A stretch of DNA of 64,000 bases. It comes from a virus. A program made the translations under genes and the position numbers. Position 1 is the stretch's first letter, and every line of letters begins with the position of its first letter. This document shows, piece by piece, positions 1-64,000 of the stretch. The notes beneath the pieces were generated by a model. That model saw only the letters and a program-made list of their open reading frames with translations, ran no database searches and was not told the DNA's origin. The DNA is taken from the IMG/VR virus record IMGVR_UViG_3300044612_002233, positions 56,028-120,027 of that record. The stretch is one strand, 5' to 3'.

Positions 1-3000
1 CTATTGTTATCTCAGCACCTGGACCAAGGATATTATCCATGGTTTGATCACCATTAATATTAAAATATCTTAGTTTAGTCAAAGTTTTCCATCCTGTAAT
101 AGCAGGATACTGTCTCTGGAATGCGGTTTTTTGTTGATCAATAGCATTACTATTTATTGTATATGTAAACTCATCAACATTAGATGTCACATTCTCTGTC
201 GCACCAAAATCAAATTTTATTGTTTGATTAGGTTTAGTTGTAAAGTATGGACATATATTGTTATCTATATAGGGACTAGCAACACCCAGAACGGGATTAG
301 CTTCTGTGCATTTATATTTTGTTGAAATTAATACTTTTGGATTGCTGTCAAAATCTTGAAAACACGACTGCTTACTGTCAATATTAATCCAGTAATGATC
401 TTTATTAGCCTCTCTGTAATAAATATAAATTGGACCAGACTGTTCTCCTTCATTTGCTCCTCGCCAATCAATTCCAGATAATACTGGTTCAATTTTTGGT
501 AGTACGTGCGGAGATATTCTTCTAGGGTCCGTTATTGGTAGTGATGATTTTAATTTATAGTTAGAGTAATCCGATCTGTTTAATTGGTATGTGGTATTAT
601 TTGCAGGAATATCAAAGACTGCTTGTTCGTCTAATAATTGTATTATTGAATTTTTTTCTTCTAATAAGTCTTTAATGGTTTTATATGTTCTAGTTTTATT
701 GCATGCTAACACTAACGGCTGATTAGCGATGTCACAGTTGATGGGATCGTCTTCTAGTTTGTCGTAGTGTTTTTGCAAATATTTTAATTTAGAAGAATTT
801 AATATTGTTGACGTTGATCCTGGAACACCAACCGCTCCTTCAAGCGCAGTGTCTACTCCTGTGCTCTCAATAGTAGATAATCTGGAAGTAAGCCAACTAA
901 ACTCATTACTAGTAATAGATCTCATTGGTTTATATTCATAATACTTATTCTCTATCTCTAACTCACCAGTACTTATTCCTGAAGTTAATGGATTTAGTCC
1001 ATCATCTGTTCGTATGATTGAAAAATTACTTGGTATATCATTATATGAAGATGAGAACTCTATATTTTTAACTATCACATCATGATTAGTGGTATCATCG
1101 GTATCGGATTTAATATAATAATAATCCTTATTTTCTTTTTCTTTTCTAAAGATTGGAGTTAAAACATTCAAATCTTCTTTAGAATATGAGAAGCCATAGC
1201 TAGAATTAGAAACAAAACCAGTATTTTCTACCCCACTTACAAAGATTTTTATCTTGTTATGCTTTATCTTATCGTTATTTCTATTATTAAAAATATCATT
1301 AATTTCTTGTAATTGATTATTATGTATGTTATTTGACAATATATTTTTATTAACAAACAAAGACATGTCGCCATAAGATCCAACTGAATGAGTTGTTGGA
1401 GCAATATCTGTTATATTATTGAATACGTTTTTATTAATATAATCTGATCCCCATATATTGTATTTTTTACTTGTCTTATCTATAATCGTTGTTTCGTCTT
1501 TATATGTTAAGAAAATATTCATTGTATTAGGAACAGACATTAGGTTGTATCCAGAAACACTATTCTCAAATACCAGTAAAGAATAGTATTTATTATTTTT
1601 ATAAATTAATCCCTTTTTACTTATTGTTGCATTAGTTGAGGAGACTCCAGAACAACTAACTATATCTCCCTTTTTAAATATGTCATAAGGTATTTTGCCT
1701 TTGACTAGCACAGCCTTATTGTCTGATAAATCGGTACTAGATAAAGAATTAGAAGATCCTAAAATAGCATTATGCTGTAAATAATGGTTTGCTTTAGATA
1801 GTGCTGAAGGATCTAGTTTCAGATTTGTCCAAGTTTCATTATTTCTTGCAATACATATTTGCGATGGATTTTCACATTCATTTCCTGTAAATGCAACCCT
1901 AACTATATCTCCTTCGTTGATGAATGAGTCCGATATAGCAGCGGGCAGAGGTGAACTTGGTAAATTTGATTCACAGCTTAAATTTATTTGTTTAATAAAA
2001 TTTTGATCAATTAAGTCTTCAATAGAATTAACAAGATCAAATGAGAAATCTCCTAATCCATCTACCCCTCCAGATAATTTTATAAACTTGTATCTATCTG
2101 GTTTTAGTATTGGGGTGTTATGATATTTAAAAATACTAGCTTCAGCAGTATACCATAAAGAGTTAGGCTTTTTAAAGTTTATTAATATTTTTTCTGGTGA
2201 CCCAAATGGGTATTTTGCATAACTGGGAAAATAAATCTGTCTTCCTTGATTTGTTAAATTTTCAGCAAATCGAACTTCTTTAAAATAATCAAAAATAGCA
2301 TTATAGCCAGGACTATTTACCGCGCCCTCAAGACCAGCTAAAGCGCCAACTAAAGTTCCCCCAGTAGTTGCTCCATAACCAGCTAGAGCAGTCATAATTT
2401 GTATTATAGCATAATATGGGAATACTGGTGGCCTAACCATAACCCCCTGACCTGTTGGATCATCCTGGGATGTTAAACACGTTGTTGAGTCAGATATGCA
2501 GGAGTAGGGAGCATTATAATTAGCTATTGGAAGTAAGTGTTTTTGATCTGTCAGATCCGTTATAAAACTGTATGATGGATATGATGGATCTTTTTTATAG
2601 TCAAATAATGACAAAGCATCATTATTACCATAAGAGGCTAAACTGGGATTGGTATTTGGTACTGGATCTCTAACAGAACCAACATGAAGTATCAATTCCC
2701 AATTGCATAATGAATTATATAATAAATGTGATTTTGTATTAGTTTCTGTACTCTCTAATCCCGACAAATACTGATTATTTATTGTTGAATCTAAAACATT
2801 CATATCGTCTTCTTCATCAAGAACCATAATATTCAGAGTAAATGTGGTTTTTCCATCAAAATCCCCATCTCTTTGTTTTGGCGAGCCCTCTAAACACGGC
2901 CCAGATTCTGGAGCTAGATTTTTAAAAAGTAATTCTGAAACGAACTTACTAAAACTATTGTTACTAATATTTAATTTATTATGTTTTATAATAGAAGAAT

Positions 3001-6000
3001 ATTCACAACACTCTCTATCAGAATATCCTGTTGCGGCTACAGTTGGCAATAATTCATCATTTGATCTTATGATATTTTGCATTTTAGAAACTTGACTTGT
3101 CATATAAGAATACTGTCCACTTGGATGATAATATCCAGAACCTAACAGATTCATATCACAAGGAGTATTATGCTTTGAAGCGTGATCTGAGAATTTCACA
3201 CTAAAATTATACTTATTATTTTGTATTGTTTCTTGGTTTAATAAAACCAGTTTAAATGAGCTAGGTGATGCTCCTGATGGACTATTGATTCCAACTAAAT
3301 CTTTCAGATAATTTTCAATCTTTGCATTATTAAGAGATCCTGTGATTCTATTCTGGTTTGTCGAATAATTTCCAAAAAATATCCTAGGATCGAATGTTTG
3401 ATCTAAAAATTCTGAAGTGCTTTTGAGTGGGGATGGTGGAGGATTGGCCATGGAACGAAATCTAGGAACGCCTTCAGCATCACAGTAATCAACATCTAGC
3501 CAAACAACCATATTTTTGGTATTAACATAATTTAAAAAGTTTAATTTAACCTCAATATCTTTTATTCCAAATCCATTTACTCTTGGAATTCTAAATTGCA
3601 TTCGTCCATCTGGTAATTGAATTTTTTCTGGCAAAGAATGAGGTCCGGTAACAGCAAATGAATAAGAAAAATTAGTTTGACCCTGATCGGTTAAAAACTC
3701 GTCGTTAGCTATTGGATAATTATTTGTGGCTGTTGGTTCTATGCCTTTTGGTTCTCCACCAGAAAGTATTCTGTATCCATGATTACTAGAATTATTAACA
3801 CTTGTGATTTTTGTATCTATATAATTTTTATGTTTTTGATTATTATTATATAATTCAATATCCTGCCCCGGCCTTATATCTGCACAAGAACATAACATAT
3901 CCCACTGAATTTCTTTTGCTATTCCTAATGTTATTGAACTGGAAAAAGTTTTTGATTGTATTGTGCTATTCTCAATATTTATTGGTCCAGATCGTAATCT
4001 TGTTATTTGTGGGCCTAAGAAACTAAAAGAGTCTCTTGCTCCAGGATTAAACTTTAATACTGATCCTCTATTTGCATGTATGGAATACTCATTTCCTCCA
4101 GAATATGGTATCCATCCACTATTTGGATGAAAAGCCCCTTTAGTAAATGGCATTATTAAACCGGTGCCACTTACCATTACTGCTTTTTGATAGCATAATT
4201 TATATGTTGATGTATCCGGAAAATTACGATAGTTTAATGGAAAACCGGTTACAACAGGTAGATTTGTTGATGCTCCTTGTCCAGCAACTATTCCTTTATC
4301 ATTAATTGAGACCTGTGGTTTGGTGAGTCCATTAATATCTACTCCTATGGAATCTATGAATTTTTTACTATATCCTCCATAGGCTTTAACTTTTGGTGCT
4401 TTTTTTGTACTAATCACTGGGAAATTAAAAATACCACTATCTCTAATACATTTTGCTAAATTTCTTGTAGTATCCCACTCGTATGCTCTTAGCTGAAATG
4501 CTTCAGGATCCTTATTGGTTCTTGTGGTTTTATTAAAGTCATAATTTTTTGTGTCTACAATATTTCCATTGCTATCTGAGGTAGAAATTTTAGCATGACT
4601 TTTATAACTTCTAATTTTTGGAAAATATAAGCTCAAACATTGAGAACATTCGTCTTGATCTGTTCTAATTTTTTCTAGCCAGACCGAATGCAATTTTACT
4701 ATTGTATTATTAGTTTCAAATATCAAAGTTAGTGGACATGTATCTTTATGTGTATAATTTGCACTATAGCTAAAAATATAATCTTTAGATAATGAATATA
4801 CATCGTCTTGGCTTGCTGAGCCAAATGTTCCTATAAATTCTCTAACAGAAAAATCTGTTTTTATCGGATAAATCACCCCATGATAATTACTAATTGCTAT
4901 TTTGTTTATCTTTGATATGTTTGATTTTACTAGATCTTTATCAAGAATTAATGGAATATTTTCATTCGCAATGTACGATGGAGTAACCGACGGTGGATAT
5001 ACCCAAGATATGTTTTTACTATCCCAATATTTACCATAAGAAATAGCATTTTCTTTCATAGCCCCACCCTGACCAATCACTAACTGTCTACCATCAACAA
5101 TGTATACGGTTTTTTGTTTTTTAAATGTCCCAAACGGACTAGATATTGTGCATTGAAAAGTATATTTACCAGTATAATTTGCATAGAATGTAACCTCATT
5201 AGAGGTTCCAGACAATAGTTCATTTTTACCAAAAGTTCCCTGCGGACCTTCTAATTGTTCCCAAAAGAAAGAATTTTGACCATTAATATAATTTGTTAAA
5301 AGAAGTATGGAGCCCTCATCATAAGATTTCTCTATTTCTGCTATCTCCAAAGCAACCAATTGTATACCAGATTCTTGCAGTTGGGTACAATGTGGTCTGG
5401 TTGGTTCGTACTGTAGATTAACATCGTCGCCATCATTTACAACAGTAGAATAAATATAATCATATATCACTTGATTATTAGCATCAAGATCCTGGTTAGC
5501 GGGATCATTATAATTATTATTATCTGATCGATAAAATCTAGGAACATCTCCTTTATATTCCATTCTGGGAATAAATAATGTTTTAAGATCCTGTGTGATA
5601 TCTCTAAAACGAGGTTTTCCAACGTCATATAGTGGTATAGTTGTTTTCTTTGTATTATCGACCAATACGTCTATATTTGCATTAAACTCATTTAGTTTTG
5701 TTTGTATCGTTGTATTATCAAAAATAATTCTTTGATTATTATACACTGAGGTATTTTTTAAAGATTTATTACAATAATTGTCTAGAACTTGTGTTATTGC
5801 AATACCTTTATTATCAAATTTTAACACATCAGTCTTTGCAGAGATGGACGAGGTTCCTGATAGTTTAAGGTGTGCCCCATATTTTGATATTAATTTATAA
5901 AATAGTTGTGAATTATCATTAATTAAATTATTATTAAGGGTTATTGGAGAAAATTTAGTATCTAAATACAAAGATCGATTATTCCTATCATTAGTTGTAT

Positions 6001-7156
6001 TCTGTAAAAATCTACTAATATCTATTAATAGATTCTTTAAATTTAATATCTCAGTATTGATATCAGAAAAAGATTCATTAAGCTTATTTTGTATAAGATT
6101 CTTTATCTCTGTAGAATCTAGCGCCTCAATAGAGAAGTCATCAATGAATGGACTAGTACTTAGTGCATGGGCTATTCTCTTATAAAATCGGGATGTTTTT
6201 AAATTCTTATTACTAAAAGATCTTTTTTCATCAAGTGTTAATATTCTATATATTGATGAATATTTCTGATAAAGAGCGGATGAAACATATGATCTACATG
6301 GTATATTATATGTTAATGAAGAAGCTCTTTCAGTATCACTATTATGAAAGAAAAAACAGTCCCCATCAGGAACCCATAGTATTGGATTCGTATCCATCCT
6401 ATGTAAAGAAGACGTATTATTATATACATTTTCTGACTTATACATATCAGCTATTTTAAATAATGGATTAGTGCCTAAAGAGCTAAGTTCCACAATAGTT
6501 TTTCCTAATTCCTCATCGAAGACATAGCTACCATTAGTAAGCGTTTTACTCTGCTGATTAACCGAATATAATCTAGCATTATTTATTTTAATATAAATAT
6601 TATTAGTATCTCCACTTTTAACCAATCTTGATCCATTTGGGAAATATGTTAATGGTTGCTCTTTGCCTCCGTGAATATTAGAATTATTAGTTATGTCCTT
6701 TAGTCTAAACCAACAAAGAATTCCATAATATACAGAGTAAGGAGTATTCTGTCCATTTAAAAACCAGTCAATACACATTTTAGCATTACTAGTTGTCCAG
6801 CTTTTAAAGTTTGGGGTGAAAGAGAAAAAACTCTCAATACCTAATTGCCCACTAGTTAATAAAGGATTGCTATTATAACAGCTACCGTGAGATGACAATA
6901 GTTTATTATCAACATATGTATCAGAATTAATAATTAATGGCTGCCATACATCTAATACATCATCAAGAATGGAACCTGCCTGAGCTTGTTGTATCAGAGC
7001 ATCAAGAGATGGTGAACGAATTAGCCCTCCTCCAGTATTATCATTATAGGTTAATGCCCCATTGGAGTTGACCGTGTACGGCAATAAGTCATCCAATAAT
7101 GAATGCTTAATAATATTACAATTGCTACTTTTATCTATAATCCTTGAACTAAACAT
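1..7156 (-). CDS. Giant tail-tip/baseplate protein, 3' end beyond window
   Basis: The frame starts at ATG 7156 and stays open to base 1, giving at least 2,385 codons with no stop; the end lies outside the window. The ATG shares one base with the TAA of the hub gene upstream (TAATG), so translation is probably coupled. I do not recognise the protein as a whole. Around residues 590-685 there is a PKD/Ig-like stretch (FFWEQLEGP, then a VTFYANYTGKYTFQC strand pattern), as found in surface and adhesion proteins. A DECSQC motif follows further on, and the rest is rich in Asn, Ser, Thr and Tyr with beta-type periodicity. Its place directly after the hub gene in the tail operon suggests a tail-tip or baseplate structural component. 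No enzymatic motif was recognised. The reading frame is certain; the role is inferred from context. Confidence 0.8.
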   Translation of the reverse strand, partial: MFSSRIIDKSSNCNIIKHSLLDDLLPYTVNSNGALTYNDNTGGGLIRSPSLDALIQQAQAGSILDDVLDVWQPLIINSDTYVDNKLLSSHGSCYNSNPLLTSGQLGIESFFSFTPNFKSWTTSNAKMCIDWFLNGQNTPYSVYYGILCWFRLKDITNNSNIHGGKEQPLTYFPNGSRLVKSGDTNNIYIKINNARLYSVNQQSKTLTNGSYVFDEELGKTIVELSSLGTNPLFKIADMYKSENVYNNTSSLHRMDTNPILWVPDGDCFFFHNSDTERASSLTYNIPCRSYVSSALYQKYSSIYRILTLDEKRSFSNKNLKTSRFYKRIAHALSTSPFIDDFSIEALDSTEIKNLIQNKLNESFSDINTEILNLKNLLIDISRFLQNTTNDRNNRSLYLDTKFSPITLNNNLINDNSQLFYKLISKYGAHLKLSGTSSISAKTDVLKFDNKGIAITQVLDNYCNKSLKNTSVYNNQRIIFDNTTIQTKLNEFNANIDVLVDNTKKTTIPLYDVGKPRFRDITQDLKTLFIPRMEYKGDVPRFYRSDNNNYNDPANQDLDANNQVIYDYIYSTVVNDGDDVNLQYEPTRPHCTQLQESGIQLVALEIAEIEKSYDEGSILLLTNYINGQNSFFWEQLEGPQGTFGKNELLSGTSNEVTFYANYTGKYTFQCTISSPFGTFKKQKTVYIVDGRQLVIGQGGAMKENAISYGKYWDSKNISWVYPPSVTPSYIANENIPLILDKDLVKSNISKINKIAISNYHGVIYPIKTDFSVREFIGTFGSASQDDVYSLSKDYIFSYSANYTHKDTCPLTLIFETNNTIVKLHSVWLEKIRTDQDECSQCLSLYFPKIRSYKSHAKISTSDSNGNIVDTKNYDFNKTTRTNKDPEAFQLRAYEWDTTRNLAKCIRDSGIFNFPVISTKKAPKVKAYGGYSKKFIDSIGVDINGLTKPQVSINDKGIVAGQGASTNLPVVTGFPLNYRNFPDTSTYKLCYQKAVMVSGTGLIMPFTKGAFHPNSGWIPYSGGNEYSIHANRGSVLKFNPGARDSFSFLGPQITRLRSGPINIENSTIQSKTFSSSITLGIAKEIQWDMLCSCADIRPGQDIELYNNNQKHKNYIDTKITSVNNSSNHGYRILSGGEPKGIEPTATNNYPIANDEFLTDQGQTNFSYSFAVTGPHSLPEKIQLPDGRMQFRIPRVNGFGIKDIEVKLNFLNYVNTKNMVVWLDVDYCDAEGVPRFRSMANPPPSPLKSTSEFLDQTFDPRIFFGNYSTNQNRITGSLNNAKIENYLKDLVGINSPSGASPSSFKLVLLNQETIQNNKYNFSVKFSDHASKHNTPCDMNLLGSGYYHPSGQYSYMTSQVSKMQNIIRSNDELLPTVAATGYSDRECCEYSSIIKHNKLNISNNSFSKFVSELLFKNLAPESGPCLEGSPKQRDGDFDGKTTFTLNIMVLDEEDDMNVLDSTINNQYLSGLESTETNTKSHLLYNSLCNWELILHVGSVRDPVPNTNPSLASYGNNDALSLFDYKKDPSYPSYSFITDLTDQKHLLPIANYNAPYSCISDSTTCLTSQDDPTGQGVMVRPPVFPYYAIIQIMTALAGYGATTGGTLVGALAGLEGAVNSPGYNAIFDYFKEVRFAENLTNQGRQIYFPSYAKYPFGSPEKILINFKKPNSLWYTAEASIFKYHNTPILKPDRYKFIKLSGGVDGLGDFSFDLVNSIEDLIDQNFIKQINLSCESNLPSSPLPAAISDSFINEGDIVRVAFTGNECENPSQICIARNNETWTNLKLDPSALSKANHYLQHNAILGSSNSLSSTDLSDNKAVLVKGKIPYDIFKKGDIVSCSGVSSTNATISKKGLIYKNNKYYSLLVFENSVSGYNLMSVPNTMNIFLTYKDETTIIDKTSKKYNIWGSDYINKNVFNNITDIAPTTHSVGSYGDMSLFVNKNILSNNIHNNQLQEINDIFNNRNNDKIKHNKIKIFVSGVENTGFVSNSSYGFSYSKEDLNVLTPIFRKEKENKDYYYIKSDTDDTTNHDVIVKNIEFSSSYNDIPSNFSIIRTDDGLNPLTSGISTGELEIENKYYEYKPMRSITSNEFSWLTSRLSTIESTGVDTALEGAVGVPGSTSTILNSSKLKYLQKHYDKLEDDPINCDIANQPLVLACNKTRTYKTIKDLLEEKNSIIQLLDEQAVFDIPANNTTYQLNRSDYSNYKLKSSLPITDPRRISPHVLPKIEPVLSGIDWRGANEGEQSGPIYIYYREANKDHYWINIDSKQSCFQDFDSNPKVLISTKYKCTEANPVLGVASPYIDNNICPYFTTKPNQTIKFDFGATENVTSNVDEFTYTINSNAIDQQKTAFQRQYPAITGWKTLTKLRYFNINGDQTMDNILGPGAEITI

Positions 7157-10100
7157 TATTTAATTGCCGTTAGTGTCCACTTTCCATTTAAGAATGTAAA
7201 TATAGCTATAACATTAGTTGTTACTGTGAATCCTAGAGGATTATCAAAATTAACGGTCATTGTTGGAACAACTCCTGATCGTCTGCCTTGTACATAATGC
7301 ATATCTATTAGGGCTTGAGTTGCACTAGTAGTCTTGCCTTTAACAACTAGAGACGGTTTGCTGACTGGTTCATAAAAGCCCGTCTTTTTATTGTATCTGC
7401 AAAGCAATTTTGTTCCTCGTGGAGCACAGTATCCTGTTTTATCTTTAATATATATTAATCTTCTATACCCCTGTCGTAAAGGCTCGCTGCTAAATTCAAT
7501 ATCGTCAATATAACCTCTTGTAACATATGTCTCATCAAAATCTGGTTGTTTAATCAGATCTTCTTCAAGAGTAGCATATATCATTCTATAAATATACTTC
7601 TTTTTTGCTTTTTTGTCTAAAAAGCTTTTTAATGTGGTTATATCATTAGAGTTAGTAAGAATATAAGGAGGATCAATCTCTTCTCCTCCGCCACCACCAG
7701 CCCAAACCATTCTGTCTTGATCCCAAATTAGATCAATAGGACCAACTTTCCATAAGTCAGGACGTTCTGCCCAATTTAGATAAAAATCATTTAATTTAAC
7801 TTTTTCTGACCATTTACCTGTAAATTTTTGAGTTTTACTAATTATACTTCCTTTAAATCCCTGAGTATAATCAATTGGATTTCCAGCTGTTGGGGTAGGT
7901 CCAGGATCGTATCCGCCATCAACATCCATATTGTCTTCTATCTTAATAGGAGTAACATCACTATTATTTATTGCTGTTGTACTAAGTGATGACCATGATG
8001 ATGGTAAATTCTCATAATTAAAAGTTTTAGCAAAAACATTAGTATTTCCAGATATGGTAAATAGTTCGCCAACAGATAATGAGCTATATTTTTTAGCAGC
8101 CCCGCTATTGGTTAATTTAAGTTTAAACCTTTTTGGTCTGCCAAAATTATCATATGCTAATGGCTCATCAGCAGCATTAGGAACAGGATAACCATCAGCA
8201 TCATATCCCCAAGCGTGTAGTGTTAATGGTCCTCGTAATCCAAAAAATCTTTGGTTGTTTTCATGCAACATATTAAGCGTATCTTGAGCTTGGGATCTAA
8301 TATTATATAAAGCTTCATCAGTAGGATAATAGTCTAAATTATTAGATGGAACACCAGCTGGATGATTAGTATGAGCCCTTAGATTTCTACTAGTTTCAAG
8401 CTTGTATCCTGCTTGATTTTGTGGAACTGATCCTCTTGCCACAATTTCTATGCAATGTCTCAGTCTGTCTCTGAAAATTCTACCCCCAGTAGTTAAACCT
8501 CCTATATCGTCGTGTGCCCCGTCTGGATGAGCACCAGTATAGTTTTGAGAGTTAGAATTTTTAAATTCTCCATATGGAACTACTATAGGATTTAATGTAA
8601 TTAAATTAATTGGAATATCTTCATCTGTTACTATCTTAGCATTTAGTTTTTCACCAGCATTACCGCACTTATCACATGTTATCTTTGTTGCTACTTCTGT
8701 TCTGGTTCCGGTTTTATCATACTGTACAACACTTATATCTCTAACCTTTGTGCCTCTACAAAATGGACAATTTAAAGTGTTATGTAAAGAATATGAGAAT
8801 GTTGAGTTCTTAAAGGTTGGATAAAAAGATACTGGAGATAATATTCCATCCAAACTCATTGCTGACTGCATTCCATAGTCTTTTGATAATTGATTTTCAA
8901 GCTCTTTTCTTTGGAATAGTTGTACAGTAGAGGTCACTCTTGCAATAGACTTTAAGGAAGATATTGATGATGCTGTTTCTAGTGTGCTACTTGATGGTTG
9001 GCCAACGTCTGAACTAGGAACAAGAGCCCAGTTGGTTGCTTTCGATGTTCGTGTATCAAAAGCTCCGGGACTACTAGATATGGAAAAATCATCAATTACT
9101 TTCGGAGTTCTTGATGGCTCATTAATAAGAGGGGAAGCCTGACCAACTAATACTGTGCTAGGACTCCAACTAAATAGTTTTGAAGAAAGGTCTGAACTTC
9201 CAAATTGGGCATTGTTTAATCTCTCTTGTAATATTAGATCTCTTTCTTTATTTTTTAAATTAGTAATTTCCTGAGAAATTTGCGCAATCTGTTTTCCTCT
9301 TTTTAGATTTAACCTATTAGCTCTTTTTATTCTGTCTGTTTCTTCTTTGTTAAACAATCCTAATTTTCTGGTATAAGTTCTGAATGAATATGTTGTAGAT
9401 ATACCCTGTTGTCCAACACTTGTTTGTATAGAGGTTATAATTGGACCATCAACAAAGTATGGTGGAGTTTTTAAGTCTAATACTTTGTATATTGCAGTAA
9501 CGGTGTTTTCTGTATTAGGAGAAAAAGATATAGTTGCTCCTGGAATATATGATAAATCCACAACAGAAGCTACGGAGTCTTTAACGTCTTTGTAACCATA
9601 ACCAGATGGCGATATAATATGCAATCCTGTATTGGCTAATGCAAAATTACCACCTATATTAAATAATGGAAGTCCTGGCATATCTAATTGAGCAGTTTCT
9701 ATAACGCTCTGGTAGTTTACTTTTGTTTGTATCTCTTTAAAAGCAACAATATCTAACTGATGCATTCCTCCATAATTCCAAGGAACAAAATCATCATTAA
9801 ATTCTATATTAACATTTGATATTAAATTGTTTAATGCTTTATCAACTTCTTCTTGCGTGGTTGCGCGACTTGAATATGTGCAAGTTAATGGGAATGTTGA
9901 TGATTGAGTAACAAGCTGACCAGATGGGAAAATACCAGTACCCTCTAGTGCTGGATAATTAGTCCATGGACCATAAACAAATTGGTTTGATTTTATTGGA
10001 ATACCAGCAAAAAAAGGATGGGCAGCTTTTGGTGCTAGCTCAACATTATTTGCAGTATGATTAGACGATACGGTATATAGTCCAAGAAAATATGGATTAT

Positions 10101-13100
10101 TACTATCGTCTAATACTATTGGACTAATATAATTCAACATGTATCTTATCCAGTCCATGTCCCAATCATCTTTTCTGGTAGTCTTTAAATATATCATCAA
10201 GTCTTCAGCAGAAATATTGGATATTACTGTTCTATTAGGATCTTTAGCATTCTCTTCACTAGATAAATTTAAATTAATTCCTGGAGAATCTATTAAGATT
10301 TTTGGATTTTCAAATCTAACAGGGTCTATATATATAAAACTTTCTTCAACAGACGTGGAAACATAAAGTTTAGATCTTGGAATTGATGTGCTTGTTGTTC
10401 CATTATTATCTTTGATTTCTGTTTGCCAAGCGTCATATGACTTTACTATTGATTCTAAAGTTAATGCCGCTCCCATATTTCCAGTAGTGACTATACTGGT
10501 GCCAACACTTGCGATATATTTTTGGTCAACTATAACATAGTCATTATTTGATAAAGAAGAAATATCTAATGATGGAAATACGTAGCTATCAGTACAACTT
10601 CTTGTTTTATATTCATTAAGAGTAAGCCAACTATCATAACTAAAGTATGGATTTGCCTGTTCTTTTATAAGGTCTTGAAGTGGTGTAGTGGCATTAGCTG
10701 CTACACACTTTGCTTGTCTAATATAATCATAATTATAATTATTGTTATAGCCCAATAATGGTTGGATCTTACCAGAATCGTCCGTTAATGTCATCCATTG
10801 TGTTCCTCCAACGGCCATACTATCATCTATTATATTTCCATATTCTTCCCAGGCGCCATCATTAGTTGGAGTATAATTATATCTTAAATTACCATCTCCA
10901 CTAAATATATATCCATATCCAACATTTGTGGGAAAAGCGAATCCGGTAACACTATCTTCTCTGTAGGTTCTTAACTGATCAGCGGACACCATGTATTTTT
11001 TGCCATAATACTTTGCAATTTCCATAATAAATTTATGAAGTATTTTTAAATCTTGCAAAGCTTTTTCTTGAATATACTGACTTCCATCATTTTTATCTGG
11101 ATAAACGGCAGTTGGATATAATTCGTCTCCGGCAATATTAGGGCCAAGTAATTTCCAATACCAGTCTGTTTCTTGAAAAGCAATTTTTTCAGCTTCAGCA
11201 AGTTCCATACCCATATTATTTACTAGTTCATTTCGTGTTTTAATATAGTAGGCTCTTCTTATTAATTCTATTAAATCTGGCTTGTATGTTTTTGCTAATG
11301 AATAAACAAGATAGTTATCAAATCCGGCTATTGCTGCTCGTATCTCAGATTCTGTTAATACAAAAAATTCTACAGGATCATAACTATTTAATATTCCAAG
11401 ATTATTATATGTTGTTGTTGGAGGATCCAGATTTGCTGTTTGAGGAAGAGGAAAGCTATTTCCAGTTTCAAGATATGCTCGACTAATTGACACATTAAGT
11501 TTTGGTAATTCTGATACTCTTACTATTATAGATATTTGAGATGTCCAGGTATCATACCATACTGGACGTATTCTTCTAAAATCAGTATTTGCAGCATCAT
11601 TGCCTCCAACCTTTAATCCAATTTTATTATCATAAACGAAACCAAAAAATGGACAAATATTATCTAAATATAATGGAAACCATCTTCCTTTAGAAGTGTC
11701 TGTTTGTGAATATGCGATAGGATGACTATTTTTAAAGCAAGGTTCATAATTACCATATTTAACATTAACACCATCTAAGAGTTCGTTTTTTGTGTTCCAT
11801 ATGGCGTCATTAGTGTCAAAACCTCTTGAGGCAGCGGTTTGTATAGCATCTTCGTCATTAATTATACTAACATATGCTGTCTCTAGTCTGCTTGATGTTC
11901 CCAGATAATCTGATATCTTTGTATTTCTTGAACTATTAAAGTTTGGAAATCTTATTTTACCGTGACCATATTGCTTAGTTGTAATAGTTGGGGCATCGTT
12001 ACCTGTTGGTGCTCCATCAGCCAAAGAATAGTAATTAACAAATTTTCTTGTTCTGGGATTATAAATAAAATTATTCTGAGTATATGCTAATCTATAACTT
12101 TTTACTTGATATAATCTTTGTTGTTGTCCTCCAACAACCAAACATCTTGATGGAGTATCATTCTTTTCTTTTCCGATGGTGTTAGATGATACTTGATAAT
12201 TATTACATTCTAATGATTTTATAGTATTTTCAATAAGATTCGTACTAGGCTGTTTTAGTCTTGATATAGCTTTAACTTTTATAACATGATAAAGTTTCGT
12301 CTGATGTACTCGTGGAATCATTTCTATGCTAAAGTCACAACCAGCTCTTTCTCCAATATCATTTAATAAATCGGTTATGCTAAGAAATGGTCCTGTGGTT
12401 CGTATATCATTTGGCAATCTTTTCTTTATTCTAGTATTATCTGTATAAATCACATCATGAAGATCTAATACGAATTGACATCTATTTGTTCCAGCAGTAT
12501 CTGCCATAGCATTTAAAGGTTGAGGATATACTACTCCAAATCTATTAAAAGCTGATGTTATTGGTTCATATAAATTGTCATTATCCTCTCTTTGCATACA
12601 TTTGGATATGATTCTTCCAAATGGAGAAAATGCTCTTTTTATAGCTTCATTATTTCTGCCACTTAAAACAGTGTCTAATTTAAATCCGCTATCATGAGTT
12701 ACTGAAGTTAACATCATTAAAGCATCTAGAATAGAATTTATACTAACTCCTCTATCGTCTGGTCGTGCTATTCCATAGTTTCCAGCGCCAAAAGACTCTA
12801 AAAATCCATAAATATTGAAAATATTAGGGATTGTTCCGTGCTTTAAATCAGTATCGGTATAAGTGGCACCAAGAGATTTTAAATAATTCTTTGGGCCGCC
12901 ATATGTTGATGTTTGAGCCTTGCTAAAAATTGATCCAGCATATTTATCAACTATAATATAAGAAGAATTAAGAATGGTCTGTGGACCATTAATAATAACA
13001 GTATAATTTTTACCTCCGCTACCAATATCTCGTGACCAAGATTGAACAAAGCCCCCAAATTGAAAATCCCCCATTTTAAAATAAACAGGAGTATCGATTA

Positions 13101-13581
13101 TATCATATTTGTATCCTGGATGACTATTCTCAGCAACGTTTGAGTAATTATTATTTTCTTGTATCCTTGTTTTTCTTCCAAAAAATCCAGGATCAGGATC
13201 TTTCCAGTATTTTGAGATTAATCCTTTAGTTTCTGATAATTCATAGTATACTTTTCCTGGAACTATTCTGTTTTCTATTGGAGTAGTCTCAGCAGCTGCC
13301 GCCCCAGTATATTTATCAATAAAACATCCTACTCCTTTACAAAGAGTATAATGATCATCACTATTAATAGAACCAGTGAACTGCTGATACATGCTTCCGT
13401 CATTTGTTGTTGGAGACGGATCACAAGAGTAGACCAATTCATCTTCTACTAAATTAACGGTCAATTGTGATGGCTGTGTTCCCCAACCAAAGTTGCTAGT
13501 GAAACTGGCTACACTAGCTCCTAAGAATAATGTTTGAGCAATCGGCTTATTATCGCCACTTGGGCATACTGTTGTTGGCAT
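7156..13581 (-). CDS. Baseplate hub-like protein, very large (2,141 aa)
   Basis: The N-terminus (residues about 18-50, containing LGASVASF and QPSQLTVNLVED) followed by VYFKMGDFQFGGFVQSW (about 165-182) and NIFNIYGFLESFG (about 252) resembles baseplate hub proteins of the gp27/gp44 type, which join the tail tube to the tip. Known hubs of this type are a few hundred residues, so this one is greatly enlarged. A zinc-ribbon-like pair, C1605-x2-C1608 and C1636-x2-C1639 (CPFC and CDKC), lies in the C-terminal third. A charged helical stretch near 1400-1450 could be a short coiled coil. The ATG follows the previous stop by one base, with no clear ribosome binding site, which suggests coupled translation. 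Hub assignment is moderately sure; the function of the extra roughly 1,500 residues is unknown. Confidence 0.8.
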   Translation of the reverse strand: MPTTVCPSGDNKPIAQTLFLGASVASFTSNFGWGTQPSQLTVNLVEDELVYSCDPSPTTNDGSMYQQFTGSINSDDHYTLCKGVGCFIDKYTGAAAAETTPIENRIVPGKVYYELSETKGLISKYWKDPDPGFFGRKTRIQENNNYSNVAENSHPGYKYDIIDTPVYFKMGDFQFGGFVQSWSRDIGSGGKNYTVIINGPQTILNSSYIIVDKYAGSIFSKAQTSTYGGPKNYLKSLGATYTDTDLKHGTIPNIFNIYGFLESFGAGNYGIARPDDRGVSINSILDALMMLTSVTHDSGFKLDTVLSGRNNEAIKRAFSPFGRIISKCMQREDNDNLYEPITSAFNRFGVVYPQPLNAMADTAGTNRCQFVLDLHDVIYTDNTRIKKRLPNDIRTTGPFLSITDLLNDIGERAGCDFSIEMIPRVHQTKLYHVIKVKAISRLKQPSTNLIENTIKSLECNNYQVSSNTIGKEKNDTPSRCLVVGGQQQRLYQVKSYRLAYTQNNFIYNPRTRKFVNYYSLADGAPTGNDAPTITTKQYGHGKIRFPNFNSSRNTKISDYLGTSSRLETAYVSIINDEDAIQTAASRGFDTNDAIWNTKNELLDGVNVKYGNYEPCFKNSHPIAYSQTDTSKGRWFPLYLDNICPFFGFVYDNKIGLKVGGNDAANTDFRRIRPVWYDTWTSQISIIVRVSELPKLNVSISRAYLETGNSFPLPQTANLDPPTTTYNNLGILNSYDPVEFFVLTESEIRAAIAGFDNYLVYSLAKTYKPDLIELIRRAYYIKTRNELVNNMGMELAEAEKIAFQETDWYWKLLGPNIAGDELYPTAVYPDKNDGSQYIQEKALQDLKILHKFIMEIAKYYGKKYMVSADQLRTYREDSVTGFAFPTNVGYGYIFSGDGNLRYNYTPTNDGAWEEYGNIIDDSMAVGGTQWMTLTDDSGKIQPLLGYNNNYNYDYIRQAKCVAANATTPLQDLIKEQANPYFSYDSWLTLNEYKTRSCTDSYVFPSLDISSLSNNDYVIVDQKYIASVGTSIVTTGNMGAALTLESIVKSYDAWQTEIKDNNGTTSTSIPRSKLYVSTSVEESFIYIDPVRFENPKILIDSPGINLNLSSEENAKDPNRTVISNISAEDLMIYLKTTRKDDWDMDWIRYMLNYISPIVLDDSNNPYFLGLYTVSSNHTANNVELAPKAAHPFFAGIPIKSNQFVYGPWTNYPALEGTGIFPSGQLVTQSSTFPLTCTYSSRATTQEEVDKALNNLISNVNIEFNDDFVPWNYGGMHQLDIVAFKEIQTKVNYQSVIETAQLDMPGLPLFNIGGNFALANTGLHIISPSGYGYKDVKDSVASVVDLSYIPGATISFSPNTENTVTAIYKVLDLKTPPYFVDGPIITSIQTSVGQQGISTTYSFRTYTRKLGLFNKEETDRIKRANRLNLKRGKQIAQISQEITNLKNKERDLILQERLNNAQFGSSDLSSKLFSWSPSTVLVGQASPLINEPSRTPKVIDDFSISSSPGAFDTRTSKATNWALVPSSDVGQPSSSTLETASSISSLKSIARVTSTVQLFQRKELENQLSKDYGMQSAMSLDGILSPVSFYPTFKNSTFSYSLHNTLNCPFCRGTKVRDISVVQYDKTGTRTEVATKITCDKCGNAGEKLNAKIVTDEDIPINLITLNPIVVPYGEFKNSNSQNYTGAHPDGAHDDIGGLTTGGRIFRDRLRHCIEIVARGSVPQNQAGYKLETSRNLRAHTNHPAGVPSNNLDYYPTDEALYNIRSQAQDTLNMLHENNQRFFGLRGPLTLHAWGYDADGYPVPNAADEPLAYDNFGRPKRFKLKLTNSGAAKKYSSLSVGELFTISGNTNVFAKTFNYENLPSSWSSLSTTAINNSDVTPIKIEDNMDVDGGYDPGPTPTAGNPIDYTQGFKGSIISKTQKFTGKWSEKVKLNDFYLNWAERPDLWKVGPIDLIWDQDRMVWAGGGGGEEIDPPYILTNSNDITTLKSFLDKKAKKKYIYRMIYATLEEDLIKQPDFDETYVTRGYIDDIEFSSEPLRQGYRRLIYIKDKTGYCAPRGTKLLCRYNKKTGFYEPVSKPSLVVKGKTTSATQALIDMHYVQGRRSGVVPTMTVNFDNPLGFTVTTNVIAIFTFLNGKWTLTAIK

Positions 13582-13582
13582 A

Positions 13583-15556
13583 TTAATAATCTAAATAATT
13601 TTTACTATTTGTACATTGCTGATAAACCCATCCAACTGATTTTGAGTATCTTCCATTAGTAGGATCCCATGATTGAGTATCATTGGTCACATAAACTTGT
13701 CCTTGGGCATTATTATTACCCCTATTAAAATTAGCACTTCCGAATATGTATGAAGCCCTATCTCCAAATGGCTTTAATCCTTCAATAATTCCTGTTATAG
13801 TCTGATACACCGTTCCACCCGTCCACAACGGACAAGTGGTATTTTGCATAAAGAATCCACCCATGCTCGACGGAGGAACCACTCCAACCTCTATTGTTAC
13901 GCTTTTTCTTGTTGATGTTTTTGTTCCAAGATTTTGTAAAACTGGCCCTAATGATCGACCCAAAACGAAAGCTTCTCCGATAACATCTGTTGGTCCAGTT
14001 TCTTCAATACTGACACTTTCATATAAAACACCACTTATTATTGTAAACTTATTATTAAACTCATAACTATATGATATACTACCCTTCTTAGGATTATGTG
14101 TTTCAGAAGTTGATATCGGTATAATATTTAATACGGAATTTCTAGAATATACTGGATTATTTGGGGGCTGTGGTGGATTAGATGCTCCTGGTATATATCC
14201 TTTTGTTCTGTCAGAACTGCTCATTGGTATACAGGCTCTTCTGTACAAATATGGCTTAACTTCATTTATCCATCCACTAACAGCATTAGCATACTTACTA
14301 GCCATTAAATTTTTGGTTGCTTGTAATCCATTATCTGCTATTGTTGTATTAAATGATAAATTGTCTAACAATCCAGTAGATGAACTTAAATCTAATTTTA
14401 TCGGACTTCCACTACCACTAACGTATGGCAAACCAGTAATACTTGGACTACTAATACTTAATCCTATAATATCTCCTTGAACTCTAACAGTATGAATATA
14501 TTTATCGTCAGTACTCATTTCTAGCGAATAATCTTCAATAAAAGTTATGCCAGTTGGCATAGCCAGCCAAGTATCGGTTATCTCATATCTAGCAGAAAGA
14601 ACGTCAAAATTAGTGGATCTGAGATGATTATAAAAATATCCAGCAGACATTGGAGACCATAGAGCATTTCCTGTCTTTTTATCAAAAACAGCAGATGATC
14701 GTTCCATCACCCAGTTTTTAGCATTATTAAATGCTGATACTGCTAATGCCGGATATCTGTCAAAATCTATTTTATTACTAAGAGACAAATTACTTTGACA
14801 AAACCCCGTCCCTGATGGTATCCCTACTGCACTAATTGTTCTAGAAACTTTAAACTGAGGAATATTTAGATAATTAATATCAACTGATGCTACTGCTGTT
14901 CCTCCAGTATTTGTTTGGGTAGATTGGGGTTGTCCAGCAGTAGTGGTTGGCGCTGTTGGCTTTAACTTAGGATTATCATACTCTGTTTTTTGTATTACAT
15001 TAATAGTACCTTTACTATAAACATAATCTTCTAATGGTTCTATACTCCAACTATCACTATAATCTTTAACATACCAACCACTATACGCAGGTTCCAAATA
15101 CTCCAATACAGCGGTATAGTCTGCTGTATATATCCAATTGTCGTTGCTTTTATTAAAGTCAAAACTAACTGTTCTTACTCCAGCAGCACTAAATAGAGAT
15201 GTTTCTGCTGCGGTTGGGGATGTTTTACACTTTATTTCAAAACTTCCACACGTATTAATTTTAAAAATTTGACTTAATCCATTGATTCCTGACATTATTG
15301 GACCTATTCCACTACCATTAGACGATTCCTTGGTGCTAACTTTACCCGTTAATGTTATTCTGTTGGTAAAAACCACAGTCTCTCCTGCTTCGTTTCTTTC
15401 AACAGAAGTAGAAAAATCGATGAAGGGGGTTGGTCCAGCAACAGTATGGATACCGCTACCATTATAATATACGCTAACAGCACGACTAGGAGGTTGATCA
15501 GATTGTATACTAGCAAAATCTTGTGTAGAATTTAGAGCTTCTAATGAATAAACCAT
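13583..15556 (-). CDS. Tail-tip structural protein of unknown function
   Basis: I chose the ATG at 15556 because AAGGA lies nine bases upstream; an in-frame TTG six bases further upstream is only three bases from the same site and is unlikely. The product is about 657 residues, Ser/Thr/Gly-rich and largely beta in character, with no recognisable enzymatic motif, signal peptide or membrane segment. A Thr/Gln-rich linker (TAPTTTAGQPQSTQTNTGG) sits near residue 210 and a Pro-rich stretch (GASNPPQPPNNPVYSR) near 460, suggesting three structural modules. It lies between the adhesin-type genes and the hub gene, one base from the latter, which points to a component that connects fibres to the baseplate. 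This role is inferred from position only. Confidence 0.75.
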   Translation of the reverse strand: MVYSLEALNSTQDFASIQSDQPPSRAVSVYYNGSGIHTVAGPTPFIDFSTSVERNEAGETVVFTNRITLTGKVSTKESSNGSGIGPIMSGINGLSQIFKINTCGSFEIKCKTSPTAAETSLFSAAGVRTVSFDFNKSNDNWIYTADYTAVLEYLEPAYSGWYVKDYSDSWSIEPLEDYVYSKGTINVIQKTEYDNPKLKPTAPTTTAGQPQSTQTNTGGTAVASVDINYLNIPQFKVSRTISAVGIPSGTGFCQSNLSLSNKIDFDRYPALAVSAFNNAKNWVMERSSAVFDKKTGNALWSPMSAGYFYNHLRSTNFDVLSARYEITDTWLAMPTGITFIEDYSLEMSTDDKYIHTVRVQGDIIGLSISSPSITGLPYVSGSGSPIKLDLSSSTGLLDNLSFNTTIADNGLQATKNLMASKYANAVSGWINEVKPYLYRRACIPMSSSDRTKGYIPGASNPPQPPNNPVYSRNSVLNIIPISTSETHNPKKGSISYSYEFNNKFTIISGVLYESVSIEETGPTDVIGEAFVLGRSLGPVLQNLGTKTSTRKSVTIEVGVVPPSSMGGFFMQNTTCPLWTGGTVYQTITGIIEGLKPFGDRASYIFGSANFNRGNNNAQGQVYVTNDTQSWDPTNGRYSKSVGWVYQQCTNSKNYLDY

Positions 15557-15580
15557 AATCAAATATCCTTAGTATCTTAT

Positions 15581-18500
15581 TTATGCTATATCAGACCAAT
15601 TATGAGAGTATCCTGTTCTGAAAGTATAACCAGCACTACTAGATATTAATATCGTTGTGCTATTAGCAATTGTGATAATAATTTTATTTCTATCTCCTCC
15701 ATCCGTATGAGTCCACACTTTAAAGATGGGACTAAGTGCTCCAAGACCAGACATTGCCTGAGTCCAAGAAGCCTTATTATCTGTTGAATGATATATTTTT
15801 CCCTCAGTTGTTGTGACAGCATATCGCCCATTACCCACATATATTCCATATCCATACGTAATTTTATCTACATTAAACATACTGCTTTGTCCAGATCCAT
15901 TTATTATGGTACTCCAGCTTATTCCATTACTACTAGTCGCTACGCCCATTCCTGCTCCAAGTGATCTATTTCCTATTATTATAAACTCATTATTAAGATA
16001 TTCTAATGATGAACAAGGCACAATTGGTCCTCCAAATGACCTTACTGTCCATGTTAATCCATCCGGCGATGTTGAACAGGTGCTTGAATTTTCTGTGGCG
16101 GCCACAATTATATTAGCACCATAAGCAATTCCTTTCCAATTAGCACTAGCAGGTAATGAAGAATAACTAACACTATTAACACTACCATTTAAGAATTTAA
16201 TAATAGCAATTTCAGAACTAGTATTGGACGTTAATATAAAGTTATTATTAATAGGATCATATGTAGAACTAATCCACAAATGAATGACACCAGGCATGTC
16301 ATCTGCCATATCATATGATTGCCAAGTTATACCATTATCAGTAGAATAATTAATAATATAACTATTATATGCTGCAGCAACGAACACTCCATTGCCATAA
16401 GATATTGTTGTCCACAATTGATTATCTGGTAAGTTCTTTAAGAGATAAGCATCACCATAGTCTTGAGATACCATAGCCTTGTTATTGCTGTATGCTACAG
16501 CAACAGCATTAGCTTGAGGTATGGCACTAGTTACTGTTGGAGTTATGGTTACTGTTTGAGTTACTGTTGGAGTGGTGGTTGTTGTTATAGTAGGAGTGAT
16601 TGTTGGAGTAATGCTAATTGTTGGAGTTGGAGTTTGTGTTGATGTTATACTCGGTGTTATTGAAACTGTTGGCGTTATTGTTCTGGTTGGAGTAGCCGTG
16701 GCAGTTACACTAATAGTAGGAGTAACTGTTGTTGTTGGACTAATTGATATTGTTGGGGTAATTGTGACAGTATTTGTTACACTTGGAGTTATGCTAATTG
16801 TTGGGGTGATTGTATTAGTAGGAGTAATTGATGGGGTATTTGTTATCGTTATAGTTGGAGTAATACTGGTAGTTGGAGTTATGCTAGTTGTTGGAGTTAT
16901 AGTAGATGTTACGGTTATTGTAGGAGTTGCTGTAACTGTTGGAGTTAATGACTTTGTTGGAGTTTTTGTGACTGTAGGAGTTATAGTATTAGTTGGAGTT
17001 AAACTATTAGTTTGAGTAATAGTTGGAGTAACTGTTTGAGTAATAGTTAATGATAATGATGGAGTTACTGTAATGGTTGGTGAAGGAGTTAACGAAGACG
17101 ATACTGTTACAGTAGGGGTTGCGGTACGCGTTACGGTATTGGTCGGAGTACTAGTTAGAGTGGATGTATTTGTTAGTGTTATTGTCGGGGTTTGCGATGG
17201 AGTTGCTGTTACAGTTGGGGTGATGGTTTTTGTTGGCGTTGGACTAACATTGGGTGGTTCGTACAAAATTGCAACATTAGGAACAAGTTTTCCTTGTAAT
17301 AAGAATCCTTTGTATAAAACTTCTATTTCATCACCAGAATAAACTGCATTTTGATAAATTAATTGACCAAGATTAATTGGAACAACTAGACTTTTGGATG
17401 GTGTCGGGGTTATTGTTGATGTTCGTGTTGGTGTTTTGGTAGTGGTTCGTGTTGGTGTTGTGGTTTTAGTTATAGTCGGAGTAACAGTCTGTGTTGGTGT
17501 TACTGTTGGAGTCACAGTTCTTGTTTGAGACACTGTTCTGGTAACAGTTTTGGTCGGAGTTATAGTTTGAGTAGCGCTAATAGATACTGTGGGTGTCTTT
17601 GTTGCTGTAACACTTTTGGTTGGAGTAACACTCTTAGTAACTGTTGGTGTTGCTGTTCTAGTTGGTGTTTTTGTTGGGGTGGCTGTTTTAGTTGGCGTAG
17701 GGGTTGGGGTGGCTGTGTAGCATACGCTTTCTGGACTAGTTTTATAAGCTTCTCCATTATCATCAACAATAACAGCATTAGGAGCAACATCACTTTGTGT
17801 TGCATACGTCCAGAATCCGGTATTAGCTCCGCCGCCTTTATAAAAAGCGGCTTTATACCATTCATTCTCGTTAGGAATCCAGTAAGTATTTTTGTTAGAT
17901 GGTGATGGTTTGGATGTTCCCTCGATTATTCCGCTTAAACTATAAACTCCAGACTCAGTATCGTTTCCAGTTTGTCCACCATTATGTAGCCAATTAACAT
18001 ATCGTGCAGCACAAAACCAATTCATAAAATTAACTGGCTTATTCCCCATATCCATTTTTGCAGAATATGTGAAGCCTACCGACGAAGATCCTGATCTATT
18101 GATTCCGCCCCTAGGATCATCGCTCATTTCGGGTATCCATAATGCTAGCCCAAAATTAGACGTACTAGCAACCGCATTTAAAAACTGAACATATTCAGAG
18201 TTTGTTATAGCATACTTTTTAATTTGATAATTATAAGCTACTGCACCATAATTATTATTAGCAGCATCACCGGTATTATTAGAGTCCGTCACTAGTGCAT
18301 AATTAGTTGAATCTATTAACGATGCTGTTTTGGCTATTCTGAATCCTATATCATTTCTTTTTCCATCAACATAATTAATATCAGAATAATTTTTAGCTAA
18401 TTGACCACTAGCACTTACGAAAGATCCTCCTCTGAATTTAGGATAACCGTCAACAAAAGTATCAACTATCTCATTAATGTTTCCGCTCTGATCATAGGTT

Positions 18501-18607
18501 CCATAGTAACTAGAGATTCCATTTAATCCTACTGCTGATAAGTTACCAGTAATCCCATTCCAAACAGCCTGACTATTATAGTTAGAACTATTACAATTAT
18601 TTAACAT
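15581..18607 (-). CDS. Adhesin: permuted FGE-like domain, Thr/Pro arrays, beta-propeller
   Basis: The 1,008-residue protein has four parts. Residues 1-290 form an FGE-sulfatase/SUMF1-like domain (C-type-lectin fold) in permuted order: YGTYDQSGN (35-43), GGS (60-62) and GFR (88-90) come first, then KYAITNSEYVQFLN (131-144), ARYVNWLHNG (201-210), NENEWYKAAFYKGGG (246-260) and YATQSD (268-273). Known FGE proteins have these blocks the other way round. The cysteines needed for formylglycine formation are not visible, so a binding role is more likely. Two Thr/Pro arrays flank a module of about 48 residues. The C-terminal 300 residues carry repeated YGNGxFVA and STDNGITW elements typical of sialidase/YCF48-like propellers. 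AAAGGA precedes the ATG. Probable receptor-binding or decoration protein. Confidence 0.85.
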   Translation of the reverse strand: MLNNCNSSNYNSQAVWNGITGNLSAVGLNGISSYYGTYDQSGNINEIVDTFVDGYPKFRGGSFVSASGQLAKNYSDINYVDGKRNDIGFRIAKTASLIDSTNYALVTDSNNTGDAANNNYGAVAYNYQIKKYAITNSEYVQFLNAVASTSNFGLALWIPEMSDDPRGGINRSGSSSVGFTYSAKMDMGNKPVNFMNWFCAARYVNWLHNGGQTGNDTESGVYSLSGIIEGTSKPSPSNKNTYWIPNENEWYKAAFYKGGGANTGFWTYATQSDVAPNAVIVDDNGEAYKTSPESVCYTATPTPTPTKTATPTKTPTRTATPTVTKSVTPTKSVTATKTPTVSISATQTITPTKTVTRTVSQTRTVTPTVTPTQTVTPTITKTTTPTRTTTKTPTRTSTITPTPSKSLVVPINLGQLIYQNAVYSGDEIEVLYKGFLLQGKLVPNVAILYEPPNVSPTPTKTITPTVTATPSQTPTITLTNTSTLTSTPTNTVTRTATPTVTVSSSLTPSPTITVTPSLSLTITQTVTPTITQTNSLTPTNTITPTVTKTPTKSLTPTVTATPTITVTSTITPTTSITPTTSITPTITITNTPSITPTNTITPTISITPSVTNTVTITPTISISPTTTVTPTISVTATATPTRTITPTVSITPSITSTQTPTPTISITPTITPTITTTTTPTVTQTVTITPTVTSAIPQANAVAVAYSNNKAMVSQDYGDAYLLKNLPDNQLWTTISYGNGVFVAAAYNSYIINYSTDNGITWQSYDMADDMPGVIHLWISSTYDPINNNFILTSNTSSEIAIIKFLNGSVNSVSYSSLPASANWKGIAYGANIIVAATENSSTCSTSPDGLTWTVRSFGGPIVPCSSLEYLNNEFIIIGNRSLGAGMGVATSSNGISWSTIINGSGQSSMFNVDKITYGYGIYVGNGRYAVTTTEGKIYHSTDNKASWTQAMSGLGALSPIFKVWTHTDGGDRNKIIITIANSTTILISSSAGYTFRTGYSHNWSDIA
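16530..17251 (-). repeat. Thr/Pro low-complexity array 2 of the propeller adhesin
   Basis: This encodes about 240 residues of (S/T)(I/V)TPT-type repeats and is the longest such array in the window. It separates a short folded module (residues about 403-450) from the C-terminal beta-propeller. The plus strand shows long open frames here rich in Val and Gly; these are shadows of the repeat and not genes. Confidence 0.85.
17395..17716 (-). repeat. Thr/Pro low-complexity array 1 of the propeller adhesin
   Basis: This part of the coding frame encodes about 107 residues made almost only of TPT, TKT, TVT and TRT units, with Pro about every fourth residue. On the plus strand it reads as gttggagt- and gttggtgt-like repeats. 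It probably forms an extended, stiff linker between the permuted FGE-like domain and the next small module. Such repetitive DNA is prone to slippage, so its length may vary between related phages. Confidence 0.85.
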
Positions 18608-18621
18608 ATTTTAATAGTCCT

Positions 18622-21600
18622 TTAGAAATTATTAGTAACTGAAAACGTAACTGTTTGTGATGGTGCAGAAACAATGGAGTATCCAGCTCCAGCTGGATCG
18701 CTGCCATTAATATTAACGGGAGAGTAAAGAGCATAGACTCTAGCTTTATAATTACCTAAACCTACCGGAAAATGAGATCCAAAAGTATAGCTAGTTTCAG
18801 TAGCTGATATTTGGCGAGAGCTGAAGAAAATATTAGTCGATAAATCGACATACATGACTGCTACATAACCATATAGAGTAAGAGAAATTCCTGGGACTAA
18901 TAGTGTCTGTGTCGGATGGCTCCATGTTATTGCGGCTTGTAAATCTCCTCCTGTCGCGCTTAGAATATTTGGAGCACATGGATTTGCAGTATCATTATTA
19001 GGGTTCCACCTATACCATCCTGCATTTATCATACCTGCTATAGTTCTTGGGTCCTGATTAAATCCAAAATTGTAACTAATATATCTACTAAATAGTCTAA
19101 TATAGACTGGTCTATTATTTAAATCTACAGGTGGATTACGATAGTATCTCATGCTAGACAGGTCTACTGGCCAACTATAGGTATAATTTTGTATTGATGC
19201 AACTGAAGAAAAGGGCAAATCATTCTTGGCCCATTGAAAAGTACTATCGAATATGGAACTATTAGAACTATTACCTAAATAAACACCATAGCTATAACCA
19301 TATAGTGGAATTGAATCTACTGTTGTGTCTAGTGGTGTTTTCCATGTTAAAAGTGCTGAATCCTGATATGATTGCATTACAAAATTCGAAGGAGCATTAG
19401 CACTATCGGATAAAAGACGATCATTTCGCATGCTAGGACTAATTGTCATTGTTGGAGTAACGGTTACGGTACTAGTTACTGTTGGAGTAGTAGTTGGAGT
19501 AAATGATGGACTAACAGTAATTGTTGGAGTAACTGTGGGTGTTTGCGTATTTGTCGGAGTTACAGTTATTGTGGGTGTTACTGTTGAGGTTACCGTTGGA
19601 GTCACTGTCTCTGTTGGAGTAACTGTAATTGTTGGAGTAATTGTCTGTGTTGTTGAAACGGTTTGTGTTACTGTTGGTGTTGTAGTAATAGTAATAGTTG
19701 GTGTTGGTGTTAGTGTTGAAGTTACACTGGGTGTTGGAGTATTCGTTGAAGTTACTGTTGCTGTTGGTGTTACTGTTGATGTTATTGTTGGAGTAACTGT
19801 GATTGTTGGCGTGACAGTTCTTGTTACTGTTGGAGTAACTGTTCTTGTTGGATAAGGAGTTTTGGTAACTGTTCTTGTAACCATCGGAAGTCTGGTTGCG
19901 CCTATTTCACAATCATTACTAAGACTATCACACTTTACCACAGTATTATTCTGATAAAAGACACGAGGAAGAGGAATACTTGAACTAATAATACCAAGAG
20001 TATTAGTATAATCTCCATCTAGCCAAGTATTACTTATCGGAGGATCAGGATATGCAGGATTCATAATATAATATAGAAAATCTTCTCCCCCTGCTGTGCT
20101 CTTTTGAAAAGCCCAATATGTTGTATATGGATATGCTGCTAGAGTAGTAAGACCAATTCTTGGATAAGAGTTTTTACCATCTTTACTATAAAAATAACTA
20201 CCATTACTATCAGTAGTAGTTGATAAATAATAAATACCATTAATTCCATCTTGTACAGCCTGACCACCAGAAACAATAATATCAGAACTATTCATTAGTT
20301 TACTAGTTAATACTAACATTTTCATTGGCCAATATTTCGTAATTTGCACCATGATTTGTTCTGTTGTACTAGAAGCAATAAATGCCACGATTGGTTTATC
20401 TATAGTGGCAGTATATGGAGATTCTTCGCTTAAAGTAAAGTAAGCAACATATTTATTTCCAGGAATAAGATTCGTGAATGTTACTAAATGTCCAACATTC
20501 TGAGGTGTTGGTCCATTGCCGTATGGGTCAATATCAGAACATGATGGAGCATTATTGCTTTGAGTAGCGTAATTATAAAATCCACTGGGTATTATAGAAT
20601 AAAAATCAAATACTCCAGGATTTTCAAAACTATTAGTTGACATATTAAATATGCCAGGAGAAATAGTGATATTAGTAGTAATAGGATCATCATAATTTAT
20701 ACTAGTAACAGTTGACCATGCTCCATTTTTTAAAATTTTCCAACCAGTTGTTACCGGAATAACGCTTTCTAAGTTTTGAACAGGGAGTGTGGCTGAGTCT
20801 TCAAATGGATTACCATTAGTATATGACCATTTCTGAACATCATTCAGATTATCTGAATAATAAGCTGCTTTATACCATTCTCTTCTTGAGGGTAAATAAT
20901 ATCTAGCATTTGCTGATCTTGATATATCAAACTGTATACCATCGACACCAACAGAAGGACTGGATACAAAATCATAGGCACCAGTATCTATTATTTTTGT
21001 ATTAGCATTATCTACTCTGTTATGTAGCCAATTACAATATCTCATTGCCATAAAAGCTGATACATAATTTACTGGTTTATTTCCCATATTTTGTAATACT
21101 GCATATTTTGAACCAGCAACATCATTATAGTCAAAACCTATTCCTCCATAAGTAGTATTTGACATAATCGAATGGTATAATAATCCAGAATTTCTAGAAG
21201 CTAATTGTCCATAACTATTACTATAATCAGATTCATCAGCAAGCAAACCACTAGGATCAACAGAATTTAAGAAGTCTACATATTGCTGATTCGTAACTTC
21301 TAAAGCTGATGCTTTGAAATTAGAACTAATTGATCTAATAATAAATGGATAATTCCCAGCAATGTCTCTAAATCCGGGTGTCAAAAAGTTTGTAGAATTA
21401 TCTACAGTTTTAAGTATTGATATTTTACCAAAATATTCACTATATATGTCTTTATCTATTGTATACCACTCTTTTCTATCTCTATGATGTCCATAAAGTA
21501 TAGATCCATCATAATTTATAGCTAATTGTAATATAGCAGGAGAGGATCCTGGACCACTTAATTGGGCATTTTTAATAAATACTGGCGATCCACCCGTAGT

Positions 21601-22536
21601 TGTTGGAAGTAAATTAATAGCATAAAAAGTATTTGACGCTGTTGAGGCGTATAACATACCAGAGTTTTTATCTATTGCAATATCGCCCAGTGTATTGTCT
21701 GTATCTAAAATAGGTAATGAAATATTCCATGTTTGTTTTCCTGTTGCTGTTGGCACATTACTTGATCCTGCATAGGAGAATGATATTTTGTTCAGAGTTT
21801 TTGTACCCTCTGTAAAATACCAATAGCCACTAGCATAATAATCTGCATTTCCTATAGATGTAGTTAAATAAGTATTTGATGAAGCTATATAAGCTAGTTG
21901 TGGACTGGTTGAGTTCGTATTCCACCAATACAATCCAGAAGGATCACTTTCATAGCCATTAAAGGTAAAATAAATCTGATCCTTGTCAAAATTATAAGCC
22001 AAAGCATTACAGGGGCTTTTCTGAAAAGTTGTTCCTGTGCCAAAAACTAAAGAACAAGCTCTTCTTTCTGGTATTACTTCAAAAAATAAATTTGTTTCTG
22101 TAATTCCATAAATTCTGGATTGTGGTAAAGTATCAGAAGCTGATGATCCGCTGACTGTAACAAAATTAGGTAAGTTTAGCGGGTTGCTGGTTGAGAATAC
22201 TCTAAATCCAATATCTTTTTTAAGAGTAAATGAGTTATAATTATTCTGATTATGTATACCAATATTATTAGAAGTATCATATTTGGAGATAGTTCCACTA
22301 TTCGAACTAAATGATCCTCCCAAAACTATTTTCGATGAGCTATAATTGTACTCTGGATTATATCCACTAAAACTAACATTATTTTCAATCCATTCAGCAA
22401 CATTTCCACTTTGATCATAAGTTCCATAATAACTAGGAGAGCCATTGAATCCAACAGCACTAACATTACCAGTAGCAGCATTCCAAATTACACAATTGTT
22501 ATAATTAGCCTTATTAAGACCAGGTATATCCAGCAT
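18622..22536 (-). CDS. Adhesin: permuted FGE-like domain with insertions, Thr/Pro array, two FN3-like domains
   Basis: The 1,304-residue protein opens with the C-terminal part of an FGE/SUMF1-like fold: YYGTYDQSGNVAEW (36-49), GGSF (73-76), GFR (110-112). FVTVSG (125-130) follows, and then an insertion of about 250 residues with WD/propeller-like strands. The N-terminal part of the fold comes next: ALEVTNQQYVDFLN (about 410-423), AMRYCNWLHN (about 502) and REWYKAAYY (about 550). YNYATQSNNAP appears near 657 after a second insertion. A Thr/Pro array (about 885-1035) leads to two fibronectin III-like domains at the C-terminus. AAAGGA precedes the ATG. It is a paralogue of the next gene downstream. 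Probably a tail-tip adhesin; no catalytic cysteine pair was found. Confidence 0.85.
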   Translation of the reverse strand: MLDIPGLNKANYNNCVIWNAATGNVSAVGFNGSPSYYGTYDQSGNVAEWIENNVSFSGYNPEYNYSSSKIVLGGSFSSNSGTISKYDTSNNIGIHNQNNYNSFTLKKDIGFRVFSTSNPLNLPNFVTVSGSSASDTLPQSRIYGITETNLFFEVIPERRACSLVFGTGTTFQKSPCNALAYNFDKDQIYFTFNGYESDPSGLYWWNTNSTSPQLAYIASSNTYLTTSIGNADYYASGYWYFTEGTKTLNKISFSYAGSSNVPTATGKQTWNISLPILDTDNTLGDIAIDKNSGMLYASTASNTFYAINLLPTTTGGSPVFIKNAQLSGPGSSPAILQLAINYDGSILYGHHRDRKEWYTIDKDIYSEYFGKISILKTVDNSTNFLTPGFRDIAGNYPFIIRSISSNFKASALEVTNQQYVDFLNSVDPSGLLADESDYSNSYGQLASRNSGLLYHSIMSNTTYGGIGFDYNDVAGSKYAVLQNMGNKPVNYVSAFMAMRYCNWLHNRVDNANTKIIDTGAYDFVSSPSVGVDGIQFDISRSANARYYLPSRREWYKAAYYSDNLNDVQKWSYTNGNPFEDSATLPVQNLESVIPVTTGWKILKNGAWSTVTSINYDDPITTNITISPGIFNMSTNSFENPGVFDFYSIIPSGFYNYATQSNNAPSCSDIDPYGNGPTPQNVGHLVTFTNLIPGNKYVAYFTLSEESPYTATIDKPIVAFIASSTTEQIMVQITKYWPMKMLVLTSKLMNSSDIIVSGGQAVQDGINGIYYLSTTTDSNGSYFYSKDGKNSYPRIGLTTLAAYPYTTYWAFQKSTAGGEDFLYYIMNPAYPDPPISNTWLDGDYTNTLGIISSSIPLPRVFYQNNTVVKCDSLSNDCEIGATRLPMVTRTVTKTPYPTRTVTPTVTRTVTPTITVTPTITSTVTPTATVTSTNTPTPSVTSTLTPTPTITITTTPTVTQTVSTTQTITPTITVTPTETVTPTVTSTVTPTITVTPTNTQTPTVTPTITVSPSFTPTTTPTVTSTVTVTPTMTISPSMRNDRLLSDSANAPSNFVMQSYQDSALLTWKTPLDTTVDSIPLYGYSYGVYLGNSSNSSIFDSTFQWAKNDLPFSSVASIQNYTYSWPVDLSSMRYYRNPPVDLNNRPVYIRLFSRYISYNFGFNQDPRTIAGMINAGWYRWNPNNDTANPCAPNILSATGGDLQAAITWSHPTQTLLVPGISLTLYGYVAVMYVDLSTNIFFSSRQISATETSYTFGSHFPVGLGNYKARVYALYSPVNINGSDPAGAGYSIVSAPSQTVTFSVTNNF
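19432..19884 (-). repeat. Thr/Pro low-complexity array of the FN3 adhesin
   Basis: This encodes about 150 residues of VTPT, ITVTPT and similar units. It links the permuted FGE-like part to the C-terminal fibronectin III-like domains. Its unit is the same as in the arrays at 16530-17716 and 60004-60270, which shows reuse of one linker type in otherwise different proteins. Confidence 0.85.
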
Positions 22537-22556
22537 TATTAATTTCCTTTATTTTT

Positions 22557-25271
22557 TTAAATACACTCAGGACCACATTTTACTGCAAGATAGTCCATAG
22601 CCTCCAAGGCATTGCTAGTATTAGTTAGTTTAAACTGTATAACAGCCTGACTCTGATTTTCTAAATTAATATTAGCAACAGTTAATAAATTAGCTTGTCC
22701 ACTATTCTGAAATACAATATTACCACTACTCGGAGTTAGTGTGATAGCAGGAGATGCTGAAATGAATCGATATGTATGATTATCTCCTGGCATAGCATTA
22801 CTAACATTAACAGATAATAGCTTTGTTCCAGAGCAGCAACCAACTGGTAGTGTTAATACTGGAGATCCAGAGAATGAAACAATATAATCTGTTATAGGTA
22901 AGCAATTATTACAATTTAATGTAAAATCATTACTATACGTTGTTATATTTGAGCAAGAGGTTTGTTGAACGCTCATGTTCAAAGTTATAAACTTATTCTT
23001 TGATCCATCGTATAATGAATTTTCTTTATAGACTAGGATAGTATCTCTAGTGTCGGTAGCGCATGATCCACTAGGGTAACAGAACCCAATGTCTGTTTTG
23101 ATAACTCTAGAGTCAGAAGTTGCCACAAATTCACCAGATTGTCTTGAAACAACAACCGGCCAATTACTATCAACACGAGCAAAATTGTATTTATACGTTT
23201 CTCCAGGAATAAGATTATTTAGTCTAGAGTTTAAAACATAAGTATTATTACCGAAAGTATCCAATACAGCATTAGAGTCTTGAATAATCTCAAGCTTCTT
23301 TAGACAATTATCACAAGAAACTCTACATTCATTACTTTGTGCTATTGAATCATTACAACCAGTTTCTTTAATTTCTAGTCTTAGTTTCACATTTCTATCA
23401 ATTGCTCCAAAATTCGTTGAACAAGTTGGATCTAATGAATATGGAATAACATTTGCTGTTCCATTAGGACATGTTCCTGTTGATGGGCAGAATGTTAATC
23501 TGCTAGTTAAACTTTCAAAAGTTGAATTAGCTTTAATTACTCCACTCATTGGATATAGTATTGCTGGCCAATTAGCTCCAGCACCCTTAAACTCATAACT
23601 ATAATACGATCCTGGAACAAGATTACTAACATCTGCTAGAACATCAATATAATTTGTTCCATAGTTAAGAGAAAGATTCTTTGGTATTGTAGCATCTAGT
23701 ATTGGTAAGCAGTTTTCGCAAGAGGCTGTTAACTCATTACTGTAAATAGTTTCAGCATCATAGTTAATTGGATCAACCATTAGTCTCAATTTAATATTTC
23801 TACTAATATATCCTGCTCTTGTAATACATGAAGAGTCAATGGTATAATCGAGAACATCAGGATCAGAACTAGGACAAATACCGGTTGATTTGCAGAAAGA
23901 TAATTTGGCGGGGATTGACATTGATGTTGTTGTTGGAGTTAATAGTCCGCTCATTGGAGAGATTGTTACAGGCCAATTAGCATCAACAGCCTCAAAAACA
24001 TATCTGTATTGTGAATTTGGAATAAGATTCAGTATGTCTGCATTAAATACATACTTATCATTTCCTTGTGTTAAATTCAAAGAGTTTGGAATAGACGCTC
24101 TTGGTTTGGACACACAGTCATTACAAAAAATACTTAATTCATTACTATAGGTTGATTCATTATTAGAAGATTGTTTAATTCTGAGTTTTATTCTTGCTGT
24201 TTTGTCTAATAGTCCAAAGTTGATATCTGATGATACATTGGTTGTGTATGCTAAGACTCCATTAACTCCACTTGGGCACAAGCCTGTTGATGGACATAAT
24301 GTTAGTTTAACAGGAATAGACGCCACTTTATCTGTGGCTACCATTGTGCCACTTTGTGGCTGCACTAAGACTGGCCAATTAGCTCTGACACTACTAAATT
24401 CATATGAATATTCTTGTCCAACAATAAGATTATCTAAAGCAACATCAAAACTACTATAAGTATCACCAGCATTAAGATCAATTACAGAAGGTAACACAGC
24501 ATGAGTTTTTGGTAAACAGTCATTACAGAGCACGGAAAAGGACGATGATGAGCTAGCTTGTGGAGATTGTGCTTTTTCAACTGGCTCAACTACTAGGTTA
24601 ATAACAGAATATCTATCTTCTCTATCTATACTATTTGAAGTATCAACATAGTTTAAAACTTTATCATCAGCTTCTAAGCAGACATTGGAAGATGAACAGA
24701 ATGATAGTAGACTAGTTATATTAGCATATTCATTTGAGGCTTTAATGACTCCTGATCTTGGAACTATCTTTACTGGCCAATTTCCTCCAGCTCCTTCAAA
24801 AGAGTATGTATATGATTGATTTGGTATTAATCCATTAATCTCTGATGTTATGCTTGTTGAATTTCCATCTTCTGGATTAAATGACATAGAGTCTGTTCTA
24901 ATTGATAGTTGAGGAGCACATTCATCACATTCAACAATACATGGATGTGTATATATAACTTCATTAACATTATCATATTCTGTAATAGATAATCCAAGAA
25001 CACTATATAAACTCTTTGGTCCAACAGCTAATCCTGGATCACTGATTTTTGTCTGTGGAGTATTGAAGAATACATTAGCATCAGAAGCTGGACATTCTCC
25101 AGTTGTTGAGCAAAAATATACATATGTTTTGACATTACTAGGATAAAATACTCCTGATAGTGGAGTTACTCTAACTGGCCAATTTCCACCATTATTAGTA
25201 AATTTAAATCTATATTTATTATTTGGATTTAATCCACTAACATTAACATCAATTGTTTTAATTGTTGACAT
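22557..25271 (-). CDS. NWP-repeat fibre protein (six full repeats plus one degenerate)
   Basis: The 904-residue protein is six tandem copies of a roughly 134-residue unit followed by one degenerate unit. Each full unit contains NLIPGxxYxYxF, a strictly placed NWP(V/A), PxSG about four residues later, FCxSTGxCP or a close variant, and a closing CxxC (CNDC, CENC, CDNC). The plus-strand marks of the NWP codons lie at 25177, 24775, 24373, 23971, 23566 and 23158, a period of 402 bases or slightly more. I do not recognise the family. The strand pattern suggests an Ig- or FN3-like beta sandwich stabilised by disulfides or metal. No signal peptide or enzyme motif is seen. AAAGGT precedes the ATG. It probably forms a long rod or fibre at the tail tip (inference). 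Confidence 0.85.
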   Translation of the reverse strand: MSTIKTIDVNVSGLNPNNKYRFKFTNNGGNWPVRVTPLSGVFYPSNVKTYVYFCSTTGECPASDANVFFNTPQTKISDPGLAVGPKSLYSVLGLSITEYDNVNEVIYTHPCIVECDECAPQLSIRTDSMSFNPEDGNSTSITSEINGLIPNQSYTYSFEGAGGNWPVKIVPRSGVIKASNEYANITSLLSFCSSSNVCLEADDKVLNYVDTSNSIDREDRYSVINLVVEPVEKAQSPQASSSSSFSVLCNDCLPKTHAVLPSVIDLNAGDTYSSFDVALDNLIVGQEYSYEFSSVRANWPVLVQPQSGTMVATDKVASIPVKLTLCPSTGLCPSGVNGVLAYTTNVSSDINFGLLDKTARIKLRIKQSSNNESTYSNELSIFCNDCVSKPRASIPNSLNLTQGNDKYVFNADILNLIPNSQYRYVFEAVDANWPVTISPMSGLLTPTTTSMSIPAKLSFCKSTGICPSSDPDVLDYTIDSSCITRAGYISRNIKLRLMVDPINYDAETIYSNELTASCENCLPILDATIPKNLSLNYGTNYIDVLADVSNLVPGSYYSYEFKGAGANWPAILYPMSGVIKANSTFESLTSRLTFCPSTGTCPNGTANVIPYSLDPTCSTNFGAIDRNVKLRLEIKETGCNDSIAQSNECRVSCDNCLKKLEIIQDSNAVLDTFGNNTYVLNSRLNNLIPGETYKYNFARVDSNWPVVVSRQSGEFVATSDSRVIKTDIGFCYPSGSCATDTRDTILVYKENSLYDGSKNKFITLNMSVQQTSCSNITTYSNDFTLNCNNCLPITDYIVSFSGSPVLTLPVGCCSGTKLLSVNVSNAMPGDNHTYRFISASPAITLTPSSGNIVFQNSGQANLLTVANINLENQSQAVIQFKLTNTSNALEAMDYLAVKCGPECI

Positions 25272-25295
25272 TTATTTTACCTTTGTATATTGAGT

Positions 25296-26093
25296 TTAAC
25301 AGCTGGTTCCTTCACTGATAGTCACACCCACGCCAACATGACCACCGTTACTAGCACAATCTAAGCATCTGATTTTAACTATATTACTACGATGAATTAT
25401 ACTAGAACAATCTGGGTCACTAAGCAATAATCTGAATGATGTTTCGGTTTTATACCAATTTTTAGTTCCTGCATTATTCTTTATTGAATATGGCAATACT
25501 CCTATTTGTCCATTTGGACACGAACCTGTTGTGGCACAGAAGCCTCCGTATAGGCTAAGCACAGCATCTTTTTCGTGTGCATATATTTGACCGGTTGTTG
25601 CAGATAATGAGAACGGCCAATCTGAATCTAGTGCTTGTAGTGAATAATTATATAGTTTATTTGGGATTAAATTACTAAGAGTAATATTTATTTCGTGTTC
25701 AGTTTCTTTTTTAATTCCGGTATTGACCACATCAAATTTTATTTTTGGAAAACAACCAGTGCAAGTCACTTTAACCGAATCGCTTTTATATATATTTGAA
25801 GCATCGTTTACAGCATAAAACGACAATTGTATTTTACTAAATGGATCATCTCCAATATTACATAAACAATCATCATAAGCTAATAGACCATCACAGTCTA
25901 AACAGCCAGTTTTTGATAGGCAAAAATATACTGTAGCATCAATTGATGCTGTAGCGGATGTTGAGGTTATGGAACCACTAATTGGTGTTATTACTGTTGG
26001 CCAGTTTGACCCTATGCCATTAAAAACATAGTTATATTTTTCAAATGGAATTAGGCCATTTATTTGAGCCGAAATATCTATAGGATTAGGCAT
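25296..26093 (-). CDS. NWP-repeat protein, two repeats
   Basis: This 265-residue protein consists of two units of the same repeat as the following gene: NWP and DWP mark the cores, each followed by FCxxxTGxC and a closing CTGC or CLDC. The C-terminal tail is short and Gly-rich (CASNGGHVGVGVTISEG). AAAAAGGA lies eight bases upstream of the ATG. The flanking genes carry the same repeat, so the three proteins may assemble together or be paralogues made by duplication and splitting of one long gene. Function unknown; a tail fibre segment is the simplest reading. Confidence 0.8.
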   Translation of the reverse strand: MPNPIDISAQINGLIPFEKYNYVFNGIGSNWPTVITPISGSITSTSATASIDATVYFCLSKTGCLDCDGLLAYDDCLCNIGDDPFSKIQLSFYAVNDASNIYKSDSVKVTCTGCFPKIKFDVVNTGIKKETEHEINITLSNLIPNKLYNYSLQALDSDWPFSLSATTGQIYAHEKDAVLSLYGGFCATTGSCPNGQIGVLPYSIKNNAGTKNWYKTETSFRLLLSDPDCSSIIHRSNIVKIRCLDCASNGGHVGVGVTISEGTSC

Positions 26094-26119
26094 TTGATAT
26101 CCTTTTTAGTATGAATAAC

Positions 26120-26127
26120 TGTTTATA
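26120..26127 (-). promoter_or_regulatory. Weak candidate late promoter (TATAAACA)
   Basis: The minus strand reads TATAAACA in the 43-base gap before the two-repeat NWP gene, about 27 bases upstream of its ATG. It matches the T4-type late consensus TATAAATA at seven of eight positions. In such AT-rich DNA a single match of this quality can arise by chance. Confidence 0.2.
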
Positions 26128-26136
26128 CACCATATG

Positions 26137-27804
26137 TTATGGACTGCTAGGGGCTGCTCCTGGAGGAGTACGATCAATAACTATGCCAAGAGCTGCGCTA
26201 GCTATTCCCACATCTCCAGCTGAGTTTTTAATCCTGGCACTAATTGTATATTGACCATCATTTTTAACCGCATCTTCTGGAATAGCAACGTTATAGCCTC
26301 CGAGGAGATCGGGCTCTGCGGGTACTGTGGTGACTACACTATTATTAACTAAGATTTCTATAGTATCTGTATTCAGTAGATTTATAGTATTGGGTATACT
26401 GAGAGTAACAACTGGAGAAACAGCATTTGTTATATTGTCAGTATCACTTGATCCAGTGTCTGATGTTGCTACTAAATCAATAATAGCATCGGCTAAAGAA
26501 GGCACAGATGATGGAGGTTGAGCATCTGGCTGACCATCATCAATTGTTAAAGTCGCACCAGGGCCGCCTGCTCCATTAGAAGATAATGCTGGCTTTCTGT
26601 ATGTGACCACTAACGGATTACTATATGTAATCTCAGACGGACACGAATTAGAAACTAGTGTTGCTCTTAGCATAATATCATAGTCAATTGACCCTGTCCA
26701 AAATTTGGGATATGATGGTATGCTGTAATTATTAACACCATTTTGTCCAGGTTGACATATTCCTGTTGACTGGCAAAATAAAATCTTACTAGATATCTGA
26801 GGAACAGTAGTAATAGATTTTACGTCTATTGTTCCTGATGACGGTCCAATGAAAATAATTGGCCATTGGGAATTAATTGTTTCTATTTTGTACGAATATA
26901 TTTGATTTTTAAGCAAATTATTAATAGATAAATTAAATTCATACGATGCATTAACTGTTGTGTCTGTTGGTCTATTTACTATATTAGGAACAGAACTAGA
27001 TAGTGATATTGATGATTTTGGTAAACAATCCTTGCATCCTATGCTGAACTGATTGCTTATAGTTTCTGGACCATCAAAAGAGGTTGGGGTTATTGATAAT
27101 TCCATTATTGCATATTTATCACTATCTTTCGTAAATAAACATGGCTGTGGAAGATTATAATTTAGAGTATTAGAATCACAACTTCCGCTTGTTGGACAGA
27201 AAGTCACTCTTGCTTTAATTAAACCCGTTGGAGTTGATGGCTTTAGTATTCCGGATATTGCATTAACGCTAACTGGCCAATTAGCATCTACACTTTTAAA
27301 TACATATCTATACTCTTCATAAGGTTGTAAATTTTCTATCTGTGGATTAATAACTATAGAGTTACCATCTGCCAGAGTTAGTATTTCATTCTCTATACTT
27401 GATGGTATAACATTTGGCAAAAGTTTAGTAGCAGTACTCGTGAATCCGAGTAACGATCCTCCAATAGCTGGAATTTTTAATGGAATAGCAGATTCGTCTC
27501 TAACTATAAAATAATATGATGATCTTGGATCTAAAAATTCTAAATCAGAATCTGGATGTGGTGCGTATAGGTATCTTTTATTACCAAGCGAGTCTGATCC
27601 TTCTACTAGTTTTGTCCAAAATTTTGGAATTTTTCCATTAGCGCTTTGGCTGCTATATATAGCACTTATACTTTGAATGAATCGGTCATATTCTGCTCGT
27701 CCCTCATCTGTTAAATTTGCTGGAACAGTTTTCAATGACAGTCTTTGATTACCACTATAATATGTAATAAAAAATTGGCTATTTATAATCATGATATAGT
27801 CCAT
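26137..27804 (-). CDS. NWP-repeat protein with N-terminal domain and C-terminal Ig-like domain
   Basis: The 555-residue protein begins with a roughly 130-residue domain of unknown type (INSQFFITYYSGNQRLSL). Two NWP-type repeats follow (ANWPVSVNAISG and SQWPIIFIGPSSG, with FCPTSGSC and FCQSTGIC). The last about 110 residues form an Ig-like domain of the kind seen in bacterial adhesins: DTGSSDTDNITN, then ISARIKNSAGDVG and VIDRTPP. No clear ribosome binding site precedes the ATG at 27804; a second in-frame ATG four codons later is an alternative start. Probably a fibre or adhesin subunit that carries the repeat rod. The Ig-like call is moderately sure. Confidence 0.8.
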   Translation of the reverse strand: MDYIMIINSQFFITYYSGNQRLSLKTVPANLTDEGRAEYDRFIQSISAIYSSQSANGKIPKFWTKLVEGSDSLGNKRYLYAPHPDSDLEFLDPRSSYYFIVRDESAIPLKIPAIGGSLLGFTSTATKLLPNVIPSSIENEILTLADGNSIVINPQIENLQPYEEYRYVFKSVDANWPVSVNAISGILKPSTPTGLIKARVTFCPTSGSCDSNTLNYNLPQPCLFTKDSDKYAIMELSITPTSFDGPETISNQFSIGCKDCLPKSSISLSSSVPNIVNRPTDTTVNASYEFNLSINNLLKNQIYSYKIETINSQWPIIFIGPSSGTIDVKSITTVPQISSKILFCQSTGICQPGQNGVNNYSIPSYPKFWTGSIDYDIMLRATLVSNSCPSEITYSNPLVVTYRKPALSSNGAGGPGATLTIDDGQPDAQPPSSVPSLADAIIDLVATSDTGSSDTDNITNAVSPVVTLSIPNTINLLNTDTIEILVNNSVVTTVPAEPDLLGGYNVAIPEDAVKNDGQYTISARIKNSAGDVGIASAALGIVIDRTPPGAAPSSP

Positions 27805-27839
27805 TCATAAAGTTTATGTTGCATAATATTATTTACACC

Positions 27840-28724
27840 CTATGTAAAATCTGATATTGGAATAGTATCCCCAATAACTCTGCCGCCCGCTTTTAATAAA
27901 CAAACAGAAGGTATTGGCTGTGGTGATTCTGGCGAACCCAATAGGGCCGTATTTTTAACAGGTAACAGAACAACGGTGTCCTGGTTTTGCGCTGGATTTT
28001 CTAATATGAATTTTACTATTACTTGATCTCTTACAATATATGTCCAATTATTATTATAGTCTAATGCAGTATATACTGATGAGGCATTGTTATAAACCAG
28101 ATTCGTTGGGTCGATACAACCAATAGCAGTGACGAAGGAAAATGTTCCAGAATATGATTGATTTGCTACGAAATTAACAACCTTGTTAAGCTCAATTAAG
28201 GTATTAGAAATTAAACTTTTAACAAAATATGTTTCTGTGGTTGGTATTCCTGGGCCAGTAACTGTTGATCCTAGTGTTATTGATGAACTTGCTCCTGTTG
28301 TATCCGTTATTTGTATAATTGATCCTCCGTTAGGACCAATCCCTCCAGAAGAAGTTGACAAAAGAAGGGTGCCAGCAACACTAGCTTTTGATTCTGGTGA
28401 ACATATTATTAATAAATAATCAGTATATAATACATTATTTTTTGTATCTTTTATCGTTAATCTTAATAAAGTTTTCGTTTGTATTTTCTGTAATGCCTTA
28501 ACTTTCATAAAAATTTTTGGAACCAAACTTGCTGAACCCTGAATAGAATAAGATCCTGATGGAGGCTCAAAAGTTATTGTGGTTGGCGGATTTTTAGGTA
28601 GGTTAATTGGAGTATCAAAATATAATACATACTCTGTTTGTTTTTTTATAGAAGATGGGATAGGGAAATATACAATAAATCCCTTTTGCCCTTCTTCTAA
28701 TGAATAATTTTGTGTTGTAATCAT
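27840..28724 (-). CDS. Tail-tip protein with degenerate NWP-type repeat
   Basis: This 294-residue protein has an N-terminal region (about 20-110) that aligns by eye with the NWP repeats (TEYVLYFDT, then FEPPSGSY, and a closing IIC), but it lacks the NWP tripeptide and the cysteine pairs. The remainder is beta-rich with no motif that I recognise. It starts one base after the TAA of the previous gene, with no strong ribosome binding site, so it is probably translated by coupling. Function unknown; structural by context. Confidence 0.75.
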   Translation of the reverse strand: MITTQNYSLEEGQKGFIVYFPIPSSIKKQTEYVLYFDTPINLPKNPPTTITFEPPSGSYSIQGSASLVPKIFMKVKALQKIQTKTLLRLTIKDTKNNVLYTDYLLIICSPESKASVAGTLLLSTSSGGIGPNGGSIIQITDTTGASSSITLGSTVTGPGIPTTETYFVKSLISNTLIELNKVVNFVANQSYSGTFSFVTAIGCIDPTNLVYNNASSVYTALDYNNNWTYIVRDQVIVKFILENPAQNQDTVVLLPVKNTALLGSPESPQPIPSVCLLKAGGRVIGDTIPISDFT

Positions 28725-28725
28725 A

Positions 28726-29289
28726 TTATATTGTTTCTGATTGACATTTAATTGTTACTATTTTTTCAAGTAATTTTTTATTATTCTGCGTTACTGATAT
28801 TACTGAAAATTTAAAGATACTAATATTTTGTTGATTATTGAGAATGGCTAAATTAATTGGAAGAATTGCTCTTCTTACAGAAATAGTTTCATTAGTAGTA
28901 GTTCCTGGTTTAGGAATAGTATAATCAGAATACTTGGCATCTTGTATTATTATGTCTTCTATATTGGTATTCGTAGTTAACTCAACAAATTCAAAACTAT
29001 ATTTATATGGTTCTGGTTTTAATTGTGTAATTTCAAACTCTAATATGGCGCCTAAACAACAATAATTCTCTATACTATCATTAGCAATGAGGTTATTTTC
29101 ATAGTATGTCTTAATAGTTGGTATTGGATCAAAGCATACCGGCTGACTAACAAATTCAACAACTGATCCGTCTGTGAGTTTTGTATATAGTTTTCCAGTA
29201 ACACTATTCATTACTAATTCACCAATTGATATCTGATCTGTGCTTGGAAATCCATCACCTTGCTCGTCTCTTTTAAATAATAGTTTCAT
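28726..29289 (-). CDS. Small fibre protein with phage-fibre N-terminus
   Basis: I chose the ATG at 29289, which overlaps the TGA of the previous gene (ATGA) and has GGAG about ten bases upstream. An ATG three codons earlier is only one base from the same GGAG and is unlikely. The 187-residue product starts with a motif common at the N-termini of phage tail fibres (LLFKRDEQGD, then GELVMNSVTGKLYTKLTDGS), which probably attaches the protein to the tail. A degenerate NWP-type unit follows (EITQLKPEPYKYSFEF, ending in VTIKC). A role as a fibre attachment segment is inferred. Confidence 0.75.
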   Translation of the reverse strand: MKLLFKRDEQGDGFPSTDQISIGELVMNSVTGKLYTKLTDGSVVEFVSQPVCFDPIPTIKTYYENNLIANDSIENYCCLGAILEFEITQLKPEPYKYSFEFVELTTNTNIEDIIIQDAKYSDYTIPKPGTTTNETISVRRAILPINLAILNNQQNISIFKFSVISVTQNNKKLLEKIVTIKCQSETI

Positions 29290-31748
29290 GTTGGGCATAC
29301 TCCTGTGAATAGAATAGATCCAAAGTCCCAGTTGCTTAGCAGATCATTTTCTCTTTGTACAGCTAATTCTGGATCTTCTTCCGATATTAAGTTTCCTGAT
29401 GCATATATATAAGCATATGAACTTTGACCATTAGAATTATATGCTGATAGTCTATAGTGATAATTTATATTAGATTCAGTACCATTTATAACTTCATTAG
29501 TAGAAGTAATAAGATTACTAGTATCATTATAATTCTGCCACGATATTCCAGCATCGTATGATTCTTCTATTCTATATCCAAGAATTGGACTTGATCCATT
29601 TTGGCCAGCTTCCCAAGATAAAGCAATATCAGAATATATAGTATTATCAAATTCTCTAACATATGCTAAATTATATGGAGCTTTTGGAACAGATGATCCT
29701 GGGGTCATGCCACTAGAAGCATCAGAGTATTCACCTATTCCAATTAGGTTTTGAGCAGATATTCTAAACTTATACTGGGTTGCGGCAGAAAGCCCCTTTA
29801 TTGTCGCTCTTGTTGATTCTGGTTTTGCTCTATCAACAGAATATGGAGACTGTATATCGGTCCATGTGTCACCATTATTGGTGGAAAACTGAATAATATA
29901 ATTTATTATTAAACTGTTACCATCACTCTCTGGTTGATTCCATTTGATTGATAATTCACTATTACCAATACCGTTTGAATCAGGATCAAGAATTATACCG
30001 TAGGGTTTTCCTGGGGTTGTTGGATTGGTCTTTGGTACTCTGGATATTATCTTACCATTTTTATCAATTGTTAATAAAGCATTTGTTATATATTTACCGC
30101 TATTATCTGATAACGGCAATGGTCTTAAATAAATGTCTTCAGTAATAATATTAGGACTATATATTGTCCTATCTACTGTTAAATCAGCATAATCATAAAC
30201 ATATCCTGTTATCGTCACCTCTCCTATTGTATAAGTACCAGTTGGTAATGAACTTATAACATATGCTCCGCTTGTATTAATAGAAACTTTTGCTCTAGTA
30301 TCATAATTCCATCCTGAAGGATTTGTTTTTTCTCTATCTAGATACTTTACAAAATAAATACCGGAAGATGGAGATCCGCTAGCTGCGTTTGGTACATTAG
30401 CATCTACCTTAAGAGCAGGAATCATACCTACTGGAATATTATGTGAATTTAATCCAAAAATATTTTCATCATAATTTCCATATCTTGTTTTTCTTTGTCC
30501 ATAAACAAGGAAGTCTATGTTTTCACCAAGCATATTAAATGCTGTATGAGTATCTGGTCTTATACTGATACTATTAAGTGTGCTTGGTTTAAATTTTAAT
30601 TGACTATTTTGTAGTTCGTCTTGTATGCAATTATATTGGTTCTTTGCAGTTCTTCCCAACTGCATATCCATATATGCTCCCTTAGTAACAGAGAATGCGT
30701 ATCCATTCCCTAAATATGAGTTACCATCTGACCAAGGCTTTGGCGTACAAATTTTAATAGCTAAGCCTTGTACCGTTTGATCTGGTTCTCCATCGGGGTC
30801 AATAAAGTCTGCTTCTTGATAGAGGTCTTCTAATGGAGTAACTAGGTCAATAGAATCTTGTTCAGCTCCGTACCTAACTTCTGCTGCAAATTTAACATAT
30901 ACAATTTCTCTCGTATCATTTCTCATTAATTCAATAGTATCAAAACCTATTCCAAATTCTGATTCTAGTATTTCTTGAGTTAATGCTGTGGCACTTATAC
31001 TAGCATCTGCCCATTTAGGTTTATTAATATAAAATATGATTCTACCATCTTCGACCTTAACTGGTCTCTTTGAGAATCTATTCCATTTAACCCCATCTGC
31101 ATTAAGATACACTGCTGGAGACCACTCTGCGGGCTGATCTTTTCCCATGTGTGTAAGAATATTACCTTTATATCCTTCAAAGTTTGGATATATTTGTATT
31201 CCTTCTGTTATTTTTGTTATAGCATTTATTGTAACTTTTGCTGGGATTTGAACGCTATCAATAGTAGTAGATGGTTCATATTCTATTTGTGAAAATGCTT
31301 TTATCTCGTGACTATTTGGATTATCAAAATTACCGGAACTTACATATAAAGGTCCGTATGGTTGACTTGGCATTGTTATAGCATTCAATCCAGTATTAAA
31401 AACCAATTTATTTCCCGGAATTGCTGCTAAATCATTTTCTCCAGATCTATATATCAAAGCACCTTCAGACCCAGGATAAGACGGTATTATATTTCCACTG
31501 GAGTCTATTTTGCTTATTTGTTGATATAAAAGATTTTTAGATCTTAATCCACTAACGTCAACATATCCTTGTGATATAAGTTGTATTCCGCTTCCGCCAA
31601 CTAACCACATATTACCACTTGCTGATAATTGAATATTCTTATCTCCAAGAACATTAAAATATTGTCCATCTATTTTTTTATTTCCAGTATTTATACTAAC
31701 TCCTGGCCAGCTTTTTGGACCTAGTATTGTAAACCATGAATTGCTCAT
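29286..31748 (-). CDS. Tail fibre protein with two fibronectin III domains
   Basis: The 820-residue protein has an N-terminal Gly/Ser-rich beta region (NIQLSASGNMWLVGGSG) like that of trimeric tail fibres. A middle module (about 220-470) includes VKWNRFSKRP, FSVTKGAYMDM, SIRPDTHTAFN and DFLVYGQRKTRYG; a matching module occurs in the following upstream gene. A carboxypeptidase-regulatory-like stretch (SINTSGAYVISSLPTGTYT) comes next, then two fibronectin III domains at about 573-785 (TQYKFRISAQNLIGIGEYS and NYHYRLSAYNSNGQSS). AAAGAGGAAA precedes the ATG. Fibronectin III domains in phage virions are thought to bind cell-surface carbohydrate weakly. Probable fibre or tip protein. Confidence 0.8.
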   Translation of the reverse strand: MSNSWFTILGPKSWPGVSINTGNKKIDGQYFNVLGDKNIQLSASGNMWLVGGSGIQLISQGYVDVSGLRSKNLLYQQISKIDSSGNIIPSYPGSEGALIYRSGENDLAAIPGNKLVFNTGLNAITMPSQPYGPLYVSSGNFDNPNSHEIKAFSQIEYEPSTTIDSVQIPAKVTINAITKITEGIQIYPNFEGYKGNILTHMGKDQPAEWSPAVYLNADGVKWNRFSKRPVKVEDGRIIFYINKPKWADASISATALTQEILESEFGIGFDTIELMRNDTREIVYVKFAAEVRYGAEQDSIDLVTPLEDLYQEADFIDPDGEPDQTVQGLAIKICTPKPWSDGNSYLGNGYAFSVTKGAYMDMQLGRTAKNQYNCIQDELQNSQLKFKPSTLNSISIRPDTHTAFNMLGENIDFLVYGQRKTRYGNYDENIFGLNSHNIPVGMIPALKVDANVPNAASGSPSSGIYFVKYLDREKTNPSGWNYDTRAKVSINTSGAYVISSLPTGTYTIGEVTITGYVYDYADLTVDRTIYSPNIITEDIYLRPLPLSDNSGKYITNALLTIDKNGKIISRVPKTNPTTPGKPYGIILDPDSNGIGNSELSIKWNQPESDGNSLIINYIIQFSTNNGDTWTDIQSPYSVDRAKPESTRATIKGLSAATQYKFRISAQNLIGIGEYSDASSGMTPGSSVPKAPYNLAYVREFDNTIYSDIALSWEAGQNGSSPILGYRIEESYDAGISWQNYNDTSNLITSTNEVINGTESNINYHYRLSAYNSNGQSSYAYIYASGNLISEEDPELAVQRENDLLSNWDFGSILFTGVCPT

Positions 31749-31763
31749 AATTGAATTTCCTCT

Positions 31764-34700
31764 TTAAATAAACCACCCAGGACCATTGGTTTTTTCGTCA
31801 CACCACCAAGGAAGATTATCTGATTCTATTAAACCAGCATCTGAACATAAAGAGAATGTGTCTGTTTCTATTCTCTTGGGTTGAGCAGAGAATATACATC
31901 CAGTACAACTAGCTATAGTTCCTAATATTGATTTTGTATTACGATTATTCCATTGGTCATCAAGATTAGTGGCTGGCGTTTGTGTTTGCGTAATAGTTTG
32001 TGTGTTTGTTTGTGTGTTTGTTGTGTCTGTTCCACCACCTTGTGTGAAATTTAATTCAGATAATGATGACATTATTGTGCCATCACCAATCATAATATGA
32101 TCAGCATATAACCATCCACTCACACTTAAATTAGCAAATACTTTTGTTTCTTGGTTTGTTACAGCATCGATACCTGAACCAACCAAATAAGGTTCGGGTC
32201 TTTTGATACTAACAGATGATGTTCCAGTAACACTGTTACCATTAACTGGTCTGTAGTATGCGGCTTTATGCCATTCACTAAGTTCTGGTAGCCAGTATTT
32301 TCTATAAGATCCTTTAGCTATACTATAAGTGTCTACATCAGTAAGATATATATTATATGATCCATTATTAAGTATATAATCAATATTATTTTCAGCAATT
32401 ATTGGAAGAGCCCCATTGTGCATCCAATTTATAAATTTAATAGCATTTAAATAACTAACAAAAGTGACTGGCTTATTAATCATGGATGGTTTTGGAGAGT
32501 ACTCATAAACTCCTGTGTCTATTCGTAGTATTCCTCCAAGGTTACTGCTCGTCATTCTAGAATCATATAATTTACGATCTACTACCTTACTGCTAGCTGT
32601 TGCATTTAAGAACTTACAATATTGACTATTAGTAATTTCATATTTACCTATTCTATAAAAATTATTAACAACGCCTAGATTGTTTAATATTATAGGAGAA
32701 TATGATCCAGTTGATCCTTTAACATATGTACTTGATGAATCTTTAATATTTCTAGGATCACCAACCGTAACAAAGGACATATTTAGTCCGGTTGCCTGAG
32801 ATATAGCGGCCGAATCAATTATTCCCTGTAGCCCTGCTATTCTGAAGCCAACATAATCAAATCCCGACATTCTAGGAAGAGACTCTATACTTTTTAAACC
32901 ACTGGGGCCTATTTCAACATCGTCTGTTGTTAAGTAAGATCCTCCAGCGGTAAACTCGTTTATGTCACGAGATTCTATAGATGCTTTTTCAACCCACTCT
33001 GCAACGTTTCCGTTCTGATCGTATGTTCCATAATAAGATGGTAATCCATTTGTTCCAATATCTGATAATACTCCACTAAATAAATTTCTGCTAATATTAT
33101 AATTATAATTTGCAGATGAGTAGTAGTTTGAAATGCCGCTTCCTCCAGTTGTTACCACAATAGGAAACATATCTGTTCTAGTGGTTGCAAATGGAGAATA
33201 AATGCCAGATGGTTGTAATACTCTGCCAGAATTAGCTTTAATTAATAGTGCTGGTTGTTCATCAAGTCCATAAACTATAAAATTAATATCTTTTTGTTTG
33301 CTGTTAAAGACAGTATCTGTTAATGGTCGCACACTAAGAATATTTTCTGTTGAATCAGACAATGTACCTTCATCAACACTCTTAGTCATCGTTAAATATC
33401 CACCCTTAGTTATAGAGTAAACATTAACATTTGATGTAATATTTTGTACAATATTTTGATCTACTAAAAGTCCAACAACGGCACTACCATTTGATTCTAA
33501 ACTAATAATTTTTCTGTATATATTAGATCCATTTGATGAGATCACTATTTGATCTCCAGCAGCAAACTCATCAGCAGAAACACTATCTGTGAAAGTAATT
33601 TGTCTCAAGCAGGCTGTTGCGGGTCTTGGGGAATACTTTGTCCAAATAACATCTCTTTCAGTTAAGAAATAGTCATCTAAAGTATATATTCCAGTGATTG
33701 CTCCATTTGACGTTGTGCTCAATAATTTATTTGCTGGCACAGGAAGTAAAAGAGCCCCTGCCGAATCAATACTGAGTGGACTATTAATTAGTTTACCGCC
33801 AGAAGCCATCAATAGTCCGCTAGATCCCAAATTACTAATAGTAATATTAGTAACATCAATATTTTGTGAAGATATGGTTGTTAGGTATGAGGTTCCTGTA
33901 GCATATACTGAGGACGATGAGAATGTTATTGATGATTGGGGACTAACTGTTATCTGACTATTTCCATTAGATAATAGTAAATTACCATTATTGTTAATTT
34001 GTAATCTATTTCCACTATATCCAACATATGTAGAATCTACTGTAGTTTGTATGGTTTTTATTCCTGTGACACCAGAAACTACTGTGATATCTAGTGAACC
34101 CTTTTCTCCATAAACTGTTGTATTAACTGCTCGTGATTCTATCTGGGCATAATTTGTTTGATTGCCTGTAGAATTTTTAGCAGAAAGGTTGATCTGGGAA
34201 ACAACACTACCACTTGCTATATCTGTTGACGGTTTATGATAAAGAGTTATATTAGCTGGATAGCAGGATGTTCTATTCTCTAGTCTTAAGCCTTCTTGAC
34301 AAACGGTATTAACAATATGGAATACTGTTGATGGCCGTGAGCCTGACGGAATGTTGATTCCTACTCTTCCGTCATAAGAAAAAAATAAATTTTTACTTAA
34401 CGATCCGCTTCCATAAACTATAAAATCGCTACCATTAGTACTATTGTTAACAATGAAAGGATATGTACCACTAGTTGGGATAATGGTATCTGCTGATGAT
34501 GCTGAATTTGCTCCGATAAATACTCTTTGAGACTCTGAATCCCAATACATTTCGGCATTATTCATTTCTCCACTTAATATAGAAAAAGTATCAGAATCAT
34601 TATTTAATGACTGTACGCTCATTCTTTCTGGAGACTTATTATTTAGTACTACCCAATCCTTCCCTGTCGATGCTAATCTGGCATAATTATTAAATGAATC

Positions 34701-35231
34701 TAGTGTGCATACTAGTGACCCATCTTTATTATTCACAAATAATGAGTTTGATGATTCTATTAGTTTTAATTCAATAATAATATTGTTTGACTGGTCTAAT
34801 GATGGAAGACTAATGCTAATAGGTTTTGAAGAGCAGTCTACAAGATATAAGGCACTTATAGCATCTAAAGATAAGTCTTTATCAATAACGATTGTATTAT
34901 TTAGTCCTTTATCAAAAGAACTTTGATTAGCAAATACATAAAAATCATTACCAGAAGATGGAAAATCTACTGTATTGTTATTATTAGACGATGAAATAGT
35001 CTCAATTCTTTTAACAACAATATTACCACTATTATCAAATACTATTTCTCCAACACCAGTTTCAAATAAGCGACTATTTAAGTTTCTGGCTATGTAAGGA
35101 ATTAAATATCCTACATGATTAGTATTAAGAATATTATATGTTTTTATAGCAGATACTGGCTTAATAACGTCATTTTCTATAACGAAATTAAATCCAATAT
35201 TATCAAATACTCTTATTAGTTTGTTTGACAT
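31764..35231 (-). CDS. Long tail fibre with permuted FGE-like domain
   Basis: Residues 1-510 of this 1,155-residue protein are beta-repeat fibre sequence (for example SYDGRVGINIPSGSRPSTVF). Residues about 515-715 share a module with the FN3 fibre gene (VIWTKYSPRP, SITKGGYLTM, SVRPLTDTVFN, NFIVYG). A permuted FGE/SUMF1-like domain follows: SYYGTYDQNGNVAEW (about 733-746), GGSYL (about 762), GFRIAG (about 794), FVTVGD (about 820), KYEITNSQYCKFLN (about 862-875), INWMHNG (about 937), ELSEWHKAAYY (about 983-993). A Gln/Thr linker and a Cys-rich tail (SCTGC, WWCDE) close it. It starts three bases after the tape measure stop, with only a weak ribosome binding site. Probable receptor-binding fibre. 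Confidence 0.85.
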   Translation of the reverse strand: MSNKLIRVFDNIGFNFVIENDVIKPVSAIKTYNILNTNHVGYLIPYIARNLNSRLFETGVGEIVFDNSGNIVVKRIETISSSNNNNTVDFPSSGNDFYVFANQSSFDKGLNNTIVIDKDLSLDAISALYLVDCSSKPISISLPSLDQSNNIIIELKLIESSNSLFVNNKDGSLVCTLDSFNNYARLASTGKDWVVLNNKSPERMSVQSLNNDSDTFSILSGEMNNAEMYWDSESQRVFIGANSASSADTIIPTSGTYPFIVNNSTNGSDFIVYGSGSLSKNLFFSYDGRVGINIPSGSRPSTVFHIVNTVCQEGLRLENRTSCYPANITLYHKPSTDIASGSVVSQINLSAKNSTGNQTNYAQIESRAVNTTVYGEKGSLDITVVSGVTGIKTIQTTVDSTYVGYSGNRLQINNNGNLLLSNGNSQITVSPQSSITFSSSSVYATGTSYLTTISSQNIDVTNITISNLGSSGLLMASGGKLINSPLSIDSAGALLLPVPANKLLSTTSNGAITGIYTLDDYFLTERDVIWTKYSPRPATACLRQITFTDSVSADEFAAGDQIVISSNGSNIYRKIISLESNGSAVVGLLVDQNIVQNITSNVNVYSITKGGYLTMTKSVDEGTLSDSTENILSVRPLTDTVFNSKQKDINFIVYGLDEQPALLIKANSGRVLQPSGIYSPFATTRTDMFPIVVTTGGSGISNYYSSANYNYNISRNLFSGVLSDIGTNGLPSYYGTYDQNGNVAEWVEKASIESRDINEFTAGGSYLTTDDVEIGPSGLKSIESLPRMSGFDYVGFRIAGLQGIIDSAAISQATGLNMSFVTVGDPRNIKDSSSTYVKGSTGSYSPIILNNLGVVNNFYRIGKYEITNSQYCKFLNATASSKVVDRKLYDSRMTSSNLGGILRIDTGVYEYSPKPSMINKPVTFVSYLNAIKFINWMHNGALPIIAENNIDYILNNGSYNIYLTDVDTYSIAKGSYRKYWLPELSEWHKAAYYRPVNGNSVTGTSSVSIKRPEPYLVGSGIDAVTNQETKVFANLSVSGWLYADHIMIGDGTIMSSLSELNFTQGGGTDTTNTQTNTQTITQTQTPATNLDDQWNNRNTKSILGTIASCTGCIFSAQPKRIETDTFSLCSDAGLIESDNLPWWCDEKTNGPGWFI

Positions 35232-35234
35232 ATA

Positions 35235-38200
35235 TTAGGTTCTCATTGGGCGATTATTGGCTGCAGTGTTTAGATTACCTTCAAATTGTGATCTGTCATA
35301 TTTTGCCATAGTGTTTTGACTAGTTTGACTACCAGCTAATTGTCCTGCTTGTGCTGCACTACTTACTATTCTATCTCCTTCTTTTCCTAATCCTGTAAAA
35401 TCAACAACTTGTCGCCCAGTAACTTCTGCTGTTAATGATGTTGGTATTTGACTAGCAGTCTCTGACCAAGTATTTGCTGAACTAGCAATTGTTTGTGAAG
35501 CACTAGCGAATGTTTGGCCGAAATTATTTAATGTTTCAGTACTACTTTGCATCATTTGACTATATGTTTCCATTCCTGATTGGAGTGCGGTGCTTAGTTG
35601 GTTCATGGCCTGTCCTACTGCAGCACTAATACTAGACGATATATCATTAGATACACCACTACTACCACTACTACCGCCACTACCTCCACTAACTAGTCCA
35701 GCTGCAGCATAATATTTGGGTGCAACTATTCCACCATTGGCCAAATAGTTAACAATTCCACCTCTATTGAAATGGCCACTATTTATAGCATTAAGTAGAG
35801 GCATATGCTGCTGACTAGATTCTCTGTTAACAACAAATTCTCCAGGAGTTAGCATGGCTGGTACAGTATCTGTTCCCTGAGATAGATAAGGTATTAATGC
35901 TCCATTATTAGCATATACTATACCACCCTTATTAAATTTTTGTATTCCTAATTTATGTAATTTTTCAATAATTTCTGGCGTAACTTCATCGGCTGGGATA
36001 TTATATATTTCCGTTGATTTAGCTCTAAGACTTGGACCTCTAACATGGATTCCTCCTTGTGAATCAAACTCATAAACAGGTTTACCAGTATCTTCTACCT
36101 GGGCGTGGGCTTTGGTTTCAAACTTTTCTAATGATCTCTTACCAGTTTTAGGATCAATAATAGCACCTTCAAAACCACTATAGTTGACATATTTATTATC
36201 AACACTCGTGGTTGATCTACCTGTTCCGACTCCTCTAGACTGTTTATAAGAATTACTCAATCTACCATAAGCTTCAGCTGATTCTATGAGATCTGCTGGC
36301 GCATTTCGCATAGATCCATATGTTCTAAATTGATTTGGTATGCCAGCTTCTACAGCACTTTTCCATAAAGGATCACTCTCATCATAATAAGATTGTCCCA
36401 AACCAGTCTTTTCTATTTCAAAAACTCTCTTACCTTCATCTATTTGTGCTTGATAAAGCATAGTGTTTCTAGTCTTTAATAATTTATCAATTTCTTCTTT
36501 TTTACTAACTCCTTTTTTAAGTCCAAACCAACTATCTGGCTTTTCTTGAGATCTTAGAGATGCTATTTGAGCATCAAGTTGTGCTAGTTGTTTATTTGCA
36601 GTAAGAGATGCTGGGGTCTTAGCTTGGTTGACTCCTGCTATAAAATCATCAAACGTAGCTTTGGATGCTGCTAATCTCGCTTCACGTTCTGCTATTCCTC
36701 TTTTTGTAATTGGAGTGTCTAGTAGGTCTGCTTTCATTGGATTATAAAGACCAGGGCCTTGTTTGTGTTTTCCTGTTCTCCTAACACCCGGAATAACCAT
36801 TTGAGCATTCTCACTCCCGGCTATCGGGCGCTCCTTTGATACTTTCGGATCATATGTTCTAAGACCATCAGGAAATTGCCTGGCCTCTTTTACATCACGA
36901 ATTAGTTTTAGATCAAAATCGTTATACCCTTTATCAAATTTCGCATATAATTGTGTCATCAGATCATCAGAATTTAATCCGGAGTCTACTAGATACCTGG
37001 TTACATCATCGTATAGTGAGCTGTACGAAAGGTGGCTTGGACCTTTGGTTGTATTTTTATCTATATATCTTGTAAAAAAACTATCTAAAGTTTCTTGCGC
37101 TTTAGTGTCTAAATTACTATTTTTAATAATACCTCGCATAGCAAATGCGCTCTCTTCTGCATTACTGGAGAAAGGCTTCATCCTAGCCTCTCTGGCTGCT
37201 TGCATTTGAGCTTTTTGACCAGATGTCATGCTCTCAAGCTCAGCTTTTTGCATTTTTGCCAAGCTTTGTCTTTCAGCCTGTCTGCTTGATCTAACAGAAG
37301 CTCTACTTTGTTCTCTTAATTCCGCTTTACTGGGTGCTTTTTTAGTTGATTGTGTTGCTGTTGCGGTTGATGCTGTTGACTTCGCTTTGGTTCCAGCGGG
37401 CGCCAAATCAGCAAAAGAAGATTGTGCAAATGGTACGACTTGTCCTTTTACTTTTTTGGTTTTCCAAACCGATAATAAACGATCTGGAGACGGACGAACA
37501 ATTGTACCATCTTTTAATCTAATACCATTTTTTAATATCGTATCATATTGAGATAGTGAATCTGGATCGCTAGCCAATTCAACTATTTTATTTAATCTTG
37601 CTTGTAGTTCAGCTGATCCTCCTAAATCAGGATGTGTAAACTTATTATATTTTCTTACTAGATCACGAACCCCTTGCGAAGTTAATGGTGTTCCTGGTTG
37701 AACTCCTAGTATATCATATACTGATGATTCTGATGAAGATAATTTGGATAAAAATTCTTCTTTACTCATTTCTTTAGCACTATCAATAGCACTTGATGCT
37801 TTTCCTGCTTTTGATGGAGTTGTGGACGATTTAGCGTCCGCTTTTGCTGCCGCCGCATCAACTTTCGCTCTATCTGCTGCTTCTTGTTGTACTTTAGCAG
37901 CGTCTTTTGCTCTCGTTTTGGCAGCAGCATCGTCTTGCATTTTAGCAGCATCGGCTTTTGCTTTTGCAGCAGCGTCTGCTTTAACTTTTGCAGAAGCGTC
38001 TGCATCTGCTCTGGCTTTATTAACCGATTCAGCTTGTGTCTTAGATGAATCAAGTTTAGCTTTGGCGTCTGCATCTGCCTTAGTTGTGGTTCTTAAACTA
38101 TCGTCTACCGATCCGCTTCCTGGGGTGGCATCAGGAACTTGACCCTTTCTTGGCTGAACATAGACAGTGGATGGTCTTTGTGGTGCAGCATTTACTGTTG

Positions 38201-41200
38201 GATCGTACCCTAGTGCTTGCTGAGTTTGTCCTGGTCTTGGCTTAACATAAATAGTTCCTTGTTTTGCATTCTTAACTGACGCGGCTGATGCTGCTGTATT
38301 TGTTGGGGCGTATTTTGTTGTTGGATTAACTCTTGGCTTAGCCCAATCTGGAACAATACCCTTAACCCCCAACACATCACCCATTTGAGTAGCAACATCT
38401 TGAACACCTTCAACGAAATTATCCACTCCTGCTCTAACGGCACGACCAGCAGACCTAAACGGAGCAGCCGCTGTGCTTGTTGCTCTGGGGAACGCACCAG
38501 AAATGTACGAACCCATTTCTCTAACATCTCCAGCAGCCTGAGCGGCTCCTCCTACAACATTATCCACGGTTGCTCCCACACTTCTAGCAAATCTACCAGC
38601 CCCAGGTAATCTTCCGACAGTATTTCCTGCTGCTCTTCTTGCTATTCCAGCGCCAGAAGAAACGACTCTTCCAGCAGCACCACCAATCCTACCGGCGGCA
38701 TTAAATACCGCTCCTTCAGCATTAATTAATGCTCCTGCGCCTTGAGAGGCTGCATATCCAGTAGTTTGCGCAAATGCTGTACCGAAGCCTAAATAACTAT
38801 CCATACCACCAGCTAGTTGCACATTTCTAGCATCATTGCGTTGTAATGCAGTTTGCTCACCGGTTTGTATCGGTCCCATACCAGCAACAGCTTGCCCAGC
38901 TTCAACAAAACCCATTGCTCCAGCACCCATAGCATTAACACCAACTTCAGCAGCCGCTCTTGTTGCTGCAGAATAAGCTCCTGGTTGATTATTTAGTCTT
39001 TCACTGTTTGCTGTAGCTGCTCTTGCTCTTATAACAGCAGCATCTTGAGCAGCCGCTATCTCTTGAGGCGATGGCATTGGTCTGCCATTAGCTCTAGCCT
39101 CATCATACATATTTTCTGCTGTTCTATTTCTTAAATTATTCTCATCCCCAATTTTAAAGGCTGTATCATCTCCAGACATAGCATATCCAATACCTCCAAC
39201 AATAGGAGATGCAACTGTTGCAACTGCTCCGGCAGTTATATTTGCTGCCCCATAAAGAGCGTCTCCAATACCCTGAGTTACTCCTCCAACATATCCTGCT
39301 GCTGCTATAGCAGGATTACTGCTATTTATATATAATGATGCTTGTCTATCTTCTTCAGCTTTTTGTTGTTGTGCTCTAACCTTTTCTGCCGCACTAACTT
39401 GTTGAGCCCCCTCAAATTGCGCTATCGCTTCACTATTAGCTTGATCCTGTAATAATTGTTCGGTTGTTGGAACAACATAATTTTCAAGTTTTTCCATATA
39501 TGGTTTTGGCATATATTTTCTTTGTTCAGTCCTGTACTGTTCTCTTTGATCTTCTTTAACCTTTCCTTCACTAAGAAGTTGATTAAATTTATTGTCTATT
39601 TTACCTGTTTGTTCATCTAATTTAGCTTGATTTCTTTCATTGATTACTTGTTGTCTTCTTCCTTTTTTATATTTTTCTCTTTCTTCTGGATCATCTTCCA
39701 TTGCATAAGTATTAGGATCTTTGCCTGATCTAGACGCTTCTAACTTCTGGTTAAATTCAACATCAAATGCTTGTTCTTGAGCTGCTATTTGTGCTCTTTT
39801 TTCTATTCCTATTTTTGTGCTAGTAATAGCACTATCTGCTTCTCTCTTTTTCTTCGTGTCGCTTGAAGTTGTAGCCGTTTGAATTGAAGAAGATAATCCT
39901 GGACTAGCAGTTATTCTATAAACATTTTGTGTTTCTGCTTTTGCTCGTATGTTTGGATCATTACTATATTCATATGGATCTGTAGCGCCAACAGATTGAT
40001 AAGAATTTATTTGACTATTCGGCTTAAACAACTGATTTGGATACTTTATCATTGTCTCAGTCGCTAGTACATTTGATGGTGAACCAAGAGGAAAGTCAAA
40101 CCAATCTCTGCGTGAACTTTCTCTATCTCTAACTGTTTTCTGAGACTCAAACCTTGGAGTATTAGGATCGCTTCCATATGTATAATTTCTTCCAGCAACA
40201 TAATCTCCAGGTAATGACACCCTAGGACTTGGAACCATTGGACCATTATTCACACCTAATCTTCCATCCTCATTTTTAATTTCTGGTGTTCTCAAATTAA
40301 CAGAAGTATTAGTCTGGGTTGCTTGTTGAGTTTGCTGGGCCTCATAAGCTCTATTATCTGCTATGCGTCTAGTTAAACCAAGTAAAGGATCTCTTGTTTT
40401 ATATTTTGGATCATTTGGATCTGGCTTTTGTAAAGGCTTATTGGTAGTATATTGTTGTGTAAATCCTGATTCGATTACAGCATTTTGCTCGGCAGCCTGT
40501 TGCTCATTGCTTGGTCTTGAGTAGCCTTCATTTATTCTGGAGGCCATTGCTGGATCAACAGAGCCAGGTTTTCCTCCGTTGCTAGTTATTGGAGGCAACG
40601 CACCAATAAATGATAGAGCGCGTAGACTTCCTCTATTTCTACGATCAGAGCCTAACTCTTTTAGAGCCGATCTTTCTTCTGGCGTTATCTCATTAGACTG
40701 AGCACCTTTACGATAGGCACTATTTACTAAAGAAGAAATATTACGATCTTTTTCTACAGTATATGGACCGACCTCTCTTTTTATTTGATTAGATTTTAAG
40801 GTTGCATATTCTGTTTCTTCTTCTGAGCTTCTTCCTTTGCTTCCTTTAAGCCACAATGATCGTCTTCGTAACTCTTCAGATTTGATCTTTTTCTTCTCAT
40901 TAATAGCTTCTTGAGTGGGTCTAATTTTTGTTGTTGTTCCTCTGCCCCATGGAACAACTTCTGCTTTTACTAAAGGAACTGGTAGCGATGGTTGAACGAC
41001 AGATGTGGTATAGCTCATATCTGGCTTAATATCGCTCTTGGCCACTTGTGCCTCTTTGGCCTTAACCTCTGCTGTTTCTCTTGCGGTTTTGGCAGGATTT
41101 TCCACAGGCATTGGTTGACTATTAGTATTAGCACTTACATTTTCAGCTTTTAATCTATCTGCTGCTAATTTCCTTTCTCTCTCTTCTATTCTGACCATAT

Positions 41201-44200
41201 TAGCTTGAGCCCTAGCTTCAAAATCGGGCTTAGCTTGTTCAGCAGCCATTCTTTCAGTCCAATTAACTCCATCTTTATGAAACTCCATACCTGATCCTGG
41301 ACCATATCCTATTGCTTCTTCCGGAATACCAGCCGCTCTATATGCGTCATTTACCGCATTACTAGCCATTCTGCCCATATTAGTAGAATTAGGTTTATTT
41401 TCCACCAGATCCAAATCGTTAATGATGCTACGATCTGTTGTGGCCGAAGAGTCCCCCATATTTGCCTGAACAGCATATCCTTGATTTCTATTCATATCTA
41501 TCTGACCAAGGCGTTGTTTTTCTTCTGGGGTGCTATATCTTTCTCTTCTGTCTCTCATCGTTCCGCTATGGTCTATTCTAGCATTCATAGCTATCTGAGT
41601 TTCTTTCCAAGTATCCTTATAATTACCAGGATTATATGAGTAATCAGTTATAACACTATTAACTCCTTCTTTTTCTTTATCTATCAGTTCCTGTTTCTGC
41701 TTATCGTCAAGTTGATCCCAAGCACCACCTACTCTGCCCGTAACCATATCGGTATTATTTTCTAATCTTCTTCTTGCTCTGGATTCAGCATAATCGGCCA
41801 CGTAAGCATTTTTGTCTTCATCTGTTGACCAATTGCCAGATACAGAATCTAAGGTAGATGCCACAAAATTCCTGGTCCCAGCATTAATTTCAGCATCCAC
41901 TAATTCTCTACCAGTTGCTTCATCAGATGCTCTTTCCTTACTATCTGAACTATTATATGATCTAGTTCTAGACTCTATATTTCTATTTATCTGTGTTGCT
42001 TCCTCTCTTTCAGCATCTAATTTACCCTGTACATCTGCTCTGGTTCTGGGTTTGGCTACTTTTCCTCCATCTGCTAAATAAACTACTCCGCCCTTACTAT
42101 AATTCCCACTATTAATAGCTTTCAATAATGGCAAGTGTTCTGCTGTTGATCTTGCATTAATAACAAACTCGCCCGGAGTTAACATGGCAGGAACAGTGTC
42201 GGTTCCTTGTGGTTGGAAATTTACTAATTGACCTTCACTAGCATAAATTAATCCTCCACGAGCCTTCGGAGGAGCAACTGGAGCAGCAACAGCTACTCCC
42301 GGATTAACTACTTTCTGTCCAGCAGCATTAACTCTACCCTCATTCATATCATTATTAAGCATACTAGCTTCAATAGTTGTTCTAAGATCATCTATACTAA
42401 CTTTAAGGTTAGCATTTGCTGATACTAGAGCCTGCTGAGATTCTAATAGAGCCAATTCTCCTTGTGCCTTAGTAGCATCAGCTTGTAATCCAACAGACTG
42501 TAAATATTTGCTAGAAGCTTCTTTCATTGCGGGATCAGCATTAGGATCTTCCATAGCGGCTATTGATTGTCTAACAAGCGGATTATTCATCATTCCGCTC
42601 TCTATCGCCATACTCTTTGTTAATTGTATTTGTTGTTGTTTGAAATAGTCAGCAACAGCTTGATCGGCGCTTACTCCTGGCTTTCCTTTGCCTTGAGCAT
42701 ATTGATTTCTTATATTTAATTCTTGAGCAGCTCGTACTCCAGGATCTTGTGATAAGGCCAAAGTTTCTTTTCTTTGATTGGCTAATACTGTATTACCAGC
42801 CTTGGTGGCTTCTCTTACACTTCCTGTTTCTCTTAATGTTTGATTAAATGCTTTACGAGCATCTCTTTGATTACTGGCATTGTTTAATCCTCCAGAAAGA
42901 TTTCGTTGAAGTCTTATGAATGTTTTATTAAGTTTATCAGCTTCTTCTGGGGTGTTAGTTAATAGCTGATTAACAAAACTTTCTCTATTCTTCTGAAGCT
43001 CTCTAACATTCTTTAAATTGTCAAATGCTTTTTCTACTAATTCTGTACTAGTAGCTAATGTATCTAAAGCTTCTCTGGTATCTCTTAGTTGATCATCTAA
43101 TGATCTTAGTTGTTCAGCAGACTTTTTAAGCTCATTAGGATCACTAATACCCTGTCTTTTTTCTTCTACAGCCGTTCTCTGTGCTTGTAAACCAACCATT
43201 CTATTCTGAATGCCGCGAACAGTCGTTTCTCCACCAGCTAATTTGGACACATCCCCCATAACTCTTGCTTGTTTCTCATCATAAGTTTCACCAACGCCCG
43301 TCATAACCTCTCTAAGATTCATATCTCCTTGAACTCTAATATCTCTAGCTTTCTTAAAATAGTTCTGAGCATCTTTTGCTGCTTTACTAGCATCCTTAAG
43401 ACCTTCAGAGAAATCGGCTAATGCCCCTTGTTTAAACGATGATAGGGCCTTTACTGCTTCAAGCGTTTTGACTCCAAAAGCCCCAAGAATATTATCAGAC
43501 TCTCCTAATCCTTCCCTAAAAGCATCTAATTCTGCTTGAGGCGTATCATTTTTTTTCTTAGCTTCTTCTGCTAAATTATTTATTCTTGTTTCTGCTTGTT
43601 TTTTAAGACTTGTCTTTTGTTCATCTGATAAGTTTGTTTTATCTATTTTTTCATTAGTAATTTTAATAGCCTCTGCCTTGGCTTCGTCAACTCCCAAACT
43701 TCCCTTGGTACTTAATTTATCTGCTATACTTTTTGTTATAGCATTAGGTAATTGTTGTTGTAATTGCGCTCCTCCTATTAACTGATTTCTAGTTTTTTCA
43801 TCAACTCCTGCTGTAGCTGATTTTAGAGCATCATTAAAGTCTTGTTCAGAATAGGCGTTTGGATTTTCAAGAACATTTAATTCTCTTAGCTTTGGACCAC
43901 TATCTTCTGATTGTCCTCTTAATGCTGATCTGCTTTTTTCTGCCGATGATTTTCTAACATCCGATTCGAATTTTATTCTATTAACAGATTCACTAACAAT
44001 ACTTGATAATTTTTCAAAACTAGCTGCTAGTTTTCTACCAGCTTTATCCGCCGCCTCTAAAGCATCAGACATCTGTTTTGTCTTTATTGCAGATTGGACT
44101 TGAACATTGGTCAGTATTTTTTCATTAGCAACTTCATCTAATATAGCATCTTGTCTTTGTTGTGAAACCTTATCATATCCACCTTCTGATATTATTCTTG

Positions 44201-47200
44201 CTCTAACCGTTTTAAGAGCATCTTCATCTGCTAATACTAATGCTCTTCTAGCCCCAATTAATTCTTTATCTGCTTGTATAGATTCTACACTAGCTCCAGT
44301 ATTAATTTTTTGTGATATTAAAGCAAATGCCTTATCCCCACTATCAGCATTTCTTTCTGCTTGTTTACTAGCTAGTTCATTAACATCCTGAACATCCATC
44401 TTCGGCTTTTCTGCTCCGGATAGAAACTGTGTCCATGTTCTAGTTAGGCCCTTTTCGTTTTCAGCAACTTTAGTTTCAGCAGCTACTGCTTTGAGTGAAG
44501 ATTCTGATGATCTAACAAGAGCCTTATCTAAAGCCTTTTGTAAATCTATATTACCAAGATCTTTCTCAAAATCCTTGAAAGCCTTAGCTAAATCTTTTTC
44601 AGAAGCTGCCACTTCTTCAAATCGTAAATTCTTTTCCATTTCTAGAGCAGCAGTTTTTTGCGCTCCAGTAAAATCAAAGGCAGCATCAGCACCGGCATAT
44701 AAAGCTGTACCTATAGCAACAGCAGCGCCTAGGTAGGGATTGATCGCCATTAACTGAGAGGCAGTAGTTAAACCAGTTGCTAGTGTTGAGCCAGTTTTTT
44801 CTATGGCCGCACCAGTTTTGGCAGCTCCTACTTTGCCTGCGTCTGTTGAGGTATCATACATTAGATTTGCAATATTTTTTCCTTGTCCACCCACTAAACC
44901 AGCAGCCATTCCAACGTCTCCCAAAGCTGTTCCAACGCCTTGAGACGCTGTACCTGAGAAATACCTTCCTTGGATGGCCTTTATAATAGGACTGTTTCTA
45001 ATATCAGTTAAACCAGCGGCCCCAACTCCTTTTTCTCCCTGCTCTTTGGCCATCTCATTAATCATTTCTCTTCTTTTACTAACTTCTTCCTTAGCAAGAG
45101 CAAGTGCTTCTGATGCTGATTTGACTGAGACACCTCTAACAGTTCCAGCATTCTTATACTCTTCTAATCTCATTGCAATAAGCTGCTTGTCCATCTGAGC
45201 TAATGTTTTACGATCAGTCATAGATTGAGAAACATAACTTTGAATATCAGCTCCACCAATGCCCATACCTGAAAGTTCTGATCTTTTAATTCCAGTAACT
45301 TTTTCTGTGGCTGATGCGAATGCCTGCTCTTTAATTTGTCTTTGTTCTTTTTCTAATCTTCTATTAGTTCTTCGTTCTAGTTTATCTTTGTCTCCTAATA
45401 ATGATGGATCTTTTTTGATTAAATCTTTTTCTATTTGTGATTTTCTTTGCGCTGTAATTAATTTTTCTTTTTTCTCGGCTTCTGTTAAAATAGCTTGCTG
45501 GGCACCACCCGAACCAAGAACTTTACCTGTTTTTGATTCTTTTAATCCTGCTTCTAAAAATTGTCGTTTTACTACTGCTGTTTTAGCTTGATCTCTAACG
45601 GCTTTTAGGGCTTTTTCTGCTGCTATTATAGTGTCTATTGATGCTCCGGTAATCTTGAGTCTTTCAACATCCTTAGTCATTGCCCTTTCAATATCTTTAT
45701 AAGATATGTCGGCTCCTGCCCCCACTTGCTCAAGAATTTTCTTAAAGCTTATCATGCTATAACCAGCTTCTTCAAAACCTTGTGCTAATAATTTAACGTT
45801 ATTAAATAGTTCAGATGAAGCTTCTAAGCTTTTACTATCAATAGTTTCTGGTCTAGTTTTTAATTTTTGAACTGCTGGTTCAGCAAGACCTTTTAATCCT
45901 TGCATTATTGCTTCAATACTAAAAACACTACCACCAGTAGCAAATCTTTGAATTACTCCTCCACCAACTACTCCGCCTTTATTATAACCCTGTATTTTAT
46001 CTGCTTTATTTAGTTTTTCTAACTTACCATATCCAATATTTTGAGCAGCTTTTTTATTAATTACAAATTCGCCAGGAGTTAATAATGCAGGAACAGTGTC
46101 TTGAGATGATATTCCTGCTTGTCCTCCGTTGGCAAAAGTTTCGATATTGGTTGGTTTTAAAGGATTAGAACCAGTATACTTTAATGCTAATCCTAGTGGA
46201 CGTTTAAATAATTCACTTTCAAATGAATTTATTAATTCGGGATCTCCACTTTGGAGTCTATTCATTATTTGACCAAGAATCTCACCTTCTCTTATGTTAG
46301 AATCTCCACCAGCATATAGTGCTTTTCTTGAGCCTTCTGCTGATTGTACTTTTATACCTGCTGACATTACTCCCTTAGATGCATCTTTTGCTATAACATC
46401 TCTAATTCCGGCCAATCCCTTTTCTTTATCAGGAGCTGCCTTATCTTTTATCTTATCAAAATTATCATAAAGCCATTGTGTAACAAGATTCTTTTGAAGT
46501 TCATAGTCTAGGTCATAAGTTTTTGGATCTAAAATTTCATCAAAACTTAATACCATTGGTTTGCCTGATGTATCACCACTAGTAACTGTAAATCCGCTTC
46601 CTCCTCCAACTCTCATTTTGGCTTGTTGTTCAGCTTTGTTCTTTTCTGTATATAGATAGAATCCAGCACCTTGACCATATCCAGTAGCAATATTACTTAA
46701 TGCTCCCTTTTCTTTAAAGCTTTTTAGCACACTATCATCAACACCAGTGTTGCTTCCATGATATAGTTTAGTCTTTCCTCCATCAGCAAACTGTTGTACT
46801 TTCATACCCTCAATATGTCTAATATCACCACCCAATAGTTTATCTTCTTGATCTTTACTGATTATTCTATCAATATCGTCAATTCTGAATTTTGAAGTTG
46901 GTGGCAGAATAAATTCTTTTTCTATTCTTGTCGCTGATCGACTTCTACTTAAATAATCTGCTCCGCTTTTGCCAGAAACAGGATCGATGTATTTTGATAA
47001 AGCTTTTATAACATCATCTTCTGTAGAAGTATCAAATATTGTCTTGTCAACATCAATAGATGGAATATTTTTATTTCTAAAGATACTCAACATTGCACTA
47101 GAGCCATTTTCTGGCTGAAATACAGCAGCGGTATCTGGAGATTCACTAGTAGATAATAATGATCCATTTAAATTAAAGCTTTTACCAATAGCATCAGGAA

Positions 47201-50200
47201 TATCTTTATTAGAACTTAATGGATTACCTATCTGAGTTAAGATGGTTTTTAATTTACCTCCAGCAACAGTAGAATATAGTTTACCAGAACGCTTTGAGCC
47301 ACTCATTGATTCTTTACTATTAAACATTTCCAATAAATCTTTTGCAGCATTCTTTGTAGCGTCATACGCTTTGGGCGGATCAGCATGGAAAGTTTTAAGA
47401 TATTCCATGAAAGAATCATTATCTTCTAAATACCTATTTATAAATTCACTATCAGTTCCACCACCAGGAAATGGTCCTGTTCTGTATTTGGCTAATGAGA
47501 CTAGTTGTTGTGGGGAATATACTTCTCCACCATCAACATATCTTTTCATCGGTCTAAGCCCAGGATCTGGTTCACCTTTTAGCATTTCAGCAAGAATTTG
47601 CTGTCGAGGTGTTGGATCTGATAATGTTTCTGGAGCTAATAATGAAGAGAAGTCTGTTTTAACGCCAGATAGGGCCGCTTTGCGTGCTCGTCTTTTTTCT
47701 AGCATCTCCTTGAATTCTTCAAGATTTAGACCAAAGGTTTTTGCATCTCTCGCCAAACTATTAAACTCTAAAGCACTGAATCCACTACCTTGTTCTAGAG
47801 AAAAATAGTCTACTTTAGATTTTGGAATGTCAAATGGAGATGGACCAATAGGTTCTTTTGAGAAAGTAAACCTTCTAGATGCTTTACCTCCACGAGCCAA
47901 TTTTTGTGGTTGTTCTAATTCTTTTGGTTCGGGAATACTGTATTGTTGTCTAAAATATTTTTGAAATTCTTCAACAGCCTTGCCTCTACTATTACTATCT
48001 ATTGTTCTTTTAACTTCTGTTGGAATATCAGGATCGATACCAAATATTTTTGCTGCTTTAGATCCAATACCCATTGGAAAGTCAATCGGACGAGTTCTTA
48101 AAGCATCGTCTAATATTGTAGCATCTGCTGATCCAAAAATTTGTTCTAGTAAAGCGCCTTCAATATTACCCTGACCTAATGTTTCTCTTTGTTTTTTGGT
48201 TAATTTCTTTGCAGATATTCCAAGAAGTTTGGCTGCTCCACCTACAATTTCTTCTGTTTGACCACTAAGATAATCAATGACATTTTGATATTGTGTTGGT
48301 AATCCTCTTTGAACTATTGATGCGTCTATTGATCTTTCTTGGCCAGACGGATCGACTCCAAGATTCCAAGTCTCTGGACCTAATAATCCAGTATATCCTA
48401 GCGGATTTAAGCCAACTAATCCTAATTGTTTAGACGATAATACGGCATTAGTTGTTTCTGCTAGTGCTGTGGCCTTTTGAGTTCCTTGTGATTCATTAAA
48501 TTTATCTATTAGATAGTCTCTTGTTGCAATATAGTAGGCGAGCTTGTCTGCTTTTGTTTCTGGTCTAAAGGCAGAATTCCAATATTTTAATTTTCCACCA
48601 TCAGCAGTATCTCGTACTGTTTTTCCTGAGAATGGACCAAAACTTGGATCGTTTGGTAGTCTTTCTGTTCCAAATCTTTTTAGAATCTCTGATCCTTGTG
48701 CTGGTAATATTCCAGAAGACTTTTTGACCTGCGTGGCCTTTTCTACATTTTTTAGTATCGCCTCTTCTAGTCCAGAAGGCATCTCTGTTGGAACTCCACC
48801 AAACTCACCAGCCATCTGTTCTGAAATTTGTGCTGATATGGCCTCTCTGGTTATGTCTGATGGTTGCGCAGATACAGGGGATTTTCTTGATGGGTCTAAC
48901 CCATAAGTTTCTGGATATTTCGCAGATAGAGCGCTTATTATATTAAATGCTCTATAGCCAAATGCTCCTTTAGATACTCGATCTCTTTTGTCTCTTATCT
49001 GCTTAACTTGCTCAGCTATTTCTGGATAATTTTTCTTTAGATCAGCACTAACATTACCATATGGACCACCAGGAGCATTTGATAATATTTCTGCAACCTC
49101 AGCATTGGATCGTACTTTATCTTGATCAACAAACTTTTGTATTTCTTCGATGAGCATAGGAACCATAGTGCTACGATTACGTAATTGTGCTCTATTGCCC
49201 ATTAATATTGATGCTATATCAGGATTCATTAAACTAGTAAGTGTTTTATCATCACCATTGAATAATGCGTCTCTAACTGCAGTAGCACTAATATCTTCTA
49301 TTCTGGGAATATCTGTAACATCTATTCCTGCTCTTTGGTATTTGCCTAATGTTTTATCGTCTTTACCAGAAGTTATTGCCATGGCGCCTTTTAATCTGGC
49401 GAATTTTCTTCTATCTCCAGCATCAGTAACTTCCATAAATTTTGGTAAACCACCAGCAGTCTGGCTTTGAGTGCTAATCATGGCATTTCCAAAATTCATT
49501 TGGCTGAATAAGGTTCTTATATCTGATGGGAAAATACCATATCGTGCAGCGTGGTCTATACCTTCTTTACCAACAATCATTGGAAGATCAGGAGCAACAC
49601 TAACAAGAATATCTTCTAAAGAAGAGTTTGGGTTTTTTGCTAACATGTTTTCTAATAAAGTATCTAACGCTCCTCTATGGCCTCTTGTTGGTGGGGCAAA
49701 ACCACCCATATAAAATCCACCAGCCTGAACTATTTCTGGTAGTTCGCTTTCTCTTTTACGTCTTAAACCGAAACTATCTTTTTTTCTTCCTAATACTGTG
49801 GCTCTTTTGCCAAGTTCATCTCGTAATATGGTTTCTTCCAGACCAAAATCAATATCAGCTGCTCTTGTGGTTCCTGGTTTACGACCATACAATCCTTCTC
49901 CTGTAATATCTCTGCTCTCTCTATTTGACCTAACTCTATCTTGTTCCTCTCTGCTATTAGAGCTTAATACATATGCTCTATCAACATCTTTTAAATAAGC
50001 ATCTAATTTAGTCTGACTAGCTGTAGATGTTAATACTATAACCTCATTAACTTTGTTTATATCTTCAGGCGTTAATATTTGAGAGCGAATTGTTTTTCTT
50101 AAAGTAGCATCATCATTAGCTCCCTTTCCGGTTGCTAAACTGCTTTTTCCACTTCCAGCAGCTCCAGCAATAGCTCTAAACCTAGATAGCGATCCACTTT

Positions 50201-52883
50201 TTCTAGCATTGCCTGCCAATTCTCCAAGTTTTGTTGTATAGTCACTAACATCAGTTATTCCAAGCTTTTCCATTGCTGGCCTAACTATCGCCGCATTAGC
50301 TTCATCTCTTAGTACATCCGTATCAACTACTCCAATTTTTCTTTCTACTTTTCCTCCAACCATGAACTTAGCCAATCCTTTAGTCTCTGTCATTTTTTTA
50401 GTAAAATCACTGTCTTTGATTGTTTTTAGAAGACGGGCTCTGTTTTGTCTTATATTACCTAAACTATCAAATCTGTCCTGAGACTCTTCTGGCATATAGT
50501 TAAACATATAATCATCTTTAATAACCCTATCCCATGATGACTTATTGGTATTGCCAAATCCTGAATTTTTCTTCATTATCTCTAGTCTATTTGCTAGCTT
50601 ATCTGCTTGAATAATATCTTGACCTTTTTTAGTTCCACTATATTTTGCAACATTCTCTCCTACTAATTTTTTATTAAGAGCACCAATTTCCGCCATTGGT
50701 CTGCCATAGTAATCTACTTTATTAGCGTCGATAAAAATTTTAGCTAATTTTTCTTTACCAAGTCCACTTATAAAATCTATAGTTATATCTTTGGCTCTTT
50801 TGCCTTTCTCTCTATTACTAGCATATGCCGGACCTTTTCCTCCTTGACTAGCATACTCTTCTCTTTCTTTTTTTGATGCTTTAATTTCAAAAGCATCTAT
50901 TCCTTCAAGTCTAGATGTGACTTTAAATTTACCTTTTTCACTAGGATAAATTAAATCGCCAGTTAGTTTTTTAAAACGTTTATTAACTAGTGTTTGTGTT
51001 GGATCAACCAATAAATTTATACTATCTGCATCATAAGCTTTGAGCCTACCAGCATACTGCTTGTTAGACTTAGAATATTCTTGAACATCAATATCGTCAT
51101 ATAGTTTACCTCCATTACCGAATCTTTTTCTTCTATTTGATTTTCCTGCTCGTATACTTCCACCACTTCCATACTTATTCATACTATGAAGATTATCAGC
51201 ACCAATAGTTTCAACAGCTTTCTTTCGTATCACAAATTCTCCTGGCTCTAACATTGCCGGAACAGTATCTCCACTACCAGTGCCTGGAACAACACCTCCT
51301 CTTGCGAATTTTCTAATTACTCCACCATTAGCTTTACCGTCTGGTCCTCTTTTAACTCCAGTACTAAAACCACTAGCAAATTGAGTTAAAGCTTTAGCTC
51401 CTTTAAATGCTGTTATAATAGCAAGAGCTGGTAATATTCCTTTAATAGCATCTGTAACTTTAATTAGTCCACTAGCTAAACTTAAAGCTCCTCTTATTAA
51501 TGACTGAAATCCTTTTGATTGTCCTATTTCTCTGAATAAGGCAAAAAACTCTTGTCTTACTTTGCTAATTTGATTTGCTAAAGAAAGTTGTGCAGTTGCG
51601 GCGTCTTTTGCTAGTGATCCTTGTCCAGCTTGGGCGGTCTTTAATGCTTCTTGGGCAACTGTGAACTGCTGAATAAGTGGGATAACTTTACCAATTTGTC
51701 GGAATCCACCAAGTTCTTCAACTATCTTGGAAAACTGTAAACTTCTTGGGTCAATTCCGCTCAATCCTTTACTTAATAATTCAACAGCTTTATAGGCTCC
51801 TACGAATTTGCCCTCAGTATCGGTTAGATTAACTCCAAACTCTTTCAGAGCATCTATTGTGCCTCCTCTCTGAATACGAGTAAAAATTGTTCTTAAGCCA
51901 GTAGAAATAGTTTCAGCACTTTCACGAGTAGTAGCACGAACACTGGTAAAAACTGCAATAAATTCATTTAAAGCATCCTTACCTTCGCTAACTCCCTTAC
52001 TTGCTGTTGCGAATACGCTACCCGTTCTTTGAACAGCAGTAATAATGTCAGAAGACTCAACAGCGAATCTGGCAGCAACAGTATTTACAGCACCTAATGC
52101 TCCTTCTAAATCATCTGCACTAATACCAAACTGTCGCATCAATGCGATACTTCCTTCTACTGTCTCATTCATGTCATCAAAAGACGGAGCCAAACTACTT
52201 AATGCTAAAGCTCTTAACGCTTTTTCTGTTTCTCTTGCGCTTAAACCGGCCTGTGCTAATGTAGAAGCAACAGAGGTCAAATCTTTAGAGCTAACGCCAA
52301 ATGTTGTTGACAGATTTGTAATTTGATCTTGTAGTTTAGCAAGACCTGATGATGATTCTCCAGTAACTTGTTGTAATTTAACTAATTCTTTATCATAATC
52401 AATAAACGCTTGAACACCCTGACTAATACTATTAGTAAGTCCATATATAACACTAGTAACAGTACTAAATGCTACGAATCTTCTGATAGCAAGACCAGCC
52501 TGTTTACCGAACTCTTGCATCTCTGCTGATGCTGATCCAAGATCTTTTGCTGATGAGGATGATGCTTTATTAAGTTTATTAACAGCATTAGCTGCTGCAT
52601 TTATTTGTTGTGGAATATTATTTACTTTAACACTATTTATACTATTGCCAAAAGCTTTGATAGCTGCTGCAGCAGAAGTGGCGGCTGTCGTTGTTGAACC
52701 AAATGTAGCATTTAATGTCTTAAGAGACGAGGACAAAGCCGCAACATTTTTAGTTACAGCAGGATCAAGCTTAAAAGTAACATTCGCATTAATATTACCA
52801 AGATCTTTTTTAATTTGTGCAGCAATTTGCTTTACATTTGTTGGTCCTTGTAAATTAAGTTGTGCAGTTAGGTTGAATGCCAT
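35235..52883 (-). CDS. Giant tail tape measure protein (5,882 aa) with embedded enzyme-like domains
   Basis: The N-terminal 500 residues match the TP901-type tape measure core: a helical coil, then QGVQAFIDYDKELVKLQQ, then a helical segment ending with a hydrophobic stretch near 475-510. Embedded domains follow: thermonuclease-like (595-745), P-loop (900-1040), nucleotidyltransferase (1055-1250), possible PD-(D/E)XK (1565-1650), ADP-ribosyltransferase-like (1800-2035 and 2038-2250), and J-domain (5050-5115). Four DTVPAxLxPGEFV repeats begin at D539, D2262, D3562 and D5672, close to (F/L)AxGG elements. Hydrophobic segments near 2680 and 4540 and an Ala/Lys/Asp-rich helix (4935-5022) are also present. 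TAGGA precedes the ATG, and a terminator lies just upstream. The protein sets tail length and is released at ejection; cargo delivery is inferred. Confidence 0.95.
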   Translation of the reverse strand: MAFNLTAQLNLQGPTNVKQIAAQIKKDLGNINANVTFKLDPAVTKNVAALSSSLKTLNATFGSTTTAATSAAAAIKAFGNSINSVKVNNIPQQINAAANAVNKLNKASSSSAKDLGSASAEMQEFGKQAGLAIRRFVAFSTVTSVIYGLTNSISQGVQAFIDYDKELVKLQQVTGESSSGLAKLQDQITNLSTTFGVSSKDLTSVASTLAQAGLSARETEKALRALALSSLAPSFDDMNETVEGSIALMRQFGISADDLEGALGAVNTVAARFAVESSDIITAVQRTGSVFATASKGVSEGKDALNEFIAVFTSVRATTRESAETISTGLRTIFTRIQRGGTIDALKEFGVNLTDTEGKFVGAYKAVELLSKGLSGIDPRSLQFSKIVEELGGFRQIGKVIPLIQQFTVAQEALKTAQAGQGSLAKDAATAQLSLANQISKVRQEFFALFREIGQSKGFQSLIRGALSLASGLIKVTDAIKGILPALAIITAFKGAKALTQFASGFSTGVKRGPDGKANGGVIRKFARGGVVPGTGSGDTVPAMLEPGEFVIRKKAVETIGADNLHSMNKYGSGGSIRAGKSNRRKRFGNGGKLYDDIDVQEYSKSNKQYAGRLKAYDADSINLLVDPTQTLVNKRFKKLTGDLIYPSEKGKFKVTSRLEGIDAFEIKASKKEREEYASQGGKGPAYASNREKGKRAKDITIDFISGLGKEKLAKIFIDANKVDYYGRPMAEIGALNKKLVGENVAKYSGTKKGQDIIQADKLANRLEIMKKNSGFGNTNKSSWDRVIKDDYMFNYMPEESQDRFDSLGNIRQNRARLLKTIKDSDFTKKMTETKGLAKFMVGGKVERKIGVVDTDVLRDEANAAIVRPAMEKLGITDVSDYTTKLGELAGNARKSGSLSRFRAIAGAAGSGKSSLATGKGANDDATLRKTIRSQILTPEDINKVNEVIVLTSTASQTKLDAYLKDVDRAYVLSSNSREEQDRVRSNRESRDITGEGLYGRKPGTTRAADIDFGLEETILRDELGKRATVLGRKKDSFGLRRKRESELPEIVQAGGFYMGGFAPPTRGHRGALDTLLENMLAKNPNSSLEDILVSVAPDLPMIVGKEGIDHAARYGIFPSDIRTLFSQMNFGNAMISTQSQTAGGLPKFMEVTDAGDRRKFARLKGAMAITSGKDDKTLGKYQRAGIDVTDIPRIEDISATAVRDALFNGDDKTLTSLMNPDIASILMGNRAQLRNRSTMVPMLIEEIQKFVDQDKVRSNAEVAEILSNAPGGPYGNVSADLKKNYPEIAEQVKQIRDKRDRVSKGAFGYRAFNIISALSAKYPETYGLDPSRKSPVSAQPSDITREAISAQISEQMAGEFGGVPTEMPSGLEEAILKNVEKATQVKKSSGILPAQGSEILKRFGTERLPNDPSFGPFSGKTVRDTADGGKLKYWNSAFRPETKADKLAYYIATRDYLIDKFNESQGTQKATALAETTNAVLSSKQLGLVGLNPLGYTGLLGPETWNLGVDPSGQERSIDASIVQRGLPTQYQNVIDYLSGQTEEIVGGAAKLLGISAKKLTKKQRETLGQGNIEGALLEQIFGSADATILDDALRTRPIDFPMGIGSKAAKIFGIDPDIPTEVKRTIDSNSRGKAVEEFQKYFRQQYSIPEPKELEQPQKLARGGKASRRFTFSKEPIGPSPFDIPKSKVDYFSLEQGSGFSALEFNSLARDAKTFGLNLEEFKEMLEKRRARKAALSGVKTDFSSLLAPETLSDPTPRQQILAEMLKGEPDPGLRPMKRYVDGGEVYSPQQLVSLAKYRTGPFPGGGTDSEFINRYLEDNDSFMEYLKTFHADPPKAYDATKNAAKDLLEMFNSKESMSGSKRSGKLYSTVAGGKLKTILTQIGNPLSSNKDIPDAIGKSFNLNGSLLSTSESPDTAAVFQPENGSSAMLSIFRNKNIPSIDVDKTIFDTSTEDDVIKALSKYIDPVSGKSGADYLSRSRSATRIEKEFILPPTSKFRIDDIDRIISKDQEDKLLGGDIRHIEGMKVQQFADGGKTKLYHGSNTGVDDSVLKSFKEKGALSNIATGYGQGAGFYLYTEKNKAEQQAKMRVGGGSGFTVTSGDTSGKPMVLSFDEILDPKTYDLDYELQKNLVTQWLYDNFDKIKDKAAPDKEKGLAGIRDVIAKDASKGVMSAGIKVQSAEGSRKALYAGGDSNIREGEILGQIMNRLQSGDPELINSFESELFKRPLGLALKYTGSNPLKPTNIETFANGGQAGISSQDTVPALLTPGEFVINKKAAQNIGYGKLEKLNKADKIQGYNKGGVVGGGVIQRFATGGSVFSIEAIMQGLKGLAEPAVQKLKTRPETIDSKSLEASSELFNNVKLLAQGFEEAGYSMISFKKILEQVGAGADISYKDIERAMTKDVERLKITGASIDTIIAAEKALKAVRDQAKTAVVKRQFLEAGLKESKTGKVLGSGGAQQAILTEAEKKEKLITAQRKSQIEKDLIKKDPSLLGDKDKLERRTNRRLEKEQRQIKEQAFASATEKVTGIKRSELSGMGIGGADIQSYVSQSMTDRKTLAQMDKQLIAMRLEEYKNAGTVRGVSVKSASEALALAKEEVSKRREMINEMAKEQGEKGVGAAGLTDIRNSPIIKAIQGRYFSGTASQGVGTALGDVGMAAGLVGGQGKNIANLMYDTSTDAGKVGAAKTGAAIEKTGSTLATGLTTASQLMAINPYLGAAVAIGTALYAGADAAFDFTGAQKTAALEMEKNLRFEEVAASEKDLAKAFKDFEKDLGNIDLQKALDKALVRSSESSLKAVAAETKVAENEKGLTRTWTQFLSGAEKPKMDVQDVNELASKQAERNADSGDKAFALISQKINTGASVESIQADKELIGARRALVLADEDALKTVRARIISEGGYDKVSQQRQDAILDEVANEKILTNVQVQSAIKTKQMSDALEAADKAGRKLAASFEKLSSIVSESVNRIKFESDVRKSSAEKSRSALRGQSEDSGPKLRELNVLENPNAYSEQDFNDALKSATAGVDEKTRNQLIGGAQLQQQLPNAITKSIADKLSTKGSLGVDEAKAEAIKITNEKIDKTNLSDEQKTSLKKQAETRINNLAEEAKKKNDTPQAELDAFREGLGESDNILGAFGVKTLEAVKALSSFKQGALADFSEGLKDASKAAKDAQNYFKKARDIRVQGDMNLREVMTGVGETYDEKQARVMGDVSKLAGGETTVRGIQNRMVGLQAQRTAVEEKRQGISDPNELKKSAEQLRSLDDQLRDTREALDTLATSTELVEKAFDNLKNVRELQKNRESFVNQLLTNTPEEADKLNKTFIRLQRNLSGGLNNASNQRDARKAFNQTLRETGSVREATKAGNTVLANQRKETLALSQDPGVRAAQELNIRNQYAQGKGKPGVSADQAVADYFKQQQIQLTKSMAIESGMMNNPLVRQSIAAMEDPNADPAMKEASSKYLQSVGLQADATKAQGELALLESQQALVSANANLKVSIDDLRTTIEASMLNNDMNEGRVNAAGQKVVNPGVAVAAPVAPPKARGGLIYASEGQLVNFQPQGTDTVPAMLTPGEFVINARSTAEHLPLLKAINSGNYSKGGVVYLADGGKVAKPRTRADVQGKLDAEREEATQINRNIESRTRSYNSSDSKERASDEATGRELVDAEINAGTRNFVASTLDSVSGNWSTDEDKNAYVADYAESRARRRLENNTDMVTGRVGGAWDQLDDKQKQELIDKEKEGVNSVITDYSYNPGNYKDTWKETQIAMNARIDHSGTMRDRRERYSTPEEKQRLGQIDMNRNQGYAVQANMGDSSATTDRSIINDLDLVENKPNSTNMGRMASNAVNDAYRAAGIPEEAIGYGPGSGMEFHKDGVNWTERMAAEQAKPDFEARAQANMVRIEERERKLAADRLKAENVSANTNSQPMPVENPAKTARETAEVKAKEAQVAKSDIKPDMSYTTSVVQPSLPVPLVKAEVVPWGRGTTTKIRPTQEAINEKKKIKSEELRRRSLWLKGSKGRSSEEETEYATLKSNQIKREVGPYTVEKDRNISSLVNSAYRKGAQSNEITPEERSALKELGSDRRNRGSLRALSFIGALPPITSNGGKPGSVDPAMASRINEGYSRPSNEQQAAEQNAVIESGFTQQYTTNKPLQKPDPNDPKYKTRDPLLGLTRRIADNRAYEAQQTQQATQTNTSVNLRTPEIKNEDGRLGVNNGPMVPSPRVSLPGDYVAGRNYTYGSDPNTPRFESQKTVRDRESSRRDWFDFPLGSPSNVLATETMIKYPNQLFKPNSQINSYQSVGATDPYEYSNDPNIRAKAETQNVYRITASPGLSSSIQTATTSSDTKKKREADSAITSTKIGIEKRAQIAAQEQAFDVEFNQKLEASRSGKDPNTYAMEDDPEEREKYKKGRRQQVINERNQAKLDEQTGKIDNKFNQLLSEGKVKEDQREQYRTEQRKYMPKPYMEKLENYVVPTTEQLLQDQANSEAIAQFEGAQQVSAAEKVRAQQQKAEEDRQASLYINSSNPAIAAAGYVGGVTQGIGDALYGAANITAGAVATVASPIVGGIGYAMSGDDTAFKIGDENNLRNRTAENMYDEARANGRPMPSPQEIAAAQDAAVIRARAATANSERLNNQPGAYSAATRAAAEVGVNAMGAGAMGFVEAGQAVAGMGPIQTGEQTALQRNDARNVQLAGGMDSYLGFGTAFAQTTGYAASQGAGALINAEGAVFNAAGRIGGAAGRVVSSGAGIARRAAGNTVGRLPGAGRFARSVGATVDNVVGGAAQAAGDVREMGSYISGAFPRATSTAAAPFRSAGRAVRAGVDNFVEGVQDVATQMGDVLGVKGIVPDWAKPRVNPTTKYAPTNTAASAASVKNAKQGTIYVKPRPGQTQQALGYDPTVNAAPQRPSTVYVQPRKGQVPDATPGSGSVDDSLRTTTKADADAKAKLDSSKTQAESVNKARADADASAKVKADAAAKAKADAAKMQDDAAAKTRAKDAAKVQQEAADRAKVDAAAAKADAKSSTTPSKAGKASSAIDSAKEMSKEEFLSKLSSSESSVYDILGVQPGTPLTSQGVRDLVRKYNKFTHPDLGGSAELQARLNKIVELASDPDSLSQYDTILKNGIRLKDGTIVRPSPDRLLSVWKTKKVKGQVVPFAQSSFADLAPAGTKAKSTASTATATQSTKKAPSKAELREQSRASVRSSRQAERQSLAKMQKAELESMTSGQKAQMQAAREARMKPFSSNAEESAFAMRGIIKNSNLDTKAQETLDSFFTRYIDKNTTKGPSHLSYSSLYDDVTRYLVDSGLNSDDLMTQLYAKFDKGYNDFDLKLIRDVKEARQFPDGLRTYDPKVSKERPIAGSENAQMVIPGVRRTGKHKQGPGLYNPMKADLLDTPITKRGIAEREARLAASKATFDDFIAGVNQAKTPASLTANKQLAQLDAQIASLRSQEKPDSWFGLKKGVSKKEEIDKLLKTRNTMLYQAQIDEGKRVFEIEKTGLGQSYYDESDPLWKSAVEAGIPNQFRTYGSMRNAPADLIESAEAYGRLSNSYKQSRGVGTGRSTTSVDNKYVNYSGFEGAIIDPKTGKRSLEKFETKAHAQVEDTGKPVYEFDSQGGIHVRGPSLRAKSTEIYNIPADEVTPEIIEKLHKLGIQKFNKGGIVYANNGALIPYLSQGTDTVPAMLTPGEFVVNRESSQQHMPLLNAINSGHFNRGGIVNYLANGGIVAPKYYAAAGLVSGGSGGSSGSSGVSNDISSSISAAVGQAMNQLSTALQSGMETYSQMMQSSTETLNNFGQTFASASQTIASSANTWSETASQIPTSLTAEVTGRQVVDFTGLGKEGDRIVSSAAQAGQLAGSQTSQNTMAKYDRSQFEGNLNTAANNRPMRT
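37539..37736 (-). other. J-domain inside the tape measure
   Basis: Residues 5050-5115 read as a DnaJ J-domain: VYDILGV, a basic helix (VRDLVRKYNK), H5084-P5085-D5086 (THPDLGG), and a third helix ending near SQYD. The HPD tripeptide that stimulates DnaK is intact. An Ala/Lys/Asp-rich helical segment (4935-5022) precedes it. Confidence 0.75.
46134..46772 (-). other. Second ADP-ribosyltransferase/PARP-like region inside the tape measure
   Basis: Directly after the FADGG element comes KLYHGSNTG (H2042). About 28 residues later a GQGAGFYLYTEKNKAEQQAK segment follows. This resembles the H-Y type ADP-ribosyltransferase opening (YHG, then GxGxY with a following helix). The third catalytic residue could not be placed. 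A DTVPA repeat follows the region. Confidence 0.4.
46779..47486 (-). other. ADP-ribosyltransferase-like domain (R-S-E type) inside the tape measure
   Basis: Residues 1911-1913 form the STS motif in LLSTSESPD, and E1988-K-E1990 forms the ExE motif in RIEKEFILPPTSKF. Both have the context typical of VIP2/C3-like ADP-ribosyltransferases, where the second Glu is catalytic. The leading Arg motif is not obvious. The domain is bounded by MKRYVDGG before and MKVQQFADGG after, so it looks like a discrete cassette. Confidence 0.6.
47934..48191 (-). other. Possible PD-(D/E)XK nuclease-like domain inside the tape measure
   Basis: Around residues 1565-1650, GNIEGALLEQIFG (early Glu), RPIDFP (D1601) and PTEVKRT (E1623, K1625) have the order and spacing of a PD-(D/E)XK active site (D-x21-ExK). 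Overall similarity is too low to be sure by eye. Confidence 0.4.
49134..49721 (-). other. NMNAT/cytidylyltransferase-like domain inside the tape measure
   Basis: Residues 1060-1069 read GGFAPPTRGH, the (H/T)xGH nucleotide-binding motif of nucleotidylyltransferases such as NadD, NadR and FAD synthetase. About 130 residues later ISATAVRDAL (1198-1207) matches the second signature ISxTxxR. The spacing fits a complete Rossmann-type domain. Together with the preceding P-loop it resembles NadR-type bifunctional enzymes in reversed order. The substrate is unknown. Confidence 0.7.
49764..50186 (-). other. P-loop NTPase/kinase-like domain inside the tape measure
   Basis: A clear Walker A motif GAAGSGKSS spans residues 907-915 (K913). 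It is followed by a roughly 110-residue alpha/beta region (EVIVLTSTASQTKLDAYL) and an Arg-rich lid-like stretch (SREEQDRVRSNRE), as in small nucleoside or zeta-toxin-type kinases. It ends directly before the nucleotidyltransferase domain. The substrate is not predictable from the sequence. Confidence 0.6.
50649..51101 (-). other. Thermonuclease (SNase)-like domain inside the tape measure
   Basis: Residues 595-745 of the tape measure follow the staphylococcal nuclease pattern: YDADSINLLVD (D618, D620), SRLEGIDAFE (R658, D663, E666) and VDYYGRPMAEI (D724, R728). These align with the known metal ligands D21 and D40 and the catalytic R35, E43 and R87, so the site appears intact. A central insertion or strand is longer than in the type protein. 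The fold assignment was made by motif only. Confidence 0.75.
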
Positions 52884-52913
52884 AATTTGATTGTCCTAAT
52901 TAATTATTTAGCT

Positions 52914-52958
52914 AAAAAAATATTCCCAGCCACAAGAAAAATCTCATGGTTGGGAATA
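52914..52958 (-). terminator. Rho-independent terminator upstream of the tape measure gene
   Basis: In the 102-base gap between the last chaperone gene and the tape measure, the minus-strand transcript forms a 12-base-pair stem (UAUUCCCA.CCA paired with UGG.UGGGAAUA, one A-C mismatch) with a 14-base loop, followed at once by seven U residues. It would end most transcripts coming from the tube and chaperone genes and so lower tape measure expression, unless a promoter lies in the last 30 bases. Confidence 0.75.
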
Positions 52959-52985
52959 CTAAAAAGAAGAATTATATTATAAAAA

Positions 52986-53885
52986 CTAAGCTGGAGCAAC
53001 CTCTTTTGATTCAGAAACAACGGGCTGAGCTGGTTGAGTCTCTGGCTCGACTGTTTCTGTTTTTGCTGTTGGTTCATCTTTTTTGTCTTCTTCTAAGATT
53101 ACTGGGTTTCCGTTTTCATCTAGGAAAGGCTTTGCATCAACGAGATAATCTCCATCGGAAGTTACTCTGTTGCCATACTTATCAACAAAGTTACCTTCTT
53201 CGTCTATGAATCTTCCACTCTCATCAATCAGCCTACCTTCCGCATCAATTAGTCTGCCCTTCTTGTCTACTAATCGTAACTTATCATCAACAAACTTAAA
53301 CTTCTTTAAGAATTTGTTTTCTGGTAAATTACTTTCGTAGTCATTATCCAAACCATACAGCATATTGGCCAAGTTTTGTGCTCCTAGTAGTCCAACCTGA
53401 TCAGTTGATCTATTAAGATAGTCTTCCATATTGTTAAAATACGGTTGCTTGCTATCATTATACACCACACAAACACTAACTAAATAGTTAAATCTAGCAT
53501 TATCTGCTTGACCTTCGGCACTATGATTGTCTAGAGATGTACGAACACTGATAAGATCTCGTATTTCATCTCTGACGCCCTTCATTTTAATCGCAAGGTC
53601 TTTGGCTTCATTTAAACTAAATCCACCCTTAGCGAGCCTCTTCTCGCCATCAAGCAATTCTTTTTGCAGAGTGGTGAACTTGGCCTGTTTCTCATCATTC
53701 CATAATCCTTGATCTTCTAATAGATCATCTAATTTTGCCCTTACAACACTTTTGCTTTTAATAGCATCAGTAAAAGCTTGATTATAGACCTTCTGAGCCT
53801 CTCTTTGATCATTTAAAGATGGTGTTTTAACAAGAAATTCTTTTTCTGCACCATCAATCATTGTCTTAAAAGTCTTAGTTTTCAT
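52986..53885 (-). CDS. Probable tail assembly chaperone with DxxGRLID repeats
   Basis: I chose the ATG at 53885 (MKTKTFKTMIDG) because AAGGAG lies seven bases upstream; an in-frame ATG nine codons earlier has no such site. The product is about 299 residues. Its N-terminal half is charged and helical (AQKVYNQAFTDAIKSKSVV), and a stretch at about 205-260 is a tandem run of 7-8 residue units of the form DxxGRLIDxxGRF(I/V)D. The tail is acidic and Pro/Glu/Thr-rich (AKTETVEPETQPAQPVV). It overlaps the preceding small gene by 11 bases and sits just before the tape measure gene, the standard place for tail assembly chaperones. The role is inferred from position and composition. Confidence 0.75.
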   Translation of the reverse strand: MKTKTFKTMIDGAEKEFLVKTPSLNDQREAQKVYNQAFTDAIKSKSVVRAKLDDLLEDQGLWNDEKQAKFTTLQKELLDGEKRLAKGGFSLNEAKDLAIKMKGVRDEIRDLISVRTSLDNHSAEGQADNARFNYLVSVCVVYNDSKQPYFNNMEDYLNRSTDQVGLLGAQNLANMLYGLDNDYESNLPENKFLKKFKFVDDKLRLVDKKGRLIDAEGRLIDESGRFIDEEGNFVDKYGNRVTSDGDYLVDAKPFLDENGNPVILEEDKKDEPTAKTETVEPETQPAQPVVSESKEVAPA

Positions 53886-54177
53886 ATCCGTCTCCTTCTT
53901 TCTTTTTATCAAAATTAAATTGATATTTTTGTTTTACTGTGTTATTATTACCAAAATAATTGCTAAGATCATCAATTGCTGATCGTGCTTGTTTATTTCC
54001 GTTGTTGAGTATACTATTTCTAGCATATTCCCACATATCTTCAAATTCTTCAGCTTCTTTGCTATCATTTTCCCATAAATGTCCAAAAATAGCTTCGAAT
54101 CTTGCTAGTGAGCCAATCATTGTGGTTTGAAATTTTTTATATACATTATCTATTAAGAGTTTTTGTTCGTTTGTCAT
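53875..54177 (-). CDS. Small tail assembly protein, probable chaperone partner
   Basis: This 100-residue, helical, acidic protein (FEAIFGHLWENDSKEAEEFEDMWEYARNSI) is not one that I recognise from a named family. Its stop overlaps the start of the next gene by 11 bases, and the ribosome binding site of that gene (AAGGAG) lies inside its last codons, so the two are translationally coupled. Only a weak ribosome binding site precedes its own ATG. Position between the tube and tape measure genes suggests a tail assembly role. Confidence 0.7.
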   Translation of the reverse strand: MTNEQKLLIDNVYKKFQTTMIGSLARFEAIFGHLWENDSKEAEEFEDMWEYARNSILNNGNKQARSAIDDLSNYFGNNNTVKQKYQFNFDKKKEGDGYEN

Positions 54178-54188
54178 GATGTTGCTTT

Positions 54189-55226
54189 CTATCTTTTTCT
54201 TGCTTGAGATGCTTGGTTCATTAAATTCATTCTAACATCGGGTAAATTTCCATCATCAACAGAGCCCATTTGTTGAACATAATTCATTTTTTCTTTCATT
54301 CTTCTTAAAGAGTCTGGAGAATTTAATCCAATAATATCTTCAATTTCTTCCTTGCTTTGTGGTATTAAAAATACTTCCTGAGCATTTTTTAGCTTCGGAT
54401 TCATCTCGTCAATTTGGGCTTGTTTTTTCGCTTTTTGATTTTTCTCTCGTTGATGAATCATCCAACCATCTAACATATCGTCATCTTCAATAACATGATC
54501 TGATGGACACTCAGGATGATCATAAATATTATCGTACATTCTAGTTACACTAACTGTTGTTCGTTGATCATCAGTCCAATCGCATACTGCTTTATTGAAT
54601 ACTTTCTCTTTATTACAGTTCCAGTACGATCTCCACATGGAACTTCTTGCTAATTCTTTATATGAGTCTATTGCGATATTCTGTTTATTTACTTCTGTTA
54701 CTAAATCATTAAAATAAACATATGATGCTTGATCACTAGATACTTGTTTTGGAAAAACTCTCATATTATTTTTAAATAATGTATTACAAAGTATATACTC
54801 GTTTTTTATGGATGATGCATATCCTTCTAAAGTATGAGAAAATAGGTCGTTTTTATAGTCCATAATTTTATTTAATTGATTTCTATATTCACTTAATGAT
54901 TTTTTAATTTTTTTTACTTTATCTGATAATGCTGCTGATAAAAACATATCCACTTTGCTTCTTTCAATCTTTTTTTCTATATCTTTAATAATGTTATTTG
55001 TGTCCTTTGACCACAGGCCCAAACTAATTAACATATTATCCAAATCTTCTGCTCTAATCCAATCATTATATTTTTCATCATTAATGATACTATCATATAA
55101 TAGTTGAGCTTCATACTTAATATCAACAGATGAATTTTTTAGCTCATATTGCTCATTTTTATATGTGAATAATATTTTTCCTGATAATACTCTATATAAT
55201 AGTAATTCCAGATCAGCATCAGTCAT
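54189..55226 (-). CDS. Probable tail assembly protein (helical, 345 aa)
   Basis: The protein is largely helical and charged, with a coiled-coil-like segment at about 80-120 (DIEKKIERSKVDMFLSAALS, then KKIKKSLSEYRNQLNKIM). The second half contains a Trp-rich stretch (SSMWRSYWNCNKEKVFN) and a Lys/Gln-rich helix (REKNQKAKKQAQ). AGGA lies six bases upstream of the ATG. The start overlaps the stop of the 47-residue coiled-coil gene, and the gene ends with TAG. No named family was recognised. It lies in the tube-to-tape interval where chaperones and T4 gp26/gp51-like factors are found; assignment as a tail assembly factor is inferred. Confidence 0.75.
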   Translation of the reverse strand: MTDADLELLLYRVLSGKILFTYKNEQYELKNSSVDIKYEAQLLYDSIINDEKYNDWIRAEDLDNMLISLGLWSKDTNNIIKDIEKKIERSKVDMFLSAALSDKVKKIKKSLSEYRNQLNKIMDYKNDLFSHTLEGYASSIKNEYILCNTLFKNNMRVFPKQVSSDQASYVYFNDLVTEVNKQNIAIDSYKELARSSMWRSYWNCNKEKVFNKAVCDWTDDQRTTVSVTRMYDNIYDHPECPSDHVIEDDDMLDGWMIHQREKNQKAKKQAQIDEMNPKLKNAQEVFLIPQSKEEIEDIIGLNSPDSLRRMKEKMNYVQQMGSVDDGNLPDVRMNLMNQASQARKR

Positions 55227-55362
55227 CCTTGTTCCTGGTTTGTTTTAACTTTAGAATTTCAGAATCCTTGTCCTTTAACTGCTGCTGTAAACGCTCTAGC
55301 AGTTTTTGCATATTATACATATCCACATATAATTTTCCTACTATACTGAATAGTTCATCCAT
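55219..55362 (-). CDS. Small coiled-coil protein (47 aa) between tube and chaperone genes
   Basis: A short frame starts with ATG at 55362 with AGGA six bases upstream (TAGGACAACTATG). The product begins MDELFSIVGKLYVDMYN and continues as a heptad-type helix (KLLERLQQQLKDKDSEILKL), so it is probably a small dimeric or trimeric coiled coil. Its TGA overlaps the start of the 345-residue gene by eight bases, which is good evidence for a real coupled gene. The function is unknown; tail assembly is likely from position. Confidence 0.7.
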   Translation of the reverse strand: MDELFSIVGKLYVDMYNMQKLLERLQQQLKDKDSEILKLKQTRNKDD

Positions 55363-55417
55363 AGTTGTCCTAAGTCCTGTTCAATATCCCTTGTCTGCTT
55401 ACAAATTTAACTAATTA

Positions 55418-56521
55418 TCAGTCACCAACATTGCTATCGGTACCATTATCTACCCAACTAGGATCAATGAATGATCCGCTACCGGTCACAACAAGCTTAT
55501 TAAAGGTTTGATAGCTATATGTAACAGTAGCGTTACCACCGCCAGTATCTCCACCGGCATAATTAACGCTTGTTAGCTTATTCTTACTACCAAGATCAAT
55601 ACCTAAATTATTAGCATCTCCACTACCGCAAATACGAATAAAAATCGTCTTATCTTGAAGATTCTTATACTCAGTAGCGCAACTTGATGTTTGATTGCTA
55701 AAGTCTAAAGCATTAACCATATCTCCACTAGCGGCGATAATCTGGAATTCACTAGTAACTTCAAGAGGGAATGTTACATAACGATAGTATGGGGCCATTG
55801 CTCCGAGTTCGAAAATTGCTTCACGACCAAGATTAGCACTAACAGTAACACTTTGGAGTCTTGGTTTTCCATTACCAGGAGCAGGAATACCACCACCAGC
55901 GCCTGTTGGAATAACACTATGAACAGCATTATACTTATAACGTCTAGCAACTGATGGAGCTGTCATTGTTCCGGCGGAAGTACCTGAATCAAAAGTACCA
56001 TTAGAGTTTGGAGCTCCATGTAATCCACTATTCCATACTTTATTATTTCCAACAAGAGTAATGTCTTCTGTAGCATTTCCTTCAACAGGAATAGTATAGC
56101 TAACGCTTGACAAATACATTCCACTGCAGTCAACGTAGTTACTTGGTGTTCCAGTAGCTGCTGCTAAATCGTCACTATAAAGACCTAAACGAACATTAAC
56201 TCTATTATTTGCTAAAGCAACAAGTTCTTTTCCACTAGCGAAAGTAGCAGCATTTTGTCCACACATACATAATAGATATAGTGGGAATGTTCCGTCAATA
56301 ATTTTACTCATTGTAACTTCAACTTCAGGAACATTTTCCATGTTATCGTAAAGTTCGATTTGACCTAATTGGAAAACTTGTTCTAGTGTGAAGTTTGTTG
56401 TGATACCTATGCTCTGTAAGCCTCTAGGATAGTACCAGTTAGAGGCGACTGCTGTTCCGTCTACGTTTTGTCCTTTAAGAGCAACACCTTGTGTGGCGTA
56501 AAAAATTCTGTTAAATGGCAT
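55418..56521 (-). CDS. Major tail tube protein
   Basis: The 367-residue protein carries IGITTNFTLEQVFQLGQIEL followed by NVPEVEVTMSKIIDG, an arrangement typical of tail tube proteins of large tailed phages. The rest is beta-rich (VTVSANLGREAIFELGAMAP; TFPLEVTSEFQIIA), as expected for a subunit that forms stacked hexameric rings. GGAG lies eight bases upstream of the ATG, and a late-promoter-like TATAAATC lies in the same short gap. The gene stands immediately before the chaperone genes and the tape measure gene, the usual order. No sheath gene lies beside it, so a non-contractile tail is possible. Confidence 0.75.
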   Translation of the reverse strand: MPFNRIFYATQGVALKGQNVDGTAVASNWYYPRGLQSIGITTNFTLEQVFQLGQIELYDNMENVPEVEVTMSKIIDGTFPLYLLCMCGQNAATFASGKELVALANNRVNVRLGLYSDDLAAATGTPSNYVDCSGMYLSSVSYTIPVEGNATEDITLVGNNKVWNSGLHGAPNSNGTFDSGTSAGTMTAPSVARRYKYNAVHSVIPTGAGGGIPAPGNGKPRLQSVTVSANLGREAIFELGAMAPYYRYVTFPLEVTSEFQIIAASGDMVNALDFSNQTSSCATEYKNLQDKTIFIRICGSGDANNLGIDLGSKNKLTSVNYAGGDTGGGNATVTYSYQTFNKLVVTGSGSFIDPSWVDNGTDSNVGD

Positions 56522-56548
56522 GTGTATTCTCCGAATAAGGGGTGTTTT

Positions 56549-56556
56549 GATTTATA
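56549..56556 (-). promoter_or_regulatory. Candidate late promoter before the tail tube gene (TATAAATC)
   Basis: The minus strand reads TATAAATC in the 51-base gap before the tail tube gene, seven of eight matches to the T4-type late consensus, about 28 bases upstream of the ATG. An abundant tube protein needs strong expression, which fits, but AT-rich DNA makes chance matches common. Confidence 0.3.
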
Positions 56557-56572
56557 TGTAATATACACCAAG

Positions 56573-57508
56573 TCATGGAAAAATTTCTATCGACCATCTG
56601 ATAAGACCATTATATAAGTTGCTGCTCAAAGTATTCATTTCGCCAAGACTGCTACTTTTAATATTACACCAATACTGCCTAAAATTAGCTACCAATCCAG
56701 GATAATTTTGTCCATTTCGATTAATACTTCCTTCCGAAGTTAATGAATAAACTTGGTTTTTGGCTACTTTATCAGAGTCATATAGAAATAAGACTTTATC
56801 TTTTTGAGCTAATAATATATCTATTAATACATTTCTTTGAGTTGCAGTTGGAGAAAAAATATGAAGAAAAACATCCTGAGTCCAAACATTTTGGGTGGTT
56901 CCTAATTGAAAAGGAGTTAGTTCTGTTCTTGGCGCAAGCTCTATAATAACTGCTGGCAATTGTACTCTATGAATAGAGGTGATAGCATAATCTCCATTCG
57001 ACTTATAATTAGCCGGATTATACGTTTCTTTTTGAACCTCTTTCCACCATAATGAATCAGTAGATTTATAGGTTTGAACATATCTGTATGAATATCCAGC
57101 AGTAACAGAGCTAGTGGCAGAAACAGCATTAGTAAATTTAATTTGACCTAATGGATAATTTACAGAATATGTATAACTACCACTTCCTGATGGTGCAGGA
57201 AGAAAAGCGTTGTTTAGATATACTCCAGAAAATAATGATGGAGAAACTCCACTATATACTATTCCTGATTCGTAAACCCAGTCTTTTCTTGGAGCCTGCC
57301 ATAATCTATTTCCTGCAACAGTAGGGTCAGTTGACAACTTTAATGTTTGAAAACCAACTGTTCCTGTTATAGCCACTGTTGGGGTTGATACATTTATAAA
57401 TCCTCCAATATTTAAAAATGACCAATCTAGAAAACTCTTTAGGTTATCTTCTAAATTTGATATCTTATCTTTATATGTTATTGAGCCAACATTATGAAAT
57501 TGTGTCAT
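56573..57508 (-). CDS. Tail completion or terminator-like structural protein
   Basis: The 311-residue protein is beta-rich, with segments such as VYLNNAFLPAPSGSGSYTYS and QDVFLHIFSPTATQRNVLIDILLAQKDKVLFLYDSD. The latter resembles the alpha/beta core of tail terminator proteins that cap the tube at the head end. The start overlaps the stop of the previous gene (ATGA). It lies between the gp10-like gene and the tube gene, where terminator proteins are usually encoded. Assignment is tentative. Confidence 0.65.
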   Translation of the reverse strand: MTQFHNVGSITYKDKISNLEDNLKSFLDWSFLNIGGFINVSTPTVAITGTVGFQTLKLSTDPTVAGNRLWQAPRKDWVYESGIVYSGVSPSLFSGVYLNNAFLPAPSGSGSYTYSVNYPLGQIKFTNAVSATSSVTAGYSYRYVQTYKSTDSLWWKEVQKETYNPANYKSNGDYAITSIHRVQLPAVIIELAPRTELTPFQLGTTQNVWTQDVFLHIFSPTATQRNVLIDILLAQKDKVLFLYDSDKVAKNQVYSLTSEGSINRNGQNYPGLVANFRQYWCNIKSSSLGEMNTLSSNLYNGLIRWSIEIFP

Positions 57509-58146
57509 AGATTTTTTTCTATATTCTCTTGAATAATTTTATAGACACTATCTTCTACACTATTTATGGCTCTGGTTGTCCAATTATCATTTTCTGTTCC
57601 TGCAAACTGTGGAGGAACTCTCCAAGAACTTGACGATGGAATCATAATGGCCATTCCTGATCTTGAATATGGAGATGGAAAATATGATACCTCATAGTTT
57701 TTAACTAATATTTCATTACCTTTTAATAATAGCCATTCTAGCCATGGTAAAGAATATCCGCTAGCATCTTTTACAGATGCTATGTCAGCATATATAACTC
57801 CATTTAGATCATCAGATTTCATCATTGTAAGCACGAATCCGCCAGACAAACCTTTATTTGTAACTGTTATAGCATTTCTTTGAACAGATAATGTCTCTAT
57901 AAGAGCATCTATTACGGAATTGATCGAGGTAGCGTCGGCTATGCCTAATTCAGCCTTTAGTGTTCCTGTCATTAAAGAAGAATATTCTGGTTGATTTCTT
58001 AATGACTCACTAACAAGAATTTTGATTTGTGATGAAATTGTTGGAAGAGCTTTATTGATCGCTTTATCTAGAATAATCTTTAATTCATCCATGATTAGTT
58101 TAGCTATTTGATTATCAGTTTCTAATAATCGTAAAGAAAATTTCAT
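57505..58146 (-). CDS. Head-tail/tail completion protein, HK97 gp10-like (putative)
   Basis: This 213-residue protein starts with a helical region (MDELKIILDKAINKALPTI) and then a conserved-looking segment (LPWLEWLLLKGNEILVKNYE, then SRSGMAIM and SWRVPPQFAGTENDNWTTRAI), which I associate with neck or tail completion proteins of large environmental phages. Start and stop both overlap the neighbours by four bases (ATGA), so it belongs to a tightly coupled run of genes. The gp10-like role is inferred from position and general pattern. Confidence 0.65.
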   Translation of the reverse strand: MKFSLRLLETDNQIAKLIMDELKIILDKAINKALPTISSQIKILVSESLRNQPEYSSLMTGTLKAELGIADATSINSVIDALIETLSVQRNAITVTNKGLSGGFVLTMMKSDDLNGVIYADIASVKDASGYSLPWLEWLLLKGNEILVKNYEVSYFPSPYSRSGMAIMIPSSSSWRVPPQFAGTENDNWTTRAINSVEDSVYKIIQENIEKNL

Positions 58147-58676
58147 TTACGCTTCCACATAGTTATAATATATGAATTATTACCAAGTCCTGCTGGTTCT
58201 GGATCTCCAGCTCTTTCATAGGTATAATTACCATACTTGCTAATCTTAGAATCTATAATAATTTCAGAGGCATTTCTAATTTTTGGTAAAAGCTCAACTT
58301 TACATATTGTTTGAACCATCCCATCTGGAATATTAACAGTTTTTGAAGACCAATTCATCCAGTACTTGCTATCAAATATGCAAGCCAAATATACTGTTTC
58401 GCTTGAGGATGATGATGTTGTCATGCCCATACCCATGCAAGAAGGACATATTGAACCTTCTGGAAATGGATTAGGGCCCCTATTATTATATTTATTTGAA
58501 GACAATCCAGAGATAGTATCAAAAATACAGTTATTACAATAAACAGCATTTCCCGCACCAGAGTATTTAAAAGTACAAGGAACAGTCAATGCTGTGGTTT
58601 CCAACAAAGAGTCTATGGCATCTTTATATAGTTGTTTAAATTCTGAATTTATTAAATTAGAAAAAGGATTTGTCAT
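58143..58676 (-). CDS. Zinc-finger neck or connector protein (putative)
   Basis: The 177-residue protein contains C47-x2-C50 and C77-x2-C80-MGMG, a split zinc-binding pattern whose second half resembles DnaJ-type CxxCxGxG. The gene overlaps both neighbours by ATGA and has no ribosome binding site of its own. A similar CPFC/CDKC pair occurs in the hub protein of this window. It probably stabilises a small structural fold. Family unknown; head-tail connection is inferred from the neighbours. Confidence 0.7.
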   Translation of the reverse strand: MTNPFSNLINSEFKQLYKDAIDSLLETTALTVPCTFKYSGAGNAVYCNNCIFDTISGLSSNKYNNRGPNPFPEGSICPSCMGMGMTTSSSSSETVYLACIFDSKYWMNWSSKTVNIPDGMVQTICKVELLPKIRNASEIIIDSKISKYGNYTYERAGDPEPAGLGNNSYIITMWKRK

Positions 58677-58870
58677 TTTGATATATAAACCATATTTGTA
58701 GCACTATTCTGGAGATCAACTGACGTTTTAGTTAAATTTTGACTATACCTTAAAATAATTTTAGAAATACTAATAGTATTTGTAATAAAATCATTCATAG
58801 AGATTGATAGTGTTGACTGTTCAATATTAACAGATCCAATAGTGTTATAGTTTTCTTTAACAATATTCAT
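58673..58870 (-). CDS. Small unknown protein (65 aa) in the neck operon
   Basis: A 65-residue frame with TAATG overlap to the gene before it and ATGA overlap to the gene after it, so it is almost certainly translated. The sequence is rich in Ser, Asn and Ile with a beta-like pattern (NIEQSTLSISMNDFITNTIS). No family recognised. Confidence 0.65.
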   Translation of the reverse strand: MNIVKENYNTIGSVNIEQSTLSISMNDFITNTISISKIILRYSQNLTKTSVDLQNSATNMVYISK

Positions 58871-59112
58871 TATGGATTATTTGTTGGTGGGGCTTTAGCT
58901 TCTCCAGGAACTCCAGGAGCAGCAGGAGCATAAGGAGCATCTTGATCAACTATAGCCTGAATGCATAGTTGTGCCCATAATTCTGCTTCTGTTGCAGAAC
59001 CCCAGGGTGTTGAATCTGGCCAATCTGGTTGATATACAATTGGCTCAGTTCTTCCTTCAGTAAAAATATTAACTGCAAAACTATTAGGATCTACTGTGTA
59101 AGTTAAATTCAT
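58870..59112 (-). CDS. Small virion-associated protein (80 aa)
   Basis: An AGGAG site eight bases upstream supports the ATG. The sequence has a hydrophilic N-terminal part, a Trp-rich middle (YQPDWPDSTPWGSATEAELW) and an Ala/Pro-rich tail (YAPAAPGVPGEAKAPP). Proteins of this kind occur beside tail-fibre genes in environmental phages, but no function is known to me. It precedes the neck gene run, whose first member overlaps it. Confidence 0.65.
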   Translation of the reverse strand: MNLTYTVDPNSFAVNIFTEGRTEPIVYQPDWPDSTPWGSATEAELWAQLCIQAIVDQDAPYAPAAPGVPGEAKAPPTNNP

Positions 59113-59144
59113 AAAATCATCTCCTATACTTAAAATTAAAAATA

Positions 59145-60467
59145 TTATGTAATACTATACCAATTATCGGCAGTTATTGATCTTTGTGTCCAAGTTATTC
59201 CATTTGATGATGTTGCTACTATACTACCATTACCAATAGCGATAAAGGTGTTATTTATATATATTATACTGTTCCACTGATTAGCAAAAATATTTTGATT
59301 AGACCAACTAGATGTGTCACTAGATAATGTTACGGCAGATGAGCTATTGGCTATAGCAACATAAACTCCATTTCCATAGGCCACTGTTGTCCAATAATCG
59401 GTAGATGGTAATGTTCCAGAGGTCCAATTTATTCCGTCTGAACTAATTAGTGTAATATTTGTATTATAGCCAACTATAACAAATCTACCGTCTCCGAATA
59501 CTATGTCTTTCCATTCTCTTGATACCGGCAAAGATCTTTGAGTCCATGTAGTACCATTTGTTGATGTTGCTATTATGGATGATGAGTCTGATATGGCAAC
59601 AAAAATACTATTGCCATATGCTACAGATTTCCATGTTGCATTAGCTGGTAGATTTACTGCATTCCACGTTAATCCGTCAGAGGATTTTGCAGCAATATGA
59701 GAGGCTGATAGAACAAGGAACATGTTGTTAGCATAGATTGCTTCTGTCCATTGATTGTTGGCATCGGCAATATTAAAATTATTACTAGTCCATGTGATAC
59801 CATGCGACGAATAATCATAGTCAGAGCTATTGTATGCACATGCTATAAATTTATTGTTGCCATAGGCAATACCTGTCCAATATCTAGAAGCTGTTAAATT
59901 ATTAATATTCCATGTTGCTCCATTATTTGGAGAGGCTGCTGATCTGTTGCTATTAAAAGCCACCGCAACAGGAAAACCTCCAACAGGATATACAACCGGC
60001 ATTGTTGGTTCTGGCGTTGGGGTTGGATCGGGTGTTGGACTTGGCTCAGGTGTTGCGTCAGGTGTTGGTGTGAGCGTTTGAGTAATTGATGGAGTAGGAG
60101 TGACGTAAGGAGTCACAGAAATTGTTGGCGTTAACGAAACTGTTGGCGTTACTGTTTGAGTTACTGAAATTGTTGGGGTCTTTGTTGGGCTTATGCTGAT
60201 TGTGGGAGTAACGGTCCTTGTTTGTGTTGGGGTTTTTGTTACTGTGCGAGTTGGTGTTCTTGTTACTCCGGGGAGAGCTGCTCCTGGCCCAAGCTTATAA
60301 TAAGCAGGATCGTCAAACTTTTCATCATATGTATCTATATCAGACGGATTGACCGGATCAGCATCTTTGGAACTATCATAGTAGTTCATGGCTTGTCCAC
60401 CAGTATTTACAGTACTAGAACCATTACTTATTGGTCTGTCTTCTCTCGCTTTTGAAATATCTGTCAT
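59145..60467 (-). CDS. Virion adhesin or decoration protein: Thr/Pro array plus beta-propeller
   Basis: I chose the ATG at 60467, with AAAGGA seven bases upstream; an adjacent in-frame TTG is less likely. After an N-terminal segment of about 65 residues (YDSSKDADPVNPSDIDTYDE), a Thr/Pro array runs to about residue 155. The C-terminal 280 residues consist of six or seven repeats with (W)(K/T)(S/D)(I/V)(A/V)YGNxxFVA and S(T/S)(D/N)G(I/T)TW, a sialidase/YCF48-like beta-propeller with BNR-like signatures. The same propeller type ends the gene at 15581. No sialidase catalytic residues were placed, so glycan binding is more likely than cleavage. Confidence 0.85.
   Translation of the reverse strand: MTDISKAREDRPISNGSSTVNTGGQAMNYYDSSKDADPVNPSDIDTYDEKFDDPAYYKLGPGAALPGVTRTPTRTVTKTPTQTRTVTPTISISPTKTPTISVTQTVTPTVSLTPTISVTPYVTPTPSITQTLTPTPDATPEPSPTPDPTPTPEPTMPVVYPVGGFPVAVAFNSNRSAASPNNGATWNINNLTASRYWTGIAYGNNKFIACAYNSSDYDYSSHGITWTSNNFNIADANNQWTEAIYANNMFLVLSASHIAAKSSDGLTWNAVNLPANATWKSVAYGNSIFVAISDSSSIIATSTNGTTWTQRSLPVSREWKDIVFGDGRFVIVGYNTNITLISSDGINWTSGTLPSTDYWTTVAYGNGVYVAIANSSSAVTLSSDTSSWSNQNIFANQWNSIIYINNTFIAIGNGSIVATSSNGITWTQRSITADNWYSIT
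60004..60270 (-). repeat. Thr/Pro low-complexity array of the second propeller protein
   Basis: About 88 residues of TRTPT, TVTPT, TPTPD and PEPSPTPDPTPTPEP units, with the acidic PE/PD variant towards the end. It is a linker between the N-terminal attachment segment and the propeller and belongs to the same repeat type as the arrays at 16530-19884. Confidence 0.85.
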
Positions 60468-60491
60468 CAATATATCCTTTATTTTATAAGA

Positions 60492-61481
60492 TTATGGTTT
60501 GTATGTTAGTACAAGTTTCCAGCCAGCTATTGATCCAGAAATTGTGGGGTCGGTATCTTTCACTATAAGATTCCAAACTCCCGTTACGCTATTTCCAAAT
60601 AAATGATCAAAGCCATATGCTAAAGTTTCATTTGAGTATTTGATAGAGTTTATTTTTTGACTATTGTTATATATATTACATAGATTGCCATTGGATACAT
60701 TATGCAAATACGATGTTGGTAATGCTTTATTAGAAAACATAAAACTAAAATTATTACTATTATTAGATATTTTATGATTACCAGCTAAGAGTATCTTGTT
60801 TCCAGAAGGAGGAGCTAGAAGAAGTTGTAAATCTTGTGGAGATGAATGGTTTAGATTATTTATAACCAGTTCCACATTTTCTATTTGTCTAGTATCTGTT
60901 GTAGAAACTGATCCAGTAACAGCGGATAGGTCTGGTATTTGTAGTGACGATCCTTCATATACTTTAGAATAAATATCAACATCTAAACAGTCTGTTTTTA
61001 AGCAAAGATCCTCAACGTCTGGTAGAGGTGTGGCTGTTGGAGTTGGTGTTCCTCCGCCTGTGTTGCCGCCTTCTGTACCACCTGTTCCTGGGTTTGTTTG
61101 TTGTACTTGACAATTTGGAAATGGTGTTTGTCTTTTTAGTATAGTTACAGAACCAGATACTAGTCTAGTAATCTTAGTTCCTTGTATAACATCTAAATCA
61201 TATACTGCATTATCAAATGAATATAGTTTAGTTAATGAATTATCAAGCTTTAATGTAATAAGACCTTTATCAGAAGCAACAAAAGAATAATTAGGGGCTT
61301 GAATTGTTGTTGAAAAAGACGTGGTTGCACTAACACCAGAATTTGGTATCATTTGCAGAACAACACAAGCTCCTTGATTACTACTTAAATCAACAGGACT
61401 ACCATTCTCATTATTGTATTGAAAATTAATTTCAAAGTCAGTACCCTGTTCAATTATAAAGTTATAGTTTACTGCTGGCAT
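60492..61481 (-). CDS. Modular virion protein with C-terminal P-domain
   Basis: Residues 1-118 (NYNFIIEQGTDFEINFQY, then YDLDVIQGTKITRLVSGSVT) form an attachment domain that recurs at the N-termini of fibre or baseplate proteins of large phages. A Gly/Thr/Pro linker follows (about 119-160). Residues about 176-329 match a proprotein-convertase P-domain (P/Homo B): VELVINNLNHSSPQDLQLLL (203-222) with APPSGNK, and GVWNLIVKD followed by GSIAGWKLVLTY near the end. P-domains are jelly-roll modules normally attached to subtilases; no protease domain is present here. AAGGA precedes the ATG. Probably a decoration or adhesin protein. Confidence 0.8.
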   Translation of the reverse strand: MPAVNYNFIIEQGTDFEINFQYNNENGSPVDLSSNQGACVVLQMIPNSGVSATTSFSTTIQAPNYSFVASDKGLITLKLDNSLTKLYSFDNAVYDLDVIQGTKITRLVSGSVTILKRQTPFPNCQVQQTNPGTGGTEGGNTGGGTPTPTATPLPDVEDLCLKTDCLDVDIYSKVYEGSSLQIPDLSAVTGSVSTTDTRQIENVELVINNLNHSSPQDLQLLLAPPSGNKILLAGNHKISNNSNNFSFMFSNKALPTSYLHNVSNGNLCNIYNNSQKINSIKYSNETLAYGFDHLFGNSVTGVWNLIVKDTDPTISGSIAGWKLVLTYKP

Positions 61482-61493
61482 AAGATTTCCTTG

Positions 61494-62003
61494 TTAAAAT
61501 AAATCTCTTCCTCTATTATCAGAGAATAGTGATCGTGGATCAAATTTATTACCAACAAACGGACCAAGAATTGCTCTAACAGCAGTAGCCTGACTAACAT
61601 CCCAGTGAGAGGTTAATTCATCGTATGATGCACATGGTCCTTTTTCTAGTATCTTTATGAATCCTTCTAAACTTCCCTTAACAGTTAGTGTTGCTGATCC
61701 TAGTGATGCTCTTATTCCTTCTAAAGCGGCCTTTGTTCTTAGTGCGCTTTGGTCAACAATACATGCTGCTTTAAGAGACACTAAGCTAATAAAAATCTCA
61801 TCATTATGATTAGTTGGATCAGGACTTATATTTCCTTCAACAACATCTACATTATAAGAATAATCAAGAACAACGTCAAATTGAACATATTTAGCAGCAA
61901 CTGCTATTATTTGTTTTAGCCTTTCATCACTATATGATGGTTGATCACTTAAATCATTAATGAGTGTTCTTACGATGATTGGTATTTCTATATCCCAAGA
62001 CAT
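61494..62003 (-). CDS. Head-tail adaptor-like protein
   Basis: The 169-residue helical protein (MSWDIEIPIIVRTLINDLSD, then YSDERLKQIIAVAAKYVQFD) has the size and helix-rich N-terminus of phage head-tail adaptors (gp6-like), with a C-terminal extension (KGPCASYDELTSHWDVSQAT). It stands at the head side of the tail gene block, after a candidate late promoter, and the next gene follows within 12 bases. The adaptor role is likely but not proven by any single motif. Confidence 0.65.
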   Translation of the reverse strand: MSWDIEIPIIVRTLINDLSDQPSYSDERLKQIIAVAAKYVQFDVVLDYSYNVDVVEGNISPDPTNHNDEIFISLVSLKAACIVDQSALRTKAALEGIRASLGSATLTVKGSLEGFIKILEKGPCASYDELTSHWDVSQATAVRAILGPFVGNKFDPRSLFSDNRGRDLF

Positions 62004-62052
62004 AATATGGCCTTTTTAAAAAATGAAATCTTAAGTACTTATAGGCATTATC

Positions 62053-62060
62053 TATTTATA
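62053..62060 (-). promoter_or_regulatory. Candidate T4-type late promoter (TATAAATA)
   Basis: The minus strand of the 63-base gap before the adaptor-like gene reads TATAAATA, an exact match to the T4 late promoter core, about 50 bases upstream of the ATG at 62003. By base composition about nine chance copies per strand are expected in the whole window, but few within the small total of non-coding DNA. It would drive the adaptor-to-tube genes late in infection. Confidence 0.45.
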
Positions 62061-62066
62061 CACTTT

Positions 62067-62417
62067 TTAAACTGATCCTGAGGGATTTGGGAGCTGATCC
62101 TGAATAGTCACAGTACCATCTTCATTCATGGTGAATTGACCGATAACATCCCAGCCTTCTTGTATACTCTCTGGTTTTATACTATTAATTAATTGTCCTA
62201 GCGCATAGTGTAATTCAAATACCTCCCTAGCATCAGTTCCTAGAGCTTCTGCTATTTGAGTTGGAGTAGAGTGTGGATTGTTCCAAAAGTTTTTAGAACC
62301 CATATTAAAAGCATTGGTCATCATTTGAAAAGTTTGTCTGGTAGTGCCTTTAATATTATTGGCTACTCTAACAGCTCTATCAACTGGATTTTGTGAATTA
62401 TTATCTAAAATACTCAT
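62067..62417 (-). CDS. Small virion-associated protein (116 aa)
   Basis: GGAG lies seven bases upstream of the ATG, which overlaps the stop of the small gene before it (ATGA). The helical middle part (TPTQIAEALGTDAREVFELH, then ALGQLINSIKPESI) resembles short proteins often encoded beside fibre genes of environmental phages. The C-terminus has a short beta-hairpin (GQFTMNEDGTVTIQDQLP). Function unknown. Confidence 0.7.
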   Translation of the reverse strand: MSILDNNSQNPVDRAVRVANNIKGTTRQTFQMMTNAFNMGSKNFWNNPHSTPTQIAEALGTDAREVFELHYALGQLINSIKPESIQEGWDVIGQFTMNEDGTVTIQDQLPNPSGSV

Positions 62418-62590
62418 ATTATTTCTCCATTATTTAGATTTGATAAATAACTTTCAACTAATTCATTAACTTCTTCTTGTGTTGGATAGTGGTCAAATTT
62501 GAAGAACTGGGTTGAGTTTTCGTCAATTTTTATTCTAAAACGATATCTGTCTGATGACTCGGAAAATATTTCAATTATTTCGTAATTCAT
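62414..62590 (-). CDS. Small protein (58 aa), unknown
   Basis: The frame starts at ATG 62590 with AAGGA eight bases upstream and ends with a TGA that overlaps the next ATG (ATGA). The protein (MNYEIIEIFSESSDRYRFRI, then YPTQEEVNELVESYL) looks like one beta-hairpin followed by one helix. Coupling and the ribosome binding site make it a convincing gene; the function is unknown. Confidence 0.7.
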   Translation of the reverse strand: MNYEIIEIFSESSDRYRFRIKIDENSTQFFKFDHYPTQEEVNELVESYLSNLNNGEII

Positions 62591-62599
62591 TTTTTTTCC

Positions 62600-64000
62600 T
62601 TATATTTGTACTATAGTAAGATCGTCTATATATCCGGTAAATGTTGATCCGCCCCAACACTCTGCAAGTATATCCACAGCACCAGCTTCTGTTGGAGTAA
62701 AGTTAAGAGTAATTTGTTGCCATGTGTCAGCAGCTGCTGTCATATAACTCGTAATATCATTGTCTACACCAGCTATTTGTCTACCTTTAATTCTTAGTCC
62801 CATAGTTAAAGATAAACTGGTCCTTCTTACCCATGCCTTAATAGTTACCTGAGCATTTGCGCTAACCGCAATTGTAGCAATTTTTAAATCTAATGGATAA
62901 TTAGAGTTTCTAAAAAGAGAATTAGTTGGAGCTAAACTCCAAGCATATCCATTATTAGAATATCTTACACTAGTTTGAGGTCTTATAACACCATAATCAG
63001 TCGCAATAATATAATTTCCACTAGTATTATCATGATTAATAGAGGATATTCTACTATTACAAGTTCCATAATTGCCAAACTCTACTGGCTCATTGATAAT
63101 ACAATTGTATAGATACATATCTCCACCAAAACTGAAAAAACCATTTCCTCCAGTATGACCAGAAGTTACACAATTATAATATCTATCATTTTTACAACCG
63201 TATGTTCTTACTCCGTCTGTAGCATTATTGAAAAAATTACCACTAGTATATATACTATCTGTTCCATTATCAACAAATAAACCCAAAGTATTATTTGCAG
63301 ATAATATATAGTTAAATTTATTATTAGCTCCGCCACCCCTAGTAACTAATAATCCCTGAGATAAACTGCCAATACTGATAACTTTATTAAATATATTAGA
63401 TCCTGCTCCAAAATCACTTACAAAATTAGTAGAGCCATTACAACAGCTTTTTAAAGTACCATAATTATTACTAAAGTGTGCAAAAAAATCAAAACCCGCA
63501 CTTGTGCAGCAGATGGTCTCAATATTATCTATGTTACCAAAGGCTGAAGTGTGCCTAAAAGCACGGTCAAATCTGACTAAACCCAAATTACTAATATTTA
63601 AATAGTTATATCCTTGTGTAAAAAATCCATATCCTAAGCCATTCGTTCCATCAATATAGGTTTGAGAATCTCTGGTACTCATATTGGTTCTATCATAACC
63701 AAATTCCCAGGACATAGGATTGCCAACAGCGCCAGCCTCCTGAGGAGATTGATTGACTGAAGCAGCAACACTGGTCATAGGAACTTTTATAGTTTCTCTT
63801 TTATAGGTTAATACATTCTCAGTTACTCCATAATATCCTCCTCTATTAGAGCTTGTAGAGCCAAGAAAATTTGTATTTGCGACGTTTCCTTGTCCGAGCA
63901 TAACTCTTGTGCCATTGATACTCATTATGGGATACCAGCATTCATCTCCTGTATTTTTACTAATTAAAGATTGCAAAGTTAAGCTGTCTGGTTCCGAAGG
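62600..64000 (-). CDS. Beta-helix virion protein, 5' end beyond window
   Basis: The frame is open through the right edge; a TTG at 63976 is not the true start because the frame continues in phase past it. The visible 466 residues include a long run of short Asn/Gly-rich strands (FNYILSANNTLGLFVDNGTD; NFFNNATDGVRTYGCKNDRY), the pattern of a right-handed parallel beta-helix of the pectate-lyase or tailspike type. The last about 110 residues look like a carbohydrate-binding jelly roll (KAWVRRTSLSLTMGL; WQQITLNFTPTEAGAVDI; GYIDDLTIVQI). Probably a tailspike or decoration protein. No catalytic residues could be identified. Confidence 0.75.
   Translation of the reverse strand, partial: PSEPDSLTLQSLISKNTGDECWYPIMSINGTRVMLGQGNVANTNFLGSTSSNRGGYYGVTENVLTYKRETIKVPMTSVAASVNQSPQEAGAVGNPMSWEFGYDRTNMSTRDSQTYIDGTNGLGYGFFTQGYNYLNISNLGLVRFDRAFRHTSAFGNIDNIETICCTSAGFDFFAHFSNNYGTLKSCCNGSTNFVSDFGAGSNIFNKVISIGSLSQGLLVTRGGGANNKFNYILSANNTLGLFVDNGTDSIYTSGNFFNNATDGVRTYGCKNDRYYNCVTSGHTGGNGFFSFGGDMYLYNCIINEPVEFGNYGTCNSRISSINHDNTSGNYIIATDYGVIRPQTSVRYSNNGYAWSLAPTNSLFRNSNYPLDLKIATIAVSANAQVTIKAWVRRTSLSLTMGLRIKGRQIAGVDNDITSYMTAAADTWQQITLNFTPTEAGAVDILAECWGGSTFTGYIDDLTIVQI

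Follow-up and report, generated by a model that had tools for sequence, protein, structure and literature searches.

In this study, we show that in three genes of a virus record from IMG/VR the C-terminal half of an FGE/C-type-lectin (CLec) domain is encoded before its N-terminal half within a single reading frame. With high confidence, we regard the domains of the three products as circular permutants of the FGE/CLec fold. The rearranged domain recurs in phage contigs, where it probably serves in binding.

The DNA analysed (hereafter the window) is 64,000 nucleotides long and forms the final 64 kb of a 120-kb linear record (G000), which encodes a DnaB helicase, a primase, DNA polymerase III alpha pieces and a ribonucleotide reductase. 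The DNA polymerase III alpha gene is present in pieces, the first of which (L226:2134-8496, G000:C1:40133-46495) terminates with an intein-splicing/Hint match (PF14890, PF05203). The three genes, whose products are called P1, P2 and P3 here, adjoin a giant tape-measure gene with a PF10145 match and thus occupy a tail-module position. Tape measures above cut-off were found in 14 of 38 related records. The features of the window are as follows.

15581 to 18607, minus strand: open reading frame of P1, with the permuted domain followed by TP-rich linkers and, as judged by eye, C-terminal Asp-box-like repeats.
18323 to 18607, minus strand: C-half of P1, residues 1-95 at the extreme N-terminus (NYN...YGTYDQSGN...RGGS...GFRIA); half-domain HMM, 128 bits.
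18338 to 18430, minus strand: GGS-to-GFR segment of P1, residues 60-90, counterpart of the region that is variable and binds ligand in Mtd and TvpA; column entropy.
18305 to 18322, minus strand: junction of P1, six residues (96-101) that connect the former C- and N-termini; linker lengths in relatives.
17753 to 18304, minus strand: N-half of P1, residues 102-285 (NYALV...ITNSEY...NWLHNG...EWYKAAFY...YATQSD..P); HMM, 266 bits, and PF03781 positions 35-134.
18622 to 22536, minus strand: open reading frame of P2.
22186 to 22530, minus strand: C-half of P2, residues 3-117; half-domain HMM, 80 bits, and PF03781 positions 165-253.
21403 to 22116, minus strand: insert of about 240 residues in P2 after the first strand of the N-half; propeller-like by eye only.
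20800 to 21399, minus strand: remaining N-half of P2, residues ~380-579; half-domain HMM, 119 bits, and PF03781 positions 35-138.
31764 to 35231, minus strand: open reading frame of P3, directly downstream of the giant tape-measure frame.
32826 to 33134, minus strand: C-half of P3, residues 700-802; half-domain HMM, 121 bits.
32154 to 32777, minus strand: N-half of P3, residues 819-1026; half-domain HMM, 238 bits, and PF03781 positions 35-124.
35235 to 52883, minus strand: giant tape-measure protein of 5882 aa, marker of the tail module; PF10145 (PhageMin_Tail), 1.3e-27, in the first 600 residues.

All three genes are uninterrupted open frames. The conserved blocks run YDQSGN, GGS, GFR and then ITNSEY, NWLHNG, EWYKAAFY in P1; YDQSGN, GGS, GFR and then VTNQQY, NWLHNR, EWYKAAYY in P2; and YDQNGN, GGS, GFR and then ITNSQY, NWMHNG, EWHKAAYY in P3. 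Each product matches Pfam PF03781 above cut-off (2.3e-7 for P1, 9.3e-14 for P2 and 2.1e-9 for P3), and in P2 the model positions 165-253 lie upstream of positions 35-142 (G000 78225-78491 and 76803-77351, minus strand). With one HMM for each half, C likewise comes before N in P1, P2 and P3. An earlier note on this DNA had claimed the C-first order, in one continuous frame, for these three genes; reading frames, Pfam positions and half-domain HMMs agree on it.

The three products differ in what surrounds or interrupts the domain. The ~240-residue insert of P2 has no Pfam match and is missing from the homologue in L006, and a second insert of about 60 residues precedes the final YATQSN..P strand. 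P3 carries a part of about 700 residues ahead of the domain; for its first 689 residues no family is named by Pfam. Relatives of P3 (1155-1198 aa) show the same domain placement in at least seven other phages. The domain is absent from the window genes between 22557 and 31748. Three of the tail-module genes (22557, 25296 and 26137; window 22557-28724, minus strand) share a different repeated module of ~110-150 residues, marked by NWPV/SG blocks and ending in C-x-x-C (e.g. FCNDC), of which the 904-aa product contains seven copies by eye. Elsewhere, the window encodes a small structural-region protein with a proprotein-convertase P-domain (60492-61481, minus strand; PF01483, 2.8e-10).

Comparison with proteins of known structure supports the exchange of halves. 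By sequence, the profile of the permuted family matches human SUMF1 and SUMF2, Streptomyces FGE, PvdO, PorK, TvpA and 5aoh. In the printed profile alignments, query positions 10-102 align with the final parts of the solved chains and positions 118-285 with their initial parts, so that the matches to SUMF1, SUMF2, TvpA and 5aoh consist of two pieces in reversed order; likewise, the C-half of P1 matches the C-terminal portions of solved FGE and TvpA chains. When the halves of the permuted profile were swapped, coverage of canonical proteins rose from 0.58 to 0.98, and when those of a canonical profile were swapped, coverage of permuted proteins rose from 0.64 to 0.94. As to membership in PF03781, both profile halves are found and one compact domain is predicted; the canonical order of N before C is absent. 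Foldseek, a sequential aligner, gave no global match in PDB or BFVD; matches to the FGE fold were partial with TM values of at most 0.25, and TvpA was the top match by E-value, short of significance. Such an aligner is expected to fail on a permutant, and the result does not imply absence of kinship.

The two halves are predicted to form one domain. AlphaFold2 modelled residues 1-290 of P1 from 79 permuted sequences with a pLDDT of 94.2, a pTM of 0.93 and no residue below 50; an earlier model from 11 sequences was poor (pLDDT 46) and is superseded. The model suggests that C-half and N-half of P1 fold as a single compact unit. The junction between them measures six residues in 41 of 81 distinct permuted domains and five to nine in 72, and stand-alone proteins such as L069 (315 aa), L085, L051 and L008 (~315-365 aa) contain exactly one C-half and one N-half. 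In the canonical fold, beta1 and beta5 are the terminal strands and antiparallel partners (PMC6328139), which makes a short-turn junction sterically feasible. The old C-terminal strand (GFR, beta5) would thus run through a turn of about six residues into the old N-terminal strand (beta1), and the new chain ends would lie between the EWYKAAYY...YATQSD..P and (S)ANYN...VG blocks, in what is a surface loop of variable length in canonical relatives. The rearranged chain would then refold into one domain.

The earlier note had also proposed structure prediction for the 15581 product and raised the possibility that its two parts belong to two separate incomplete domains. In a broader form, this would mean halves of different domains, each paired in another chain by domain swapping or in a neighbouring gene. 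Unpaired halves do occur: one phage (G001) has an N-half-only gene two genes upstream of a C-Ig-N-C gene. Long inserts separate the halves in P2 and its relatives, and for collagen NC1, within the C-type-lectin-like superfamily, segment swapping has been documented (PMC3779223). Against this stand the very confident monomer prediction, the stand-alone proteins with one half of each kind, and the junction, which in most domains has the length expected of a turn between neighbouring strands. We therefore consider separate domains improbable and a single permuted domain the better account of P1.

The C-N order is widespread in phage contigs. A search for permuted homologues, as suggested earlier, found about 99 distinct C-N copies, nearly all of them in IMG/VR phage contigs, and recurrence on this scale is not due to chance. 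With the permuted alignment as query, 74 distinct viral loci were obtained from the best 80 of 170 confirmed relatives, a sample biased to top-scoring matches; among the viral ORFs with matches, 86 were C-N, 11 C-N-C-N and one C-N-C-N-C-N. The same query, with patterns each lying within one half, gave 59 loci in cellular sequences, with 37 N-C ORFs and a single C-N ORF. A query in canonical order still recovered mostly C-N from viral contigs (54 C-N vs 25 N-C ORFs). After deduplication, the C-N domains comprise 97 viral sequences, one from the window and one from a cellular metagenome-assembled genome (MAG), and the N-C domains 34 cellular and 25 viral ones. The lone cellular C-N genome is an alphaproteobacterial MAG (G044) with P1-like and P3-like genes on contigs of 5.0 and 3.8 kb, most simply explained as a phage that was sorted into the same bin as its host. 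Whole-genome searches of eight other cellular genomes found N-halves (~104-292) followed by C-halves (~7-108) and not the permuted unit, with the exceptions of one tandem protein and one case across stop codons. Megablast and tblastn against 50,697 phage records gave no match at the sensitivity used.

The viral N-C matches were considered as phage proteins, which mostly fails: most are proteins of ~300 aa on contigs of 5-15 kb, probably host DNA, and one tested protein has a PEP-CTERM signal. Clear phage exceptions are L220, L161 and a nested copy in L080. Two short 'viral' contigs (L179, L158) hold up to five adjacent canonical FGE genes. A PEP-CTERM signal is present in the one tested, so this DNA is probably bacterial and wrongly classed as viral.

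All 22 phage records examined carry the domain, with one to ten matches each, most of which span the whole permuted model in one stretch. Most phage genes, single-copy genes included, have equal numbers of C- and N-halves with C first and N last. In multi-copy proteins, C-N pairs with short junctions are spaced ~70-400 residues from the next pair. Tail-module proteins carry the module at either terminus or in-line, often on TP-rich stalks. If gene ends simply cut through a canonical array of N-C tandem units, the C-N order could be an artefact of the reading frame. This idea finds some footing in an N-C-N-C protein of a cell genome (L242) and in adjacent N-C genes that read C-N across stop codons (G045), but is practically ruled out by this regular composition of the phage genes, by the spacing of multi-copy pairs and by the occurrence of canonical and permuted units side by side (G004) or nested (L080) in one protein.

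Concerning the origin of the permutation, the order character changes three times on a tree of 148 rows, the backbone of which is weakly supported. In a subset of 58 rows, placing the permuted rows as one clade gave the better likelihood and was not rejected (p-AU 0.905). In the large tree, an N-C protein from Myxococcota (L090) and the C-N-C protein L196 stand among the permuted rows. A single origin is compatible with these data, if not proven by them, and the proposal that the permutation predates the duplication of the three genes is consistent with the trees, in which order changes are very few and one permuted clade is not rejected.

Tandem duplication of a canonical domain, after which the leading N-half and the trailing C-half were lost, may have produced the permuted unit, probably once. 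Two forms point to this route. One is a secreted-looking N-C-N-C protein from a verrucomicrobial MAG (L242), encoded in a single frame, whose inner C-N part corresponds exactly to the permuted unit; the other is a phage protein with the order C-Ig-N-C (L239, G001:C1:29500-40500, ORF 4748-10030). Duplication is thus a plausible route to permutation. The N-half-only gene of L239 (ORF 2071-3465), two genes upstream, and the C-Ig-N-C gene may represent an intermediate of duplication or a domain that has been split. Canonical copies are found beside permuted ones in phage proteins of G004. In L080 (ORF 1-6867), residues 298-880 hold a complete canonical N-C FGE domain (~480-775) inside a permuted C-N domain (298-475 and 776-880), the N-half of which it interrupts.

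With regard to function, the catalytic cysteines of FGE are located between GGS and GFR. Among 94 scorable permuted domains, this segment has no cysteine in 75, one in 16 and two in three. As the cysteine pair is mostly absent, FGE chemistry is not expected. The same segment (P1 residues 63-86) is the variability peak of the domain, with an entropy of 3.14 bits against a mean of 1.87 in 79 sequences, a measure of divergence and not of programmed mutation. In Mtd, TvpA and TaqVP, the variable segment from beta3 to beta5 forms the site for the ligand (PMC6328139). Together, the missing FGE signature and the variability peak at the Mtd/TvpA ligand segment make a binding role likely rather than an enzymatic one, and our analysis favours, with some confidence, a module that binds a receptor or surface ligand. 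Reverse transcriptase (PF00078) was absent from G000 and 38 related records, many of them possibly fragments, which suggests that diversity arises by ordinary evolution and module copying. The variable GGS-to-GFR segment would then bind host surface ligands as in Mtd, without mutagenesis by a retroelement. A protein with an Mtd N-terminal domain (PF18454, 1.3e-8; L224:16132-17358, G000:C1:16132-17358) is encoded in G000 far from the tail-module genes, with no retroelement. A role of the permuted domain as phage adhesin is plausible, and the gene neighbourhood suggests a receptor-binding position in the virion. P1-type proteins resemble tips on TP-rich stalks, and P3-type proteins would be conserved tail components.

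The most serious alternative accepts the permutation and takes the module as structural (stalk, assembly or decoration) or as a binder of proteins of the phage itself and not of a host receptor. The constant placement of the P3-type domain beside the tape measure across phages is what a core component would show. However, variability is concentrated at the segment that forms the ligand site in Mtd, TvpA and TaqVP (PMC6328139), diverged copies are multiple, and in P1-type proteins the domain is terminal on TP-rich stalks; we regard this alternative as possible and the less probable of the two. That the domain is an enzyme (formylglycine-generating, EgtB-like or another non-heme iron/copper enzyme) modifying a phage or host protein is suggested by enzymes of this fold among the Pfam and NCBIfam relatives. 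The scarcity of domains with two cysteines between GGS and GFR and the repetition of the domain, up to ten times per phage, within long structural proteins make it very unlikely. We prefer to read the domain as a ligand-binding module of tail-module proteins.

For hypervariable recognition, phages and bacteria use the FGE-type C-type lectin fold as their standard scaffold. The permuted form indicates that this scaffold tolerates new chain ends and that its ligand-binding segment can be moved from the C-terminus. In a wider reading, for which we see the balance as even, one ancient permutation founded a phage-specific CLec recognition family that today serves large tailed phages of a broad group as their main module for host recognition; the permutation would have placed the ligand segment first in the domain and allowed splicing at either end or in mid-protein as well as nesting around or beside canonical copies. 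The permutation explains why family annotation and sequential structure search make 'partial' calls or miss the domain. It is a clear example of permutation through duplication, for which public data contain possible intermediates (N-C-N-C, C-N-C, nested). It also marks candidate host-recognition proteins of large phages that, at the sensitivity used, have no isolate among the 50,697 phage records.

In a collection of open-access literature, we found no description of a permuted FGE, SUMF1 or C-type lectin domain, in line with the earlier note, whose author knew of no permuted FGE-like phage adhesin. A survey of 224 jumbo-phage genomes states that no such lectin domains were found (PMC7824862), and a study of structural outliers lists the C-type-lectin superfamily with segment swapping only and does not mention permutation (PMC3779223). 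The half-swap is old, widespread and, as it appears, undescribed.

Compared with known systems, the permuted domains share the conserved blocks of each half with the FGE-sulfatase family (PF03781; SUMF1/SUMF2, EgtB, PvdO, PorK/GldK) and give significant profile matches to it, whereas their halves are exchanged and the active-site cysteine pair is mostly absent. The closest canonical relatives by sequence are PEP-CTERM and other cell-surface proteins of Verrucomicrobia, Planctomycetes and cyanobacteria; these keep the N-C order and mostly stand alone at ~300-500 aa, extended at the N-terminus and in some cases carrying a PEP-CTERM tail. Tentaclins, phage proteins with CLec and Ig domains, likewise carry an N-terminal CLec ahead of further domains, but their CLec is DUF6273-like and mutated by diversity-generating retroelements (DGR), and no permutation is described for them (PMC10743442). 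The DGR proteins Mtd of phage BPP-1, TvpA (2y3c) and TaqVP have the CLec fold, and TvpA is among the top profile matches of the permuted family. Unlike these systems, G000 and the 38 related records contain no PF00078. The beta3-beta5 segment is the most variable part in both; the canonical order of Mtd, TvpA and TaqVP puts it at the C-terminus or close to it, whereas in the permuted domains it lies upstream of the N-half.
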